In this document: positions 1 to 64,000 of the stretch, in pieces
Layout: every line of letters begins with the position of its first letter
Position numbering within the stretch: the stretch's first letter is position 1
DNA from: Pezicula radicicola
Taxonomy: Eukaryota > Ascomycota > Leotiomycetes > Helotiales > Dermateaceae
NCBI GenBank assembly: GCA_003008705.1
Contig: PDUO01000028.1
Coordinates: forward strand, 379,214-443,213
Direction: 5' to 3'
Length of the DNA: 64,000 nucleotides
The notes under the pieces: model-generated
The model's database searches: none
Told to the model about the DNA's origin: nothing
Seen by the model: the letters and a program-made list of their open reading frames with translations, nothing else
Program-made: the position numbers and the translations under genes

Positions 1-906
1 GACAAAGACACCCTGTTCACACTAGGCGGCATGTCGGACTCTCTGTACGAATATTTCCCAAAACAGTATCTCCTAGTTGGTGGGCTTGTGGAGCAACCAA
101 AAAAGATGTACGAGAAATTTATCGACGTCGCCAAGAAATATATGTTTTTCCGCGTTCTCAACCCCAGAAATCAAGAATTGCTAGTTTCAGGAGATATCCG
201 CGTCCATCAGCCTGGTCAGCCAAGTTATCACGGCCAGGCTTGGGAACTACAACCAAGAGGTCAGCATCTGACATGCTTCACGGGTGGCATGGTAGGAATG
301 GCAGCCAAGATCTTCAATCGCCCAGATGAGATCAAGATAGCCGAACAACTAACAGACGGATGCGTGTGGGCGTACGATTCCCTTCCTCATGGAGTCGCCC
401 CTGAGATCTTTAATGTGATTCCCTGTGGCCCCGACACCGCAATTGGATCCTGCGAATGGAGTCAGGAGAAATGGTACCAAGCCATTGCCGAAAAGCACGT
501 CTCAGTCGGTGACGAAGAAGCCAAAAAAGCATCCGTCGAAAACGCCATCAAAAGCCACCGTCTCCCGCCTGGCTTCACTATGCTTGACGATAAACGCTAC
601 ATCCTACGTCCCGAAGCAATTGAGTCCGTATTCTATATGCTCCGTATCACGGGTGATGTGAAATGGGCCGATAAAGCATGGAGGATGTTCCAAGCCGTTG
701 AGAGAGTCGGAAGAACAGAAATAGCAGCTAGTGCCATTATGGATGTCACAGCAGAGAAAGTGCAGAAAGTTGATTCGATGGAGAGTTTTTGGTTGGCGGA
801 GACTTTGAAGTATTTTTACCTTTGCTTTGAGGAGTGGGATGTCGTTAGTTTGGATGATTTTGTTTTGAATACTGAGGCTCACCCACTGAGGAGGCCGGGG
901 CATTAG
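1..906 (+). CDS. GH47 class I alpha-1,2-mannosidase, 3' part
   Basis: This is the C-terminal part of a glycosyl hydrolase family 47 mannosyl-oligosaccharide 1,2-alpha-mannosidase, which trims alpha-1,2-linked mannose from N-glycans in the secretory pathway or outside the cell. The frame is open from base 1 and the residues before the first visible Met (FTLGGM) fit the family, so the gene begins outside the window. Family landmarks in order are SDSLYEYFPKQ, HLTCFTGGM, the ILRPEAIES block followed by a TGD, SMESFWLAETLKYFYL, and NTEAHPLRR at the very end, where GH47 proteins typically stop. About 301 codons are present, against roughly 500 or more for a full enzyme. No intron is needed in this part. 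It converges on the DJ-1-like gene. ER/Golgi versus secreted location cannot be decided without the N-terminus. Confidence 0.93.
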   Translation, partial: DKDTLFTLGGMSDSLYEYFPKQYLLVGGLVEQPKKMYEKFIDVAKKYMFFRVLNPRNQELLVSGDIRVHQPGQPSYHGQAWELQPRGQHLTCFTGGMVGMAAKIFNRPDEIKIAEQLTDGCVWAYDSLPHGVAPEIFNVIPCGPDTAIGSCEWSQEKWYQAIAEKHVSVGDEEAKKASVENAIKSHRLPPGFTMLDDKRYILRPEAIESVFYMLRITGDVKWADKAWRMFQAVERVGRTEIAASAIMDVTAEKVQKVDSMESFWLAETLKYFYLCFEEWDVVSLDDFVLNTEAHPLRRPGH

Positions 907-1454
907 GTTGGGAGAGAAGGTTTGGTAGAAGGCGGGTGGGCGGGCGGTAGAGGTAGGTGGATGTGGTGGTGAGAGGAGAGGAGAGGAGAGATGGCTGATA
1001 GGGAGGGAGGGAGGGGGTTTTTTTAATGGAAATATTATTTTAAACAGGTTTTGGGCGTTGGGATTGGGGTTGGGATTGGATGAATACCTATGGCACTCGA
1101 TACAATCATCTAGGTAGAGGGCTTGTAAGAGTACACATTTTTCATCATGAGAATACAAAATAGGTTCTTAAGCCAGTTATACAATAAAAATCATGATCGA
1201 TTGGCAGACATCAGATATCTTTAGCTCGCTTATATTCATGAAGTTCAGAGTGAGAGTGAGGTGATTTAACTGTCTCCAAACGAGAGTTGAGATTTGCTAT
1301 TTGACCTGTGTCATCCCATCATTCCTTCTACTCTCCAAACCCAAATAGCCAAACAAAGTAAGCCAGAGGGGTATATATATGATAAGCACAAGATGCATAG
1401 ACCCTCACAAAAAAATCTATAAACCTTGCCCCAATCTCCCAACTCCCCAACGCC
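907..1454. other. Intergenic region between convergent genes
   Basis: This stretch lies between the 3' ends of the mannosidase and the DJ-1-like gene. It contains a strongly purine-rich, low-complexity run around 905-1025 (GGAGAGGAGAG and GGGAGGGAGG motifs followed by a T tract), which probably lies in the mannosidase 3' UTR. I see no coding signal. Confidence 0.6.
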
Positions 1455-2765
1455 CTAAATATCAATTCCATCAATAACAATACCCTTCTTCCACTCATAA
1501 CACAAATATCTCTCAACCTCCTTTGCAGCATCCTCACTAGCCATAATACTAACCAAATACAAAGCAGCATCCAAACCAGATGTAACACCCCCAGATGTAA
1601 TAACCCTCAACCCACCTAATCTCAAACTAGCTCTCCTTGCATTCGATTCCCTCCTACTATTACTCTCCTTCCAAGAAATACTTCCTTTTCTTCCGCTGAT
1701 ACTCGGTCTCTTTGCATCACTCTTTCGTCGAATATATGGATTCTCTTGTCCATCTGGTAAGTCCAAATCAAATCTCAAGTTGTTGACGACGTATCGTTCT
1801 TCGACTACGTCGGTTCGTGTAGCTAGATCTCGTAATGCTACTTCGGAACAGATTTTCTCGAATTTGGCGTATGAGTCTGGATGGGTTGTTGCGGAGAGTC
1901 CGCAGAGGATTCCTTGATGGGCCAGGAAGACAGAACCGGTGCAGATGGAGAGGAGGGTTCGTTCTTTTTTGGGATCTTTCTTTTGGAGGTCGGAGAAGGC
2001 TGTTATGAGCCCCAAGGGCTCGGATTTGGTTTTGAGGACGGCGTCGACTCTGGGTGGGAAATAAAGAATTAGTTTATATATGGATAAATTGATGGCTAAA
2101 TAGGGAGGTGGGGGTAAATCATAAAAAGAAAAGAGGCTTGATGTGGCAGATAGATGTCTTTGAGAGATTGCTTTAAAGCTTTCTGCTACCCCATTCAAAA
2201 CAACTTGTTTATTTTGCCTTGTGTATGTGATATAGAAGTTTATAATATCTGCCAATACGTACCCGCCTCCTGGGATGACCAAGATGTCGAACTCGGAGAG
2301 CTTGTTGTAAGCTTCCTTATAGTCCATGTGTGCTCGGAAAGAGGCTCCTTGAGAGGAGACAGTATGTTCGGTGAGGGAGACGAATTTAGCATCAAAGGCC
2401 TTGGTAGCTATAATGAGATCACGTCAGCTCCCTGAGCTTTCGAAACAAGTGGCTTTCAGATTTCACAAAGGAGTGCTAGAGTGGCTTGAAGCTCACTTGT
2501 ACATGATGAAGCTCGAGTAGAGCTATATGCGGACCATTGATTGGGGACTCGTGAAGTCTTGAGATGCGATGGGAAGGAAGAGGGGTAATTGAAGTAATTA
2601 TGTAGAAAGGATAGCTCGGGAACAGGAGATATAAAGCTTACTGCCATTCTCCTGCTGGGCATGACTAAGGACCTCAAGGGGTCCTACGAAATCCATTGCA
2701 TCCATGCCCGGATGCAAGGTGAATAACACCTTGATTATGGGGATATTAGCATCAGTGGTTGCCAT
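1455..2765 (-). CDS. DJ-1/PfpI family (class I glutamine amidotransferase-like) protein
   Basis: Three exons give a 287-residue protein: 2765-2642, 2407-2263 and 2049-1455. The donors are GTAAGC and GTACGT, and the phases join exactly. The protein has the DJ-1/PfpI alpha/beta fold: an N-terminal strand with a DFVGPLEVL block, the turn DILVIPGGG, then LLSICTGSVFLA with the presumed nucleophile Cys near residue 125, THPD, VVEERYVVNN, and RVITSGGVTSGLDAALYLV. Fungal members include uncharacterised hydrolase- or isonitrile hydratase-like proteins, so the reaction is not predicted. An unusual insert of about 45 residues, rich in Arg and Ser with repeated RRxS/KxxS motifs, sits between VVNN and RVITSGG. 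It begins LRFDLDLPDG and is low-complexity after that. The ATG at 2765 was chosen because it directly precedes the first conserved strand. Confidence 0.88.
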
Positions 2766-3547
2766 GATTGCGACTGAGTGATTGGAATCTTGAACGATGT
2801 TAAAGTAGAAGGGTTTGAGATTGTACAAGAAGCTGTACAAAGTAGTGAAGTGATGGATTGGTTGTAGAAAGTTTGAGGCTGTAGTTGGATGGTTTGGATC
2901 GTGTGGAAGATGATGAAGGGGAAAGGAGAAAGAGAGGTGAGTGTGTGGGATCAGTTTGAGGTCGTACTACCTGGGATCTGCTCATACCTCACGTGAGGGG
3001 TCGCGTGGAATGCGGGGTAAGCTGTGTGGGTGGTGCTATGACGCTAGACCCCAGATTCGTAACGTTAGCGAGCTGCGAGTCAGAGTAAAGTGCTAAGCGA
3101 GCCAACGAGCCAGCCTTGCTTGGGGCGAGGGGTCGTTATAATCAGGAACCCTCGAGTAAGTGTAACTTGGTTGGTAAAAAGTAACAACAATGGCGTAGAA
3201 ACATCAGGGGAAGAGAGCATCAGGAACAATCTATTGAACCCCTCCCTACTCTCTTCCCATTTTCCATCCCTCAGTATTGTGTCTCTTCGCCATGTGTGAG
3301 CGCTCACATCGGAGATCCCATCTTCAACTCCCCGCTAAAGTGCTTGCTGTGTCTGAGGCAAGTATGCATATAACCAGCCCAAGTTGCGTGATATGATGCC
3401 GTCCGGTGACTAGCCGCCTTAGGAATGGATTGCTCAAGATTCGATTTTATCCACTACTCTTTTGAGCTAGGTCGAGGTACCGATGACTGCCGGCAGAACG
3501 AAGGGAGCTAGTAGCCATAACTCATGTAGACCTCAAAACGCATCATC
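2766..3547. other. Intergenic: DJ-1-like promoter and amidase 3' flank
   Basis: This is the upstream region of the DJ-1-like gene and the downstream flank of the amidase, which share a strand. Base composition is ordinary. Only short chance reading frames are present, and I see no conserved motif or repeat. Confidence 0.5.
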
Positions 3548-5218
3548 CTACTCTTTCTTCTTACCCTCATTTTTCCAGTCAAACATAGCCTCCCAAGCAT
3601 AAGCCACTCTCAAGACCCGATCCTCTCCATGCAACGGTCCTACAATTTGCATCCCAACCGGCAACTTTGCTTCGCTTTCGCCAGACATATCTTTGCACAT
3701 ATCAACTGGCAAAGTCAAAGCCGGATGGCCTGTCAAGTTGAACTGAGCTGTATTAGTGGCAAGACCAGCTTCAGCTTGCGATTTAGCATAGGGAGATGCA
3801 TCGCGAGGATAATGCTTTGGTGCAGTGCGGGATAAAGTGGGTGTTATGAAGACGGAGTATGTTGACAGGAGCGCTTCGTATTCTCTACTTACTGTTTTTT
3901 TCACTAGTCAGTATGCTTGTTGAAGGAAGAGCGGGTCAAACGTACACTGAATTTGTAGATTGCAACACTTCGCATAGAGTGTTGGATATTTCTCCATTGC
4001 TGTCGCTCCATTGATAATCGTAGATTTGACGGCTGGCGGTGTTCTGTCCCATTTCTCTTGGGTCATAGGCAGCATTTTATCTAGGAAAGGCGTAAGGCAA
4101 TAGACCTTCCTTCCACTCGCTTTCCCAGTCAAAGACAGAGTTCCACCGAGTCGTCGAATCCCCATCCAGATATCCCGGCCCGTCGCATGGCCGGGCATTG
4201 AAACTTCTTCAACCACGGCGCCCAGCTCCCGGAGTTTGTACGCACTCTCGTAGATTGTCTCTTTCATCTGAGGTAATAGAGCAGGGGATACCATTGCCTC
4301 CTTTAAAATGGCGATCTTGACACCAGTCAAGACCCCACTAAGTCCACCATGTGCCTTGAGCGATCCCCCGTACCAATTCTTCAAGTTTTCTGAGTATCGG
4401 GTCTCACCATGAGCCTGTGCGCCAACTCCTCTGTCGTCAACACCATCACGTCCGGCAATGACCTCAAGTAAAGTTGCAACATCCATAACACTCTTACAAA
4501 TAGGCCCAACGTGGTCCATAACAGCCTCAGAAGTGACAATACCGGTGTAAGGCACGAGCCCATGAGTAGGCTTGAGACCCACAGCACCGGACATCGCAGC
4601 AGGAATACGGATACTTCCACCCTGATCTGCACCAATGCCCATATCTACGAGACCCAGTGGACTCCCAACTAAAGCACCAACACCGGAACTAGAGCCTCCT
4701 GCCGAGTAACCTTCAGCGTAGGGATTTTCCACAGTGCCTGTAGAGGACGTGTTGGACGAAGGCGAGTATGACATGTTTTCACACGTCGCAGTCCCAATAA
4801 TCTCACCACCTGCTTCCAATATCCTGCTCGCTACTGTGGCATCTGCTTCGGGGATCCAAGGATCCACCATATCACTACCATTGACTTGAGGCACGCCAGC
4901 CACACAGATGTTGTCTTTGAGGCAGAACGTTTTCCCAGCTAGGAGACCGTTATTGGGATTTGAATCTTTAGCTGAAAATGTGTGAGCCCAGGCGACGCCC
5001 ATAACGTTCTCTGCTGCCGTCGGGAGGTGGATGTCTTTTCTAGGAAAACGTGATGTGTCTAAGGGCAAGTGATAATCCGGCTTTGCCATGACACGTTCGA
5101 AGACGGCGTTTGCTTCTGCAAGGAGCTTGTAGTAGTCTTCTACTTCATCTTCTGCCATGGTCACACCCATCTTTGTAGCTGCTTTATAAACATCGTCGGT
5201 TGTGACTGAGGCGGACAT
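3548..5218 (-). CDS. Amidase (amidase signature family)
   Basis: This is an amidase-signature hydrolase that cleaves carboxylic amides, of the acetamidase/general amidase type. Two exons, 5218-3946 and 3903-3548, are joined across a 42-bp GTACGT...TAG intron to give 542 residues, the normal family length. The Ser-cisSer-Lys triad is visible: Lys in FCLKDNICVAG, the Gly/Ser-rich AGGSSSGVGAL, and the nucleophile region GADQGGSIRIPAAM, followed by GLKPTHGLVPYTG. The C-terminal exon supplies SVFITPT and the closing LPVGMQIVGPLHGEDRVL block. The ATG at 5218 (MSASVTTDD) is chosen because the upstream extension is not conserved-looking. No signal peptide is seen, so a cytosolic location is likely. 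The physiological substrate cannot be read from the sequence. Confidence 0.93.
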
Positions 5219-6023
5219 GGTGGTTATGCTCTTAGACTGTAATCCGTGAGATAAAACTTGAGGGATTGATCGGAAGTATAGAAATACAAGACGCAAAGAA
5301 ATTGAGTAAGAAAATATGAGACGAAAATGCAGTGAGAATTATATTAGACTGTTCGCCGTCACCTTGGACTCGATACTTGTGATATCTTACTTCTTATCTG
5401 AGCTGGAAGGTGGGATGAAATATCGGGACATAGCCGAAACATCGAACAGTGGTGTAGAGCCGAAGAAAGCTTCGGAATCCCGATAACATTAGACTGGAAA
5501 TAAATGGAATGTTCTGGCTTTGGAACTACCAGTTTGACTGGCCGTAATCATTGATGCAGCTGTTTTTCCCACTATCACGGTGTTGTAAAAACCTTGTGTT
5601 TCGCAAACCGCGATATTCATGTCCGTAACCAGTCAATATGCAGATACAGTGGGATAGGCTTGTGTGAATACAGCAACTTTCGAGAAGTTAAGTCCTTCGT
5701 TGAAACATGGCCATTGTGCAACCTCGTCTTGGTCAAAGCCCTTTCTTACCTCTCTACACTATGCATCTACGTGTCCCATAACACGTCGAATCTTTCTCAT
5801 GGCATGACTTGGGAATGCCCTGAGCCGCAGAGTTCATCCCCCCCCGCCCCCCCCAAAGAACGGCATAGGGATTCAATCCTTCAGATTGCGCGTCTTAGGT
5901 ACTATACCCCGCCGGAGGAAGTTTGCCCGAGGATTGGCATGAGGCGGTCTCGAGCGTACTCCAAGAATATTGAAGCCGCTACTTCAAGAAGATAGTTATG
6001 CATGAAGCATTATATCGCGTGTA
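5219..6023. other. Intergenic: amidase promoter region
   Basis: This is the upstream flank of the amidase and 3' flank of the small gene at 6024-6349. It contains an unusual C8-G-C8 homopolymer block at about 5838-5854. A 133-codon frame across 5594-5995 has no recognisable domain and I regard it as chance. Confidence 0.45.
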
Positions 6024-6349
6024 CTATTCATCTCGCGCCGTCTCGGACTCTTTCCTCTCTTGCTCAACCCGCCACTGTTTCTCAGCCTCTATCCTGCGTT
6101 CGAAAATAGACGGGTCAAGGAATGGCTGGGGCACCGCTCGGGAAGAGAACTCTACTACTATATATAACCATCAGAATGTGAAAGAAGAAGTAGAACTGAA
6201 ATCTTACCTGGTACCTTTTCGCTTTTGGCGTTTTTCACCTGGATTTCGGCCTTAGAGGCTGGTGGTTGGGTTGTTGAGAAGGCAAAAGCTTGGTGATCTG
6301 GGGGGCGTAGAGGGCCTTTGATTAGGGGTCTTTTGGAGGTTGATTCCAT
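6024..6349 (-). CDS. Small spliced protein, family not recognised
   Basis: I infer a two-exon gene of 91 residues: exon 1 at 6349-6208 and exon 2 at 6157-6024. They flank a 50-bp intron with donor GTAAGA and acceptor ATATAG, and the codon phase is preserved across the junction. The protein starts MESTSKRPLIKGPLRPPD and ends with a charged, probably helical tail: FLDPSIFERRIEAEKQW, then VEQERKESETARDE and a stop. The joined protein reads like a real small polypeptide, and exon 2 runs from splice site to stop in the correct frame. No signal peptide or membrane segment is visible. I do not recognise a family. An upstream in-frame extension exists but has no evident conservation. Confidence 0.5.
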
Positions 6350-7624
6350 GGTTATTACCGCTAGGATTGTGGAGGCTTCCACGGAGGGAGCGGTAGAAGG
6401 TTGGCCGCCCCTCATGCCAATGCTCGATAGGCACACAAACATCTCGCTTAAATAATTATTGCGATTTACAGGTAGGTGAGAGCTAGTCAATACCTTACGA
6501 GTTAGTGCACGTCCCTGTGGCCTAAGCGCCCAGCTAATCCTGGCAATACAACGTCTAGAGTTCCCTAATAAAATTATTTATTCCCTACAACCTCCTTCCT
6601 CTAAACCCATCTAGTACTCTAACTTCTTCCTGAGAAACCCCCTTCCTAATTAACACTCTATTATCGCTCTCCTACCCGCTTTAATTAATATTCTTAATCC
6701 CCTAACATTACTAAGCAACACATCAAATTCCTTTCCCTTTTTAAAACTCCTAATCTTCTCGTTTAAAGCAAACACCTAGAGAGGAAGGACAATTAGTGCG
6801 AATTTGTAGGAAAGATATATTTTAGTGTCTACTTGTGCAGTTGCACACCTCTTGTGCCCTGATATCACCAACCTCAAGAACGAAATGTTGTATTCGGAGT
6901 AGAACAGTTGACCGTGTGAGTTGGTGGGTTGAGACTCACAGAGTGCTCCCGTGGAAGAAGCAAAAATAGCCAGCCAACTCCATCGCCTGTGCATATTGTA
7001 CACATAGAGTCACTGCTTCGCCACAGAAAGCCCAATACACTTTCAAAGTGATTCATTCTTCTACTATCGACTCTTATGACGCATAGTTCTCTCCTCTACT
7101 GATACAGACACACTGCCGCCTTTGCTTTCTTACACTCTTCTCTTCCCAACCCATCCATCTACAGTCCCAATCTCACCCATCCAACCATAATACAAAAGAA
7201 AAAGTCGTTCGTTCGTTGACAGTGGTCTGCGCGAGTTTTACGCGTATGTGCGTATGTGCCAAGAGGCAATGATCCATCGACGATCATTTCTAGCTTCTTG
7301 TGGGGAAATAAGAACCCAGCCTGGTTCTATTCCCAAAAGTTCCCACCAAGCCGCCCACCAAGTTTTTTCTAGTACAGAGAGCCTGCTCACCATCCCCGTG
7401 GCGGCCCAGATACAAATAATAGCAATTAACACACCTGCCTCCAAACCCAACCCATCCAATTCTGACGGCCGGTGGAGCGCAGACCCACGAACGACAACGC
7501 TAAATCGCAATGCAAATTCTTCAAAAAACACAAAATTGGAAAATATGAGGGAGTGGAGGGAGCCTCTGCCATGCTCGAAATCATCGAAACCGAGACGCCG
7601 TAACGATGAATAATTAAGGAAATT
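6350..7624. other. Intergenic, with a G-poor AT-rich segment
   Basis: This region lies downstream of mdm34 and upstream of the small gene. Between about 6570 and 6770 the plus strand is nearly devoid of G and rich in C, T and A, a strand asymmetry typical of an old mutated repeat. From 6880 to 7620 composition is ordinary and is likely the mdm34 3' UTR and flank. Short frames in both strands have no recognisable motif. Confidence 0.45.
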
Positions 7625-9580
7625 TTATAGTTGTGGTGCAGGCTCGTAAGCCGGTGGAGGTATATCATCTCTATCACTTTGGCTCTGGTTAGACCAGAAA
7701 CCTTCTCTTGCTGCTTTCTCGTCGTGGGCTCTTCGTGCAAGTTCGCCGGCCATCTTCAGGACCCAAGCTTGTTCTAAAATACCGCCTGCTGTAGCTTCTG
7801 AATTTGTAGTTGGGTTGTAATTAATAGGACGTGATGCTCCGTTGGAGCTTTTCTCAACGGGATATGGGGCAAATGTGGATGAGTTGAGTGCGGGACGTGA
7901 TTGGCGAGCTGAGGTGTGTGCTGAACTCGAAGATGCCTCTTTCTCTAAAGATGGCGCTGATGCTTGACCAGCGCTCTCCGAACCTTTCGTCTCCAGATTA
8001 AACGCAGGACGAAGAGGTAGCGCCGAGTCTCGAGATGCTGTCAAACGACGCAGTCTCCGCGGTGTATCCTCAAGATCAATGCTATCGGTTCTAAATCGAA
8101 CCTTGCCAGATGGTGACCTAGGAGGTGTAATAACATTATCTTCGGGCTCCTCTGGAATGCGACTTGGGATAACTGGCTCCGAAACGGGAACAGCTTCGGA
8201 CGTCTCGCTGTCACTGCTCACACTAGACATATCATCCGTGGTCTTCGACCGTCGAAGATTTACCACTCTGGTTTTCTTCTTTCTTCCAGCGTGAGACCTT
8301 GAGTGATTACCTGCTCCAAGGCTGAGCCCTGTTCTTGCTGATTGGAAACTTACAAGTGAAGGTCTGGATGAGTGGCCAGAAGCTTCAGATGCATTGTCAA
8401 AGGTGTACGTCCTAGCACTGCTTCCTACATCCGATTGAGTTCTTGTCAGGTTGGGGGTACCAGGAGTCGATGGGCCTGCGCTATCGGTGCGTTCCGCGGG
8501 GCTTGCCCAAGCTCTGAACACGGTATCTCGAATGGATGGCGTGAACAAAGATAGTGTGCGATGCGAATCAGTTAGTGCCGCAAGGCGAAGAAGGTTCTTC
8601 TGTGAAAACAACGAGTGGATCTCGGAACCTCCGTCTAGTGATAACGAGGATATTTCACTCGCATCTAGAACATTGCCCCGCGCATCAACAGCATCTTGGG
8701 GTGGGCTCGCAAATGGATCCACAGCGACTTCCTCGGTTTGCTTCTGCGCAGCTTTCGCAGCTTCCGCCTCCTCTTGGTCCTCCCTTGCCTTGTGCTCTGG
8801 GCACCATAATCTCAGTGATAACCTATGAATAATAGCTGGTAGCTCGTCCATCATCAGGGTCCTCAATTGCTTCTCAATCTCATTCTGCAGATAGTCGCGA
8901 ACGAATGGGATAGAATCAAAGGTCGATGAGACCTTGAGAGATTCGAGGGGATCATTTCGGAATACCAAGGTCAAACCTTTTTGCCGCGAGAAGACAACTA
9001 TTATGAAGGCGGACAGCTTGAACTCCGATAAGGTTATCTGAAGAGGGATCGTCAGGCCTGAAGCTGCCGCTAAAGGCTGCGGAGATGTGAAGGACGGTTT
9101 CGCGAAGAGGTAAGTGTTTAGGGGGTTCGCCTGTGCATTGTTGATATATTAGCTTTTGTTAATCTCATAGCCAGGGATGCTGGTGGGGAAAGTTTTGAGC
9201 GCGGATCCATGCACAGGAAATTTGCAAAAGCAAGAGAAACAACGCATCACAACAGAAAGGGGCGAAAACATTGAAAGGTGGGATTCTAAGTAACTGAGGA
9301 GAAGTGGCCGTACCTGGACTCTTGTCTTGAGGGTCAAGAAAGCATCCCCTGAATAGCACATCTTGAATATGCCCCTAAACCTGTCCTCTGCCAAATCGCC
9401 AATCTCCAATATCTCCAGCTCGGGAGGTGTAGTTCCCAGGTTGAGCTCATTTACAGTAATATCGTCAACGATTATCGGGGGTTTCGGTCCTTTATTGAGC
9501 GCTGCTGTGAGCATATCTTGCGCCCGCAAGTAGAAGTCCGCATCTGCCGTTAAAGGCGACCAGTTGAAGTTGAACGCCAT
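7625..9580 (-). CDS. mdm34: Mdm34, ERMES complex subunit (mitochondrial distribution and morphology)
   Basis: This is the outer-membrane subunit of the ER-mitochondria encounter structure, which tethers the ER to mitochondria and carries lipids through SMP domains. Exon 1 is 9580-9314 and exon 2 is 9130-7625; donor GTACGG and acceptor CACAG give 590 residues. The N-terminal SMP-like domain opens [17 protein letters not shown] and continues [46 protein letters not shown] after the intron, and [45 protein letters not shown] and [19 protein letters not shown] follow. The long Ser/Pro-rich middle and tail include a basic [16 protein letters not shown] patch typical of filamentous-fungal Mdm34. 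The neighbour ipk1 is divergent. Confidence 0.97.
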
Positions 9581-10188
9581 GTTAAGGTCGCATTAGAGGT
9601 TACAGGCAGCAGAAATATCTGCAGAAATACGAAGGTATTCGTCGCGGGGTATGTTGTAAGGGTCAGTCGTCGATGTCGCGTGAGAAGGGGCGCTCCTGAC
9701 TGGTTGATGATAAGGATGCAGCGCGCGCGAGGGCTGAGGATTAGCAACGGTAGGTATGTCGAGCAGCAGCCTGAATCAATTAAGAGCAAGCGCTTGAGGT
9801 GATTTGATGGTGATAGTTGCTCTGCTGATAATGGATTGTCGTGAGCAGAGAGGGAGGGTGGTGTTGTCGGGAATATGAGAATATGAAATGATCGACTGGT
9901 AGCGGCAGGAAGGGTCAGCGGAAGAAATCGTTAAGGAAACTTTGAATTTCTCGCCTGTGATGCCGAAAAAGCATAAAAGCGTCATTTTGCCCCCCGATTT
10001 GTGCCTCACATCTCAGGTCAGCGTGTTAGTGTCATTCCTCACATCAGCCTTGCATGCATAAGTAAGCCTCGCTTCACTTTAATCTTGCTTCTTCACCTCC
10101 ACAATTCAGCCTTGTTACTGCTTCCTGCCTCCAACAACAACTACAGCATCAACACCACCAACCTTCATCCCCATCCCAGAATGCAGAC
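9581..10188. promoter_or_regulatory. Bidirectional promoter region, mdm34 / ipk1
   Basis: The 608 bp between two divergent start codons must hold both promoters and 5' UTRs. The ipk1 side has a pyrimidine-rich leader (about 10075-10185) ending in CAGACATGG. I could not identify specific factor sites with confidence. Confidence 0.55.
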
Positions 10189-11499
10189 ATGGCTCCAGGA
10201 CAGTATATAGTCCTACCGAGCAATGCATCGTGCCAATATATTGCTGAAGGAGCTGCGAATATCGTCTACCGGATTTCAGTACCTCCAGGCACACCGCCTG
10301 AGAGCAATATTGAATCATACGGACCAGGAACGCCTCCTCCAACAGAGTTAGAAGGTTTGTCATGGTGCAAGGACCTATATCATCCTTTTGAAGGTGAGTT
10401 CTCTTTATCCTATGCCTTCGTCTTCCTTACGTTCATACAAATATCAACGTCGAGAAGTGTCTTGGCCTGATCTGAATCATCTGATGACCGACGTCACGAA
10501 GGAATCAAGTGACCTCTCTCTCTGGGCTCGATCATCATTCAAACCTATCAACTCATATCATTTTTCTTAGGCAAGTTGCTTCGTGTACGAAAAGACCTAC
10601 CTACCACAGTACCGTGCGAAGTGTCCCACGACAAGTGGATTAGGTTGATCGCCCCGATGTTCCCGGAGGATCAGATAATCAACCAAACCCTAGTTGAACT
10701 CAAGCCTTCAAAGATCATCGATAGATTAAACGAAGAATTGAAAGGCTGGGAGCGTCCTAGAAACAAAGGTTCCTCTCCGCCTATTAACCCATTTCGTCCC
10801 CTTAAACGAAACGGCATTTATCTGGCTGATGACAATCATGGCCTTCTTGTTACTGACATGAGTATTTGTATGTATTCCAATTTCCCGGAGATTTACAAAA
10901 CTAATATGTATAAAGCTGGTCTTGGGGAGACATTGATGGAATTCAAGCCTAAATGGCTCACACAATCGCCCAGTGCTCCTGCAGGTTCTCTTCGATGTCG
11001 AGGGTGTGCAAAATTTGCCAAAAGTAACGCTGAAAGTGCACGCAATAGAGAGCCATTAAGTCAGACTTACTTTTGCCCTCTTGACCTCATATCCGAAGAT
11101 CCTGCTGCAATTGACTCAGCCGCCGGGCAACTCGTTGGCCCTCATGCCACTGAGAGGAAGACCAAGAAAGTTGCGCAATGGCTGAAAAAGACCAAACTTC
11201 TAGAGAATCTCCGCAATTTCCAGAGTCTGGACAGAAAGGGAGTCATGAAAGCGGATGTCACAGATGAGAACTTTCTTGTTGCCATGACATTGCGAGATTG
11301 CAGTGTCTTTGTCAGGCTCCCTGATAATGACGATGTTCCAATCGAAGCCCGCGTTGGAGATCTAGATTTGAAGAGTTCGGATAAGGCGGAGTACTGGAAG
11401 AGCGTCGAGCGACCCTTGATCAAAGAAGGCTGGTATCGGTGGGAGGAAAAGGAACAAGACCGTCAACCGAACTTCTGTGCTTTGAATAAGCATCGATAG
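10189..11499 (+). CDS. ipk1: Inositol-pentakisphosphate 2-kinase
   Basis: This enzyme phosphorylates Ins(1,3,4,5,6)P5 at position 2 to make phytate (InsP6), used in mRNA export and phosphate signalling. Two exons, 10189-10393 and 10571-11499, flank a 177-bp intron (donor GTGAGT, acceptor TTCTTAG) and give 377 residues. Visible family landmarks are the Gly-rich nucleotide-binding start (AEGAANIVYRIS), KLLRVRKDLP, the ADDNHGLLVTDMS strand, and the EFKPKWLTQSPSAP motif near residue 194. LRCRGCAKFA (the Cys-rich R-x-C box) and a late aspartate-bearing GDLDLKS follow; the latter matches the metal-binding region of the family. Length is usual for fungal Ipk1. The start codon is the first ATG after the leader and the protein aligns to family expectations from there. 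Confidence 0.93.
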
Positions 11500-14301
11500 G
11501 ATTCGGAATTCAAGTCTCCACCAAAATTCGAGAACACATTGGAGGAAACTTTTCGAGGAGCTATTTCAAGGATACTAGGGTTTGGCGAATGTATTGGTGA
11601 GGATGGGATAAAATTTGTATGATATATGGTTTTTTTTTCATTGGTATTACTTGGTAATGTGGCTCATGGAAAACCTGGAAGGTACTAAAATAGTGGGAAC
11701 TATGGTGGTATGTACGGACTTATGGATTGGATGGCATGGCTGGCTACGGTGGATTGCATGGCATTAGTGAAGGTTTTTACTATGGATATGGGTATATGAC
11801 TCAGCGTTGCTATATTCTCTTCAGATCTTATATGTAGCACAAATATGAAATGATGACGGCATTCCGAGGCTGAATATCCTGATTCGGAATTGCCATTCTT
11901 AATGGTGCTTCAAGACTATCGCCCTGGTAAAATTGGTTAAAACTAAGTCACAGTCGGATTGTCTCATCCTAAGGAAGACTCCAAAATATGTCATGGATCT
12001 TCTTATCTGAATTAATACTACGATTGACTCTATTGAAGACTACCCACAACAGGAGTGATGTGCTTCACTTAATTTCTTTTTGTTCAAGTTAGTTTTCTTT
12101 TGTACGAAGACTGACAAATGTCTAAGCTATAACAACAAATGCTAACATTTGGAATATAACAAAACCTTGCTGCAAAGCTCAGTAGTCCAAACGTGCAAGA
12201 TAGATGGTAAGAGTTTCTTTAGCACAAGGTCTTATGATTATACAATAGTAGGAAAACTTTGCAAAGGTCACCCTTGCTCTGTAGACTGTACCGTTTTGTA
12301 GATGCTAAGTTGCTTTAGATATGCTAAAGAGGGAATTGTTGAGTAATGGCTACTATAATGAAGTAAATTAATGTAATTTACTACAGTATCTAGAAAATTT
12401 TGGATTTATTTATTTAGATAAAAGTAATGATTCTAGTTGTTTTGAGTTTTGGATTTTGATATGTCTATCTAAAGCATATACCTAGGGATAACTCCTTGTG
12501 ATAACGCTTAGTAAAAAGGGTATTCCTTTAATCTATTAAGGCTGGTATAAAACATTATTCTTTAAGAATTTTAAAGAAAAATCAACGATTGATAATTGAC
12601 CTCCACAGAGACCACGGGAAAGGTTCTTGAAGTACTTCCATCCTTGAACTATCTAAGGTTATAGTGCATAATCACATTTAAGTACTTCTTAGCTAGTAGA
12701 TAGAATAGAATGACACTATGATAAGTGGAAAGTCCGAAATTCTTTACAAAAGATTTCCTTATTTTCGAGATCTACTATTGTAGATTCTATGGAGCAACGA
12801 ATCCAAAAGGTGTTGTGCTATTTAGTCCCACAACAAAATAGACGCTGCATATTTTCTGTTGAGTGAGAAGTTTATTTTAGAGCAACATGTGCGCAATGCA
12901 GAGTTGTATTCTGTGCGGAACTAGTGTGTGGGAATGGGCCTACTTATCACCTACATGGTATGGGACCATATTAGACATGGATGTTATATAAGCTTGATTT
13001 TAAACATTAAGCATATACTACTTCCTATGTATTTATACATATGCACTAGGAAATTCGAGGCTCTACTAGCTTTAAAGCAATAAAATCATATAAACATGCG
13101 AAAGTGCACAGCTATAGAGTAGGAAACATATACAATCGCATATACTTTTAGATAGACCGATAGCATTAGTAGCAAGTGTCGATGGTTAGCGAGAGGCACG
13201 CGTCAGCTCACCCCTGAGGTGGTCCAATACCATGTAGGAGATAGTAGGAGGACGATCACGTGAATATCGCATATATTCAACATTTTCTGCCTTGCCAGAG
13301 AAATGCAAAGAAACGATATAAGATCATCCGAAATCTGACAGTGAGATATCATACGAGAGTAAAACAATTGTGTCCTGACCATTGGAAAGTTAAGCGAGGA
13401 CATTGCTACGTGGAAGCTAATTGACCAATGCAACGTCTCAATCAGCCTAGCCCTCTCAAAGTGCGGCTTTCGATAGCGAATGAAAATAGAGGGAAGAATC
13501 AACGTTGTAGGCCTCTCGATCTGGGGATCTTGATAGGCCTAGGCTGCATAGCTCGGCGGCCCTCCATCATGCAGGCTTCGCCTGACAGAGCCTTGGGCAC
13601 GCGGTACTCGGTCATACCCCTGTTGTGGGCCGCCCAAGGCTGATGCGGTTCTGTTCTATATTATATGAACCGAACCTCGCCCGCCTAGAGGATTTCGGTC
13701 CCTTATCTCCATCAAACTCTTGAACTTTGCCCTAAATCTTGCAACGTATTTCTTATCAGTCTACAGAACTATTCGCCACTTTACTCAACAATCGTTTATT
13801 ATTCACTTCAATATTGTTAAAATACAGAGAAACCCAAAAAAAAATTTCGACTCCGATATGGATTACATGACGTGCTGTGCTGACAGCGGTTGCTGCAGCC
13901 ACTGGGGAAGTAGGGTTGAGAGATGTGATAGCCTCGATGGAATCGTGAGTCTTTTCTTAATCCCACTATTTGCAAACCAGCAAAATCTTTCATGGGCCTT
14001 GAATGATTAAATAAATGCTAATAGTGCTTCACTGCTCAGATTTTACTCATGTGGGATTTAAACCACGAAGATTGTAACCACTTTCGTTGTTCCTATTGTC
14101 CGCAGAAAATTCCCAAAACACAATGAGCGACCTTCTTTTCACGACCTTGAGTACGTCATTAAACTGCTACAACAATTTGGTCCGTCAAACAACTATCCAC
14201 CAACGCCAAAAACCAACAAGCGAACCAAATCGATCAGATCACAGAATCATACACCAACAACAACAGCAACCAAGGAAGACTAAAACCACCCACGGGAAGA
14301 T
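11500..14301. other. Intergenic, AT-rich relic DNA plus leader of zinc-finger gene 1
   Basis: After the ipk1 3' UTR (to about 11900) the sequence becomes TA-rich and empty from about 12000 to 13200, consistent with a RIP-degraded repeat. A short GC-rich island at 13520-13690 carries a 10-nt inverted repeat (13589-13598 with 13632-13641) and a small CAGGC-TTC-GCCTG hairpin near 13572. From about 13700 the sequence is likely the promoter and 5' leader of the zinc-finger gene at 14302. It includes a possible leader intron 13945-14105 (donor GTGAGT, acceptor CCGCAG). Confidence 0.5.
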
Positions 14302-15454
14302 ATGGATATGGATATGGATATGGATTTATTTCCTGATAATTTTTCTTTCGATTTCTCTTCGCCGTTTTTCTTTTCGAATCCCATCGAGCAAGCACCTTCC
14401 CACCCATCCACACAAAATCATCATCACGACATCCAGAAGCAGCAACATGACTTTACCACGGAGACCGCAGAGGCAGGATATAATTTCACCGAAAACTCAC
14501 ACTCGACACTATCACCTGAGCATCAAAATTGGAGCAGTGGCGCAGCCTATTCACACACAGAACCATTTCATGAGTTACAGAATAGCTCAGACAGTCAACA
14601 ATCAGATAGTTTTTCCAGAAACTTGGATTCAGACTTTTGGATAAGCCTACTTACTACAACGTCCCCAGTCATCGACAATAACTTTTTGGCCCCGTCACAA
14701 ACCGTGTCACCTCAACCTTTGACTTGGAATTCTGTAGGTCTGGATGAAGACATGGCAAACACGTACGTGGATGTTACAATGTCTCCATCTTGGCTTCAAG
14801 AGGCTACGTACCGATCTCCAAGTCTACCCAAGCATTCTGATATTAGCACTGGGATGTCATACTCACTTCGTACATTCTCGACTGGAAACATGAATAGTCA
14901 AACCGAAGTCTCATTAGCACCAAGCATCAGCCAATATAGCACACCATCGTCTAAAAACCATCCCGTCAGGGCAAGTTCAGAGTCATCACCAACCACCAAC
15001 ACTTCTACCCCAAGAACCCCGGAATCAGTCTTCACCTCTGCGGTCCCCTCCCCTGTCTTATTCACCTGCCAGATATGCACAAAATCATATTCAAAAGAGC
15101 ACGAACTCAAGTATGCCACCACAAATTCTTTTCTTCCCCACACCAATTCAAATCCCAACCTTCCAAACTACTTCATCATATCACTCATCAACTAACCCAC
15201 CCACTCTTCCAAAAAAAACCAGCCGTCACACACTTGAACACACCAAACCAATCCACTGTCCCCACTCACTTTGTCAACACCGTACAGCACGAAAAAGAGA
15301 CATGACCCGTCATATTAAAGCTCGACATACAACCCAAAACACCAACTCCATGGTTCAGAAACCAGTCTGTCCTATAGCAGGGTGTAAGTATGCAAGGAAA
15401 GGGTTTGCAAGGAAGGACGGTGTATTAAAACATTTGAAGAGAGTGCATAAATAA
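14302..15454 (+). CDS. C2H2 zinc-finger protein 1 (paralog of the gene at 17759-18608)
   Basis: This is a probable nuclear DNA-binding protein. Exon 1 is 14302-15110 and exon 2 is 15223-15454 (donor GTATGC, acceptor AACCAG), giving 346 residues. The N-terminus is four Met-Asp repeats from an ATGGAT microsatellite, followed by a long Ser/Thr/Gln-rich disordered region. The C-terminus holds three Zn-finger units. CQICTKSYSKEHELN plus RHTLEHT is split by the intron inside the Asn codon. HCPHSLCQH...RDMTRHIKARH and CPIAGCKYARKGFARKDG...HLKRVH follow. The tail-to-tail neighbour has the same finger order and the same intron position. Target genes are unknown. The start is the first ATG of the Met-Asp run; a further upstream exon cannot be excluded. 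Confidence 0.8.
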
Positions 15455-17758
15455 ATCTTTGGTATGGTGAATAATGGTCTGCTGCTTCTTTTCTCCCTCC
15501 TCTCTATCCAACACCTTTCCATATGTTTTGAATCTTATGTTTTGAATTTCGAGGTTGGGATAGATCTCTTTTCTTCGTTTTGTATCATGGGTCTTTTATA
15601 TGGGGGTTTGATTGTATTTTAGCGAATATGAAAACTACTTCTAAAACTAACAACATGTATTTTTGGGTGTGTTTTGAAATTACGCATCTTGCTTGCCTAG
15701 GTAGGTAGGTAAACAGCTTTGAATTTGCCAACTGAAAGGGAACGCTCATTGAAAGGGCCCTAAGCAAATACCGACGTCAAGGTATAACTTTTTGTGATTC
15801 CGCTATCTGTTCTTTAACGAATGATGATCATTCTAGGAAGTTTCAAGCATGTACCGTACGAAATGGTTTGCAAGAGATCATTTTGAATATTTATCTATTC
15901 AGACATAATAGATAGACTTGACTAGCTCAGTTTCTCTTATCAAAACCATCTCTTATACACAAATTCTTTCGGCACCAATTCCGAATTCTCGAAAGCACGC
16001 AGGAGGGAATCAAAAGTGCGGCTTATGCATTAATTCCAAAGAAGCAGTAAAAACCAGCAAAGCGTACTATAATATCCACTTTATTTTTCAGTTTCTAGTT
16101 CTTAAATCGCTTTCACGCTCTAAATGACTTCCCCTAACTCTCTTACCTCTCGATGCGGAAGCTCAAGTCATATTACTACCCTATAATTCCAATTGTTTAG
16201 CGAGCTATTCCAAGACAACATTGTCGAACGATTATAGAAGTTCCAATTAGTACTACAAATTCCAAAAGTGTACTAGAGATAACTACTAGACTCTAGATTT
16301 ATTACCTAGCTAGTCTATTAACCCTCGATCACCTTAAATATATGGTATATAGAGAAAGTGTAGAATATGGTGAAAATCATCAATAAAGGCTTGATTACTT
16401 ACTCCTATTAGGTGGGAGGAAGCCTTGGCTTATATATTAAAGGAGAGGTACCTAGAATAGGCCTAGATCTATATAAAGTAAGGTATTTAAGTTGCTATTC
16501 TATTAACGTAAAAATGGTACTATACTAGGCTAGAATAGTCGGAATTAATCTACGATTTCGGAGGGATTGGCGGGCGCTAGGGCCACCAGAAATGAAGATA
16601 TACTCGAAATACATGATTACAGGCCGATATAGTCTAACACCAAATATTAACCCTAGGTTCCTAAGTACCCGAATTCTGTATTATGACATACAAGAAAAAC
16701 AATCTAGAACTTTAGAGAAAATTAGATTAAACATTCTTTGCTGCTAATTAATCAAACTAGTTGTTATTGTACGAGTTGTTGTCATTCTGTTGTTTGTTTA
16801 ATTTACATCTACTAGTATAACATTATAAAAGTTGTATCAGATGCTAGTCTGCGATCGTCTCTTTTAGGTTGTAAACACTAAATCCACTAGTTTGCTCAGG
16901 ACCGAACCAAGATCAATAATCCCATAAGGCTCCAACTCCTAAACCCATTGGCGAAAGCATTCCCACTAAGAATTAGGAATATTCCCAATCTATTAATCTT
17001 AGCTTTGTACATGAATTTTATGAACTATTTACTTTTCCTTGCCTAAGACAGGTAGTTTTGATGTTCTAGTCGAAGTTACTATTAACACCTAGGATCTTTA
17101 TTTAGTAACGGAAGTGAAGTGTAAGAAAATTTCCTATCTAGAAGCAATTTACATATACATGATACTTTCTATGTCACAATATTTTTTACACTACTAACAG
17201 GTTTTAATTAGTATACCTAGATACAGTCTACGTTCACAAGCTATAAATCAAATATTGGAATTAAAGGAGATACTCCAGCTAAGTCAATTACTCAAATAAG
17301 TAACATTCTTAAATTGAGTAAATTATTTAGAATAAAATACGATATACTTCTACTTATACAACTACTTTTAGACCTCAAGGTATGCTCTATAGGATCAAAA
17401 ATTAATTTGTACAGAAGTAATCTATACTTGGCTGCTCGCTTAACTTACCACCGGCCTTTTCTGTAAGGGCAGTACGGAATGACTTAGGAGATACGCGAGA
17501 TAGGCTATAATAAGAATAGATGCGTTGCAAGGAATAGATAATAAGATAAGGAACAATACTTGTTTCATTTTTCTGTGTATCTAACAATCAAAAAACTGTG
17601 TATCATAAAAAGTCAACTATTCCCAAAATCAAGTACTCTTTTAAAATCCCTTCAAAACGCCTGCAGACAAAACACACTCGCTTTAAACCCAAAACGGAAA
17701 CTTCACATAACAGCGGTGAAAAGGAGGGCCTCGATAATAATACCAACCCACATAAACC
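15455..17758. other. AT-rich spacer between convergent zinc-finger paralogs
   Basis: This 2.3-kb stretch lies between the two convergent C2H2 genes. From about 16090 to 17560 it is strongly TA-rich with many stop codons in all frames, consistent with decayed repeat DNA. The flanks are ordinary 3' UTR-like sequence. I recognised no terminal repeats or coding remnants. Confidence 0.5.
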
Positions 17759-18608
17759 TCAAAGCACCTCATCCTCATGAATCTTCCTCAAATGCCTAGT
17801 CAAATGATCCTTCCTCGCAAACCCATCAAACCCCTTATGCGGCACAGAATGCTTACAAGTGGGAAAAGGACAAAAACCACCTGTTCGTACTCGTGTATGA
17901 ACTGTGTTTATATGACGGGTCATTTCTTTTGAGTTAGCGGTGCGGGTGGGGCATGGTGTACCGTTTGAGAAGGTATGTGAGCAGGTTATGGGGAGGGTGT
18001 GGGTTTTTATGTGACGGCTGTTTGTGGTTTGTTAGTTGTTGTGGTGTGATGGAATGGATTGGAGGGAGGTACTTTAGGAGATGCCGGGCCGAGTATGGCT
18101 TTTGGCAATTTGGGCATGAATAGATCCTTTTTGAGAGAGGACGAGTGGGTGGGGAATTGGAGGTGTTGGAGAGATTCCTCGATGAGGTTGAGGTGGTCGG
18201 AGATAAGGTCATTGGGGTCTGGGTAGTTCGTGATGGTGGTGTACTTGTTGTGGACGAAGCGTGACTTGGGGATGATGAGGGCTTCGAGGATTCTGTTGAC
18301 CACGCGGGAAAGTCTAGATTAGGATGCCAGTCAATGAATTCACTAAAGTCATCTTCCGGTATTTGGCTATTTGTGGGAAAGTCAAACGTATTTTGAAAGT
18401 TCCCAGACGCTGACATTGGATATAAGGTTCTGTACGGCCTAGTTTCCAAGTCCATAGAGTCGTTCGGTGTTGATTCCTCAGTATAATCTGTGTTATCCCA
18501 TCCAGAGTGAAAGGGTTCATTCACGAATAATCCCAGGGGATCAAAATAAAGTGTTTCTTGCGTGTTAAGCAGCTCAATATTGTTGGATTCCATGTTCCTG
18601 GGATCCAT
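17759..18608 (-). CDS. C2H2 zinc-finger protein 2 (paralog of the gene at 14302-15454)
   Basis: Two exons, 18608-18073 and 18017-17759 (donor GTACCT, acceptor AACAG), give 264 residues. The ATG at 18608 has a good context (TTTACCATGG); the frame continues upstream only through non-ATG codons. The N-terminal half is acidic and Ser/Thr/Pro-rich (MDPRNMESNNIELL..., long SSPSHASSTTST-type tract). The C-terminus has fingers CPNCQKPYSARHLLN-RHIKTHT, CSHTFSNGTPCPTRTANSKEM plus TRHINTVH, and CPFPTCKHSV...FARKDHLTRHLRKIH. The intron splits the same Asn codon of finger 1 as in the paralog, so the two genes derive from one spliced ancestor. It is likely a nuclear regulator. Its role is unknown. Confidence 0.8.
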
Positions 18609-18857
18609 GGTAAATAAAGGTTTAAAGTGATTAGTGCTCGTTTGGAGGTTCGTCGTAATTGATTTCACCCTTGTTGGTGACTATATGGTTGTTGGAATTT
18701 CAGCTTTAGTACTTCTCTGGAGAACTTGTTTTCTCAATTGAGTTGATGGTTATTTTGAGTTTGGAAAAACTCGAGTGCGGATTCGAAAAGGTATGTTAGA
18801 TCAAAGATACAGCAGTTTAAACCGACGATACTGGAGGTCGGGGAGGTTAGGAGTGGC

Positions 18858-20351
18858 TCATAGCGGTGCAGCTGCGAGTCGGCACACGCCGTGTATCTCA
18901 TCCGCGAGCACCCTGATGCGCGACTTGGCCCCCCATGGTGACGAACATCCCCACAAGAACAAAGTTGAAACCAAGAATGAGAAACAAAAGCCCACGCTGA
19001 TGTTGAAGCATTGCAGAAACTGCAGCCCAACAGGGCGTGATGTTACATTGCAGATCATTCGGCCATCCCGTTCTGCTATAAACTTTTGCTTTATGAGGAT
19101 AGACTTCTGGCTGTTGCCATGTCTGCATATCTCCTCTTCCAACTGTCCAAGTTCGTGTCTTGAATAGTGCAAGATGAGTTTGTTCAAGTCGACATCAAAA
19201 CTCTGGTTCGAGTAATCAGAGGCATCACTGAAAGATATTTCAACCGCCTTCCCGCAACCTTCAGAGCTCTTCAAACATGTTGTTCGCTTATGGTCGTCCA
19301 ATAGGTGCCGGTCGACGTTGTATTTCCCAGTAAAGCTTCTCGCTTCGCAATCGCAGGTCTGGATTGGGCATTTTTGGCATCGCTTGAATTGATGTGCTAG
19401 CAAGTGCGCCTTCAGATCTTTAAAGAAATCTCTACACTCAGAGCAGTAGGAATCTCCTTGGCGGATATCTCCACAACTGCGATTCGTCAGATATGGGGAG
19501 TTTTCCCCCAGAGAAGGTCGCCGATTCGGGAAATGGCTAGTTGAATTCGTTGACTCTATAGTTTGATCATTCAGAGTGTGAAGCGAGCTCAACGATTGCC
19601 CCAAACATAGCCCGCTTGGCGGGGGAGTAAGAGGGGAATGTTCGAAATGGGATACGGTATGTGTCGTCCATTCCTCGTAGCTATCTGGGCCGAAGTGCAC
19701 CTGGGATCCTTGGAACTCGAATTCGCATGGAAGATTGTAATTGCATGCGTGAAATTCTGGGGAGGGTACACTATCACATGGAGATATGGAGCTTAGTTCT
19801 GAGACTTCCAGGGTCGGTGGCGTCCCAGGAGGTCCCATGATGTCGTCCCAGGGACGGGAAATCCTACTCAGGCTGTGAGGTTGTTGTTCCGAGAAAAAAG
19901 CATCTCCATAAGCCGACTCCATGTCAGCCGTCTCACATGAAGACATGGAACTCAGAATTGAGTCTCCAAGAGAATTCTCTCTCATAGACTTTTTAATATC
20001 GTTCCAGGGTCGGTGATCATGGAATGGCGTCATATTCATCTCACTCCAGTCTTCACTTGGTTCTGGTGTACCTACAGATTTACACGTTAGATCCTAGCAC
20101 GGGTTAAGGATATGAAGAGATATACTTTGTAGCTCACCGCAACTAGGGTCTATAAGAGATGGATTGCATCTTGCTTCCATGATCGCGTTGTGACCAAGGT
20201 TGAACTTCTGGCTGTGGCCATAGATGTGTTTCTCCTCTTCCAACTGTCTAGGTTCGTGTCTTGATAAGTACAAGATGAGGTTGACCAAGGCGGTAGCACC
20301 GCTCGTCATATCGCCTCTGCCTATACCAGGTGGATTGCATCTTGGTTCCAT
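18858..20351 (-). CDS. Zinc-finger-like protein with a duplicated segment near both ends
   Basis: Two exons, 20351-20138 and 20071-18858 (66-bp intron, donor GTGAGC, TCTAAC branch site, acceptor CTGTAG), give 475 residues. The middle carries two C2H2-like units: CSECRDFFKDLKAHLLAH, then CPIQTCDCEARSFTGKY with NVDRHLLDDHK. Two RPW(N/D)DI motifs occur upstream. A segment of about 45 residues occurs twice: near the N-terminus (LILYLSRHEPRQLEEE...GHSQKF) and after the fingers (LILHYSRHELGQLEEE...GNSQKS). The C-terminus is hydrophobic (FSFLVSTLFLWG) and could be a membrane segment, but another frame is also open there, so the last 80 residues are uncertain. I do not recognise a named family. Further 5' exons are possible, because a third partial copy of the repeat lies just upstream. 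Confidence 0.62.
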
Positions 20352-20373
20352 GATAGCGTTGTGACCAAGGTTG
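20161..20373. repeat. 171-bp-period direct repeat
   Basis: A 42-bp unit beginning GGATTGCATCTTG at 20161 recurs at 20332 with two mismatches that I can count, so the period is 171 bp (57 codons). It lies in and just upstream of exon 1 of the zinc-finger-like gene and encodes the motif LGHNAIMExRCNP twice. A related, more diverged part of the unit also occurs at about 19100-19190 in the second exon of the same gene. Confidence 0.8.
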
Positions 20374-21254
20374 TTAACCTTGCTGGTTATTAAAGAGTTA
20401 AATTCCTGAGGTTATTGACTCAATGCAAGCAGGTAATCGACTTGTACTTCCGATGCAGAAGTCTGGCGAATGCAAAGGTAGACACAAAAGTTCAGTCAGC
20501 CTTGGTCGAATTGTATAGGCGAAACCTCCTAGGCAATTCGGGGAATAAACAAAAGGCTCAAAAGCTCGTCTTGCTGGCGAGCTTTGCTGAGCCTCAGCCT
20601 AAGGCTCAGCAAGACGAGCGATAAACCAACAATAGAATCCACCGCGTCAAGCTAAAAGATGAAGAAGGTCAGGTATAACAAAAAGGCATGAAAAAGACGA
20701 TGCAGAAAAACGAGGCCAGGGCTGGCCCGGGGGACTACAAACTATTAAATAAGGTAGGCAGGCTCACAAGTCACTCTAGGCAGATACCCAAGGAGGCAGA
20801 CAGTTTAAGCGAGGGGCCTCCCAAGCTCTGGTCGAGTACCGAACCGTGCACGAGGGGCCTCTCGATTTTCGCTGGGCAGGCTGGCCTATCATGGGCTGAT
20901 GATCGATAAGAAAAATGCAGTTTTGAGAAGTAAGAAATACGGAATTCAATTAGGTTGTTTATGATTGTTGTTGATTGGTTGGGAGGGAGCATAATGTGAG
21001 TTTGTCATACTCTTGCCTAACAATACGTTGATCTAGAATGAAGCCTACAGTATTGGACATAACCCTCTAGGTATGTCGCAACAGCCGTCAAGTCAAGTTC
21101 ACGTAACCACTAGTCCTGCAATATACTTTTTCTGCGTTTACCCCCAGGTAACCCCATGCAATGCTGCCCATCCTTGTAACTCCAGATGTGACATTCCGTG
21201 GGTATATGAATTTCCTTTTACGCCAAAAAAAAAACATGTAATTGCCCTTGGGCT
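20352..21254. other. Intergenic with GC-rich structured island
   Basis: This region between the zinc-finger-like gene and yaf9 contains nested inverted repeats at 20564-20619 and a direct repeat CGAGGGGCCTC at 20810-20820 and 20851-20861. Composition from 20520 to 20890 is richer in GC than the flanks, as in an undegraded fragment of a mobile element. A 69-codon frame at 20415-20624 spans the hairpin and has no recognisable domain. Confidence 0.5.
20564..20619. repeat. Nested inverted repeats (two alternative hairpins)
   Basis: The arm GCTCGTCTTGCTG (20564-20576) is perfectly complementary to CAGCAAGACGAGC (20607-20619). Inside it, TGCTGAGCCT (20585-20594) pairs with AGGCTCAGCA (20602-20611). 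The two stems share the right arm and so are mutually exclusive. Origin unknown; possibly a mobile-element remnant. Confidence 0.75.
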
Positions 21255-22131
21255 TCAAACTTTGACCTCGGCCTCGGCTTTTAGTGCTTTCACTTCCGCC
21301 TCCTGTTTGGCGAGTTCTTCCTTCATTTTCTCGACCATTTCCTTGACCTTGGCCTCTGCATTCTTCAACCTAGTGATTTCCTGCTGTTCTGACTGCCTGC
21401 TAAAAGGATTACCTGGGCGATTTGTCGGTGGAATTTGAGCCGTGCGATCTCCCGCGGAGCCTACCATCCCACCACCCATCTTTCTTGTATTACCCTTACC
21501 CTTGCCCCCTGCTGCCTTCCCGGTTGGAGCTGGAGATGTCAAAATGTCATAAAACTGGTCGTAAGGCTCGTTGAATAGTATTTCGTCATAGACCCAAGAT
21601 ATAACCTCAGCTTTCTTTCGCATTTCCTCTATTTCGGCTTCCGTAGCACCGTAGGGGTGGAGACGGAGATGATGGTATAGTGTTTGGGCTTTCTCGAGTG
21701 ATTCAGGGACGAAATGAAGCTTCAAGGTGATCTCGAATTCACCCCAGCCAGTCTCATGGACTTCAAAAGGATCACCAGGATTCTTGGCCTCAATGGCTGT
21801 AGTAAAGGTAAGCTATTAACTGGTGTTTAGGACAACAAAGGTTGGGCATACTTCTATGTGGATTGGGAATTGAATCGTGGAGCTTAAATTGGACCTTGCG
21901 CAGCCAGTAGGTAATGTCCGTATCATCTATTCCTTTGACGAAGACTGTCCATGAATGCGTATGGTCTTCAGGTGTGCCCTCGGGCTTCGGATTCGAGACG
22001 GGATCAAAGAGCTTGGCTGTAGTCCCATATGTAAATGGGCGGCTGATCTGGACCCCTTTAACACGCTTTTGGTTATGCGAAGGCGCCATGGTGTTGTTTG
22101 TGTCGCGCTGTGTCTGTCGTTTTGGTGCCAT
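21255..22131 (-). CDS. yaf9: Yaf9, YEATS-domain subunit of SWR1 and NuA4
   Basis: This is a histone acyl-lysine reader shared by the SWR1 remodeller (H2A.Z deposition) and the NuA4 acetyltransferase. Exons 22131-21852 and 21796-21255 (donor GTATGC, acceptor CTACAG) give 273 residues, close to the usual length. The YEATS domain spans about residues 20-150: [31 protein letters not shown], then across the junction [20 protein letters not shown] with WGEFEI, and KLHFVPES. It is followed by a Yaf9-type C-terminal coiled coil ([15 protein letters not shown], then a Glu/Lys-rich helix to the end). A second ATG at codon 15 gives a start more like other fungi, so the first 14 residues may be leader. 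The head-to-head neighbour is coq11. Confidence 0.95.
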
Positions 22132-22467
22132 TGTTAGAAATGTTCTGTTGTCTATTCAAAACTTGGATTGTTGGAGTGCATACCTACAATTACCGTCAGA
22201 AGAGAAGAAAGGCACTGCGCAGTTGAGTCCCGGGAAGCTCTTGCTTTCCCTATGTTGATGAGTTGGAGCAGCGGCGATGGCGGTGTTGTAGTTGTCGGGG
22301 CGCAAAGCAGCCCTGCAGGTGAGGTGCTGCCTGTCAGAATTTAAGGTTTTGATTAGCGGCGGGAGCAATGGTGATCCCTGTAGGCAAATAGTTCATGAGG
22401 TCACTTTTTGTTCGAGCTTTGTACTTCTGAGGTGCCTCTCCAACATCTTTCACTACAACAATTGACA
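22132..22467. promoter_or_regulatory. Bidirectional promoter region, yaf9 / coq11
   Basis: These 336 bp separate two divergent start codons and must contain both promoters. Composition is ordinary. I could not assign specific elements. Confidence 0.5.
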
Positions 22468-23415
22468 ATGGCTTCTACAAAAAGGCTTGTAGTATGCGGC
22501 GGAAATGGATTCCTAGGCTCGAGAATCTGTAGATCGGCTGTCGCAAGAGGATGGGATGTAACATCCATCAGGTGAGGGGAGCTCTGAAGAGTCAATCTTC
22601 AGGAATATCACTAAATTTCCTTCAATGGGGTTGCTAACAAGCTTCATAGTCGTTCAGGTGAACCTACCTGGTCTTCAGTTACGGCATCCTCAACGCCTCC
22701 ATCCTGGGCCCGCAAAGTAAGCTGGGAACGAGCGGATATCCTCAAGCCAAACACCTACGCTCCCCTGCTCACCAACGCCGATTATGTAGTCCACAGCATG
22801 GGCATTCTCCTCGAAGCTGATTATAAGGGTGTAGTTTCTGGGAAGGAATCACCTATATCAGGCCTCAAACGCGCATTTAGTGCAACAAAGGGCGGAAGCC
22901 AAAATCCACTCACGCGGAAACAAGACGAGGAATTGAAACCAAAGGAAAAGGATGGGCAGATTACGTACGAGCTTATGAATCGAGATAGTGCGATTGCTTT
23001 AGCAAAGGAAGCAACGAAGCAGGCTGTTCCGGCATTCGTCTATATATCTGCAGCGGGTGGTGCACCGGTATTGCCAGCCAGGTATATTAAAACCAAGAGA
23101 GAGGCAGAGTCTACTATTGCGACCACGTTCCCGCTTATGAGGAGTATATTTATACGGCCTGGATTTCTATATGATAGTTCGAGGGCTTTCACGGTGCCAC
23201 TCGCAGCCATGACGGGTATGGGTGCGATGTTCAATAGTGTCACTGGTGGAATATTTGGCGGCATTATGGGTGCAGCTGGAATAAAACCGTTGAAGGCTGA
23301 TGTGGTTGCGGATGCTGTGGTGGAAGCTTTAAGTGATGAAACGGTTAAGGGACCTGTAGAGACGCAAGAAATTGAGGAGCTTGCACAAAAGGCATGGAGA
23401 AAGGGAATGTTGTAA
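22468..23415 (+). CDS. coq11: Coq11-like atypical SDR, coenzyme Q biosynthesis
   Basis: This is an atypical short-chain dehydrogenase/reductase resembling yeast Coq11 (YLR290C), a mitochondrial inner-membrane-associated member of the CoQ synthome. Exons 22468-22571 and 22650-23415 (donor GTGAGG, acceptor CATAG) give 289 residues. The NAD(P)-binding Rossmann start is LVVCGGNGFLGSRICRSA at residues 8-25, followed by SRSGEPTW after the intron. DYVVHSMGILLE, the conserved FVYISAAGG strand, YIKTKREAE (the atypical catalytic region), and IRPGFLYD then follow. C-terminal helices include a Gly/Met-rich hydrophobic stretch (GMGAMFNSVTGGIFGG). No clear presequence is visible before the Rossmann fold. 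It is convergent with syf2, with 124 bp between stop codons. Paralogous NDUFA9-like SDRs are the main alternative. Confidence 0.85.
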
Positions 23416-23539
23416 GAAAAGAGATGTTGTATGATATGACGAATTTTGGCGCCGAGCCATGCATTGTATTCATAATGTCTGTACAAAACCCAACTCCAAG
23501 ACCACCCAATGCATCCTTTAAATAACCGCTATGCACAAT

Positions 23540-24486
23540 TTATATCATAGTACCACGTTCGAAGCTGTCGCGAATCTCGGCGGTGTACTGTGAAAAGTTA
23601 GCCTAAAGCCATTTCATGGCAAGAAAATGGAACATACCTTATTGTAAAACCTCGAAAGCTTGTCGTTGAACTGTTTGTTCTTCTCGTTGATGTACGTAAC
23701 ATCGCCATCCTCGGCCTTACCCATCCTTTCTCTTCTCTTCTTCAATCGGGCATCTTCAGCTTGCTGCAGATCCTTCACTAGTCTATCGATAGCCGCCTTA
23801 TCCGGTTTATTCTCCACGAACCCTGTTGAATCTGCAGTGGAATAAAATGTGCCATCCTTATCCACAGCCACAAGCTCTCCATCGTCCGTCTCGACAATCT
23901 CTAGACCTCCTGAAGCAGCTGCCTTTTCAACAGCAGCCATCTTCTCCTTCTCATAGCCATCCAAGTCAGGTTTCAAATCGCGCATCTGCCGTTTGTAGAC
24001 CTTTCTGCTATCCTGTCGATAATCCTGGAAAGCCTGATCATCTCTATGGGCCTCTTTCTTCTTGAGGCGCTTGTCCCACCGTTCGCTCTCCTCTATGGTC
24101 CAATCCCATGCTCTTTTTCGCTCAAAGTCTTCGCCAGCTGCTTCGGCGTCTGCTTTGAGGAGGTTGTGAGATGCAATGGCTTGCTTTCGGTTTAGGGAAG
24201 TGAGGGCATTGGGATCGGTAGCTAGGCGTTGCGACTCAATATTAGCTTCCTTCAAGTTCTTTTGCGCTGAAGTGCGAGCACGCGCTTGAAGTGCTTTGAA
24301 TCGATCCTGTCGCTCCTTTGCCTTCGCTGCGGCATCTGCGGAGGCTGAAGTTGAAGCCTCGTTCTTTTCCGTCTCTGTTGTCGAAGTCGCTGCAGTCGAG
24401 TCTTGGGCAGTACCTGATTCTCCTGGGGTAGTATCCTCAGCAGGCTCTGCAGTCGCGCGGGTTTTACGTTTCTTAGCTGGAGGCAT
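23540..24486 (-). CDS. syf2: Syf2, pre-mRNA splicing factor (NTC-associated)
   Basis: This is a Prp19/NineTeen-complex-associated splicing factor that acts in the nucleus with Isy1 and Clf1. Exon 1 is 24486-23638 and the short exon 2 is 23587-23540, joined by donor GTATGT and acceptor CACAG, giving 298 residues. The N-terminus is basic then Ser/Thr/Ala-rich (PPAKKRKTRA, an apparent nuclear localisation signal). A Syf2 domain follows: FKALQARAR, SHNLLKADAEAAGEDFERKR with AWDWTIEESERWDKR, QAFQDYRQDSRKVYKRQM, VDKDGTFYSTADS, and TYINEKNKQFNDKLSRFYNK. The 15-residue last exon supplies the family-typical ending YTAEIRDSFERGTMI. The ATG at 24486 precedes the basic start. The upstream neighbour is divergent. 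Confidence 0.96.
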
Positions 24487-24806
24487 GTCGAGGGTGATAG
24501 GCAGATAAGTGTATGATTTTGGTTCTGACGCAGTGTTTTGGCGAGTTTGGCTCAGGGACGAAATCGCGTTAGCGTCGCAATTTGAACCTAGCGAATCACC
24601 ACATCTCAAAAAGCTGACTAACTTTCAGCCTCACCATCTCACGCTAGTCCCAAGATGGAAAAAAGCTTCAAGATTCTGGGGCTTCCCGTTTCCCCGTTCA
24701 ACCCCAACCGTGCTTTGAACAACTCCGAAGATCCACCCTCCTCCTCTCCTCTCACGCGACGACGACAACTCCCAATGCTCCTGCTGGCAATGATCCATAT
24801 ATCGCA
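24487..24806. promoter_or_regulatory. Bidirectional promoter region, syf2 / gene at 24807
   Basis: These 320 bp between divergent start codons hold both promoters. They include a pyrimidine-rich tract near 24735-24765. No specific element could be assigned. Confidence 0.5.
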
Positions 24807-26501
24807 ATGAGTGTCCGTAGGCGCGCATATCCTTTCTGCCGTCATGCGCTCAAAATACCCTATTCTGCCACACCACTTCGAAGCTTCGAGTCCTCAGCCC
24901 ACATCAGCCCAGATTACGTCCTCTCACCTCTCATTATCGAACTCGATGCTGCCGACAGTACATATGTACGAAAATTCGAGGATTTGAGCGATTATGAAAA
25001 GCAGGGAATGTTTGATCCAGTGGGGGTGTATAACAACGATAAAATAAGCGTTCCTTCTGGCAGTAGAAAACCTGTACAATCACGACATACACCACATACC
25101 GAAGATAAAGGCTTTAACGAGCTCGTTACCACACCACCAGATGTCGTATCATTTGCCCTCTTTGGGGAATCAAAGAGGAGGCGTCTGCTTCCCTTCTTAC
25201 CTACGTCTAGCACGAAGTCCAGCAATATAGTTCGTAATCTAGTCTACGATATCAACAATGTACAGCCTTTCAATCAGACAAAGCATAACGCGCAAAACAT
25301 CCTTTACAAGTTCTCACGTAGCCCCAGAGCCACTCTGTGTCGAGCTGGATTTGGGGTGGGCTCCAAAACATATAATTTCAACGACACGCGCCTAGCCAAG
25401 ATCAAAGACCGTTTTGCTTCGCGCCAAAACCTATACTTCGCAAATCTACAGCGTATCACGTCAATGATCTCCCAGTTGCAAGTTGGCCGAATATTTCTCA
25501 ATGAATGTGGTTCACTTATTATTTCTACACTCATACGGTGTTATGGATATCAAAGAATGCGGACTGCCGACGGCTTGGGCTACTTGAATGATTTGTGTGT
25601 GTCAATGACTGCAGATGGACCCGAAGGACGGACTTGCCCTATAAAAATCGGCAGAGATCTCTGCCATGGCGGCTTATTCTTTGCATCGAAGGCATTTAAT
25701 CTACCAGCTGTAAGATTTTATCTTAAAATCGCGCATGATGAATCCTATAAGATGGCCTCTGAAGGAGGTTGCCAGGCTATGGTCTCTATGAACTTCTTGT
25801 GCGCCGCGTTAGCAAATGGAACGTACCCAGATTATCAGATTAGTTGGAATGCATGGAGGACTGACGATTGGCGAAGAACGGACTTACTGATGTTACTCAC
25901 TGGGTGGAAGTCGAACGGCGTACCAACAGCACATGAAATAAGACAGCCCTGCTTTGCAAGCTTACTTGATTCTGATGACCGTAGCTATATGCTTTACATC
26001 GGCTCACTTGGCCTCATAGGTGCTAGTGACGCCCTCTGGCATGAATGGGAGAGTACCATGGCAGCAAATTCGGAGAGGTTTCAGACAAAAACGCCACCAG
26101 AAAAGGCCGAAATTTTCTTGATAGCCTTTCAACTAGCAAAAGATGTGAAGCGGGTATGGCTAGTTAAGGAGACAGTAGATGATTCTTCATCACCAGAGCC
26201 GCTTTTCGCCTTGGGAGCCCAAAAAAATCTAAATATGGGCAAGGAGGTTGATGATTCGATAGAAGGAGTTTTGCGTCAACTGCAAACTGAGTTATCACGG
26301 ACCCGAAAAATAAAAAAGCATCGAAAAGAAGGAATGAACAATACTACAATTGAAATTCCCAGCATAGCTAAATGTCGGGATTTCCTTGGCGAAACAAGAT
26401 GGGGAAAAGACATGAACGAGACGGTATCTAGGGTTTTAAAGAAACTTAGGATCAAAGAGCATGATAGATTTGGGTTAGAAGATACGACTGCAACTCCATG
26501 A
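24807..26501 (+). CDS. Conserved-looking 564-residue protein, function not recognised
   Basis: A single uninterrupted frame of 564 codons, divergent from syf2. The N-terminus MSVRRRAYPFCRHALKIP is basic, with hydroxylated residues and no acidic residues. That fits a mitochondrial presequence, and the total length and helical repeats would suit an organelle RNA-related protein, but this is inference only. The rest reads as a globular, helix-rich protein: NLVYDINNVQPFNQTKHN, GYLNDLCVSMTADGPEG, GGLFFASKAFNLPAVRF, and MLYIGSLGLIGASDALWHEW, the last resembling PPR/TPR-type helices. The tail is basic (RKIKKHRKEG and KKLRIKEHDR). I see no catalytic motif. No intron is needed. The length and normal codon content make a real gene very likely. 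Confidence 0.8.
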   Translation: MSVRRRAYPFCRHALKIPYSATPLRSFESSAHISPDYVLSPLIIELDAADSTYVRKFEDLSDYEKQGMFDPVGVYNNDKISVPSGSRKPVQSRHTPHTEDKGFNELVTTPPDVVSFALFGESKRRRLLPFLPTSSTKSSNIVRNLVYDINNVQPFNQTKHNAQNILYKFSRSPRATLCRAGFGVGSKTYNFNDTRLAKIKDRFASRQNLYFANLQRITSMISQLQVGRIFLNECGSLIISTLIRCYGYQRMRTADGLGYLNDLCVSMTADGPEGRTCPIKIGRDLCHGGLFFASKAFNLPAVRFYLKIAHDESYKMASEGGCQAMVSMNFLCAALANGTYPDYQISWNAWRTDDWRRTDLLMLLTGWKSNGVPTAHEIRQPCFASLLDSDDRSYMLYIGSLGLIGASDALWHEWESTMAANSERFQTKTPPEKAEIFLIAFQLAKDVKRVWLVKETVDDSSSPEPLFALGAQKNLNMGKEVDDSIEGVLRQLQTELSRTRKIKKHRKEGMNNTTIEIPSIAKCRDFLGETRWGKDMNETVSRVLKKLRIKEHDRFGLEDTTATP

Positions 26502-27698
26502 AGTGCTGTGGGTGCTAGTTAGCGTGGAATTGAGTAGAGTCATAGATGAGTTGCATGGTATAAAGAGATGTATATACTGCATTAGACTTGCTTTGTACTA
26601 TACTTGTGCGTGTTAAAATATAGGAAGCATGGGTACTAGATATACGCAAAACTAGATTCTACTACCTATCTCATGTTTCTATCTTGGTCCATATGTTCTA
26701 ATTTAGACTGTGAGTATATTAGTATTATTTATATCTTTTTATTTCAAAAAGGCTATTACAAAAAGTTATTAAAACTCTAGGAATTTAAATTTCTGTTGTT
26801 CTTCTGATATATAATATTTCTAGAACCTCTCCTCTATAAACTTCTTTATGACTTTATATAACTTCCACATAGGTTTTACAAGTACATTAAAGCCGCCTTA
26901 GTATAGAAAGGAACTTAAGTCGGTTACGACAAATTATATTATAACCCTTCCCCCCCTTTTCTCATTCGAGCCTCGCTTATCATTTTTATTTCAGTTCTCC
27001 TCACCTCGCCATCGCAGAGGGGCAATAATGAAGCTTATTTTATGATACAGACATATTCAATCTGATTAAGAACATAATAACATCTGAAGCTTAGGAAGAT
27101 AAAAAGATTGTTTGTTCTGCGCACGTGTATGTGTATACTTGTATCCTGAAATACAGAGTAAATAAAAGTAAGATGAATTTGTTGTCCTGTTATCCATAAA
27201 CTGTCGATATCACTGAATACATCCATTGCTAGTGCTTAAGGTAACCCAAGTTGCGCAGCGACATATATAAATAGAAGGAAAATCCCCAAATTTTCAATTT
27301 AATAAAGAGACGTCCAAAATATTTGCAAAACTTAGACGCACTAGACAGATCGCGGGTGGGCCAAAGAGATAGGATCGAGGAAAAGGTCTAAAGTCGGAAG
27401 GCTAGGAGAGACTATAGGCGAGGAAGCAAACAAGAGGTAGGCAGGAAGAGCGTGTCAGTTTCGTCTCTGTCGTACTCCCGGGGGTCAGAACACAACGACA
27501 GAAGAGTTGGTTGACACAGAAGCTCCTATGATAGACTAAGTAGTGACCCTCCTCAACTCATGGCTGGGAGGAACGTATAGGATCATGATAATATGCACCG
27601 AAACACTCGGGCAATAAAACAAATTGTATGAGGCGTAAGAATGCCAAAGTGGACGAAGGAGAGCAAAGTCGAGTCAGGGTTGGCCTGCGAAGAGTACA
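26502..27698. other. Intergenic, AT-rich
   Basis: This stretch runs from the 3' end of the 564-residue gene to the 3' end of DUF6590 gene A. From about 26600 to 27320 it is TA-rich with no coding signal, probably old repeat DNA. The part from 27330 to 27698 has ordinary composition and is likely the gene A 3' UTR. Confidence 0.45.
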
Positions 27699-29388
27699 CT
27701 AGCGGTACGAGCGGTGTTTCTTCTTTCCCTTCCCTTTGTCGGATCTGCTTTCACGTCGTTGTCTCGTTTCTTGTTGTGCTTCTGCCAGATTTGGCAACGA
27801 GATATCGTCAGAACATTCAGGTTCTTCTTGTACGACGACTTCGTTGTTATGAGATGAAGCTGGCCAGTTTGCGGCTTGGGTATTAGGATCGTAGTATCGA
27901 TATGCCACCGAAGGGCTCCCAGCATTGAAAGTATGGTCATAATTCTGATCAGACCGATATGTCTGTTCTTCTTGGGGGGCAGTGGCTGAATCCTGATATG
28001 AGGTCTCGTACTGAGCTTGAATTTTCCCATAGTAGCCAGTGCTGGATAGATTCTCGGAATAAGCTTCTTCTGTGGGATAGCTTGAATCTGGATTGGTTGC
28101 ATATTCAGCGACTGCTCCGCCGATTCCTACAAGATAATTCTCTGTTGCACGAGGTGTCATATCTCCCGAGTTTGCCGAAGAAGTACCTAAGAAAACATAC
28201 TGGAAGTTTTGGTTCAAAGCCGTCATCGAGGCACTATCGACATGCCCAACGTCCTTGACCTTGACGTTCGTTTCGATGGTGTACACCTTCCTGTAGTTGA
28301 CAAGCGATGGATCCTGTAGGTGGGCATTTCCGGCTGACAGAACAACTTTTAAAGCTAGAGGCAACAGACCTTGTACTGTCCGTGGCATGTCTTTGCTGTA
28401 GATAAACCCATGGTCCCCGAGAGTAATTCCGAATTTCTGTGCTCCTAAGCGATCGTAGGAATAGACCGGAAGACATGTGCAAGATTTGTCGCCTTCTCTG
28501 TATTTGACAACAACAAAGCGGCGTACTTTTGAGTGAACCTTTTCCTTGTAGATAATTTCGCTTACAAACGTTGGATCTACTCTGCCCGTGTTGATGCCAA
28601 AGCCTTCTGTCCATAGTGTGCTGAACACTCTACCGACCCGAAAGAACTTGGTATAGTCCTTATTTCTGACCTTATAACTTTTGTCGAGCTTCTCTACCTG
28701 TCCCTCGGTACCCCTAATATACCGTGGATGGGGCTGCGAAGGGTTCCATGAGGCGGTGCCATGCTCTAATGGAAGTGGCTGATTTTGTGGTGGGGATGAA
28801 GCTAGGGAATAGTTGCCACCTAATTCCAAGTTGCTCATACGGGCATCTATTGTCGTGCCCTCCGAGGGATCCGAAAACTGGCTCTCGGAGCTATGATAGG
28901 CCTGGGCTTGGCTATAACCACCAGCCGAATGGTATTCTATATCCCTAGATGGACCATGACTCTGATATGCACTGCTGCTGACTTCATCATACACAGTTAC
29001 ACTGCCTGGATCTTCGGCATACGTTCCTCCGGCAGCTGTGTGTTCCCTTACAGGCGATCTACCTCCTACTTGTTGATAGGAGCTAGTCGAGGTCGTCCCG
29101 GTAGTGCGAGGTGTTTGTTCTTCATGGCGACTCGAAGATCTGGTAGCAGTTAGCAAAAGTGCTACATTTGAGAGTTGCATTACACCATACCCCGCTGCAC
29201 GATGTGAACTGCCTCTTGCTTCTGGCCCATATTGCCGGAAAGTATTTCCTCCTGTACAGGATATTAGCACTTCTCAAAGTCGGATTTGCTTCTTGTAGGG
29301 AGTAACTACTGGAATCTATCCGTTTTGTGTAAGTCCTCCCAGCACTGTCCCTATACTTCTGTGCATCTGCCCTCTTTACATCTGCCAT
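27699..29388 (-). CDS. DUF6590-domain protein, module A
   Basis: This belongs to the fungal DUF6590 family, whose molecular function is not known to me. The large exon 29251-27699 is certain. I join it to 29388-29307 through a 55-bp intron (donor GTTACT, GCTAAT branch, acceptor TACAG), which gives about 544 residues. The N-terminal half is disordered, Ser/Tyr/Gln-rich. The DUF6590 core spans roughly residues 225-400: FFRVGRVFSTLWTEG, YKEKVHSKVRRFVVVK, SCTCLPVYSYD, ITLGDHGFIYSKD, and KVYTIETNVKVKDVGHVD. A second disordered region leads to DDISLPNLAEAQQE and a Lys/Arg-rich tail (KGKGKKKHRSYR), a possible nuclear signal. Unlike copies B and C the tryptophan-containing first exon is not evident; an alternative first exon at about 29540-29435 is possible. 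The coiled-coil gene A is divergent. Confidence 0.8.
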
Positions 29389-30596
29389 GGGTGCATGGGG
29401 GTACAGGTGTGTGGTGCAATGGATTGGACCTGTCTAGGACGGGGGAGAGCATTGCGCATATCACTATGCAGCAGCGCCCATTTATCATCGGAAGTTCGAC
29501 TTGGCGGCTCTGCGATAGCAATAGAGGGGTTGTCCATATCGAAGGGAGGGGGGGAGCATCACCACGTGTCAGAGCCAAAGGGTTGCAGATGCATCAAGGA
29601 ATGATGTGCTTGCTGCTTGACGGAGAAATGAATGGCGAAAGGCTAGGTTATATGATGCATGAGATACCTAGACGGCAGAGAGAGATATGCACGGTAGAGG
29701 CCCTAATGATAGGCCCAGAGGTCACAAAGAGGTCAGGTGAACCTCCACGTCGAGAGTGTAGAGGTGTAGAGGTGTAGAGGTGTAGAGGTGTGAAGTTCAG
29801 CATGGAAAAGCGGCGCGGTGGGGCAGATTCTCACCCCTGGCTTTGGGCCCTAGAGGGACGCGCGGGTCGGCCCATGATAAGAGAGAAGTGATCAACTTCC
29901 GTACGTCCAGTACTTCGGGACTGTATCTTTCGTACATACCTCCGTGTATGAAGTTACAATTATGGAAGTTTGCAGCTTGTTATTCGTCCCAACTAGGAAG
30001 TGTAACAAGGTCGCTGCCCACGTAGGCTATTTTTAAGAATATAATTACGAGTATATCTGTATTTCTTCCCAGCTTCCCAAGTCGGCGCAAGCCAGGGCCA
30101 GGATACCTAAGCTCTACGGTAATCATTGCTACCCACTGGACAATCTCTGCGCCTCCCCCCCACACTACCGGTAATGATGACCGCATATTGAGGAGATTAC
30201 ACCAGGCGTGTTTATATCAAACGAATTCTTTAGACCCAATGGCACGGATTGAGCTAGGCCAGTGCGTACGCCGCCTTGAAAGCTAAACACCTACTTTTCA
30301 TTCCCTGCAAAGCCCTTCGAATAGCCTACCCAATCATATTTTGCTGGTAGACACTTTGCAATCTAAAAACCTTCCATGACCTGTTCTCAGAGAATGGAGG
30401 CTCTTTTCGTACACTCGACTCCGGGACTACACTGGTCCTCGGAGCCTCGCTTTCAACACCTCAGCACTTACAACGTTCTTCACTGTACTACCAGCGGATG
30501 TACTACTTAGCAGAACTGTACTCGGCTTTTGAAATGCCGTGACCAGTATTTCACAGAATTAAAGCCAAGCAGATCAGATGAACAAAAAGCCCTTCT
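29389..30596. promoter_or_regulatory. Shared upstream region of module A
   Basis: About 1.2 kb between the divergent DUF6590 and coiled-coil genes of module A. It includes a tandem array of GTGTAGAG (four perfect units at 29756-29787, plus one degenerate). Part may hold an alternative first exon of the DUF6590 gene. I found no motif obviously shared with the module B and C spacers by eye. Confidence 0.5.
29756..29787. repeat. 8-bp tandem repeat (GTGTAGAG)4
   Basis: Four perfect consecutive copies of GTGTAGAG, followed by a degenerate fifth (GTGTGAAG). It lies in the shared upstream region of module A. It may be polymorphic in copy number. Confidence 0.85.
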
Positions 30597-32285
30597 ATGG
30601 CCAATGGACACTCCTCGCACGACTCTCGGAGTGTTGGCGCATCGACACCAAAAGTGGAAAGTGTCAAAACAACACACAACTCTCCACCAAGATCATCCCC
30701 CGACAGCTCAACTTACGGTGAACCGCCAGTTTTGTTAAGTTCTATTAAACATAACGGTGACAGCCCGTTTGTGGAGAGACATCAAGAGAATATTAATCAG
30801 CCTTTGCAGCATCTTCACACCAAACAACCGGATTTTTATGGCCATGACAACTTGCCACTCCTCGAAAGCCATATGAGTCTGTCTCCAGAACATCGATTAG
30901 ATGGCAGCACAACACGTGATACAGAGACATTCTCTCGGGGACATGGTGCTATCAATCGTGCGTCAACAGCCCAAAGTAACAGCGATGGGAGACTGCAGCA
31001 GAAGGCTCGTCAAGACTCAGGCTACCATGATGAAAAGCCGCACCTTGATGTTGAATTGCAGGCAAGAAACATCAGGGCTCGGGAGCGTGTTGAGATCCAG
31101 AGGGGTCGAGTTTGGCGGACGCGACGATTGCTTAATGAAAGTAGACAAGATGTACAGAGACCACGAGCACGGTTGCGAGATGCGACGGCGGAGTTGATGG
31201 CAGCACTTGATACTCTTATGGCTACAGGCGATCTTCATCAGCTTGAATCGCTCGTTCCATTTCACCAAGAAGTTCGTGCCGCCCAAGATGAACTAGGTCC
31301 TCTTGAGGATGTTCTTGACACGTTGGAGATTCGGTTGAACCACGAAGAAAGCGAATTAGAGCAAGAAGAAATGCACTTCTACCGCAACTATAATATCTCG
31401 CTTGAGCCGCCTTCCGATTCAAAATTAGACGAACCGCTCTCACCGCTCTATAAGCCGTACGAGCCAGACGATGAATATGATGGCCTGGACCTTGAGAATG
31501 AACTGGTGCAGCAATATCTGTCAAGTAAAGGAGAGGCCGAGAATCTAAAAGGGAAAATCGACGAGTTAGAAGACGAACAATACAGAATTTCCACCGAACG
31601 CGCATTCCGCATGCGATACAACCTTCCACTCTCCGAAGAAAATTCGAAATTCCTTCTAACCTTTCCAGATACTCACAAGGAAGCGTTAGATAAGTTACAA
31701 CTGCTTGAAGACCAGCTTGCCGAGCTTCGCGAACGTTGCCTTGAAAATGAGTTATTTGGCGAGGACGACTACCTCTACGAGCCACGCGACGCGCTTGTCG
31801 AGGAAGTCATGGATTCTGTCAATGAAGCACTCGAGAGATCGCCTCTACGCGCAGCAAGCCTTCAGCATACGCCGTATCTCAGCTCACGCGAAAAAAATTA
31901 CTCCGACAAGCGCGAGTACGTGAATAAGTGGCTCTTGGAGTGGGTTCAGGACTCAATGTTAGAAGCACACAAGTTGAAGGAGTGGATATATTCTGAATAC
32001 CCAGCGAGTATGGGCGATCTAGCAGCCGAGCAATGGTCTACATTGGCTTTGGAATTTTGGGACAGTGATAAGGCTGGGGAGAAGACAAATCTGTTCTATG
32101 AGTTGGACACAAGGGAGGCAGTGAGCGGTTCGCAAACTAGCAGAGGAAGCAGTCTCGATGCAAATATCGAGGACGATATTTTAGGGAGCTTCGAAAACAT
32201 TTGTTATAGTGGGAGCGATGGGGCCTCGCAACGGACGCAAAGAGATGCACATATTGTAGGATCTTCCAAGGCATCAAGCTGGTGA
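30597..32285 (+). CDS. Coiled-coil protein, module A (partner of DUF6590 gene A)
   Basis: An uninterrupted frame of 562 codons. I do not recognise a named family. Residues 1-145 are low-complexity and Ser/His/Gln-rich. From about residue 150 the protein is highly charged and heptad-like: NIRARERVEIQRGRVWRTRR, AAQDELGPLEDVLDTLEIRL, and ELEQEEMHFYRNYNISLEPP. A Pro/Asp-rich hinge (SPLYKPYEPDDEYDG) follows, then a second helical stretch to LRERCLENELFGEDDYLYEP with RDALVEEVMDSVNEALERSP. It ends with DKREYVNKWLLEWVQDS and LALEFWDSDKAGEKTN, then a disordered tail. No membrane segment or signal peptide is seen. It is divergent from the DUF6590 gene. The same pairing recurs at 38.4-42.9 kb and 49.2-52.8 kb, so co-function is likely. 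Confidence 0.82.
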   Translation: MANGHSSHDSRSVGASTPKVESVKTTHNSPPRSSPDSSTYGEPPVLLSSIKHNGDSPFVERHQENINQPLQHLHTKQPDFYGHDNLPLLESHMSLSPEHRLDGSTTRDTETFSRGHGAINRASTAQSNSDGRLQQKARQDSGYHDEKPHLDVELQARNIRARERVEIQRGRVWRTRRLLNESRQDVQRPRARLRDATAELMAALDTLMATGDLHQLESLVPFHQEVRAAQDELGPLEDVLDTLEIRLNHEESELEQEEMHFYRNYNISLEPPSDSKLDEPLSPLYKPYEPDDEYDGLDLENELVQQYLSSKGEAENLKGKIDELEDEQYRISTERAFRMRYNLPLSEENSKFLLTFPDTHKEALDKLQLLEDQLAELRERCLENELFGEDDYLYEPRDALVEEVMDSVNEALERSPLRAASLQHTPYLSSREKNYSDKREYVNKWLLEWVQDSMLEAHKLKEWIYSEYPASMGDLAAEQWSTLALEFWDSDKAGEKTNLFYELDTREAVSGSQTSRGSSLDANIEDDILGSFENICYSGSDGASQRTQRDAHIVGSSKASSW

Positions 32286-35200
32286 AGCATTTAGCGAGGG
32301 CGTTATATCCTTTTTATTTCGGAATTGATAGTTATTTATGTTCTATGTTTTTGGGGGGCGGGGCTTTTGTAGTATTACTTACCCAGCGGTACTGGGTTTT
32401 GGAATAGATCCGGGCCATAGAGGTTGGGGTGTAGGGGAAAGTTCTTGGTTTTGGGACTGGGTATCTGGTGTTCATGTGTATTCCATTCCAAATCATGACG
32501 ATCCAACGAATTTCCTTTGTTTACCTTTGTATGTTTCTCTCTTTTTCTTCTCTTTAGACTGTAAAGGAAGTGGTGGCTAGGCGTTCTCTCGTCGAATACC
32601 ATTTGCATATAGACAATTTCCTTTTTTCGCTCCGCGATTACCTAGGAATGTAGGGCACATTCTTGCAATTGGTCGTTCAACACCCAGATACTCAGACACC
32701 TAAGCTCAACATATCACTTTGTTCCTCAACAACACAGAGATATTTGAAGCTTCACTGGTCGGATTCATACGGCAAATACCTATACCGGAGTTCAAAACGA
32801 TAGATGCCGGGCGAGTTCAAGTGCCCGGCCAGTTACAACCCGTACTAGCCGACTAAAAGTGAAGCCTCCTCTTAACAACTCAATTAGCAACTAGGATAGT
32901 TCTTCTACCGGGCATTCGACCAGCAGCATTTGATGTATCAAATAACTAGAGATCTTGCCCTTTACAACATCCAATCATCTCATCTCCACACGAGGAGTCA
33001 CACCGATTCAGTCAGCCCAGCGTGCTGTACATAATAGGATACCAGCAAAATAATTCTGTAGCCCGAATGCAGTCTTTTTCACAAGAGCAAGAAATATCCA
33101 AATCCAATGGTTCAAGAAGGCGAACGGGTATCAGCTCGGGCACCATACACGGTGATGATAGAACCTGGGCCAGCAGCTCCGTCTATATGAGAAAATCGGA
33201 AAGCTGTGGGCACTAGGCAGGCAAATCAGTAGGCGATTTACGAGCAAACAAAGGCTATGATACACAGCTTATCCAATCTCATGATCTAATATCAGATATT
33301 GGATATTGCTAATCCCAGCATCTGAGATTTGCGGCGAGCTGAAAGATTCTACACCTAGCTAGCCATAGGAATTAGGATTTGCCCAAGGCCCGAAATACGT
33401 TACCACTACTGCCGATAAGTAGGAACACAATTCGCCACTATTCTACAAACGAGTAAAAATGAGGAGAGTCTAGAATTTCATCTCTTTTGCTAGATCGGAT
33501 CAAACAACCAATACTCTAAAGACTATCCAATCTAGTGATTCAACGCATGTATGCACAGTACAGTACACCGCTACACTACACCTCCAAAATGACGCATCAT
33601 ACGAGTAAAATTCCCATCCCAGCTTTCCAAGGACCAAAAGACGCACAATGAGCTGTCAAAAAAGACAAGTTATAGTTAATTGCTAAACCTTCAAAAAAAA
33701 GTTCTCCGAAGTTTCTAGAGACTAGAGATCGTGGTGAGATTTGGTTGAATGGATACTACAAAAAAAGGTTATTTAGATATATAGTATCCGAGAGTCGGAA
33801 TATTTGAAAAAAGCTTAAAAACTCTTTTTGTGGGGATCATAAGATGGTATGGTATGGAGTATACCCTAGTGGTATCATAAAGAAAGAGTATTGGCTGTGT
33901 GTTGTGGGTTGATGTTTGCTCAAATAAGCGGTCAGGAGAAAGTGAGGCTGCAAGCGAGGCAAGATAGGGATAGGGATAGGGATATGGATAGAGTTACCGC
34001 AAATGCAAATGTACGTATGGTACGGAACGGAGTACTACTATAATGCGTCTAGGGTTCGCTGCAGCGCAGAAGCCCTTGTGTGTATCCGATATGGAAGGAT
34101 TAGTTTCTTTTCTTTTCTCCTTTTCTTTTTTCGTTCCGTGCCGGAGAGGGGTATGATAATCCGTGCCAACTGATTTTATTCGGGGAGCACGGGAGTGTAA
34201 ATATTAGATGGAGTGGAGCTTTATTGGGGTTGACCGATGATTTATTTTCTTTGTTTATTTTTGGTTTGGATGCGAACTGGTGGGGGTTTGGTTGGGTTGG
34301 GATCGTTTGCTGTCTTTTCTTTTTCTCGCTGACTTCTTTTGAACTGTGTTGGTAATTGTACGAGGGGGATATGCTGTGAATCGGGCGTAGTATTACGGTG
34401 TAAGCACTGAAATGAAGTAATATTATACGAGGTTCTTTGTTTTGATTATTAATTGAGTTTATTTATGATATCTCGGAACTGATTCTTTTGGCCTGGTAAT
34501 TGTAAGAAGAAGTTCCGAGCCTATTGCTTCTCAATGGCGTAACATTCCACAGCGAAGGAGTAATGAAACACGTTTACAAAATACTCAAGGAGAGAGGCAT
34601 TTGAATAATGTGGCTATTTGCTAACTTGTAAGCAACTGTTGTAAGCAAAGCTAAGATTAGAATTCGAATCTGTAAGCTGGTCAGATGTTTAATCATAGAA
34701 GGTGACTTATTATGTGCTCTATTATGTACACATCTGCATATTCTCTGTGTAGAAACATAGCCAAAGCTGACGTAGAAAAGTAATAGTAGAATTGAAACGC
34801 AAAAATCTTGGATTTGTTAGGAGGCTTTTTGATTTTCATAGTAAACAAGATGAGTTAAAAATAATTCATATCTGGTTAATAATATATCTTGTAAGAAATC
34901 TAGACTGCTACATATACTATAAATTATAGAATTTCTTTTGCTTTTACCTTTATACTATTCTACTCAATTGTTAAGTACTTAATAAGATAAGATAGAAATC
35001 TAAATATCTTTATAAACTCAAGATAGTTATAATTATAAGAACAATATAAGTATTCGAGTTAGTAACTAGTGTAATTAAGTTTCTCTATTATATTCTATAA
35101 GAGAGATAAGCTTAGAATATTATAGTAATATAAACTATATATATTCGCAAGCCATTAGTTATTATATATAAAGCCAACTAAATTTGCTTATTAATTTATT

Positions 35201-38200
35201 TGCCAAGAATTGTAAGAAAGAAAGCAGGCTATTAAATAGCTCTTAGCAATCTAATGTAGTTACTATTTGATATCGAGATCCCCTAAGTAAATAGTAAACT
35301 TAGAGAAACATTTTAGCCTTTTTTTAGGCTAAAGACATAAGCACCTACGTCTGAGATCAAACAGGATTCCTTAGTCCATCTTAGCAGGAATTAACTTAAT
35401 GATTTTTCTTTTAACTTGGTTCGTGTAGTAAGACGAACCACCCCCAAGGCTTGTTCTTGATTTCTTGTGTAAACCGCAAACAATGCGGAAATACATAAAG
35501 AGAATATAGTACTAATGCTATGTTAATGTTAAAAAGACAAGCAACGCTATGATCCTTTATAGTTTTATCACTAAGGATTTCTTGAAACCTAACCTTATTT
35601 CTCTCCTATCAAGAACTCTTCGCTGTTAACTCTCTAGTTTCTACGTAGTGAACAAAGCTTTCTGTAGGGGGGTATCTTGGCAGCATCTCACAAACCCCTT
35701 GATATAATAATGCTATTGCCGAGGTGTTAAGCTTAGTAGCCTTGGATCACTTTCACAAGTATCCCGGCTTCTTGGTTGATCCGATAGCTCTGGGCAGCAA
35801 CACATAGCAATATGCAGTCAAATTAGGCTATATTCTGGATATAGAACACGTATGGGTCGCTTCAAGCATTGTTATTTCCATGAGTTGGCGCCGAGGTTCC
35901 AACAATAGCTCATAGGCCGAAATCAAAGTATCCAACATCATTAACCGATATGACCTGACACGGTTACGAAATAATTTCCCCATAATGGACTTTGATTTGT
36001 AAATCTTTCCGCAGTGACTGGAATCCAAAAACATCGCAGCCGCTCGATACGTCGTCGCTTAATCGTACAAATACCCGAGTTTGGCTTGGCTACTACCTAG
36101 CCCATCACAGAATTGAAACGTGCATAAAAGAACTAACAAATTACATTTATTCTCTACGAGCACTCAAGATGTGACTTCGGGAGTTGAATCAGCCTCATCT
36201 TCAAAGATCGTCCCAGTATTCATCACTGTAGCCTCGCGCCAACAGCCTTGCATTAAACGTGCTTCGCAACCAATGACTGGACATAATTAATCAGAAAGGA
36301 AATAGATCGAAAACTTAAAGCAGCGAACGGAAAGATGTAGAGTACTGTAAGGGTGGGTTTATCATTCGTCTAGCTTAGCCTGTATGCCATGCAGCCTTCT
36401 GCACTCAGCCAACTTATGCCAGCAACCCGTTTATCCCTAACTTATTGCATATGCAGCCTGATGTAGGTCAGATGCTCAGCTTCACGGGAAATTTGCTTGA
36501 CGAGATGCATACTCTGGGCCCTGGAGTGGCCTTAGGCTGAAGATAAAACTGTTACACAAATTGATAATACTCATAGTGATGACGTGCGTGATGCTAGTGT
36601 GGAATATGTAATTCGAGGCGAATGCCAACGTTTTTGGCATCATACTGGTTTTCGAAGTTACTCGCAAGGGCTAGTTGCAGCTTGACAGCTTCCTGTAAGG
36701 TAGGTAAATCAGACTTAAATACCGAATAACTGATAAGACTAGACTATGTATAACTGCTAATTCATTGAGAGATAGCTATAGAATTAATGACGCGACTATA
36801 CGGCCATTAGTGTTACTGTGGCTAAATAGAAAAGTAGTACATAAGGGTTATAATTAATGTCGCATTATAGCTTTAACTGGATATAGATAAATTCAGCTCT
36901 GAAGAGAATGCAAGATTATGAAGATAGGCTGTGTATATCAATGTTCTAGGTTGATCTAACTGCTGACAATCTGTCTGACGTTGTGTTACCAGCCCATTCG
37001 GTCTTTACTGTACCTTGAGAATATACGCGAAAAAGTCACTCTAATTATTGTATTTGATATCAAGGCTTCCGGGAACATTACTTGACACTGTATCCTGCGT
37101 AGAGATTAGTGAGCGATGGATATATTCCGAGAATTTTGTGTCAGTTCTCACAAGTAATAGATCTCACTTAGATCTTGAGAATGCTATTTTTAGAAAACCC
37201 TGCGTGGAACGAAATCGCTCCTTGGGCCCTGGATTTGAGAACTGATAAGAGCCTGTAGCCTTGTAGGCTGCAAGGCTAGGTTTACCTAGTTCTTGTTGCA
37301 AGAGTTGAAAACTACTGTTGCTTTTGGGCCTTTAACTTCAACTTCTTGTAGACTCACAAAGGAAATAAATAGCATAGAGCAAATATTTTAGTTGCTGGTA
37401 TGTGCTGCAAAGATTGCAACCATCTCTCTGGGATGCATATCAGATTGCTAGGACACAAAGGCAAAAATGGAAGAAAGCTCAATGGACAATTGGGATTTAT
37501 AGCCATAGTGCAAAGACAAAAACGAGCAAGCAGCTATGGTAGTTTGGAAATCTATCTTGCGTATTAGTGACAATTGAGACTCAACCTTCGAACACAAAGT
37601 TGAGAGTAATCCGGAGGGAGGCGCCAAACAGACAATTAATATGAATATGAAGCGCTTCAAGCCGCAGGTCTAACCATAACGCAATATGTAGTGTTAATGA
37701 TGATTGTAAGGCGAGTTACATGTTCTGGATTGAGTTATATGCTTGCATAAGCGTCATTAAATGAATTTGCCATGTGCTGTTTTACAAATAAACTGCCAAC
37801 AACTGGTACTCCCTTGCAATGGAATTATAAATGCTAATTCAATTTGTAGATTGGAAGCCTACTCGTATTCCCCAAATATCAGAAAAAATTGGTCTATTCC
37901 TAACGAGTAAATTGCCGAAGTTGTAAACTTATCTTATAGCAAGGTATCTGACGATAAAAAAGACCGGAAAAGAAGCCCGCAGTAACGCTGCCCAAAATAT
38001 TATCGTAGGAAAAACGCATCAAGAGGGAAAATCGGACGCAGTTGTTAGAGACCCCTAACTTAAAAGAAAATCGAGATGTCATAAAATCATTAGGCGGCCC
38101 TTCTGGTTAAAAGTATTGGCCGTAAAACGGATTGCTAAAGCAAAATTGCTTAGGCAGACGCATAGAATGCGATAACGTAGTCATGAGATTATAGTTTCTC

Positions 38201-38399
38201 AGATGGTACCAAATCCAGTCAAGGATAAGCGAGGTCAAGCTCCAGGGTTTCCAACCTCAAGACGCTTCATGCCAGCTTTCAAGTAAATAGATAATGATAC
38301 TTCGTAGCGGAGATAAATTTGTCGGAAGACTGGCTGTAATAATCATATAACAATGTTCCATGGTTGAACTTGGTATACGTGAAGTATTTTTTTACTTCT
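32286..38399. other. 6.1-kb gene-empty, AT-rich spacer between modules A and B
   Basis: The first 400 bp look like 3' UTR of the coiled-coil gene. 32.7-34.3 kb is of mixed composition with short repeats such as GATAGG copies near 33964. 34.4-35.4 kb is extremely TA-rich. 35.4-38.3 kb is mixed and TA-rich with frequent stops in all frames. Around 35418-35439 there is a short GGTTCGT / ACGAACC inverted repeat. I see no convincing gene. The most likely content is RIP-mutated transposon remains. Confidence 0.5.
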
Positions 38400-40267
38400 T
38401 CATCTTCGCCTGTCATCCTTGCGTTTGTGATGCTTTTCATGTCCTTGCTTCCCAGACGTTGTGCTTTTTCGCCGTTTCCTGTCACTCTCTTCTTTCAGAA
38501 TTTCCTGCGGCGTTGGCAGTGTGATATCCTCTTGGTCATTATCCTCTTCAATCACCACCTCGTCATTGTTGTCCTTTACTGGACGAGAATAGTTGTCTAC
38601 AATTGGAAGCTGCTGGGTATAGCTAGAGGTTCTATTGTCTGCCGTGGAATAATCATCGTTATAGTCATATTGAGAATCGCTCGGTTGTTGAGAGTAGTCA
38701 AAGTTCTCGACCGGAGCTTGTCCTGTTGGGTTAGAGCTCGAGTATGTTGAGGCGGAGCCCCACCTGCTGTCGGAGCTTGTAGTATACGTATTTTTTGGAG
38801 TACTGTCGCTGGCATGGTTTGAATATGATGCCGGGTCCCCATATGTTGATACAGCATGAGAGTCCCCGACACCTGCAAGGGTATCTGCTTGGGTGCCAGA
38901 AGGCCTTGGGAGTGGATCTTCTATGTCATCGTCATTGTCCACAAAAACTTCTTTCCAGTATCTCCGGAGTAGCTTCCGTGATTCCGAATCTAGATCACCA
39001 ACATCTTTAACTTTAACGTTTGTCTCAACTGTATAGACCTTTCCATAGTGAACTAATGATAATCTTTCATCGATGCGGCCTCCAGGGGATAGCTTGATTC
39101 GTAATGGGATCCTAGCGATTCCCGAAATTGCCTTCGGTTGCGATTTTGCGTAGATCTGCCCATGTTCGGTCAAGTTGATACCTTTTTTCTTGTATCCCCT
39201 TCCATCATATGTTGTCACAGGTAGGCAGCTGCAGCATCGATCACCTTCCCGAACAACGACGAACCTTCGGATTTTGGAATGGACCTTTTCTTTGTAGGCA
39301 ACAATAGTTATATTGCTAAGGAAAGTCCCATTAGGATCGGTCTCTCTGGCTGAGGTACCTTCGGTCCACAGGGTACTGAACACTCTACCCACTTTGAAAA
39401 AAGTCTTCCAGTCAGTGTTCCGGACACGATAGCTTGAATCCAACTCCTCTTTTTGGCCACCTGTACCGGCAATATAACGATGAGAGGATGGGTCAACAAG
39501 TTTCCCCTTGTCCTGATATCGAGTTCTTTCACCATATGACTGAGGGACTGGTTGCCATTGTTCCGCCTGTGGCTGGGTTTCATACACAGCCGATTGTGCC
39601 ACAGATCTAGTTGTTGGCAAGGATTGATATTGAGTGCTATATCCGGCTTCCTGAGTTTGGGGAAATGCTGATGATGCTGTTTTATACGAGTCATCATATT
39701 CCGTCACCGTCAATTTTCTGACATCGTCTGCCAGAGAATCCGGAGGAAATGTTCCCTGAGCTTGTGCCCAACTGGCAGGTCCCGAGTCCCTGTATAGTGT
39801 CCTGCCATAGCCTCTAGTAGATTGCTCTGCTCCCGAAGTATATCGAACTTCGTGTCCACCTGCATCGTAGTATTGCTTGCCCCTTTGAGAATTTGAGTAC
39901 AGTTTCTGACTTTGATGTAACGATGGTCCAGAACGCGGTGTCTCGTATGTACGACTGCTTTGGGTCCCAAGTCAGTTATAAGAATCACTGAAACAGAAGA
40001 CAGGTAAATAACTCACTCTATGGAAGGTTGAGCTGTATATGCAGCAATCTTCGGCTCCGATTCATCGGAATATTGCAACCATGTCCTGCCATCTAGAGTG
40101 ATTGGTTAGTAGAAAAGCAATAATTCATCCTCCATGTAAGCCAAGCCACTCAAGTGACTCAAGTGTCAACAGAGGGGTATAAAGTAGTACTTACCACTGT
40201 CTTGCCAATGATAGTAACGACGCCCGGTCTCGTGCTCAATTATCCAGGGAGAGGCATACGACGACAT
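38400..40267 (-). CDS. DUF6590-domain protein, module B
   Basis: Three exons, 40267-40195, 40092-40017 and 39954-38400, join in phase (donors GTAAGT and GTGAGT; acceptors CTCTAG and AAGCAG) to give 567 residues. Exon 1 encodes MSSYASPWIIEHETGRRYYH, the Trp/aromatic N-terminal motif also seen in module C. A Tyr/Ser/Gln-rich linker follows. The DUF6590 core lies roughly at residues 215-390: FFKVGRVFSTLWTEG, YKEKVHSKIRRFVVVRE, RCCSCLPVTTYDGRGYKK, NLTEHGQIYAK, and KVYTVETNVKVKDVGDLDS. A disordered Ser/Thr/Tyr-rich tail contains QEDITLPTPQEIL and a basic terminus (HEKHHKRKDDRRR). Core and tail motifs match copy A closely. Function is not known to me. The tail suggests, but does not prove, nuclear location. 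It is divergent from coiled-coil gene B. Confidence 0.85.
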
Positions 40268-41080
40268 TGCAGCAACAAAGTAAATCGGCGTACGAGGAGC
40301 AAGTTAACTCGCACTCACCTGTGGGACGTAGGTGCACAACTCTTTATTCGCGATAGGGAGCATGAATGGCCTAGAGGCTCTACTCTTTGAGAGTCCCGGC
40401 ATAGCAACGAACCACATCTCTACGGCTATGCGCGTGTGGGAGAATTGCGGGGATGAATGCTTTGCTTCTCGGTCCATGGAGGTTATAAACGGCGCTGTGA
40501 TGCCATTTCTGGCTCGAATGTGCCTCTCGTGCATTGGCCAGTCCGTGATAGGCTTGATGGCACATGCAAAATGCTGTTGACGACGAATGCAAAGCGGCGG
40601 CAGATGGGCCGACCCTCGAGTCTCCCCACTAAATTTAGTGCGACAAGCGCATGGCCACTCGCTAGAGCACACCGTAATATGTATAAGCACACTCGACGAC
40701 GTCGACGTATGAACAGTCTCGCACTGCGCCCTACGTTCCTTGTGTCACTTTCTACCTTCCTATCAATAGGGGTAGAGTATAGCGGTTGCCTTGATCCTCC
40801 TCCAGGTTCTCAACCTCTCCTACTACTCCTTACCATATCAGCGGGACCGAACCCTGGCTGCAGTTGCAAGCCACTTAGCCACCAATCTCCTAAGACGACA
40901 TAGTCATAATGCCAACTCCAACTGAGGCTCTTTCGCACACAAAGTCGTCCTGGCTGTTGTCTGCCTCTTATATTTAACCCAAAGAAGTACTACCGAATAT
41001 GAAATCTTTTGATATTCTACTCATCACATCTGAATTTCGATGTACAAGTACCTGAGGTGCAGTGGATTTTGGCAATACAG
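40268..41080. promoter_or_regulatory. Shared upstream region of module B
   Basis: About 0.8 kb between the divergent DUF6590 and coiled-coil genes of module B. Composition is ordinary to GC-moderate. Several short frames on both strands look like chance. I could not define promoter elements. Confidence 0.45.
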
Positions 41081-42893
41081 ATGGACCATAGAAGTGTTTC
41101 CTTTTTGGAACTGAAAAACCGTTTATCCACAGGTAAACCTTCCAAGTACGAACTTCCAAAGACCGGCAATATTGCTGGTGCTTGCAGGCTTCACCGGTAC
41201 GGAGAATGTTGATTCGCACCATTGTTCCATCTCCTGTCAAAAACGTCTAATATCGAACTGCAAAAGCCCGGTACTTAAGTCGAACGAGAAGTTGGGCCTC
41301 ATTCAGGATCATGAATTTGCGGATCCTGGTTATGAGCTCAAGACGATGCAGAAAGACAATGATGGGCACTGGAAAGAGCCCTCCTCGCTGGGGAAAGATG
41401 ATTTGCACCCTCAAGATGCATCACAAGATGCAGCTCTCGTCTCGCCACCTCCTAGCATGCTCAACAATATTCAAGGACCTCGGGGGCTGCATTTGAAACC
41501 ATCCCCGTCGAGCATATTTCAACCTCAAGTGGACGTAGATGTCCAGGCAAACAATATACGAGCGCGAGAGAGGGTCGAAATAATGCGTGGCAGGGTGTTT
41601 CGATCGCGGCGTAAAATACAAGATGTGAGGGAGGATGTACGACAACTCCGAGAAAGGCAAAGGGAAGCCAGTGCGGAGTTAATGAAAGCTACATATCAAC
41701 TTATGGCTTTGGACAACGTGCAAAACTTAGACAGCCTTCGACCCTTATTTAAAAAGGCAAGCGACGCGCAGGACGAATTAGGCCCCGTCGAGGAGGAATA
41801 TGACCGCATAGAAAGTCGCCTCAGCTATGAAGAGCAAGAGCTCGAGCAGGAGGAGAAGTTTTTCTACACTCACAACAATATAAGCCTTCGACCACTTCCT
41901 GATGAAGAACTTGAAAGGTCGCTGTCCCCACTTATTAAGCCATACGAACCTGAGGACGAGCCACAAAACGCCAGTCTGGATGATGAGAATGTACAGGCTT
42001 ATCTCCTCCAGATGGCAAAGGCACAAACCTTGAATGATAGTCTTGACAAGATGGAGATGGATTATTATAAAGTCACTGAAGAAGCGCGATTCCGTAGACG
42101 ACATGATCTTGAACTCTCTAGGGAAAGCGCTACTTTCCTCGCTAAATATGACGATTTGCATCAAACAATAACCGACGAACTATATGACGTAGAGGACGAG
42201 TTGTACAACCTTCGAGACCGGTGTCTAGACCTGCATCTCTTTGGTGAAGACGACTACGTGTATACTCGTCGCGATGCGCTTGTTGAAGATATCATGGAAT
42301 CAGTAAACGAAGCGCGTAAACGTTCGCCACTACGCACCGCTGCTCAACGCCATTTACACGAACCCGATTTTTCAGATAAACGCGACTACGTGAACGCGTG
42401 GATGTTGGAAGCGGTTCAGGATTCTACCTTCGAAGCCCACCGCCTGAGAGCCTACATATACTTCGAAGTTGCACATCCACCCCAAAGAAGCGATCAAGGA
42501 AAAGACCAAGAGATTGAGCAAGCGAAAGAATTAAACGAAGATCAGTGGCCGGATCTAGCTATGAGTTTATGGGATAAAGACATGGCAGGCACCAGGACGA
42601 ATGAGATTTACATGCTCAGCCAGATGGACGAAATTACCGGAGGGGCTGAAAAGGATTCTTCGAAAACAACTAAATTAAGAGATGGGAAAAGTTTTGGGAG
42701 TGACAAAAAGGACAGAAGTGTGTACCTTGAAGACGAGGACTTTGTAGATATTGAGACTATCGAAGGTCAGGCCGAGTCTATTATCACTAAGCGATCTGAA
42801 TTCACACCAAATACCACAGAGCGACGGCCATCTAATGATGCCGAGAACATCAGTTCCCCAAACGAGAAATTTCAGGGGTTGCGAAGCACTTGA
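41081..42893 (+). CDS. Coiled-coil protein, module B (partner of DUF6590 gene B)
   Basis: The main exon is 41188-42893. I add exon 1 at 41081-41132, whose donor (GTAAAC) and acceptor (TTGCAG) join in phase across a 55-bp intron, giving 585 residues starting MDHRSVSFLELKNRLSTG. Without it the first in-frame ATG is at 41346. The protein is a clear paralog of the module A partner. It has VQANNIRARERVEIMRGRVF, DAQDELGPVEEEYDRIESRL, LEQEEKFFYTHNNISLRP, the hinge SPLIKPYEPEDEP, LHLFGEDDYVYTRRDALVED, DKRDYVNAWMLEAVQDS, and MSLWDKDMAGTRTNE. The regions between these are heptad-like and strongly charged. No transmembrane segment is seen. The N-terminus and the last 90 residues differ most from copy A. 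Confidence 0.8.
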
Positions 42894-45034
42894 CTTGGAT
42901 TTTATTCGAAGATGCATATTCGAAATGAACGCGGAGTAATAAAGTCACTACTTAGCCCAGAAAACTTTAGGAGGTAGAATCTCAAAACAGGCGGTGCACC
43001 AGAGCTGTGGGCTTACGATTTCATTTGTAGCAATCGGTGTTTCTGTTCCATATTTTTTATTGGTTTCTAGATTTGTAAAATTTGATGAAAATTCTGTTTC
43101 CTTCGCCATTTATTTGAGCATGGATTGGGACATTCAGTATCAGCTAGAGCTAGGTTTTCCTCTTATTTTCGGGGAGGTGATAATACTCTGTGGATCAAGC
43201 TGGAATCTTTGTTCTTTTACAAGTTTTAATTTCATTCTCTTAATGGCAGGCGTGTTTGATACCCATATAAATTTATTAACCTTTAACAATTTCGATGTAT
43301 CGAATTTTTTTTTTTTTTTTGCTTCGAGGCGATGCAACAGAACAGGTAGACATAAAAATTACGCCCGGCTAGTGAGGCTGAGATTCATCAATGGCAAAAT
43401 TATTCCTCTTGATCTGTGGGTCATCTTCACTCGAGTGTTCCAAAGATTCAACTCAGCCCACAAACGATAGAACTTGCTCTGCCTAGTCACATCCGAAAAC
43501 ATAGCCATCAAGTTTTAAGCTTCCAAGATTATACGTCGAATCTCAAATTTAATGTATAAATGTCGATGCACTGCTGAATTCCGTATCCGAACTGTATCTG
43601 CTGACGCATCCCCCGAAGAATAATTTGTAATAGGTACGGTGGCATTTAGTGGAAGGGTTGATAGGTGAACCTTCCTCTACGTCAAGAGCTCGACAAGTTC
43701 AAAACAGCTCTCTCAACATCTACGCAAGGCCTTGGCATCAGAAAACCCCTTATATTATCTATGTGAGGATGACTGGCGACAAGGATATGTGCAGAGTTGT
43801 GCGTGAGGCTAGTAAGACGTCTAAGAAGCATTTTCCTAGAGTCTAGTAGCTGGACTTCTAGCTTGTATAGAGTGCTAGCAATAATACGTATATCTAAGAA
43901 TATTCCAATAATTCTAACGAGTAGCTCTATCTATTAGTGAAGAGTTAGTATTAAATGCCTATTGAATATGGGATTCACCCTAAACAACTAAGAAGTAACT
44001 TCGGCTAAGCGTAGGACTAAGTTGTAGCCGTATATAAGAGTGTTATAACTTTTGTTACATTATTCTAATGAGGGCCTTTAATTAAGTGTATTATAATTTT
44101 AAAAGGCACTGACATTTAGAGAGATACACTTCCTTAGTTTAGCGCGTTTCGCTGTGAGCACTCTTTTCTAGAGAGGCATGTCTATTTATCTTAGTATCCT
44201 TTTCAGTAAGTGCCTACAAAATAACAGGTACCTTTTCTCTAGACACATATTTTTGCACAGATACCAGAGCTAGACATCTATCGGTGAGTTTACCCGTAGA
44301 TCTCCAACTCCTATATATGGCACCTTTGAGATATATCGCCGGAATGGAAGTCACCTCGGATTACCTCGATTTTCCTAATCACTTAAAATAGCTTCGCCAT
44401 TCCCCGTGGGTTTTAAGTGGCTTCCTAATCTGAAAGGCGGCATGGCTTACCCTCTAAGCTGAGAAGGGCCGGCTTAAGTATTGATCTTATTGAAGCCTCA
44501 TCTATTCAACTATAATTACTATGGAATACCTTATATAGGCGGGATGTGATCTCACTATAGAAAAACTGAATACTCTAGAGATTATCCTGCAAATTCCCCT
44601 AGCAATTAGTAGCAGAAACATGGGGGTGTTCCTCAGTTCTTGAAACCCCGTTCCGTACATTTCATGAAATAAACTATCACGTGACCCGAGCCCAACAGTC
44701 AGGCTTGATATAGCATTGTTAAAAGGTATAGCAATATTCTGCTATGAATATTGAACAGATGAATTGCACGTATCGGTCCAGCAGTAGTTACATTTCTTTG
44801 GCCGCACCGAGGACTTAATGAGGTGATTTTGGGGTGTGGGTCAATTTATACTGCTTTGGGAAACCCTGGGCTGATTAACCGCTGGAGTAAGCGCCTGAAT
44901 ACTGAGATACTGTACTCGTAATGTTTCGGCTTCGTCAAGGGGGGTTGGCCATTGACACCTTCTAATAGAGGAGGGGTTGGCACCGTATTAAGGCAGCGCG
45001 ATCACCATTGTCTGCTAAATACATTTTCAGTATC
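42894..45034. other. Intergenic, mostly AT-rich
   Basis: The stretch contains the 3' flank of coiled-coil gene B, including a T14 homopolymer at about 43307-43320. TA-rich relic-like DNA follows from 43480 to 44700, with the BTB gene promoter at about 44700-45034. A 158-codon hydrophobic frame at 42994-43470 lacks an ATG start and recognisable domain, so I do not call it. Confidence 0.45.
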
Positions 45035-46110
45035 ATGGCCCAAGAGTATGTCTTCCCTCTCCCGAAATGGTGACAGGTTTGAACAGAGTACGGTTGCCAT
45101 TGAGACTTCCGCTAATCTTGTATCATAGATTCACCCCAGGATCGACCGGGGCGATAGTTGCTGGGGAAGAAGGCTCCCAAAAGATCTTTTATGTTCGCAA
45201 GGAAATCCTCGAAAAGTCGCCTGTCATAAAAGGATGGATTGAAGAGCCAGATTCTATGCCCGAATCATTGCGAAAGAACGGAGCACTCTGCCTTTCCAGC
45301 TGCAAACCCGACGTTGTCCGCACTCTTATCAGCTATCTGGAAAGAGACGGGACTTCATCCGACGACGATTTTTTAATGAACCGACCATTCTGCAACTACA
45401 CAATCAGGATCCCCTTTTCTATTTCAAAGTCTACAAACTTGCTGGGAGCCTTGCGTGAGTACTCACTGCCTCGCCTTGCACTTATCATTACTGACACTCG
45501 CTTCTCTGGATCCAGAGTTGATGGCCTCTGCGTTGTGACCCTGCGCAAAATCCAGGCCTGCAAATATAACACCGAAACTTTCATTAGCATCGTAATTGAA
45601 GCCGAACGAGGAAAGTTGATCGAAGTTCCACGCTTTCGCGATTGGATGATCACATATGTAACGCAGAATTTTGGGACCCTCAGCGAGTCTAAGCTTCTCC
45701 AAGGCACTATCAAAGAAGGTGGCCAGAACTCATGGATAATCTGCTCGGTTCTCATGTCGTGCTTGAGCCATCTCGGGGCAGAATCTACCCCAAAACGGGC
45801 TCAGAGCGCAAGATCAACTTCGAATCCATTTCCTGCTCCACCTTCATCTTCGAGCCGGTATGCGGGTTTTCAATGCTTTCCAACTCCATCTTATTGGTAA
45901 TAGTAATAGTAATAGAGCAAGTTTCGACTAACGAAATATAGCAGCCCATCTTCAGGCTCATACTCTACCACGCGGCATAGTAGGTCGTATTCAAAGAGTT
46001 TTCAAAAGTCCCCAGACCTAAAAACTAGCTCATACCGTGTTGATAAGAAGTGTGAAGCCAAGAAGAGAAATCTGAACGTTACTATAGAAGATGCAACATT
46101 ATCTGAATGA
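45035..46110 (+). pseudogene. BTB/POZ-domain protein with a one-base frameshift
   Basis: Four exons are visible with good splice sites: 45035-45045, 45129-45454, 45516-45857 and 45942-46110. The N-terminal BTB-like part reads IFYVRKEILEKSPVIKGWIE and LCLSSCKPDVVRTLISYLER. After the T run at 45369-45374 the protein-like sequence continues only in another frame (NQDPLFYFKVYKLAGSL), then VDGLCVVTLRKIQACKY and a Ser/Pro-rich C-terminus ending ATLSE. The summed exon length is one base short of a multiple of three, which fits loss of one T from the T6 run. BTB proteins act as adaptors for Cul3 ligases or as transcription partners. This copy is either a recent pseudogene or contains a sequencing error. 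Confidence 0.7.
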
Positions 46111-46699
46111 GAGGATTGTACTCTAGGTACTAATCCCTAGTTCAAAGAGTTACTGTTTAAGGTGGAGCGTATCAATACAAGGCTACTCAGAGACCGAATT
46201 AAGTACAAAGAAAAGAATCTACTCTATAATATAAGAAGAACCTAATCCCCCAACGACGAGAGAACCAAGAGTTCTGATCAATCACGTAAGCATAAGGGTT
46301 GGGGAGCGTCGAGATTCTGACGATATTGCGATAATTACGCAACATAAAGGCACGTTCAGACTAAAGCTTGTCTCATGTACATTATGAACTCTTACCCTTA
46401 GTATGCATATTTCCTATACCTCTATTACCTCTATTATTACACCTAGATTCAGATGCCTTTATATACCTCTCTAAACTGCCTCAGAAATACTTTCTAGAAG
46501 TGTGAATCGTAACTAGTAAAGCTGTCTTTTCATCTATACCCGAACTTACAATATGTCAAAATCCTGTGTGGTACACTATTCTATTACTAGCTGCAGGTGC
46601 TCATCTCCAATTGCGCCAACTTAGCCATGAGATCGCTATGCTTTTCACGACCCTTCCATCGCTAGACTTCCAATTATTCGACGCAAGAAGAAAAGAATC
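46111..46699. other. Intergenic, AT-rich
   Basis: This lies between the BTB gene and the FAD-oxidoreductase fragment and is TA-rich, with no coding signal. The last 100 bp may be the original promoter of the oxidoreductase. Confidence 0.4.
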
Positions 46700-47068
46700 A
46701 TGACTGACTCTACCTCTTCATACATTATAGTTGGTGCTGGTGTTTTTGGGGCATCAACTACCCTTCATCTTATCAAGAAATATCCTTTCGCAACTGTTAC
46801 CTTGATCAACAGAACTATTCCATGTCAGGTCGCAGCCTCATGGGACTGGAGTAAGGTCGTCCGCGCAGATTACACAAACATCTTCTACATGAAGATGGCT
46901 CTTGAGGCGATGGAATTCTGGAGGACGGATCCATTGTATCAGCAATTCTATCATGAGAGCGGCTTGGTTTGGGTTGGCGATCAGTGGTTTGCTCGGACCG
47001 TTATTAACAATTATAGACTCTATATTGCTTCCTATTCAACGGGTTATAAACCCGGACAGCTCTTCTAA
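46700..47068 (+). pseudogene. Truncated FAD-dependent oxidoreductase (DAO / sarcosine-oxidase type)
   Basis: Only the first 110 or so residues of an amine/amino-acid oxidase are present. The sequence begins MTDSTSSYIIVGAGVFGAST, the dinucleotide-binding GxGxxG fold. It continues with CQVAASWDWSKVVRADYTN, EAMEFWRTDPLYQQFYH and ESGLVWVGDQWFARTVINNY. Full family members are about 400-450 residues, with a catalytic domain and C-terminal FAD-binding segment that are missing here. The frame runs into unrelated residues (YIASYSTGYKPGQLF) and a stop, after which TA-rich relic DNA begins. A related 30-bp segment (CTATATTGC..CCATTCAAC) recurs at about 47989, so the 3' part may have been displaced or lost by an insertion. 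Confidence 0.75.
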
Positions 47069-49170
47069 ATTGCAATAAGGCAATTAATTAATTACGTGTT
47101 TTATCCGTTTCCTAGTGCGATGACTAGTATATCCTTAAGTCCTACGCAGAGCCGTAGGCACTGCTATTTAAGCCTATGTAGAGCTATAGTATTATTATCA
47201 TTAAGTTGTGACAATTTAAGCCTCTAGAGTAGGCAATTTAGTGTTACGCAGATCCGTAATTACTGTGCAGAGACACCCCTATTTACTAAGTCAAGTGCAT
47301 AGAGCCGCACTAATTAACTAATTCGAACTAAGTCAAAAGCCATTCCCTGCAAGAACTATAAAGAAAGATCATCCTTATTATCCTCCAAGTATAAAGAACC
47401 CTAACCTTAAGTTAATCCTAAGCGCGATCTCTCTCCTCCTCTAATTAAGCCTATAGTATCGTTGTCTAACAACAGCCTCTAATTACTACCTATATAGAAG
47501 CTTAAGGGCGAACACAGCTACCCTACATAGAAAAAGAACATACAGCGTCTACTTGCTAGTGTTAACCTTAATAACTATATTAAGAAAGACATTATAATCC
47601 TAACTAAGGTTAAAAGGGGTTATACTAAGTATAAGGAATATAAGGAGTTTTATAAGAAGGATTTATAAGCCTAACTTACTATCTCGATAAATATCACTAA
47701 TTTAAACATAAAGTCTCTTATTGCTATTCGACATTATTTAAACTCGTCAGGAAATCAGGGGTGTACTATTTCAGATATGTAAAAAGGGATAGAAACACAT
47801 ATAAAAGAGAGCTGTTTGTCATTATTAAGATGCTATAGCGTAGACTACTCATATGCCTCTTTAGGGGTGTGTTAAATTCAGCGAATATATGTGATTGGTC
47901 ATGTAACTGCCACTATAAGTAGGCTCTTCACACACACTTAGCTCCACGCAGAACATAGAATCCATCACTATTGGCACCACATATTGCTGTCTATATTGCC
48001 TCCCATTCAACAACTTGTAAGCCAATAGTATTTTTATGATAGCAGATCCCACAGCCACAGACTTCAATCATTTATCGGGAATCGGAGGAAGCCGCGTAAG
48101 TAGGTAGGTAACAATGGTCAAAGCTATATGAACAATTATAATAATAAATTTCGGTAGTTATCTTTGTACGAAGTTCCAATAATCATGAGATCACAGACTC
48201 GCCTCAAAATCTCCATCACAATCGGACTTCCGCCTCATTGTTGATCTTAGTCGGAGACTGGACCCCAAAACTGGTTCTAATTCGCCAAGCGCAGCGAGGA
48301 ATAAATAAAGTTCCCTAGTTCGTTTTTCGCTACCTGTATAGTTTGGGCAGATAAGCATTTGTGGTTCATGTAACTTCTATGCAAGGTGCGGTTGGCTTAT
48401 TGGCCGCCTTGCAGTAGATAGAAGATGCATTGTACAGGCAAAGTCGGGGCGTGATGGGGGAGAGTTAGAAAAGAATGTTTGCTTGAAAGAGCGGTGATGG
48501 ATTTTGAGTAAATGGAGTGGATGGAACGTGTTGGAATTGTAAGGCGAAGAAGCGGTGTATTATTGAAGACATGAGACTATGGGTTTGGACCATGTGATTG
48601 ACTTTTGGGAAGTCTTAGACCGGCACTGGAAGTTTAGAAGATGTGACGTGATTATCTGGTTACAGAAATATGCGAATTTTGCAGTAAATTGATTTACGCA
48701 CGTAAATATTCACAAATGGGACTCAGAGCTGTTGACCGCAAATCATTTTCATAAAACGTTAAACAATTTCAGGTCCATGAGATAGCTGGAACCGTCCTGA
48801 TATTAAGAACGAAATATCACTAGTGAATAAATGTAATTGTTCCGTGTGCTTTCTCCTTCAAAGCTACCAATCTCGCAGATAATAAGATTTTGTGGTTCCG
48901 ATCGCTGTTATTTCTTCCGAAAATGTTCGTAGGCCGTAAGTCTTCGTAAATAACAAAAAACAGGAAAAAGAAAAAGGCTGCAGAAGAACCAAGAAAACGA
49001 GGACTTTGGAAGATGCCTCGAAAGACGTCTGCTCCTCAGAGCAGTTTGGCGTAAAGAAGACTAATTCATAGTGCTTCTTAAAATACGCAACGTATAAGTG
49101 GCGTTCTGTACGGGTTTGTTGTTTCCAGATATTAGAATAGTCCATCATCCCATCAGGTCCCATGTAAGAA
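47069..49170. other. AT-rich relic DNA between oxidoreductase fragment and module C
   Basis: From 47069 to about 47850 the sequence is TA-rich with no usable frame, as expected for a RIP-mutated insertion. From 47860 to 49170 it is mixed, with the 3' flank of DUF6590 gene C at the end. No gene was recognised. Confidence 0.45.
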
Positions 49171-50619
49171 TTATTTTCGGTCTTTGCCTGAACGTGAAGA
49201 GTTTTTGTAGTTCTTGTCGTTCGACTTTTTACGCACATCAGGCCTGGGCCTACCAATAGGTTCGACCTTTGTACTCTTCACAAGCGAATTGGCATCGAGT
49301 ATAGCAAGCCAGTCCTTGTGTACCATCCCAATGTTGAGAACACGGACATATTTTTCTACGGTGTATAACTTGCTGTAATTAAGCCTGGAAAGATGGCCCA
49401 GATCTCCCTCAGATCCCTTTTCATGTCGGTTAACCTTGATAGGAAGTCTGGTCAATTGCTCGGTATACCGTATTCCATCACACGTAATGGAATGGGGTTC
49501 TGGTGGCTCAGAGCTGGTATAGATTATAGCATGTTGTTGTGGATCGGGGAGGCCAGGCTTCAACGTTGCTTGTCCAGAATACGTCTGGATAGGGCTATAT
49601 TTATTGGTAAGCGCTAATTTGAAATGAATATGTGTATGGACTTACCAGCAAATGTTATTACCATGGCCTTCTCTCACAACTACAAACCGTCGTATTTCGG
49701 AATATGCCTCTTGATTCAACCATGTGGTACTTATGTGCGATCCGTCACGGGTTCCACCTTCTTCGGGGACTTTTTGCGGGTTCGAATTTGCAGCTGGTTC
49801 TGTCCAAAGCATCATAAAGACCCGGCCTTGTCTCCAAAACTTTTTATGGTCTTTATCTGGAATAGCTTGGTATTCTGTAATATATTAGTGAGCTTTTTGA
49901 TACACGTTATTATCTAATAATCATACTATCACTCAGCTTTTCCAGTTTCGTCCGCTCTTTGAATGAAGATATCTTCTTTCGAGTTGGAATTTCAGGGCTG
50001 AGATTATCTGCATGAAAATTAATGAAATGGAACGAAAGTGATAGGTAGATTTCAGTTGACCTTGCTCTTGAAGCTTCACTGCCTCAATGCCTTGTGTGAT
50101 TGTTTCCAACGAGTTGGATCTATATCTTTGCCGAGGCTGAGAAGAAGACCCATTGTCATAAAAGGAATCATTCTGAGTGTTCGTTGCAGAATAATAACTG
50201 GGCTCTGGCTTTGAAGTGAACTCGGTGCTAGTGGTATCGCTAAAATTTCCAGTTGTGTCCTGGTGGTTGTAGTAACTGTAAGGCGAGGGGAAACCCGTGC
50301 TCTGTGAGGGATCATGGCTGTATGACTGCTGGGATGTTCTTATGTCGTCAGAGGTTGTGTAATTATCTGAAGTCGCCGAGTTGCTTGATGTGGTATTCAC
50401 GGAGTAGGGCTCTTGTGTATTGGCGTTAAGTGTACGTGGTATTGTGTTATCCTGGTTAGTGTAATCGGGCGAGTCGTAGTATCGCTCCTCAAGACCGCTT
50501 GGATTTATTCTCCATTGGTAATAGCAGCGACTTTGGTCGTCCCAGACCCAGTTCGACCACTGAGTAGATTGATCCCTTGACTTGCCTTTGCCACTACTAG
50601 TTGAGTATGAAGAAGCCAT
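49171..50619 (-). CDS. DUF6590-domain protein, module C
   Basis: Four exons, 50619-50061, 50007-49933, 49874-49646 and 49594-49171, all join in phase and give 428 residues. The N-terminal motif WSNWVWDDQSRCYYQWRI is typical of the family and matches module B exon 1 in type. A long Ser/Thr/Tyr/Gln-rich disordered region precedes the core: FWRQGRVFMMLWTEPAANS, EAYSEIRRFVVVREGHGN, ICCPIQTYSGQATLKPG, then HAIIYTSSEPPEP and KLYTVEKYVRVLNIGMVHKD. The tail is basic (RPRPDVRKKSNDKNYKN). Compared with copies A and B it is shorter and its core is interrupted by introns, one of them at the Cys-Cys-Pro motif, so it is the most diverged copy. Function is not known to me. It is divergent from coiled-coil gene C. 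Confidence 0.85.
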
Positions 50620-51405
50620 GTTCACCAGTCACTAATGGCATGTTTGTTGTCGTTCTAAGTGGGAATATCTACATTTGATGCGTGTCAGGATTCAAGCCGT
50701 GATATATATTCGATATACACTAATAAACCTCCATAGTCTAAGAAGAGCCGCATCCAAGATAGGTTACTTGGCGTATGGTTTTCGTATGTCAAGGGAGCAA
50801 CATCCAATGACCCCCAATTTTGGGCAGCAAAAGACAGCAAAAAGAAAGGCTGATTGATGCCCATTGCTGCCGTGGAAGATCTTGCATGCAATGCGATAAA
50901 ATGTGGGTGTTCCGTAGTGGTTGCATCTGGTTTGACCCGTTCATTTACCATATAACAGTTTTTTGTGAGGAGAACGTGGCTCGACAAGGGGGCATGGATA
51001 AGTACATGGCGCCGCTTTAAACATATCCGCCTTCATCCTTACTGCTGTGGAGGCTTCGGTCTGACCACAAGTGGGCGCAGCCTTACGCGGCTTTGTATTC
51101 CTCCTATAGATCCGAAAAAAAAACTCAAAAAAGTTAACAGTTCATAACGAGAAAGCAACCCATGGCTCCCGCATAGGAGGTGCAGACAATGCATGCATAC
51201 ATCGGCTGGGAGCTTGCCTTAAGTGCAATTGCTGGTATTTGAGATATAATATAACAGAGCACTGGTGAGCCGTGCATCTACCACTCGCTTGTAAGCAATG
51301 AACAGGATAAATTCTTCTGACTCAGATTGCAGGCATTTTTATTATATCTTGTTCATTTCTAATTAGGACCTGAAATCCCCATTATTAGTCTTCTTTCCAC
51401 TGAGG
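50620..51405. promoter_or_regulatory. Shared upstream region of module C
   Basis: About 0.8 kb between the divergent DUF6590 and coiled-coil genes of module C. Composition is ordinary. Short frames on both strands look like chance, and no specific elements could be assigned. Confidence 0.45.
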
Positions 51406-52848
51406 ATGGGGCTGGTGGCTTCAAAGATAGCACAGCGGGGAACTCAGTCAGTTGAATCAAACAATAGAGATTCCTTTTTCATGGAGGACCCAAATTCACC
51501 TCGTCTCCGACAAGACTCTCCAAGCAATAGCAACTCAGAGTTGTCTACCGAAGCTACTAAAAACTACCGATGGATCGAGCTTATGCAAAACTTACAAAAA
51601 CTATCAAGACTTCATCACCAAGGGGCCACGACGTCGGTCCTCGAAAGACAGAAGCGAATTGAGGTTGCTTTCAAACGCACCGATGTTTGGAAATCTGATG
51701 CCCTGTTTATGAGTGAAATTCAAAGGTTAGAAGCGGAAGGGAAATTAGGTCCATTTAAAGAGCTGCTTCGACTGGGGAAAGAATGTCAAGTTGCGCGGGA
51801 CACACTTGGCCCGTTGGAAGATGAACTTTCACAAATGGATCAGAGATGGGAGTCCCAGAAATTCCAACTTAAGAAGGTCGAAGAAGAAATTTACAGCAAG
51901 TTCGAAGCCGAATTTGGGCATGCCGAAAAGTATTCTCAGGGGCCAGAAAGCGAGCCCTCAACCAATTCTGTAAGCTCGTTCTATCATGAAGCCGATGAAT
52001 GTGATGGCGGGCAGGTTTATAGCGAGAGTGCAGAAACTGGCAGCAACATTGCATATCTACAGCGACCTATTATCTCAAGGTCCCAGTCGTCAAGCTTTGC
52101 ACTTCAGATGCTCTCGACCCATCCTACTTTGGACGAATTGGAGCCTACTCCACACCAAGATTCAATGCTATTGGGGTTGGATCAGAGTGCACAGAGTCGG
52201 AGTGAAGCGAGTAAAAAGGTTGGTGGCAAATTCACACAAGAAAGCCATTTAGCGGAAGCATCGGCAGAGTCTGAACTTCTGGCTCTCGGAAGCGATCAAA
52301 ATCTCGTCTTGAATCAATATTCTGCAATGGTGGATGCGAAAACATCTTCAACACGCAACCAGCTACAATTCCATGAACAAACAAAACTCGGCACGGCGAG
52401 TCACCGAATTAATTCGTGGCTGCTTGAGATACTGTTGGTTTCTCGAATTCAGGCTACTATCCTCAAAGAACGCGTCGATGCTAGTAGTACACAAAAAGCT
52501 CCGTCAAACTGGGCTCAACTTGTACTGGCACTATGGGAAATTGACGGGTCCGCAATCGATATCGAAAAAAAAGCTCGGGAAGCAAGTCTTTATCATAGCA
52601 GTGATGATGCCTCATCGTATCCAAAACCTACTCAGTCCTCGGAACCGATTCTCAGTCACAATAGCAACCAAGCCACAATGGTGTCAACCAAGCAAAATCG
52701 CACATATGTGTCAAGTCCAGACGTACTGCCCAGAGAAAGAAATCTCATGAATCCAAGACGGTCAGCACCCCCAATACTTTCACGACATCCCTCTGCTCGA
52801 TTGCACAAGATCCAGCAAGATACATGCAAGGAAGATGAGCCACAATGA
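51406..52848 (+). CDS. Coiled-coil protein, module C (partner of DUF6590 gene C)
   Basis: An uninterrupted 480-codon frame. The start MGLVASKIAQRG fits the N-myristoylation pattern Met-Gly-x-x-x-Ser-Lys, so membrane anchoring is plausible; neither paralog has this. Homology to the module A and B partners is visible in three places. ECQVARDTLGPLEDELSQMD plus a heptad-like stretch to KVEEEIYSKFEAEF corresponds to the ELGPLE coiled coil. HRINSWLLEILLVSRIQATI corresponds to the VNKWLLEWVQDS block. WAQLVLALWEIDGSA corresponds to LALEFWDSDKAG. The hinge and the FGEDDY-RDALVE block seen in A and B have no clear counterpart; that region is Ser-rich and disordered. The C-terminus is disordered and basic. 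Function unknown. Confidence 0.8.
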   Translation: MGLVASKIAQRGTQSVESNNRDSFFMEDPNSPRLRQDSPSNSNSELSTEATKNYRWIELMQNLQKLSRLHHQGATTSVLERQKRIEVAFKRTDVWKSDALFMSEIQRLEAEGKLGPFKELLRLGKECQVARDTLGPLEDELSQMDQRWESQKFQLKKVEEEIYSKFEAEFGHAEKYSQGPESEPSTNSVSSFYHEADECDGGQVYSESAETGSNIAYLQRPIISRSQSSSFALQMLSTHPTLDELEPTPHQDSMLLGLDQSAQSRSEASKKVGGKFTQESHLAEASAESELLALGSDQNLVLNQYSAMVDAKTSSTRNQLQFHEQTKLGTASHRINSWLLEILLVSRIQATILKERVDASSTQKAPSNWAQLVLALWEIDGSAIDIEKKAREASLYHSSDDASSYPKPTQSSEPILSHNSNQATMVSTKQNRTYVSSPDVLPRERNLMNPRRSAPPILSRHPSARLHKIQQDTCKEDEPQ

Positions 52849-55685
52849 TGTATTATTATTACTTTGAGTACACATGATGCCTGCATCTTGTTAAGGGAAA
52901 TTTATCGTTGTAGAGCTATAAGGGTCTCACAGGGTTTCTTTGGGCGAATGTGAACCGGAAGGCTCGGGAATATAGATAGATATATCTGTAAATTTGCTGA
53001 GATGGGGATCATGTATCAACACTAAAGTCATAAGAATATCTTTGATCAACGATGAGAAATTGGTTCACTTAACGACTTAGCATCATGTAGCTAAACTAAT
53101 AAATTATTTTTGGCCCCCAAATCTGCTGTTCCCTCGCTTATTCAGACAACAAAAGAGACTACCTATCAAACCAATCCACCAGGATCTTTAAAGCAGCCAG
53201 AAGGACCATCCATCCATCGAGAGACACCCTACCCTCACGCTTGCTGCAAGTCTCTTCAATCAAGCTGTTCTGTGGGATCGTCGGGGTGATTTGGTCAGAT
53301 GCTCATTTTTATTCGTGCCCGTTGGTCGGTACGGATGCAGCCTTCTGTCGCCTGAAATTCTGCAAGCCTCAAAGTGACTGTGATTCCAGCGGAGCGGATT
53401 CCATTACAAACGGCCCGTCACCATCGCGCCGTCCCTTCCGATCATAGAATAATGAAACCATTTCGTGGATTTTGCTCCAGCTCTTATTGTCAGCTAGGAA
53501 CGAGTGGTTCCAAAGTGAGATAAGAGAATCGTAGAGGTTCAGAGAACACTCACTCATCACAGGCTCGCTACGGTACTATAATGAGATTACGGACCGTCCC
53601 ACGTTGCGTTGGACTTCAGCCGTTGTGCACCCACACTAAGACAAATAACCCCGTGTAAAAAAACGAACAACAAGGAATGAATACCAATCGCAAACACCCC
53701 AGGTTGTGATGAATCATGCTGAAGCAAGATTGCACATTGTTTTGGCTTTATTCGAACCAATAGTCATGTGCTTTCCGAGCTATTAGCGCTTTCGAGGTGT
53801 TTTGATTCACCCAATCGAAGGCGGCTGTCATGGCTTGAACGCGCTTCATCACGGCAAAAGTCACAGCTGTTGCGAAACTTCAGTTGACCATTAGTCCTGG
53901 AAGTGGTGCCACTTGTGACGAATACGAATACCTAATGCTATCAGCAGGTAGGACGAAGCCTGTAGGCTATTGATAAACCTAGATGCTCACATGCAATATT
54001 CGTACGCGGTAATGGGAAGAGGTTGCATGCAAAATTACGTCCCCTCCATCAACCGAATTCAAATTGCATGCAATAAATTCCGGAGCAATTCATATCTCGG
54101 ATAGCCCCTAGTCAACCGCTGTCAACCGAGCTGGAGCTGCTGCAGTTACAGCACAGCTACCCCGCCAATTGTTGAGAAGTGATTAGTTTAATTCGGGTGG
54201 CTTTTAATCCTGGTTTGGTTTCACAGCTCTGGGTTTTGAAAAGGCTAGCTATGCACCAGAGCTATCATTCGTGCATCGTGACATGCATGTGATACTCCGT
54301 AGTGTTGCAGAAATTTGTCGCCAAGGACGTAGCATTATCAATTTATCCCTCCCCCCTATTTTAACCGAAAGTAGATGTCACGGGACAGATTAGTGCTAGT
54401 GCTAGTACTCTGCTGTAAATATCCTGACTCCTATGCTCTTCTTTACGTCTGTCTGGTTACTTTACAATTGACCTTATAGAACGTCTAGCTTGATTAATTT
54501 GCTTCCCACCTTAGTCCTAGCCATTGCTTACTTTTCCGAATAAAAACAGATTTCGTTTTAGGATTTAGATGTTATAATCAAGATGTTATGCGGTGGAAAT
54601 TAAATACTTCTCCCTTCCAAAAATCACAATCCTGGCTCTACTTCCTTTCGTTCACCTCCTACATATCTTTTCGTATAGATTATGCCCAAGAATAGAAGAA
54701 GAATCATTTGCTCAACTTTAATTAACGCACTTAACTTAAGCGATCTAGCACTCTTAGGGTGATCATTATACGTTGGTTTGCAAATGAAGTGGTCAATATA
54801 GCCAACATAGAATATAAGCTAGCACAATACAGAGCGTTACAAAAGAACAAGTTATTAAAACAGTGCTTCATGTGCAGTAGGAACCGAACAGGGAAACGGC
54901 ATTCCTTTAAAAGATGCCCAGAAGAGAGTAAAACAATTCCTTGTAGATACAATAGCAGAGGAGGAGTTACCTAAAGAAAAAATAAAGACATCTTAAAATA
55001 CTCGAAAAGAGAATAGTACTAGTGCCTATAGTAAAATACTTTAATTTATTAAGAACATATATGATACACTAAGAAAGGTTTTATAATATACTCCTTACGA
55101 AGTACAACTAGAAATAATACTAAATTCTTGATTTTAGAATTCTAAAAATTTGAGTAATTAGGCTAGATATATTGCTTATGACAGAATAGATTAATGAGTA
55201 TGATGTTGAGTTGAGGCTATCAAAGCGAATATCGCAGCAATGGAGGGGGGGAAAGAACTAAAGAAATGAATTTAGGCTAAGGCTTGCAGGATCCGTAGCA
55301 GGGAAATTCAAGGCTCTTGATGAGGAAAAAGTGAAAGTTTCACTTTGTTTTTAACTTTTCATTGTTCTGTTTTTTGCATGCTAGTTTAACTAGCTGTAGC
55401 TTAATATTTAGCCTAAGAGGCAACTTAGGCACTTCAACCATACTGCCCTCGGCCCAGGCTGCTGAGACTAAAACCGCAGAGTCTTTAGTACAACTATGCA
55501 TGATGACAGGGAGTTTGGATGTCTGTTCGTAGGTCTTCGAGTTTTTGCTTGATAGTTGAGATAAGAGCCAGTAGATATAAGATCAGGAATTAATTGCACA
55601 GAAAGGGCTGAAGTATAGAGTTTATAACCCATTAAGAGTCCTAAATAAAGACCAAATGGAGTTCTGTCCGCCTACAAGTTTCTAT
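52849..55685. other. Intergenic with relic repeat DNA
   Basis: 52.85-54.3 kb is of ordinary composition without a convincing gene. From about 54340 to 55200 it is TA-rich. A remnant around 54500-54590 (TGCTTCCCACCTT... then a GATGTTAT motif) resembles one at 62275-62400, so both may be copies of one mobile-element family. A 71-codon frame at 54759-54974 with a Cys/Arg-rich end could be a transposase fragment, but I cannot identify it. The 3' flank of the MFS gene follows. Confidence 0.45.
54500..54590. repeat. Dispersed relic repeat, copy 1
   Basis: The order TGCTTCCCACCTT, then a short AAACAGATTTC..TTTTAGGATTTAGATGTTATAA block ending in AAGATGTTAT, is mirrored at 62275-62400 with many substitutions. 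Both copies are TA-rich, as after RIP. The boundaries are not defined. Confidence 0.4.
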
Positions 55686-57336
55686 CTACGTGGTATATAC
55701 ATATCTAGGATTGAAATCACCCATCTCTTCAACCTCATCATCCGTCTTTCCCTCCATTTTCCAATCCTCTTTGCCAGCGGCCCTATTCTTATTGATTCTC
55801 GTATAATATAGCGTCATGAAAGCAAAAATACACCCAGCGATAAATACAACACCCATCGAAACACCATGACCAGTATAATACTCGGGTGCATAATTTGTTT
55901 GGAAAAGAAAGGGCGAAGCTATGCCAGCCATATTTCCAAACATCAGTTGCATCCCTGTAGCGAGCGTTCGTTTTCCGTAGCGTGGTTTATTGCTAGGTAA
56001 CCAAGCCAGAGGAAGACCAACTGAAATGTAAAGACCGATGGCGACGAAGAAACAACCGGTGTAGGATACAGCAGCGCTGGTATTGGACACGAGAAGTGCG
56101 TATCCAATTGCTGAAATAAGTGCAAAGATCGAGGAATAGATACCTCTTCTCTGTTGTGCATCACTTAATTTCGCAACAACGAGATATGAAATCGCACCTG
56201 TGGCGTAAACCGGAACTGTTAATGCTTGAGCTTGAAGAGTCGACCAGGTTCCCACTCCTCGAATGATAGTAGGTAGGAAAGTAGAAAAGCCATAAAGCAT
56301 GATATCCTCACAAAAGGAAGCGACGCAAAAGATCCAGAGTTGCCAATCTTTCAATCCATCTTTCACATCAGCCCAGTGAAATTTCTGCGCCGATGCCGTC
56401 TGGCCTATTTCTCTTTGACGAATTGTTACAAGCAGAGCCCTCTCTTCAGCATTGAGAAAGCGTGCTGTATCCGGTCCATTAGGAAGAATGAACCAACAGG
56501 CGATACCTATTACAACGGCGGGAATTCCTTCGAGGATCAATATCCACCGCCATGCTCGCATCCCGGATGTTCCATCCATATATCCAATTCCATAGGCGAT
56601 GAGACCTCCACATGCTCCTGCTAGTGCAGCACTAACAAAAAGATAACCCACGCGAAGAGCTAGTTCTTTCTTGGTGTAGAACATGGTTAGGTAAGTGAGG
56701 AGACCAGGGAAAAGACCGGCTTCGAAGATTCCAAGTAGAAGTCGACATGCTATCATTGAGCCGTAACTATTCACAAATCCGGTACATGTTGCGATGATCC
56801 CGAAGCATACTGTAATGATGGAGATATATCTACCAGGGCGGAATTTCTTCAAGACTAGATTCGAAGGTACCTCACAGAGCTGAAATCTTGTTAGCAGTCA
56901 GGACCATTTTTATTTAGACCAGAAGGAAGGTTTGTTTATCTTACACAATATGTCACGAATAAAATGGATACACAAATCTGATATTGATTCCCCACAAGTC
57001 CAAGATCAGCTTCAAGACCATAAAGCTTTGCGTTGCCAATATTGACTATTTTCATCAACAAAAGTCAGCTGTCTTGTCATAGCACGCCATTAACAAAGCG
57101 AGAAGAGATTTTTTTTCCGTACCGCGATCCAGAAAGCTAACGAGATACAAAAGCATAATGATAGGAATTAAAGCCCAATCCAATTTTCTGATCAAGGCCT
57201 TTTCCTTCGCAATGTCAATGATGATCTCATTTTGAGTTTGAGTTGCTCCCGAGCTCGCTATGAAAGATTCTTCTTTCTGTGCCACCATTTTTTCATCGGC
57301 GTTTATCGTAGGCGGATTTTCGAGATCTGAACTCAT
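55686..57336 (-). CDS. MFS transporter, anion:cation symporter (allantoate permease-like)
   Basis: This is a plasma-membrane major facilitator of the ACS/Dal5-like group that imports organic anions such as allantoate or vitamins. Exons 57336-57123, 57045-56945 and 56879-55686 join in phase to give 502 residues, the usual length with 12 expected membrane helices. A hydrophilic N-terminus precedes WALIPIIMLLYLVSFLDR. After that come NIGNAKLYGLEADLGLVGNQ, SNLVLKKFRPGRYISI, and GIFEAGLFPGLLTYLTMFYT, a motif typical of the group. RVGYLFVSAALAGACGGLIA, AWRWILILEGIPAVVIG with FILPNGPDTARFLNAEER, and a second helix set from LWIFCVASFCEDIMLYGFST to a hydrophilic tail complete it. The exact substrate cannot be assigned. 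Many such genes respond to nitrogen source. Confidence 0.92.
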
Positions 57337-58372
57337 ATTTTGTAAGCTTTCTTCTCCTAGGGTAAAGTGGAAATGACAAAATGTATATGGAAAACTGACT
57401 TCGTTATATATTAGAGTATTTTGGTGAGATTTGTTTGCTTATCTGGTTGATGGTGTTCCGATGTCGTTGACCAGGGCTAGGATACAAAATGCCAATGGTG
57501 GGGCGGCCCTTGGCGCTTAGTGAGTACCAGCCAGCGCCTGAGCCAAGAGATATACTTTCGGACGAATACACTCAGAGAGTTTAGACTTGAGCTTGAAAGG
57601 TACGTATTGAGGATTTGAAGATAAGGAAATGATAACAGCTACTTGGCTTGGGGGAAATTGGCAGTGGGGGATGATGACTCTCTCTTTCTATTGAATGTGG
57701 TCGTCGCTCACATGACGAGATAATACTTTGAGGTTGTACTGCAAACCCATGAAGTATGTTGTACCTTTCGTACAAAAGTGCGCTCACTTTTCGTGCAAAC
57801 TAGAATACAAGAGGGATGTTGGAAGGACATGAAGGTGCTTTATATAATAGTCGGTCTGTAACCGCAGTAAAGCTACTTGGCTCACGTGTACCCCACTTTT
57901 AGCTTCCTTATCTGTTGAAAGAGATAATAAAGAGGTTATGGGTCATTAAGGTTACCCCATCTTTGTTCTTGGTCTTTTGATCCCATGTCGATTCATACAT
58001 ATTACATATTAACACTGGAGCAATCAATAAAGTCATATTTGAAAGCTCAACTAGGGTGCTCGGCCATATGCCAAACCTGTTTTTAAGATCTAGAGTAGAC
58101 CTTTTTTCCAATTCTACCAAAGCGCTATCATATATAGCTACTAAGGTAGAAAGGTGCTGGCCGAAAAAATCAAGTGACGGAATAATCATAGCTGTCTAGC
58201 TGTCAATAAATAGCATGTAACTGTGAAAACATGATGCTATCTGCTAAAACTATTTGAAAATCGAGATAAATTGTTGTAAAGGATTCAATTTTGAGATGGG
58301 GTTACATTGATTTATTGTTCCTTAAGTATAACTACTGTTATAGTATCGCAATCCTAGTCTCCTTTGGTGTTA
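57337..58372. other. Intergenic: MFS promoter and flank
   Basis: This is the promoter of the MFS gene (about 57337-57900), followed by a stretch of mixed composition. A 93-codon frame at 57908-58189 on the minus strand (WPSTLVELSNMTLLIAPVLI) might be a relic of a larger gene, but I cannot identify it. No clear feature follows before the MITE at 58373. Confidence 0.4.
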
Positions 58373-58859
58373 GGGCCTGTTTGGTACAACCTTCTAGTTG
58401 TTAGACTTTTTTTACAGTATATAATGGTTAAAATCAACGGGCCAGATGCTTCTAGATTAGATTAAATTAAATTATTCTTGGTTTAAAAGGATATAAAAAG
58501 AATCTAAAATTACAAATAAGCGTTTAGTAAGTAATTATATTTTTAAAAGCTAAGGTACCCCTAGAACTTAGCAGGCCTGTATTTATAGGGAGTAAAGCCT
58601 TTAGCTCCAAAATAGTAGAGTATCTAAAGCATCTAAAGGATGTATATAGTGCCTATAGGGTGTAGACGGAAGCTTTTTTAGTTTAGATTCTTTTTAGTAC
58701 GAAAGAGTTAATCTATCTAAGCATCTGAAAACATTTATCTAGGATTTTTTATATGAAAATCCTACTAAACGCTTAGTTCAAAAACGTAGGCTTGTGCCTT
58801 TACATGGTCTGACAACTAAAGACGTCTGATATATGAGAAAGGCTGTACCAAACAGGACC
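58373..58859. mobile_element. PIF/Harbinger-like MITE (487 bp)
   Basis: The left end GGGCCTGTTTGGTACAACC and the inverted right end GGTCCTGTTTGGTACAGCC match at 17 of 19 positions. Both are flanked by TTA (58370-58372 and 58860-58862), a 3-bp target duplication. TTA target sites and ends of this type are characteristic of PIF/Harbinger transposons. The interior is TA-rich with no open frame long enough for a transposase, so this is a non-autonomous, probably RIP-mutated copy. Confidence 0.85.
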
Positions 58860-59047
58860 TTAGCCAAGCCATAGGGCACGATCCTTAACCATCCTTCGCA
58901 CAACGTAGAACTTGAGTGATGAAGTTAGTTAAGGATTACTGGGGGAATTTACATTGTTCCATTCCGTAGTAGCCATTACAAATAAATAGAAACAGCCTGG
59001 CACAAATGAGGACAAATATCCGTGGACACGATGCGAAGTACATCTCA

Positions 59048-61976
59048 TCAAATAATAGTGATGATCTGATCGCTTCTTCGTTGCAAGATGTACTTGTTCT
59101 CATCGTCTGCTTCCCGAATCTTGATGAACCCAATCCGGCGAAATCTTCTCTCGACTTCATCCACTGGCTGTAAAAGAATACATCCAGTAGAGGAACTCAC
59201 TTGCCCAGGCTCTGGAATCATCCACAATGCGGATTTTTCGAGGAAACTTGACCGTGGCATCTCCCCGTGTGCGAGGATTTCGATGAACCAGCACTCCTGG
59301 ACTCCGGAATCCGCTTTTCGATCTAGGAATGCTCGCTGCCCGTCAAGTATCTTCACATTGAGCTTGCCAACGGTCCCTTTGAGAGTAATTGAGCCACTGA
59401 CTCGACTCTCTGACTTATTCGAGTTGACGTCAAAGGAGGCGAGCGACGCCTTAATAGTGATGGTTTCGCCACTATATGACTTAGCAAGATTGTAGTCGAA
59501 GAGACCAGTCATTGATGCCCACGACCAGGACGGAATACCTGGATTGTCGTCACCCGACTCGTGCACGCGCCAGCAGATACATTTAAAGAAGTGGACGCCC
59601 TCCCATATTCCTGCTGTTATTTTGCATCTTGCGAAGCGCTCCATGTATCTAGAAATTGCCGCAAAAGCGGGTAGTTTATCCGCGGCCTTCGTGAAGTTTT
59701 TCGAGCCGTATTCTACAAGAAGGTCCTCCCAATGCTCATAGTAAGTTTTAGGACCGTTTTGGTTTGGAAGCTGCGTTGGTATGGCATCAGTGAGTAACCC
59801 TCTCACCGCCCTTTTATTGTAAGAATTGTATTGGTCTCCTCTACGGCTACCGATTTCATGTTTCTGGGATCCAACAGGATCTGCTTCACAGGTGGTGAGA
59901 CATAGACATTCCCAATGCAGAATTCCAAGACCATAGAATAATATTCGAGCACTTAATGTCTGTTCCTGGAGCGTCCAGCCGCGCGTATGTACGGGACCCG
60001 ATCGCCACGTGCCAGAGCCCGTATCGACAGGAAGCACAGCGAGACACATCGGCTCTCGATATTCATGATGTTGACGGTATCGTTTCGGCAATCTCAAGCA
60101 GAGTCGAACAGGTTCATTGACTCGGCGGCGACGCGGAGTGAATAACCCGTCAGAACAGTTTTTCGAGACCAAAGAAGAGATTGTAAGTGTTGCATTTGCA
60201 TAGATATGCTGCATCATGGCTGCCTCACGATCCCAGTCTTCTGCATCGTCCTGAACAATACAAAGGGCATCAATCCAGATGTAGCGAAATCCGAGGCCCC
60301 TAACCGACACAATAGCGTCTCGAAGTGTCGCTGGCATTGAAGACAGGGTAATACCGGCCATGTGGGCCGAAATATTGGTTTTGGTGGTAGTCAGGGGAGG
60401 TGACGTACCCCAGCAATAAGAGAGCGCACAGTATTGTGCTCTCTTGCCGTGTCCTTCAAACAGAAAAGGGTCTGTTGCTTCAGTACCAACATCGATAACA
60501 CGTGTCGGTAACAGTGGGATAGCCTCATTATCAACCAACTGACATGTCGAGTGGGACGACTGGCATTGTTTGATCCATGAAGTGGCAACCTTGAACGCTT
60601 TCATACTAGCTGTGCCTTGAGCAAGGCCGTCGTCATTACGGCAGCTGTCGCTAAAGGTTGCCTCTTGGGATCGACACTTTCGTCAGATACGTCCTAATCC
60701 ATAGAATAACGAACTCACCATTCAGATAAGTAGTTGCTAGGCGTACTGACGAGTTTCCGTGAATTACAGATATTTCATCCTTTTGTCTTGGTTTTGTAAC
60801 CACCGGGATCTCAACTTTCAGCGGCAAGCGGTCTAGCTTGTTAGCCTTAGCAAACGACCGTGAATCTTCCGAGCTGTATAAAACATCCACTGCATCAGCG
60901 AGAACCTCACATAGGGGACATCCTTTCTTCGCAGATTCTTCCAGCTCTTCAAGATTTGATGCAATCTCGAATGTAGGACTGCTTGAGCGAGAAAGAGTGA
61001 CAAAAGCAGGACTGGGCCAACTGGCCTCTATCTGGAACATAAGACATTTTGAGCAGAACTGGTTGTTGAGAGGTCGATATGTAGAGCGTTGCGCTAGGCT
61101 GCATAACACACCGAAGAAGACTTGTACCAGTATTTTAGCCCTGTGGAGGTCGTTATAGTCTTTGGTTGTTAGGTGATGCCGAAACTCGGTTCCAGAAAGA
61201 ATATAGTGATATACTGGCTCACATCCCTGAGATGGCATGAGTTCACCGCTTGTCGTCACTCGCAATAGTTCTAAGGCTGTATGGTGCAAGTATTCGGGAT
61301 CATTAAGAACATCGGCATTCTGCTCCAAGGGCCTAGAGAATTGACCTCCGTGGTTAAACAACACCTCCATGATTGGATGATGTTCATCAAGTAGAGCTAG
61401 ATCCAGAGGAGTCCAGCCACGGCCTGAGGCAAGATTCACATCAGCACCGCTTGAAGCTAGTAAGCGGATCATCTCAGCATCACCGGTGGCTAATGCCTCA
61501 TGGAGAGGAAATACACAGCGAGGTCCATCAAAGACGTTTTTGGTGACCTTGTCTGTTTCAGATCTTGGTTCTGCAGTGGCATTCACGTCGCAGCCGCGAT
61601 CAATCAAGAACCTGACGTCTCCCTGTTTGCCGCGTCTCACTGCTTCGTGGAGCGCAGTTCTCCCAGATGCGTTGCGCTGATTGATGTCGGCGCCATGTTG
61701 TAGGAGCAGGTCAGCGGATTTATGATCGCTAAACCACACGGCACGATGCAATGGCCTATTCCAGTGCTGCCAGGCTTCATCATCTAGGGGCGGTGGACCG
61801 TTTTGTATGGAATAATGACTATGAGTGCCTGGTGAACCCGCTAAATCTATCTCAGACCACGCTGCATTTGGGTCAAGGCCGTTGTTTAAAGCCTTCTCCC
61901 AGGAGTTAAGATCGTGTGGTATCTTTGAAAGACTGGAGCTTCCACCGGTATGCTGAAATCGACCGGGATCGGACAT
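59048..61976 (-). CDS. Ankyrin-repeat plus HET-domain protein
   Basis: This belongs to the heterokaryon-incompatibility domain class, which in fungi mediates non-self recognition and associated cell death. Exon 1 is 61976-60719 and exon 2 is 60663-59048. The 55-bp intron (donor GTGAGT, acceptor CCCAAG) preserves the frame and gives 957 residues. Ankyrin repeats lie at about residues 70-230: RPLHRAVWFSDHKSADLLLQ, HGADINQRNASGRTALHEAV, then FPLHEALATGDAEMIRLLAS and GWTPLDLALLDEHHP. A linker has the Cys pairs FCSKCLMF and GCPLCEVLADA usual before HET domains. The HET core near residues 498-585 shows YCALSYCWG, RYIWIDALCIVQDDAEDW and MQHIYANATLTISS. The tail contains IPSWSWASMTG. Ankyrins ahead of the HET domain reverse the commoner order. 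The HET exon alone would also read as an independent protein, so the fusion rests on the predicted splice. Confidence 0.83.
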
Positions 61977-62240
61977 TCTGATAGCATGTAGGCAGATAGA
62001 GGAAAACGTTTATCAAAAAATCAAGCCTTGAAAAGCTAAGATTTGAACGTTGGTAAAGGTATACGCAAGAGTTTCTTAGATGTAGAGATTCCGTGGCAGA
62101 AAGGACTCTTTTTGATTATAACGCATCTACTATCCCCTAAGGGTGTTCAAAATGAATCCCGGAAGCAATCTTTGAACTCTTTCTGATTTTAGCTAATGAT
62201 ATAATTTAATAGGCAACGAGACGAATCGGGTTCCCTGTTC

Positions 62241-62270
62241 ACTATTGCTTACTATTGCTTACTATTGCTC
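62241..62270. repeat. 10-bp tandem repeat (TTACTATTGC)3
   Basis: Three consecutive copies, the first with one mismatch (TCACTATTGC), followed by TCACC. It lies at the edge of the relic repeat copy 2. Confidence 0.8.
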
Positions 62271-62274
62271 ACCT

Positions 62275-62400
62275 GCTTCCCACCTTCGCCTCACTCTTAC
62301 TAACCTTGCCTTACCTTACCTCAACTAATACTACCTATAATGCAGCCTTGATCATCTTTCTAAACAGAAAGAGATTTCATTTAAGTTAGGGCTTAGGTGT
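62275..62400. repeat. Dispersed relic repeat, copy 2
   Basis: TGCTTCCCACCTTCG, then a diverged interior and a conserved AAACAGA..GATTTCATTTAAG..AGATGTTATAG block, correspond in order to 54500-54590. It is TA-rich and boundaries are not defined. Confidence 0.4.
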
Positions 62401-63256
62401 AATAACCAGATGTTATAGCATTAAGGCTTTATAATGGAGGTAGGTTATTAAGCTACTCTAATAGGTAGCCTATTCTTCTTACTAAGGGCATAGTCTAAAC
62501 CTATGCAATACTACTTACTAGAAGTTAACAATAGTCTTCCTAGGATAGGCCTCACCTTTAAAGCAGACAGAGAGTTGCTTGGGGAGTCAAGCTGCTAGGG
62601 CTTAAAAAGCAAAGCGGCGAGAGGTCACGTGTGCTATAGCTTGTAGAGAATACACAGATGGAAGTGAGGATAATATAACAGCTTGTTGTATAAGAACCTA
62701 GTATACAATAACTTATCCTATAATAAATTGCTGTAAAAAATACACTAGATATATAGAATATAGCGTTGTTTCGACGCTATAAAACAAGCTCCTAAATTTG
62801 TTTCTAACTAGCACAAGAGTAATATTAGTAGTAGCACTAGAAAGAAATACCGGGTATGCAGAATTAATTCTTTAAGGAAATAAATCATGAGAGTTGCGGG
62901 GAATCACTTCACGCTGCAGAAGGCACGGCGTTTATGACCTGATTTAGCCTCTCGAGACACTGGAGCCCTATGAAAATTCGTCGGAGTCTCCCGAAAGAGA
63001 GGTGATGCTTGCGGCTCGCTACTATTTTAGTTATTAATTCAGTAATAAGGCCGTTGATTCTCTAGCTACGAGGTTACGATAATTAAAATAGCATTACCCC
63101 TCTTTTGAGACAATTCTTCTTAAACCAAAGAAAAGTTTGGGATAATTTGAAGCACTTCTTGATGTTTATTCACCTTGTTAGACCAAGTAAATCACCATAG
63201 AACAGCTATATAGCGCGCCTACTTTTTTTGCAAGCGCACCACCAAACATTGTCGAT

Positions 63257-64000
63257 ATGGCCTCTGAGACGATAGAACAAGCTTCTTCACCACAAACCGG
63301 AGACCGGGCTCAGTCACCTATGCCCGCCAATAATGATGGAGCTATTGAAATTGTAACTTGTTTACGAATTTATCAACATAGGGCGATAGTATTGACACCC
63401 TACCTAGGATGACCCACCCGATTTCGATGGGGACTCAGCTCTTGAAGACACTACCCCAAGCACAGCATCTCTTACGTCAACAATAATGAACTATACCTAT
63501 GAAAATGGCCGCCGATATCATTCATACCATTCGGGTGAATATGTCCTGCCTGACGATGAAACAGAACAAGAGAGAATGGACCTTAAACACCATATTTTCG
63601 GTCTCATCCTAGGTGGGAAATCATTCCTTGCTCCAATTGGAGCTAGCCCGCAACGTATTTTGGATGTCGGTACAGGTACTGGAATCTGGGCGATCGATGT
63701 TGCAGATGCGTATCCCAGTGCCCAGGTGATTGGCACTGACCTAAGCCCAATCCAGCCTTCATGGATTCCTCCAAACGTCTCATTTGTTATTGATGATGCT
63801 GAATCTCCGTGGCTCTATACACCGAGCCAAGCATTTGATTTTATTCACTGGCGTATGCTATTAACAGCAATCAAGGATTGGCCACGGTTGTATGGGCTGG
63901 CCTATACGCATCTCAAACCTGGCGGTTGGCTCGAAGTTCAAGAACATGCATCTGGAGTGGGATCCGATGATGATTCTATAGAGAAAGCAAAGGATCTAGT
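63257..64000 (+). CDS. LaeA-like SAM-dependent methyltransferase, 5' part
   Basis: This is a class I methyltransferase of the LaeA/velvet-associated type common in fungi, often linked to secondary metabolism or development, although many paralogs have no known role. Exon 1 is 63257-63352 and exon 2 starts at 63408 (55-bp intron, donor GTAACT, acceptor CCTAG) and runs off the window end. Visible landmarks are NYTYENGRRYHSYHSGEY, ETEQERMDLKHHIFGLILGG, and the SAM motif I ILDVGTGTGIWAIDVAD near residues 115-131. GTDLSPIQPSWIPPNVSFVI, FDFIHWRMLLTAIKDW and HLKPGGWLEVQEHASG follow. About 229 residues are present, so roughly two thirds of a usual protein. The ATG at 63257 is the first in frame. It is not itself evidence for a gene cluster without what lies beyond. 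Confidence 0.9.

What the first reader, a model, noticed from the sequence alone, without database searches (positions are those of the whole stretch)
27699..52848. Two-gene module present three times: a DUF6590 protein divergently paired with a coiled-coil protein
Units A, B and C each carry a DUF6590 gene on the minus strand and an unnamed coiled-coil gene on the plus strand, starting 0.8-1.2 kb apart. I see the same domain order and shared motifs in both partners of all three units. A pair kept together through two duplications in the same head-to-head arrangement suggests an interacting or co-regulated system rather than chance neighbours. Copy A to copy B is more similar than either is to C. 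I know of no described role for this pairing. Whether the proteins bind each other is inference.
Basis: partly seen in the sequence, partly recalled or inferred. Interest (0 to 1): 0.9.

Follow-up and report, generated by a model that had tools for sequence, protein, structure and literature searches.

The report
Fungal MazF-fold protein and coiled-coil partner
A two-gene unit, repeated in this fungal genome and found in related fungi, pairs a protein predicted to be shaped like the bacterial RNA-cutting toxin MazF with a coiled-coil protein that may hold or control it.

Summary
Units A, B and C each have a DUF6590 gene (-) head-to-head with an intact coiled-coil (CC) gene (+). A fourth such unit (D) lies about 114 kb outside the window on the same contig. 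Three single-protein searches (queries B, C, D) found the CC family at four places in the 61 Mb genome, all beside a DUF6590 gene. The pairing recurs elsewhere: 12 of 42 CC homologues have a contig of exactly the same length as a DUF6590 homologue (mean 0.10 when lengths are shifted), and one pair has consecutive locus tags in a Mollisiaceae genome. Distances in the two families correlate.

Best reading: a nuclear-encoded MazF-fold RNA-acting protein with a dedicated helical partner. Predicted fold and conserved pairing are well supported. Binding, RNA cleavage and an antitoxin role are inference. No paper in the searched library contains "DUF6590".

The parts
27699..29270 (-). Unit A DUF6590 gene, main open frame (523 aa as listed; upstream exon not found)
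28212..28649 (-). DUF6590 (predicted MazF-fold) domain of A, residues 208-353
   Evidence: fold of the family
29271..30596 (.). Unit A stretch between the two frames (1326 bases; may still hold the unfound first exon of DUF A)
30597..32285 (+). Unit A coiled-coil partner, 562 aa: disordered N-terminus, helical hairpins 152-264 and 302-383, conserved low-confidence linker about 265-300, helical C-terminal part 438-509
38400..39713 (-). Unit B DUF6590 gene, main exon (437 aa)
38964..39407 (-). DUF6590 (predicted MazF-fold) domain of B, residues 103-250; Arg149, Thr167 and Thr168 are the candidate active-site residues
40205..40267 (-). Likely start of unit B DUF6590 first exon (W...GRRYYHW motif)
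   Evidence: joining to the main exon inferred
41172..42893 (+). Unit B coiled-coil partner (573 aa from TTG; first ATG 41346)
49171..49594 (-). Unit C DUF6590 gene, last exon (second part of domain)
49646..49874 (-). Unit C DUF6590 gene, exon with first part of domain (GRVF..LWTEP, IRRFVVV); splice sites read by eye
49933..50625 (-). Unit C DUF6590 gene, first exon frame with N-terminal WSNWVWDDQSRCYYQW motif (Met at 50619); its 3' splice point not modelled
50620..51405 (.). Unit C intergenic stretch between divergent starts (786 bases)
51406..52848 (+). Unit C coiled-coil partner, 480 aa, distant from A and B

Best explanation
Each unit encodes a dedicated two-protein complex. The DUF6590 protein carries a MazF/CcdB-fold domain that binds RNA and probably cuts it, flanked by low-complexity S/Y/G/Q-rich arms, in many members with a basic C-terminal tail. 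Its head-to-head neighbour is a long helical protein that docks on the MazF-like domain, in A/B-type units possibly through its conserved but unstructured linker (PDSKLD..LSPL.KPYEP.D). There it positions or restrains the domain, as MazE does MazF. The module duplicated as a unit, and the copies diverged into partly separate pairs. Shown: gene pairing, its recurrence in other fungi, correlated divergence, predicted MazF fold. Inferred: binding, RNA as ligand, cleavage, restraint.
Against: No experiment and no complex model. Foldseek E-values do not pass 0.001. No sequence-profile hit reaches a curated MazF cut-off; NCBIfam gives no MazF match in 65 members; profile-profile comparison with a 7-sequence MazF set aligns one strand only, probability 10-15%. 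The position aligned to MazF's Thr (167) is not Thr in A, C and D; only the next residue is Thr/Ser. One very diverged stretch here (C98, below cut-off) has Asn at the Arg position. Many DUF6590 domains have no known CC neighbour, four of them here on contig C80. 30 of 42 CC homologues had no length match, including 12 of the 19 on contigs over 20 kb; only the longest contig per cluster is listed. Exact nearest neighbours in the two families agree in only 1 of 15 pairs, and P0047/P0126 sits in different groups in the two trees. Correlated distances can partly reflect species history.
Confidence: 0.45

Rival explanations
1. Host RNA-granule or RNA-processing complex without catalysis: the MazF-like barrel is only an RNA- or protein-binding module, and the coiled-coil protein is a permanent scaffold, not an inhibitor.
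For: The arms of DUF6590 proteins are low in complexity, as in many RNA-binding proteins (comparison recalled): C-terminal tails of 58 of the 91 homologues (single domain, tail over 120 residues) are on average 58% S/Y/G/Q/P/T/N against 38% in the domains. The Thr register is uncertain. MazF-fold proteins are not all RNases (CcdB; a passage of PMC7180214 names MazF/CcdB among toxin folds that also target topoisomerases).
Against: The Arg is the same in 101 of 101 domains and Thr/Ser168 in 98, as expected if an active site is kept. The pairs diverge fast (A-B CC 47%), which is unusual for a core complex (inference).
Confidence: 0.3
2. Fungal toxin-antitoxin or toxin-antidote module, selfish or used in self/non-self conflict: DUF6590 is the toxin and the head-to-head coiled-coil protein its cognate antidote.
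For: Predicted MazF fold; pairing of the CC family, four diverged copies on one contig; candidate docking peptide in A/B-type partners; fungal killer genes exist (Spok, wtf: PMC12693581 passages; listing). A gene with a SesA domain lies about 3.5 kb from the unpaired C80 cluster.
Against: DUF6590 genes without a found partner and double-domain ones exist, so a partner is not obligatory. No presence/absence data. The units look old and widespread among the named relatives rather than recently spread. The partner is not MazE-like; the genes are divergent, not an operon.
Confidence: 0.15
3. Ordinary linked duplication: two unrelated neighbouring genes were duplicated together; no functional tie.
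For: All four units lie within about 170 kb of one contig. The four intergenic stretches share no 7- or 8-mer. The four copies are not independent events. 30 of 42 CC homologues had no length match.
Against: Pairing recurs in other species: 12 of 42 against 0.10 expected, adjacent locus tags EG329_011101/011102, one pair on a contig of 5,466 bases. Paired DUF6590 rows are spread over the A/B-type clade of the tree. No CC gene was found alone in this genome by three searches.
Confidence: 0.08

Closest known systems
MazF/PemK/Kid toxins of type II toxin-antitoxin systems (Pfam PF02452)
   Different: Domain of about 150 residues inside longer proteins (A 523, B 437 aa as read) with low-complexity arms; introns in B (inferred), C and D; below the curated Pfam cut-off; partner divergent, helical, 480-573 aa.
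CcdB gyrase toxin
   Different: No CcdB family among the Pfam matches; CcdB acts on DNA gyrase (recalled), while the Arg and Thr pattern of DUF6590 resembles MazF.
DUF6590 (Pfam PF20233)
   Same: A, B, C and D are members far above the cut-off of 27 bits.
   Different: Pfam lists it as a family of unknown function; the fold and the paired partner are this report's addition.
Fungal toxin-antidote genes (Spok, wtf)
   Same: Duplicated, diverging conflict genes in fungi would be the same kind of biology.
   Different: These are single genes coding for both activities (PMC12693581 passages; PMC10721834 start of abstract in a listing); no shared domain was tested.

Membership tests
DUF6590 (PF20233) | Match over Pfam gathering cut-off (27 bits) | tested here: met
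   A 135.2, B 144.7, C last exon 65.9 bits; D 101.1 bits
MazF/PemK (PF02452) | MazF-type SH3-like barrel | tested here: met
   Predicted model only: the 50 rows shown are MazF or CcdB in Foldseek and in its re-alignment
MazF/PemK (PF02452) | Profile match over curated cut-off (23.1 bits) | tested here: not met
   Best 19.9 bits, P0070; A 16.8 bits; none in whole genome at E<=1 while 3 of 14 control genomes ring
MazF/PemK (PF02452) | Catalytic Arg and Thr (Arg24/Thr47 in S. aureus MazF) | tested here: inconclusive
   Arg149 101 of 101; Thr167 73 of 101; Thr/Ser168 98 of 101 (domain pieces of 110 residues or less left out). Thr register rests on a short weak profile alignment, Arg register on reading by eye; residue-level structure alignment not available
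MazF/PemK (PF02452) | Endoribonuclease activity on single-stranded RNA | not testable with these tools
   No bench data
Type II toxin-antitoxin system | Small antitoxin in the same operon (feature recalled) | tested here: not met
   Partner is divergent, 480-573 aa, helical in the A model
Type II toxin-antitoxin system | Partner binds and neutralises the toxin | not testable with these tools
Known coiled-coil families (GAS, syntaxin-6 N, SH3BP5, SerRS arm) | Match over curated cut-off or clear fold match | tested here: inconclusive

The most novel reading that the evidence does not exclude
A eukaryotic, nuclear MazEF-like system: DUF6590 is an active sequence-specific endoribonuclease of the MazF fold, each copy kept in check by its own head-to-head coiled-coil antidote, with several diverged, perhaps mutually insulated pairs per genome serving conflict, self-recognition or regulated RNA decay in fungi.
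Probability: 0.2. Interest if true: 0.93.

Novelty: new variant of a known kind. Interest (0 to 1): 0.72.

Why it matters
DUF6590 is a family of unknown function, here found only in fungi where sources name the organism, with no mention in the searched library. A predicted MazF-like barrel and a dedicated gene partner turn it into a testable RNA-acting module. If it cuts RNA under control of the partner, it would be a MazEF-like system in the nucleus of a eukaryote, and it would raise the question of whether fungi captured a bacterial toxin fold for regulation or genetic conflict.

Tried and rejected
Shared regulatory motif between divergent starts: no 7- or 8-mer common to all four intergenic stretches. 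Recent duplication: no direct or inverted repeat of 40 bases or more links units A, B and C (unit D is outside the window and was not compared as DNA). Bacterial or viral DUF6590 relatives: 17 and 23 pattern matches, none a relative; CC in viral contigs: 133 pattern matches, none a relative. Defence-system models: no match for four proteins. PDB by sequence: three low-complexity matches, best E 0.35. Fold of the CC protein: no specific match. Acidic [DE][DE]I.LP tail motif as a pairing mark: in 22 of 91 homologues, 4 of 13 paired, so not specific. N-terminal W..YY motif: no Pfam match above cut-off at it in six proteins. Third protein search with a mixed CC alignment gave 3 proteins; candidates were capped there and in the CC A search. 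A recalled resemblance of the P0025 N-terminus to fungal STAND N-terminal domains was not confirmed by Pfam.

Papers: 'DUF6590' 0 papers, 'PF20233' 0; MazF with fungal 109 papers, 15 listed, none in that listing about a fungal MazF relative as far as title and abstract start show; further searches: 9 listed; 12 of 30,298 listed; 12 of 18; 10 of 33. PMC4041440, PMC7180214 and PMC12693581 were seen as passages only; other papers as listings.

Full report
OBSERVATION. The window lies at G000:C73:379214-443213 of a 61 Mb assembly in 152 contigs. All three units are real. DUF6590 is found in A and B within single frames and in C over two exons. The CC frames of 562, 573 and 480 aa are intact and have no Pfam domain above cut-off. 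CC A and B share 47% over 379 aa; C is distant but related. Divergent starts are about 0.8-1.3 kb apart. A small exon with a W...GRRYYHW motif puts the likely start of DUF B at 40267.

BEYOND THE WINDOW. A fourth unit, D, lies at C73 about 261.2-265.1 kb: DUF6590 (-) in two pieces and a 535-aa CC frame (+). It appears to share the DUF6590 intron position with C (both break just before the PI.TY stretch) and the N-terminal W motif. Searches of the whole genome with CC B, C and D returned 2, 3 and 3 places, together four (A, B, C, D); all four sit beside DUF6590. Each search sees only fairly close relatives, so more distant CC genes could be missed. The Pfam search for DUF6590 returned 15 stretches: six belong to the four units, four lie on C80 (two of them in one gene), and five weak or partial ones on C47, C70 and C98. 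No CC-like frame was seen beside these in the frames of at least 130 aa listed for L031-L034 and L036; L035, the far part of the C98 region, was not listed.

OTHER FUNGI. A protein search with DUF6590 B gave 91 proteins; where a source names the organism it is a fungus, mostly relatives such as Cadophora, Phialocephala and Mollisia (order Helotiales, recalled), also Hortaea. CC A gave 42 from a capped candidate list, again fungi where named. For 12 of 42 CC proteins the longest contig has exactly the length of a DUF6590 hit's longest contig; shifting the lengths by 1-300 bases either way gives a mean of 0.10 and at most 2. From the same tables, 7 of the 19 CC proteins on contigs above 20 kb match and 12 do not. 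The shortest shared contig is 5,466 bases. In Mollisiaceae sp. DMI_Dod_QoI the two proteins are EG329_011101 and EG329_011102. The count is a lower bound, because only the longest contig of each cluster is listed. Orientation in those genomes could not be seen. Relatives of the C- and D-type CC proteins also exist elsewhere (P0135, P0134).

CORRELATED DIVERGENCE. Over 15 pairs (four here and 11 of the 12 matches; one with a truncated domain was left out) the DUF6590 and CC distance matrices correlate, r 0.86, p 1e-4; without C and D, 13 pairs, r 0.50, p 0.001. Own A falls among the same five relatives in both quick trees, and C with D in both. Against this, exact nearest neighbours agree in only 1 of 15 pairs, and P0047/P0126 sits in different groups; that contig holds two DUF6590 hits, so the wrong one may have been taken. 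Species history also contributes. In a tree of 106 domains the 16 paired rows lie in the A/B-type clade (14) and with C/D (2); they do not form one clade (3 changes, reached by 103 of 500 shuffles). Domain pieces of 120 residues or less were dropped before that tree.

THE PARTNER. The CC A model has a disordered N-terminus, two helical hairpins with high confidence and a weaker helical C-terminal part (pTM 0.42). Its closest structures are generic hairpins. The linker between the hairpins (about 265-300) has stretches below pLDDT 50 (267-272, 280-295) but is about as conserved as the helices (0.62 in 281-300 against 0.14-0.33 in the blocks of 1-140). That pattern suits a peptide that folds on a partner; this is inference. 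C and D show no clear copy of it in the four-row alignment.

MECHANISM. The likeliest picture is a complex in which a MazF-like barrel acts on RNA and the CC protein holds or restrains it. The low-complexity arms (58% S/Y/G/Q/P/T/N in the C-terminal tails of 58 of 91 homologues) could point to an RNA-granule or nuclear RNA setting, which keeps the non-catalytic rival alive. A toxin-antidote role is possible but not specifically supported.

KNOWN AND NEW. No paper in the searched library holds 'DUF6590' or 'PF20233'. Fold assignment and conserved pairing appear to be new on the basis of those searches. By membership tests it is a DUF6590 protein; it may work like a MazF but is not shown to be one.

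Noticed in passing
G000:C73 about 261.2-265.1 kb (L029:5173-9071): Fourth head-to-head DUF6590/CC unit, outside the window.
   Followed up: yes
L032:8159-8890 and 9043-9507 (C80): SesA-domain frame (E 3.2e-40) and a frame with a below-cut-off NPHP3_N match, a few kb from the C80 DUF6590 cluster; looks like a fungal NLR-type gene.
   Followed up: partly
L032:2654-4681 (C80): DUF6590 gene with two domains in one frame of 675 aa; tandem domains recur in other fungi (for example P0001, P0025).
   Followed up: partly
L031:171-1442 (C80): DDE-type transposase frame (DDE_3, E 6e-8) near the C80 DUF6590 cluster.
   Followed up: no
window 46001-48000 and 16001-18000: AT-rich stretches with repeat-induced-point-mutation-like dinucleotide indices; a short FAD oxidoreductase (DAO) frame starts at 46700.
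   Followed up: no
window 19096-20373: Two-copy direct repeats of 96 and 53 bases (80% and 91% identity).
   Followed up: no
window 24807-26501: 564-aa open frame with no Pfam family over cut-off beside unit A.
   Followed up: no
L034, L035 (C98 453-459 kb): Three very diverged DUF6590-like stretches in one place, two below cut-off, these two with an in-frame stop (possibly introns).
   Followed up: no
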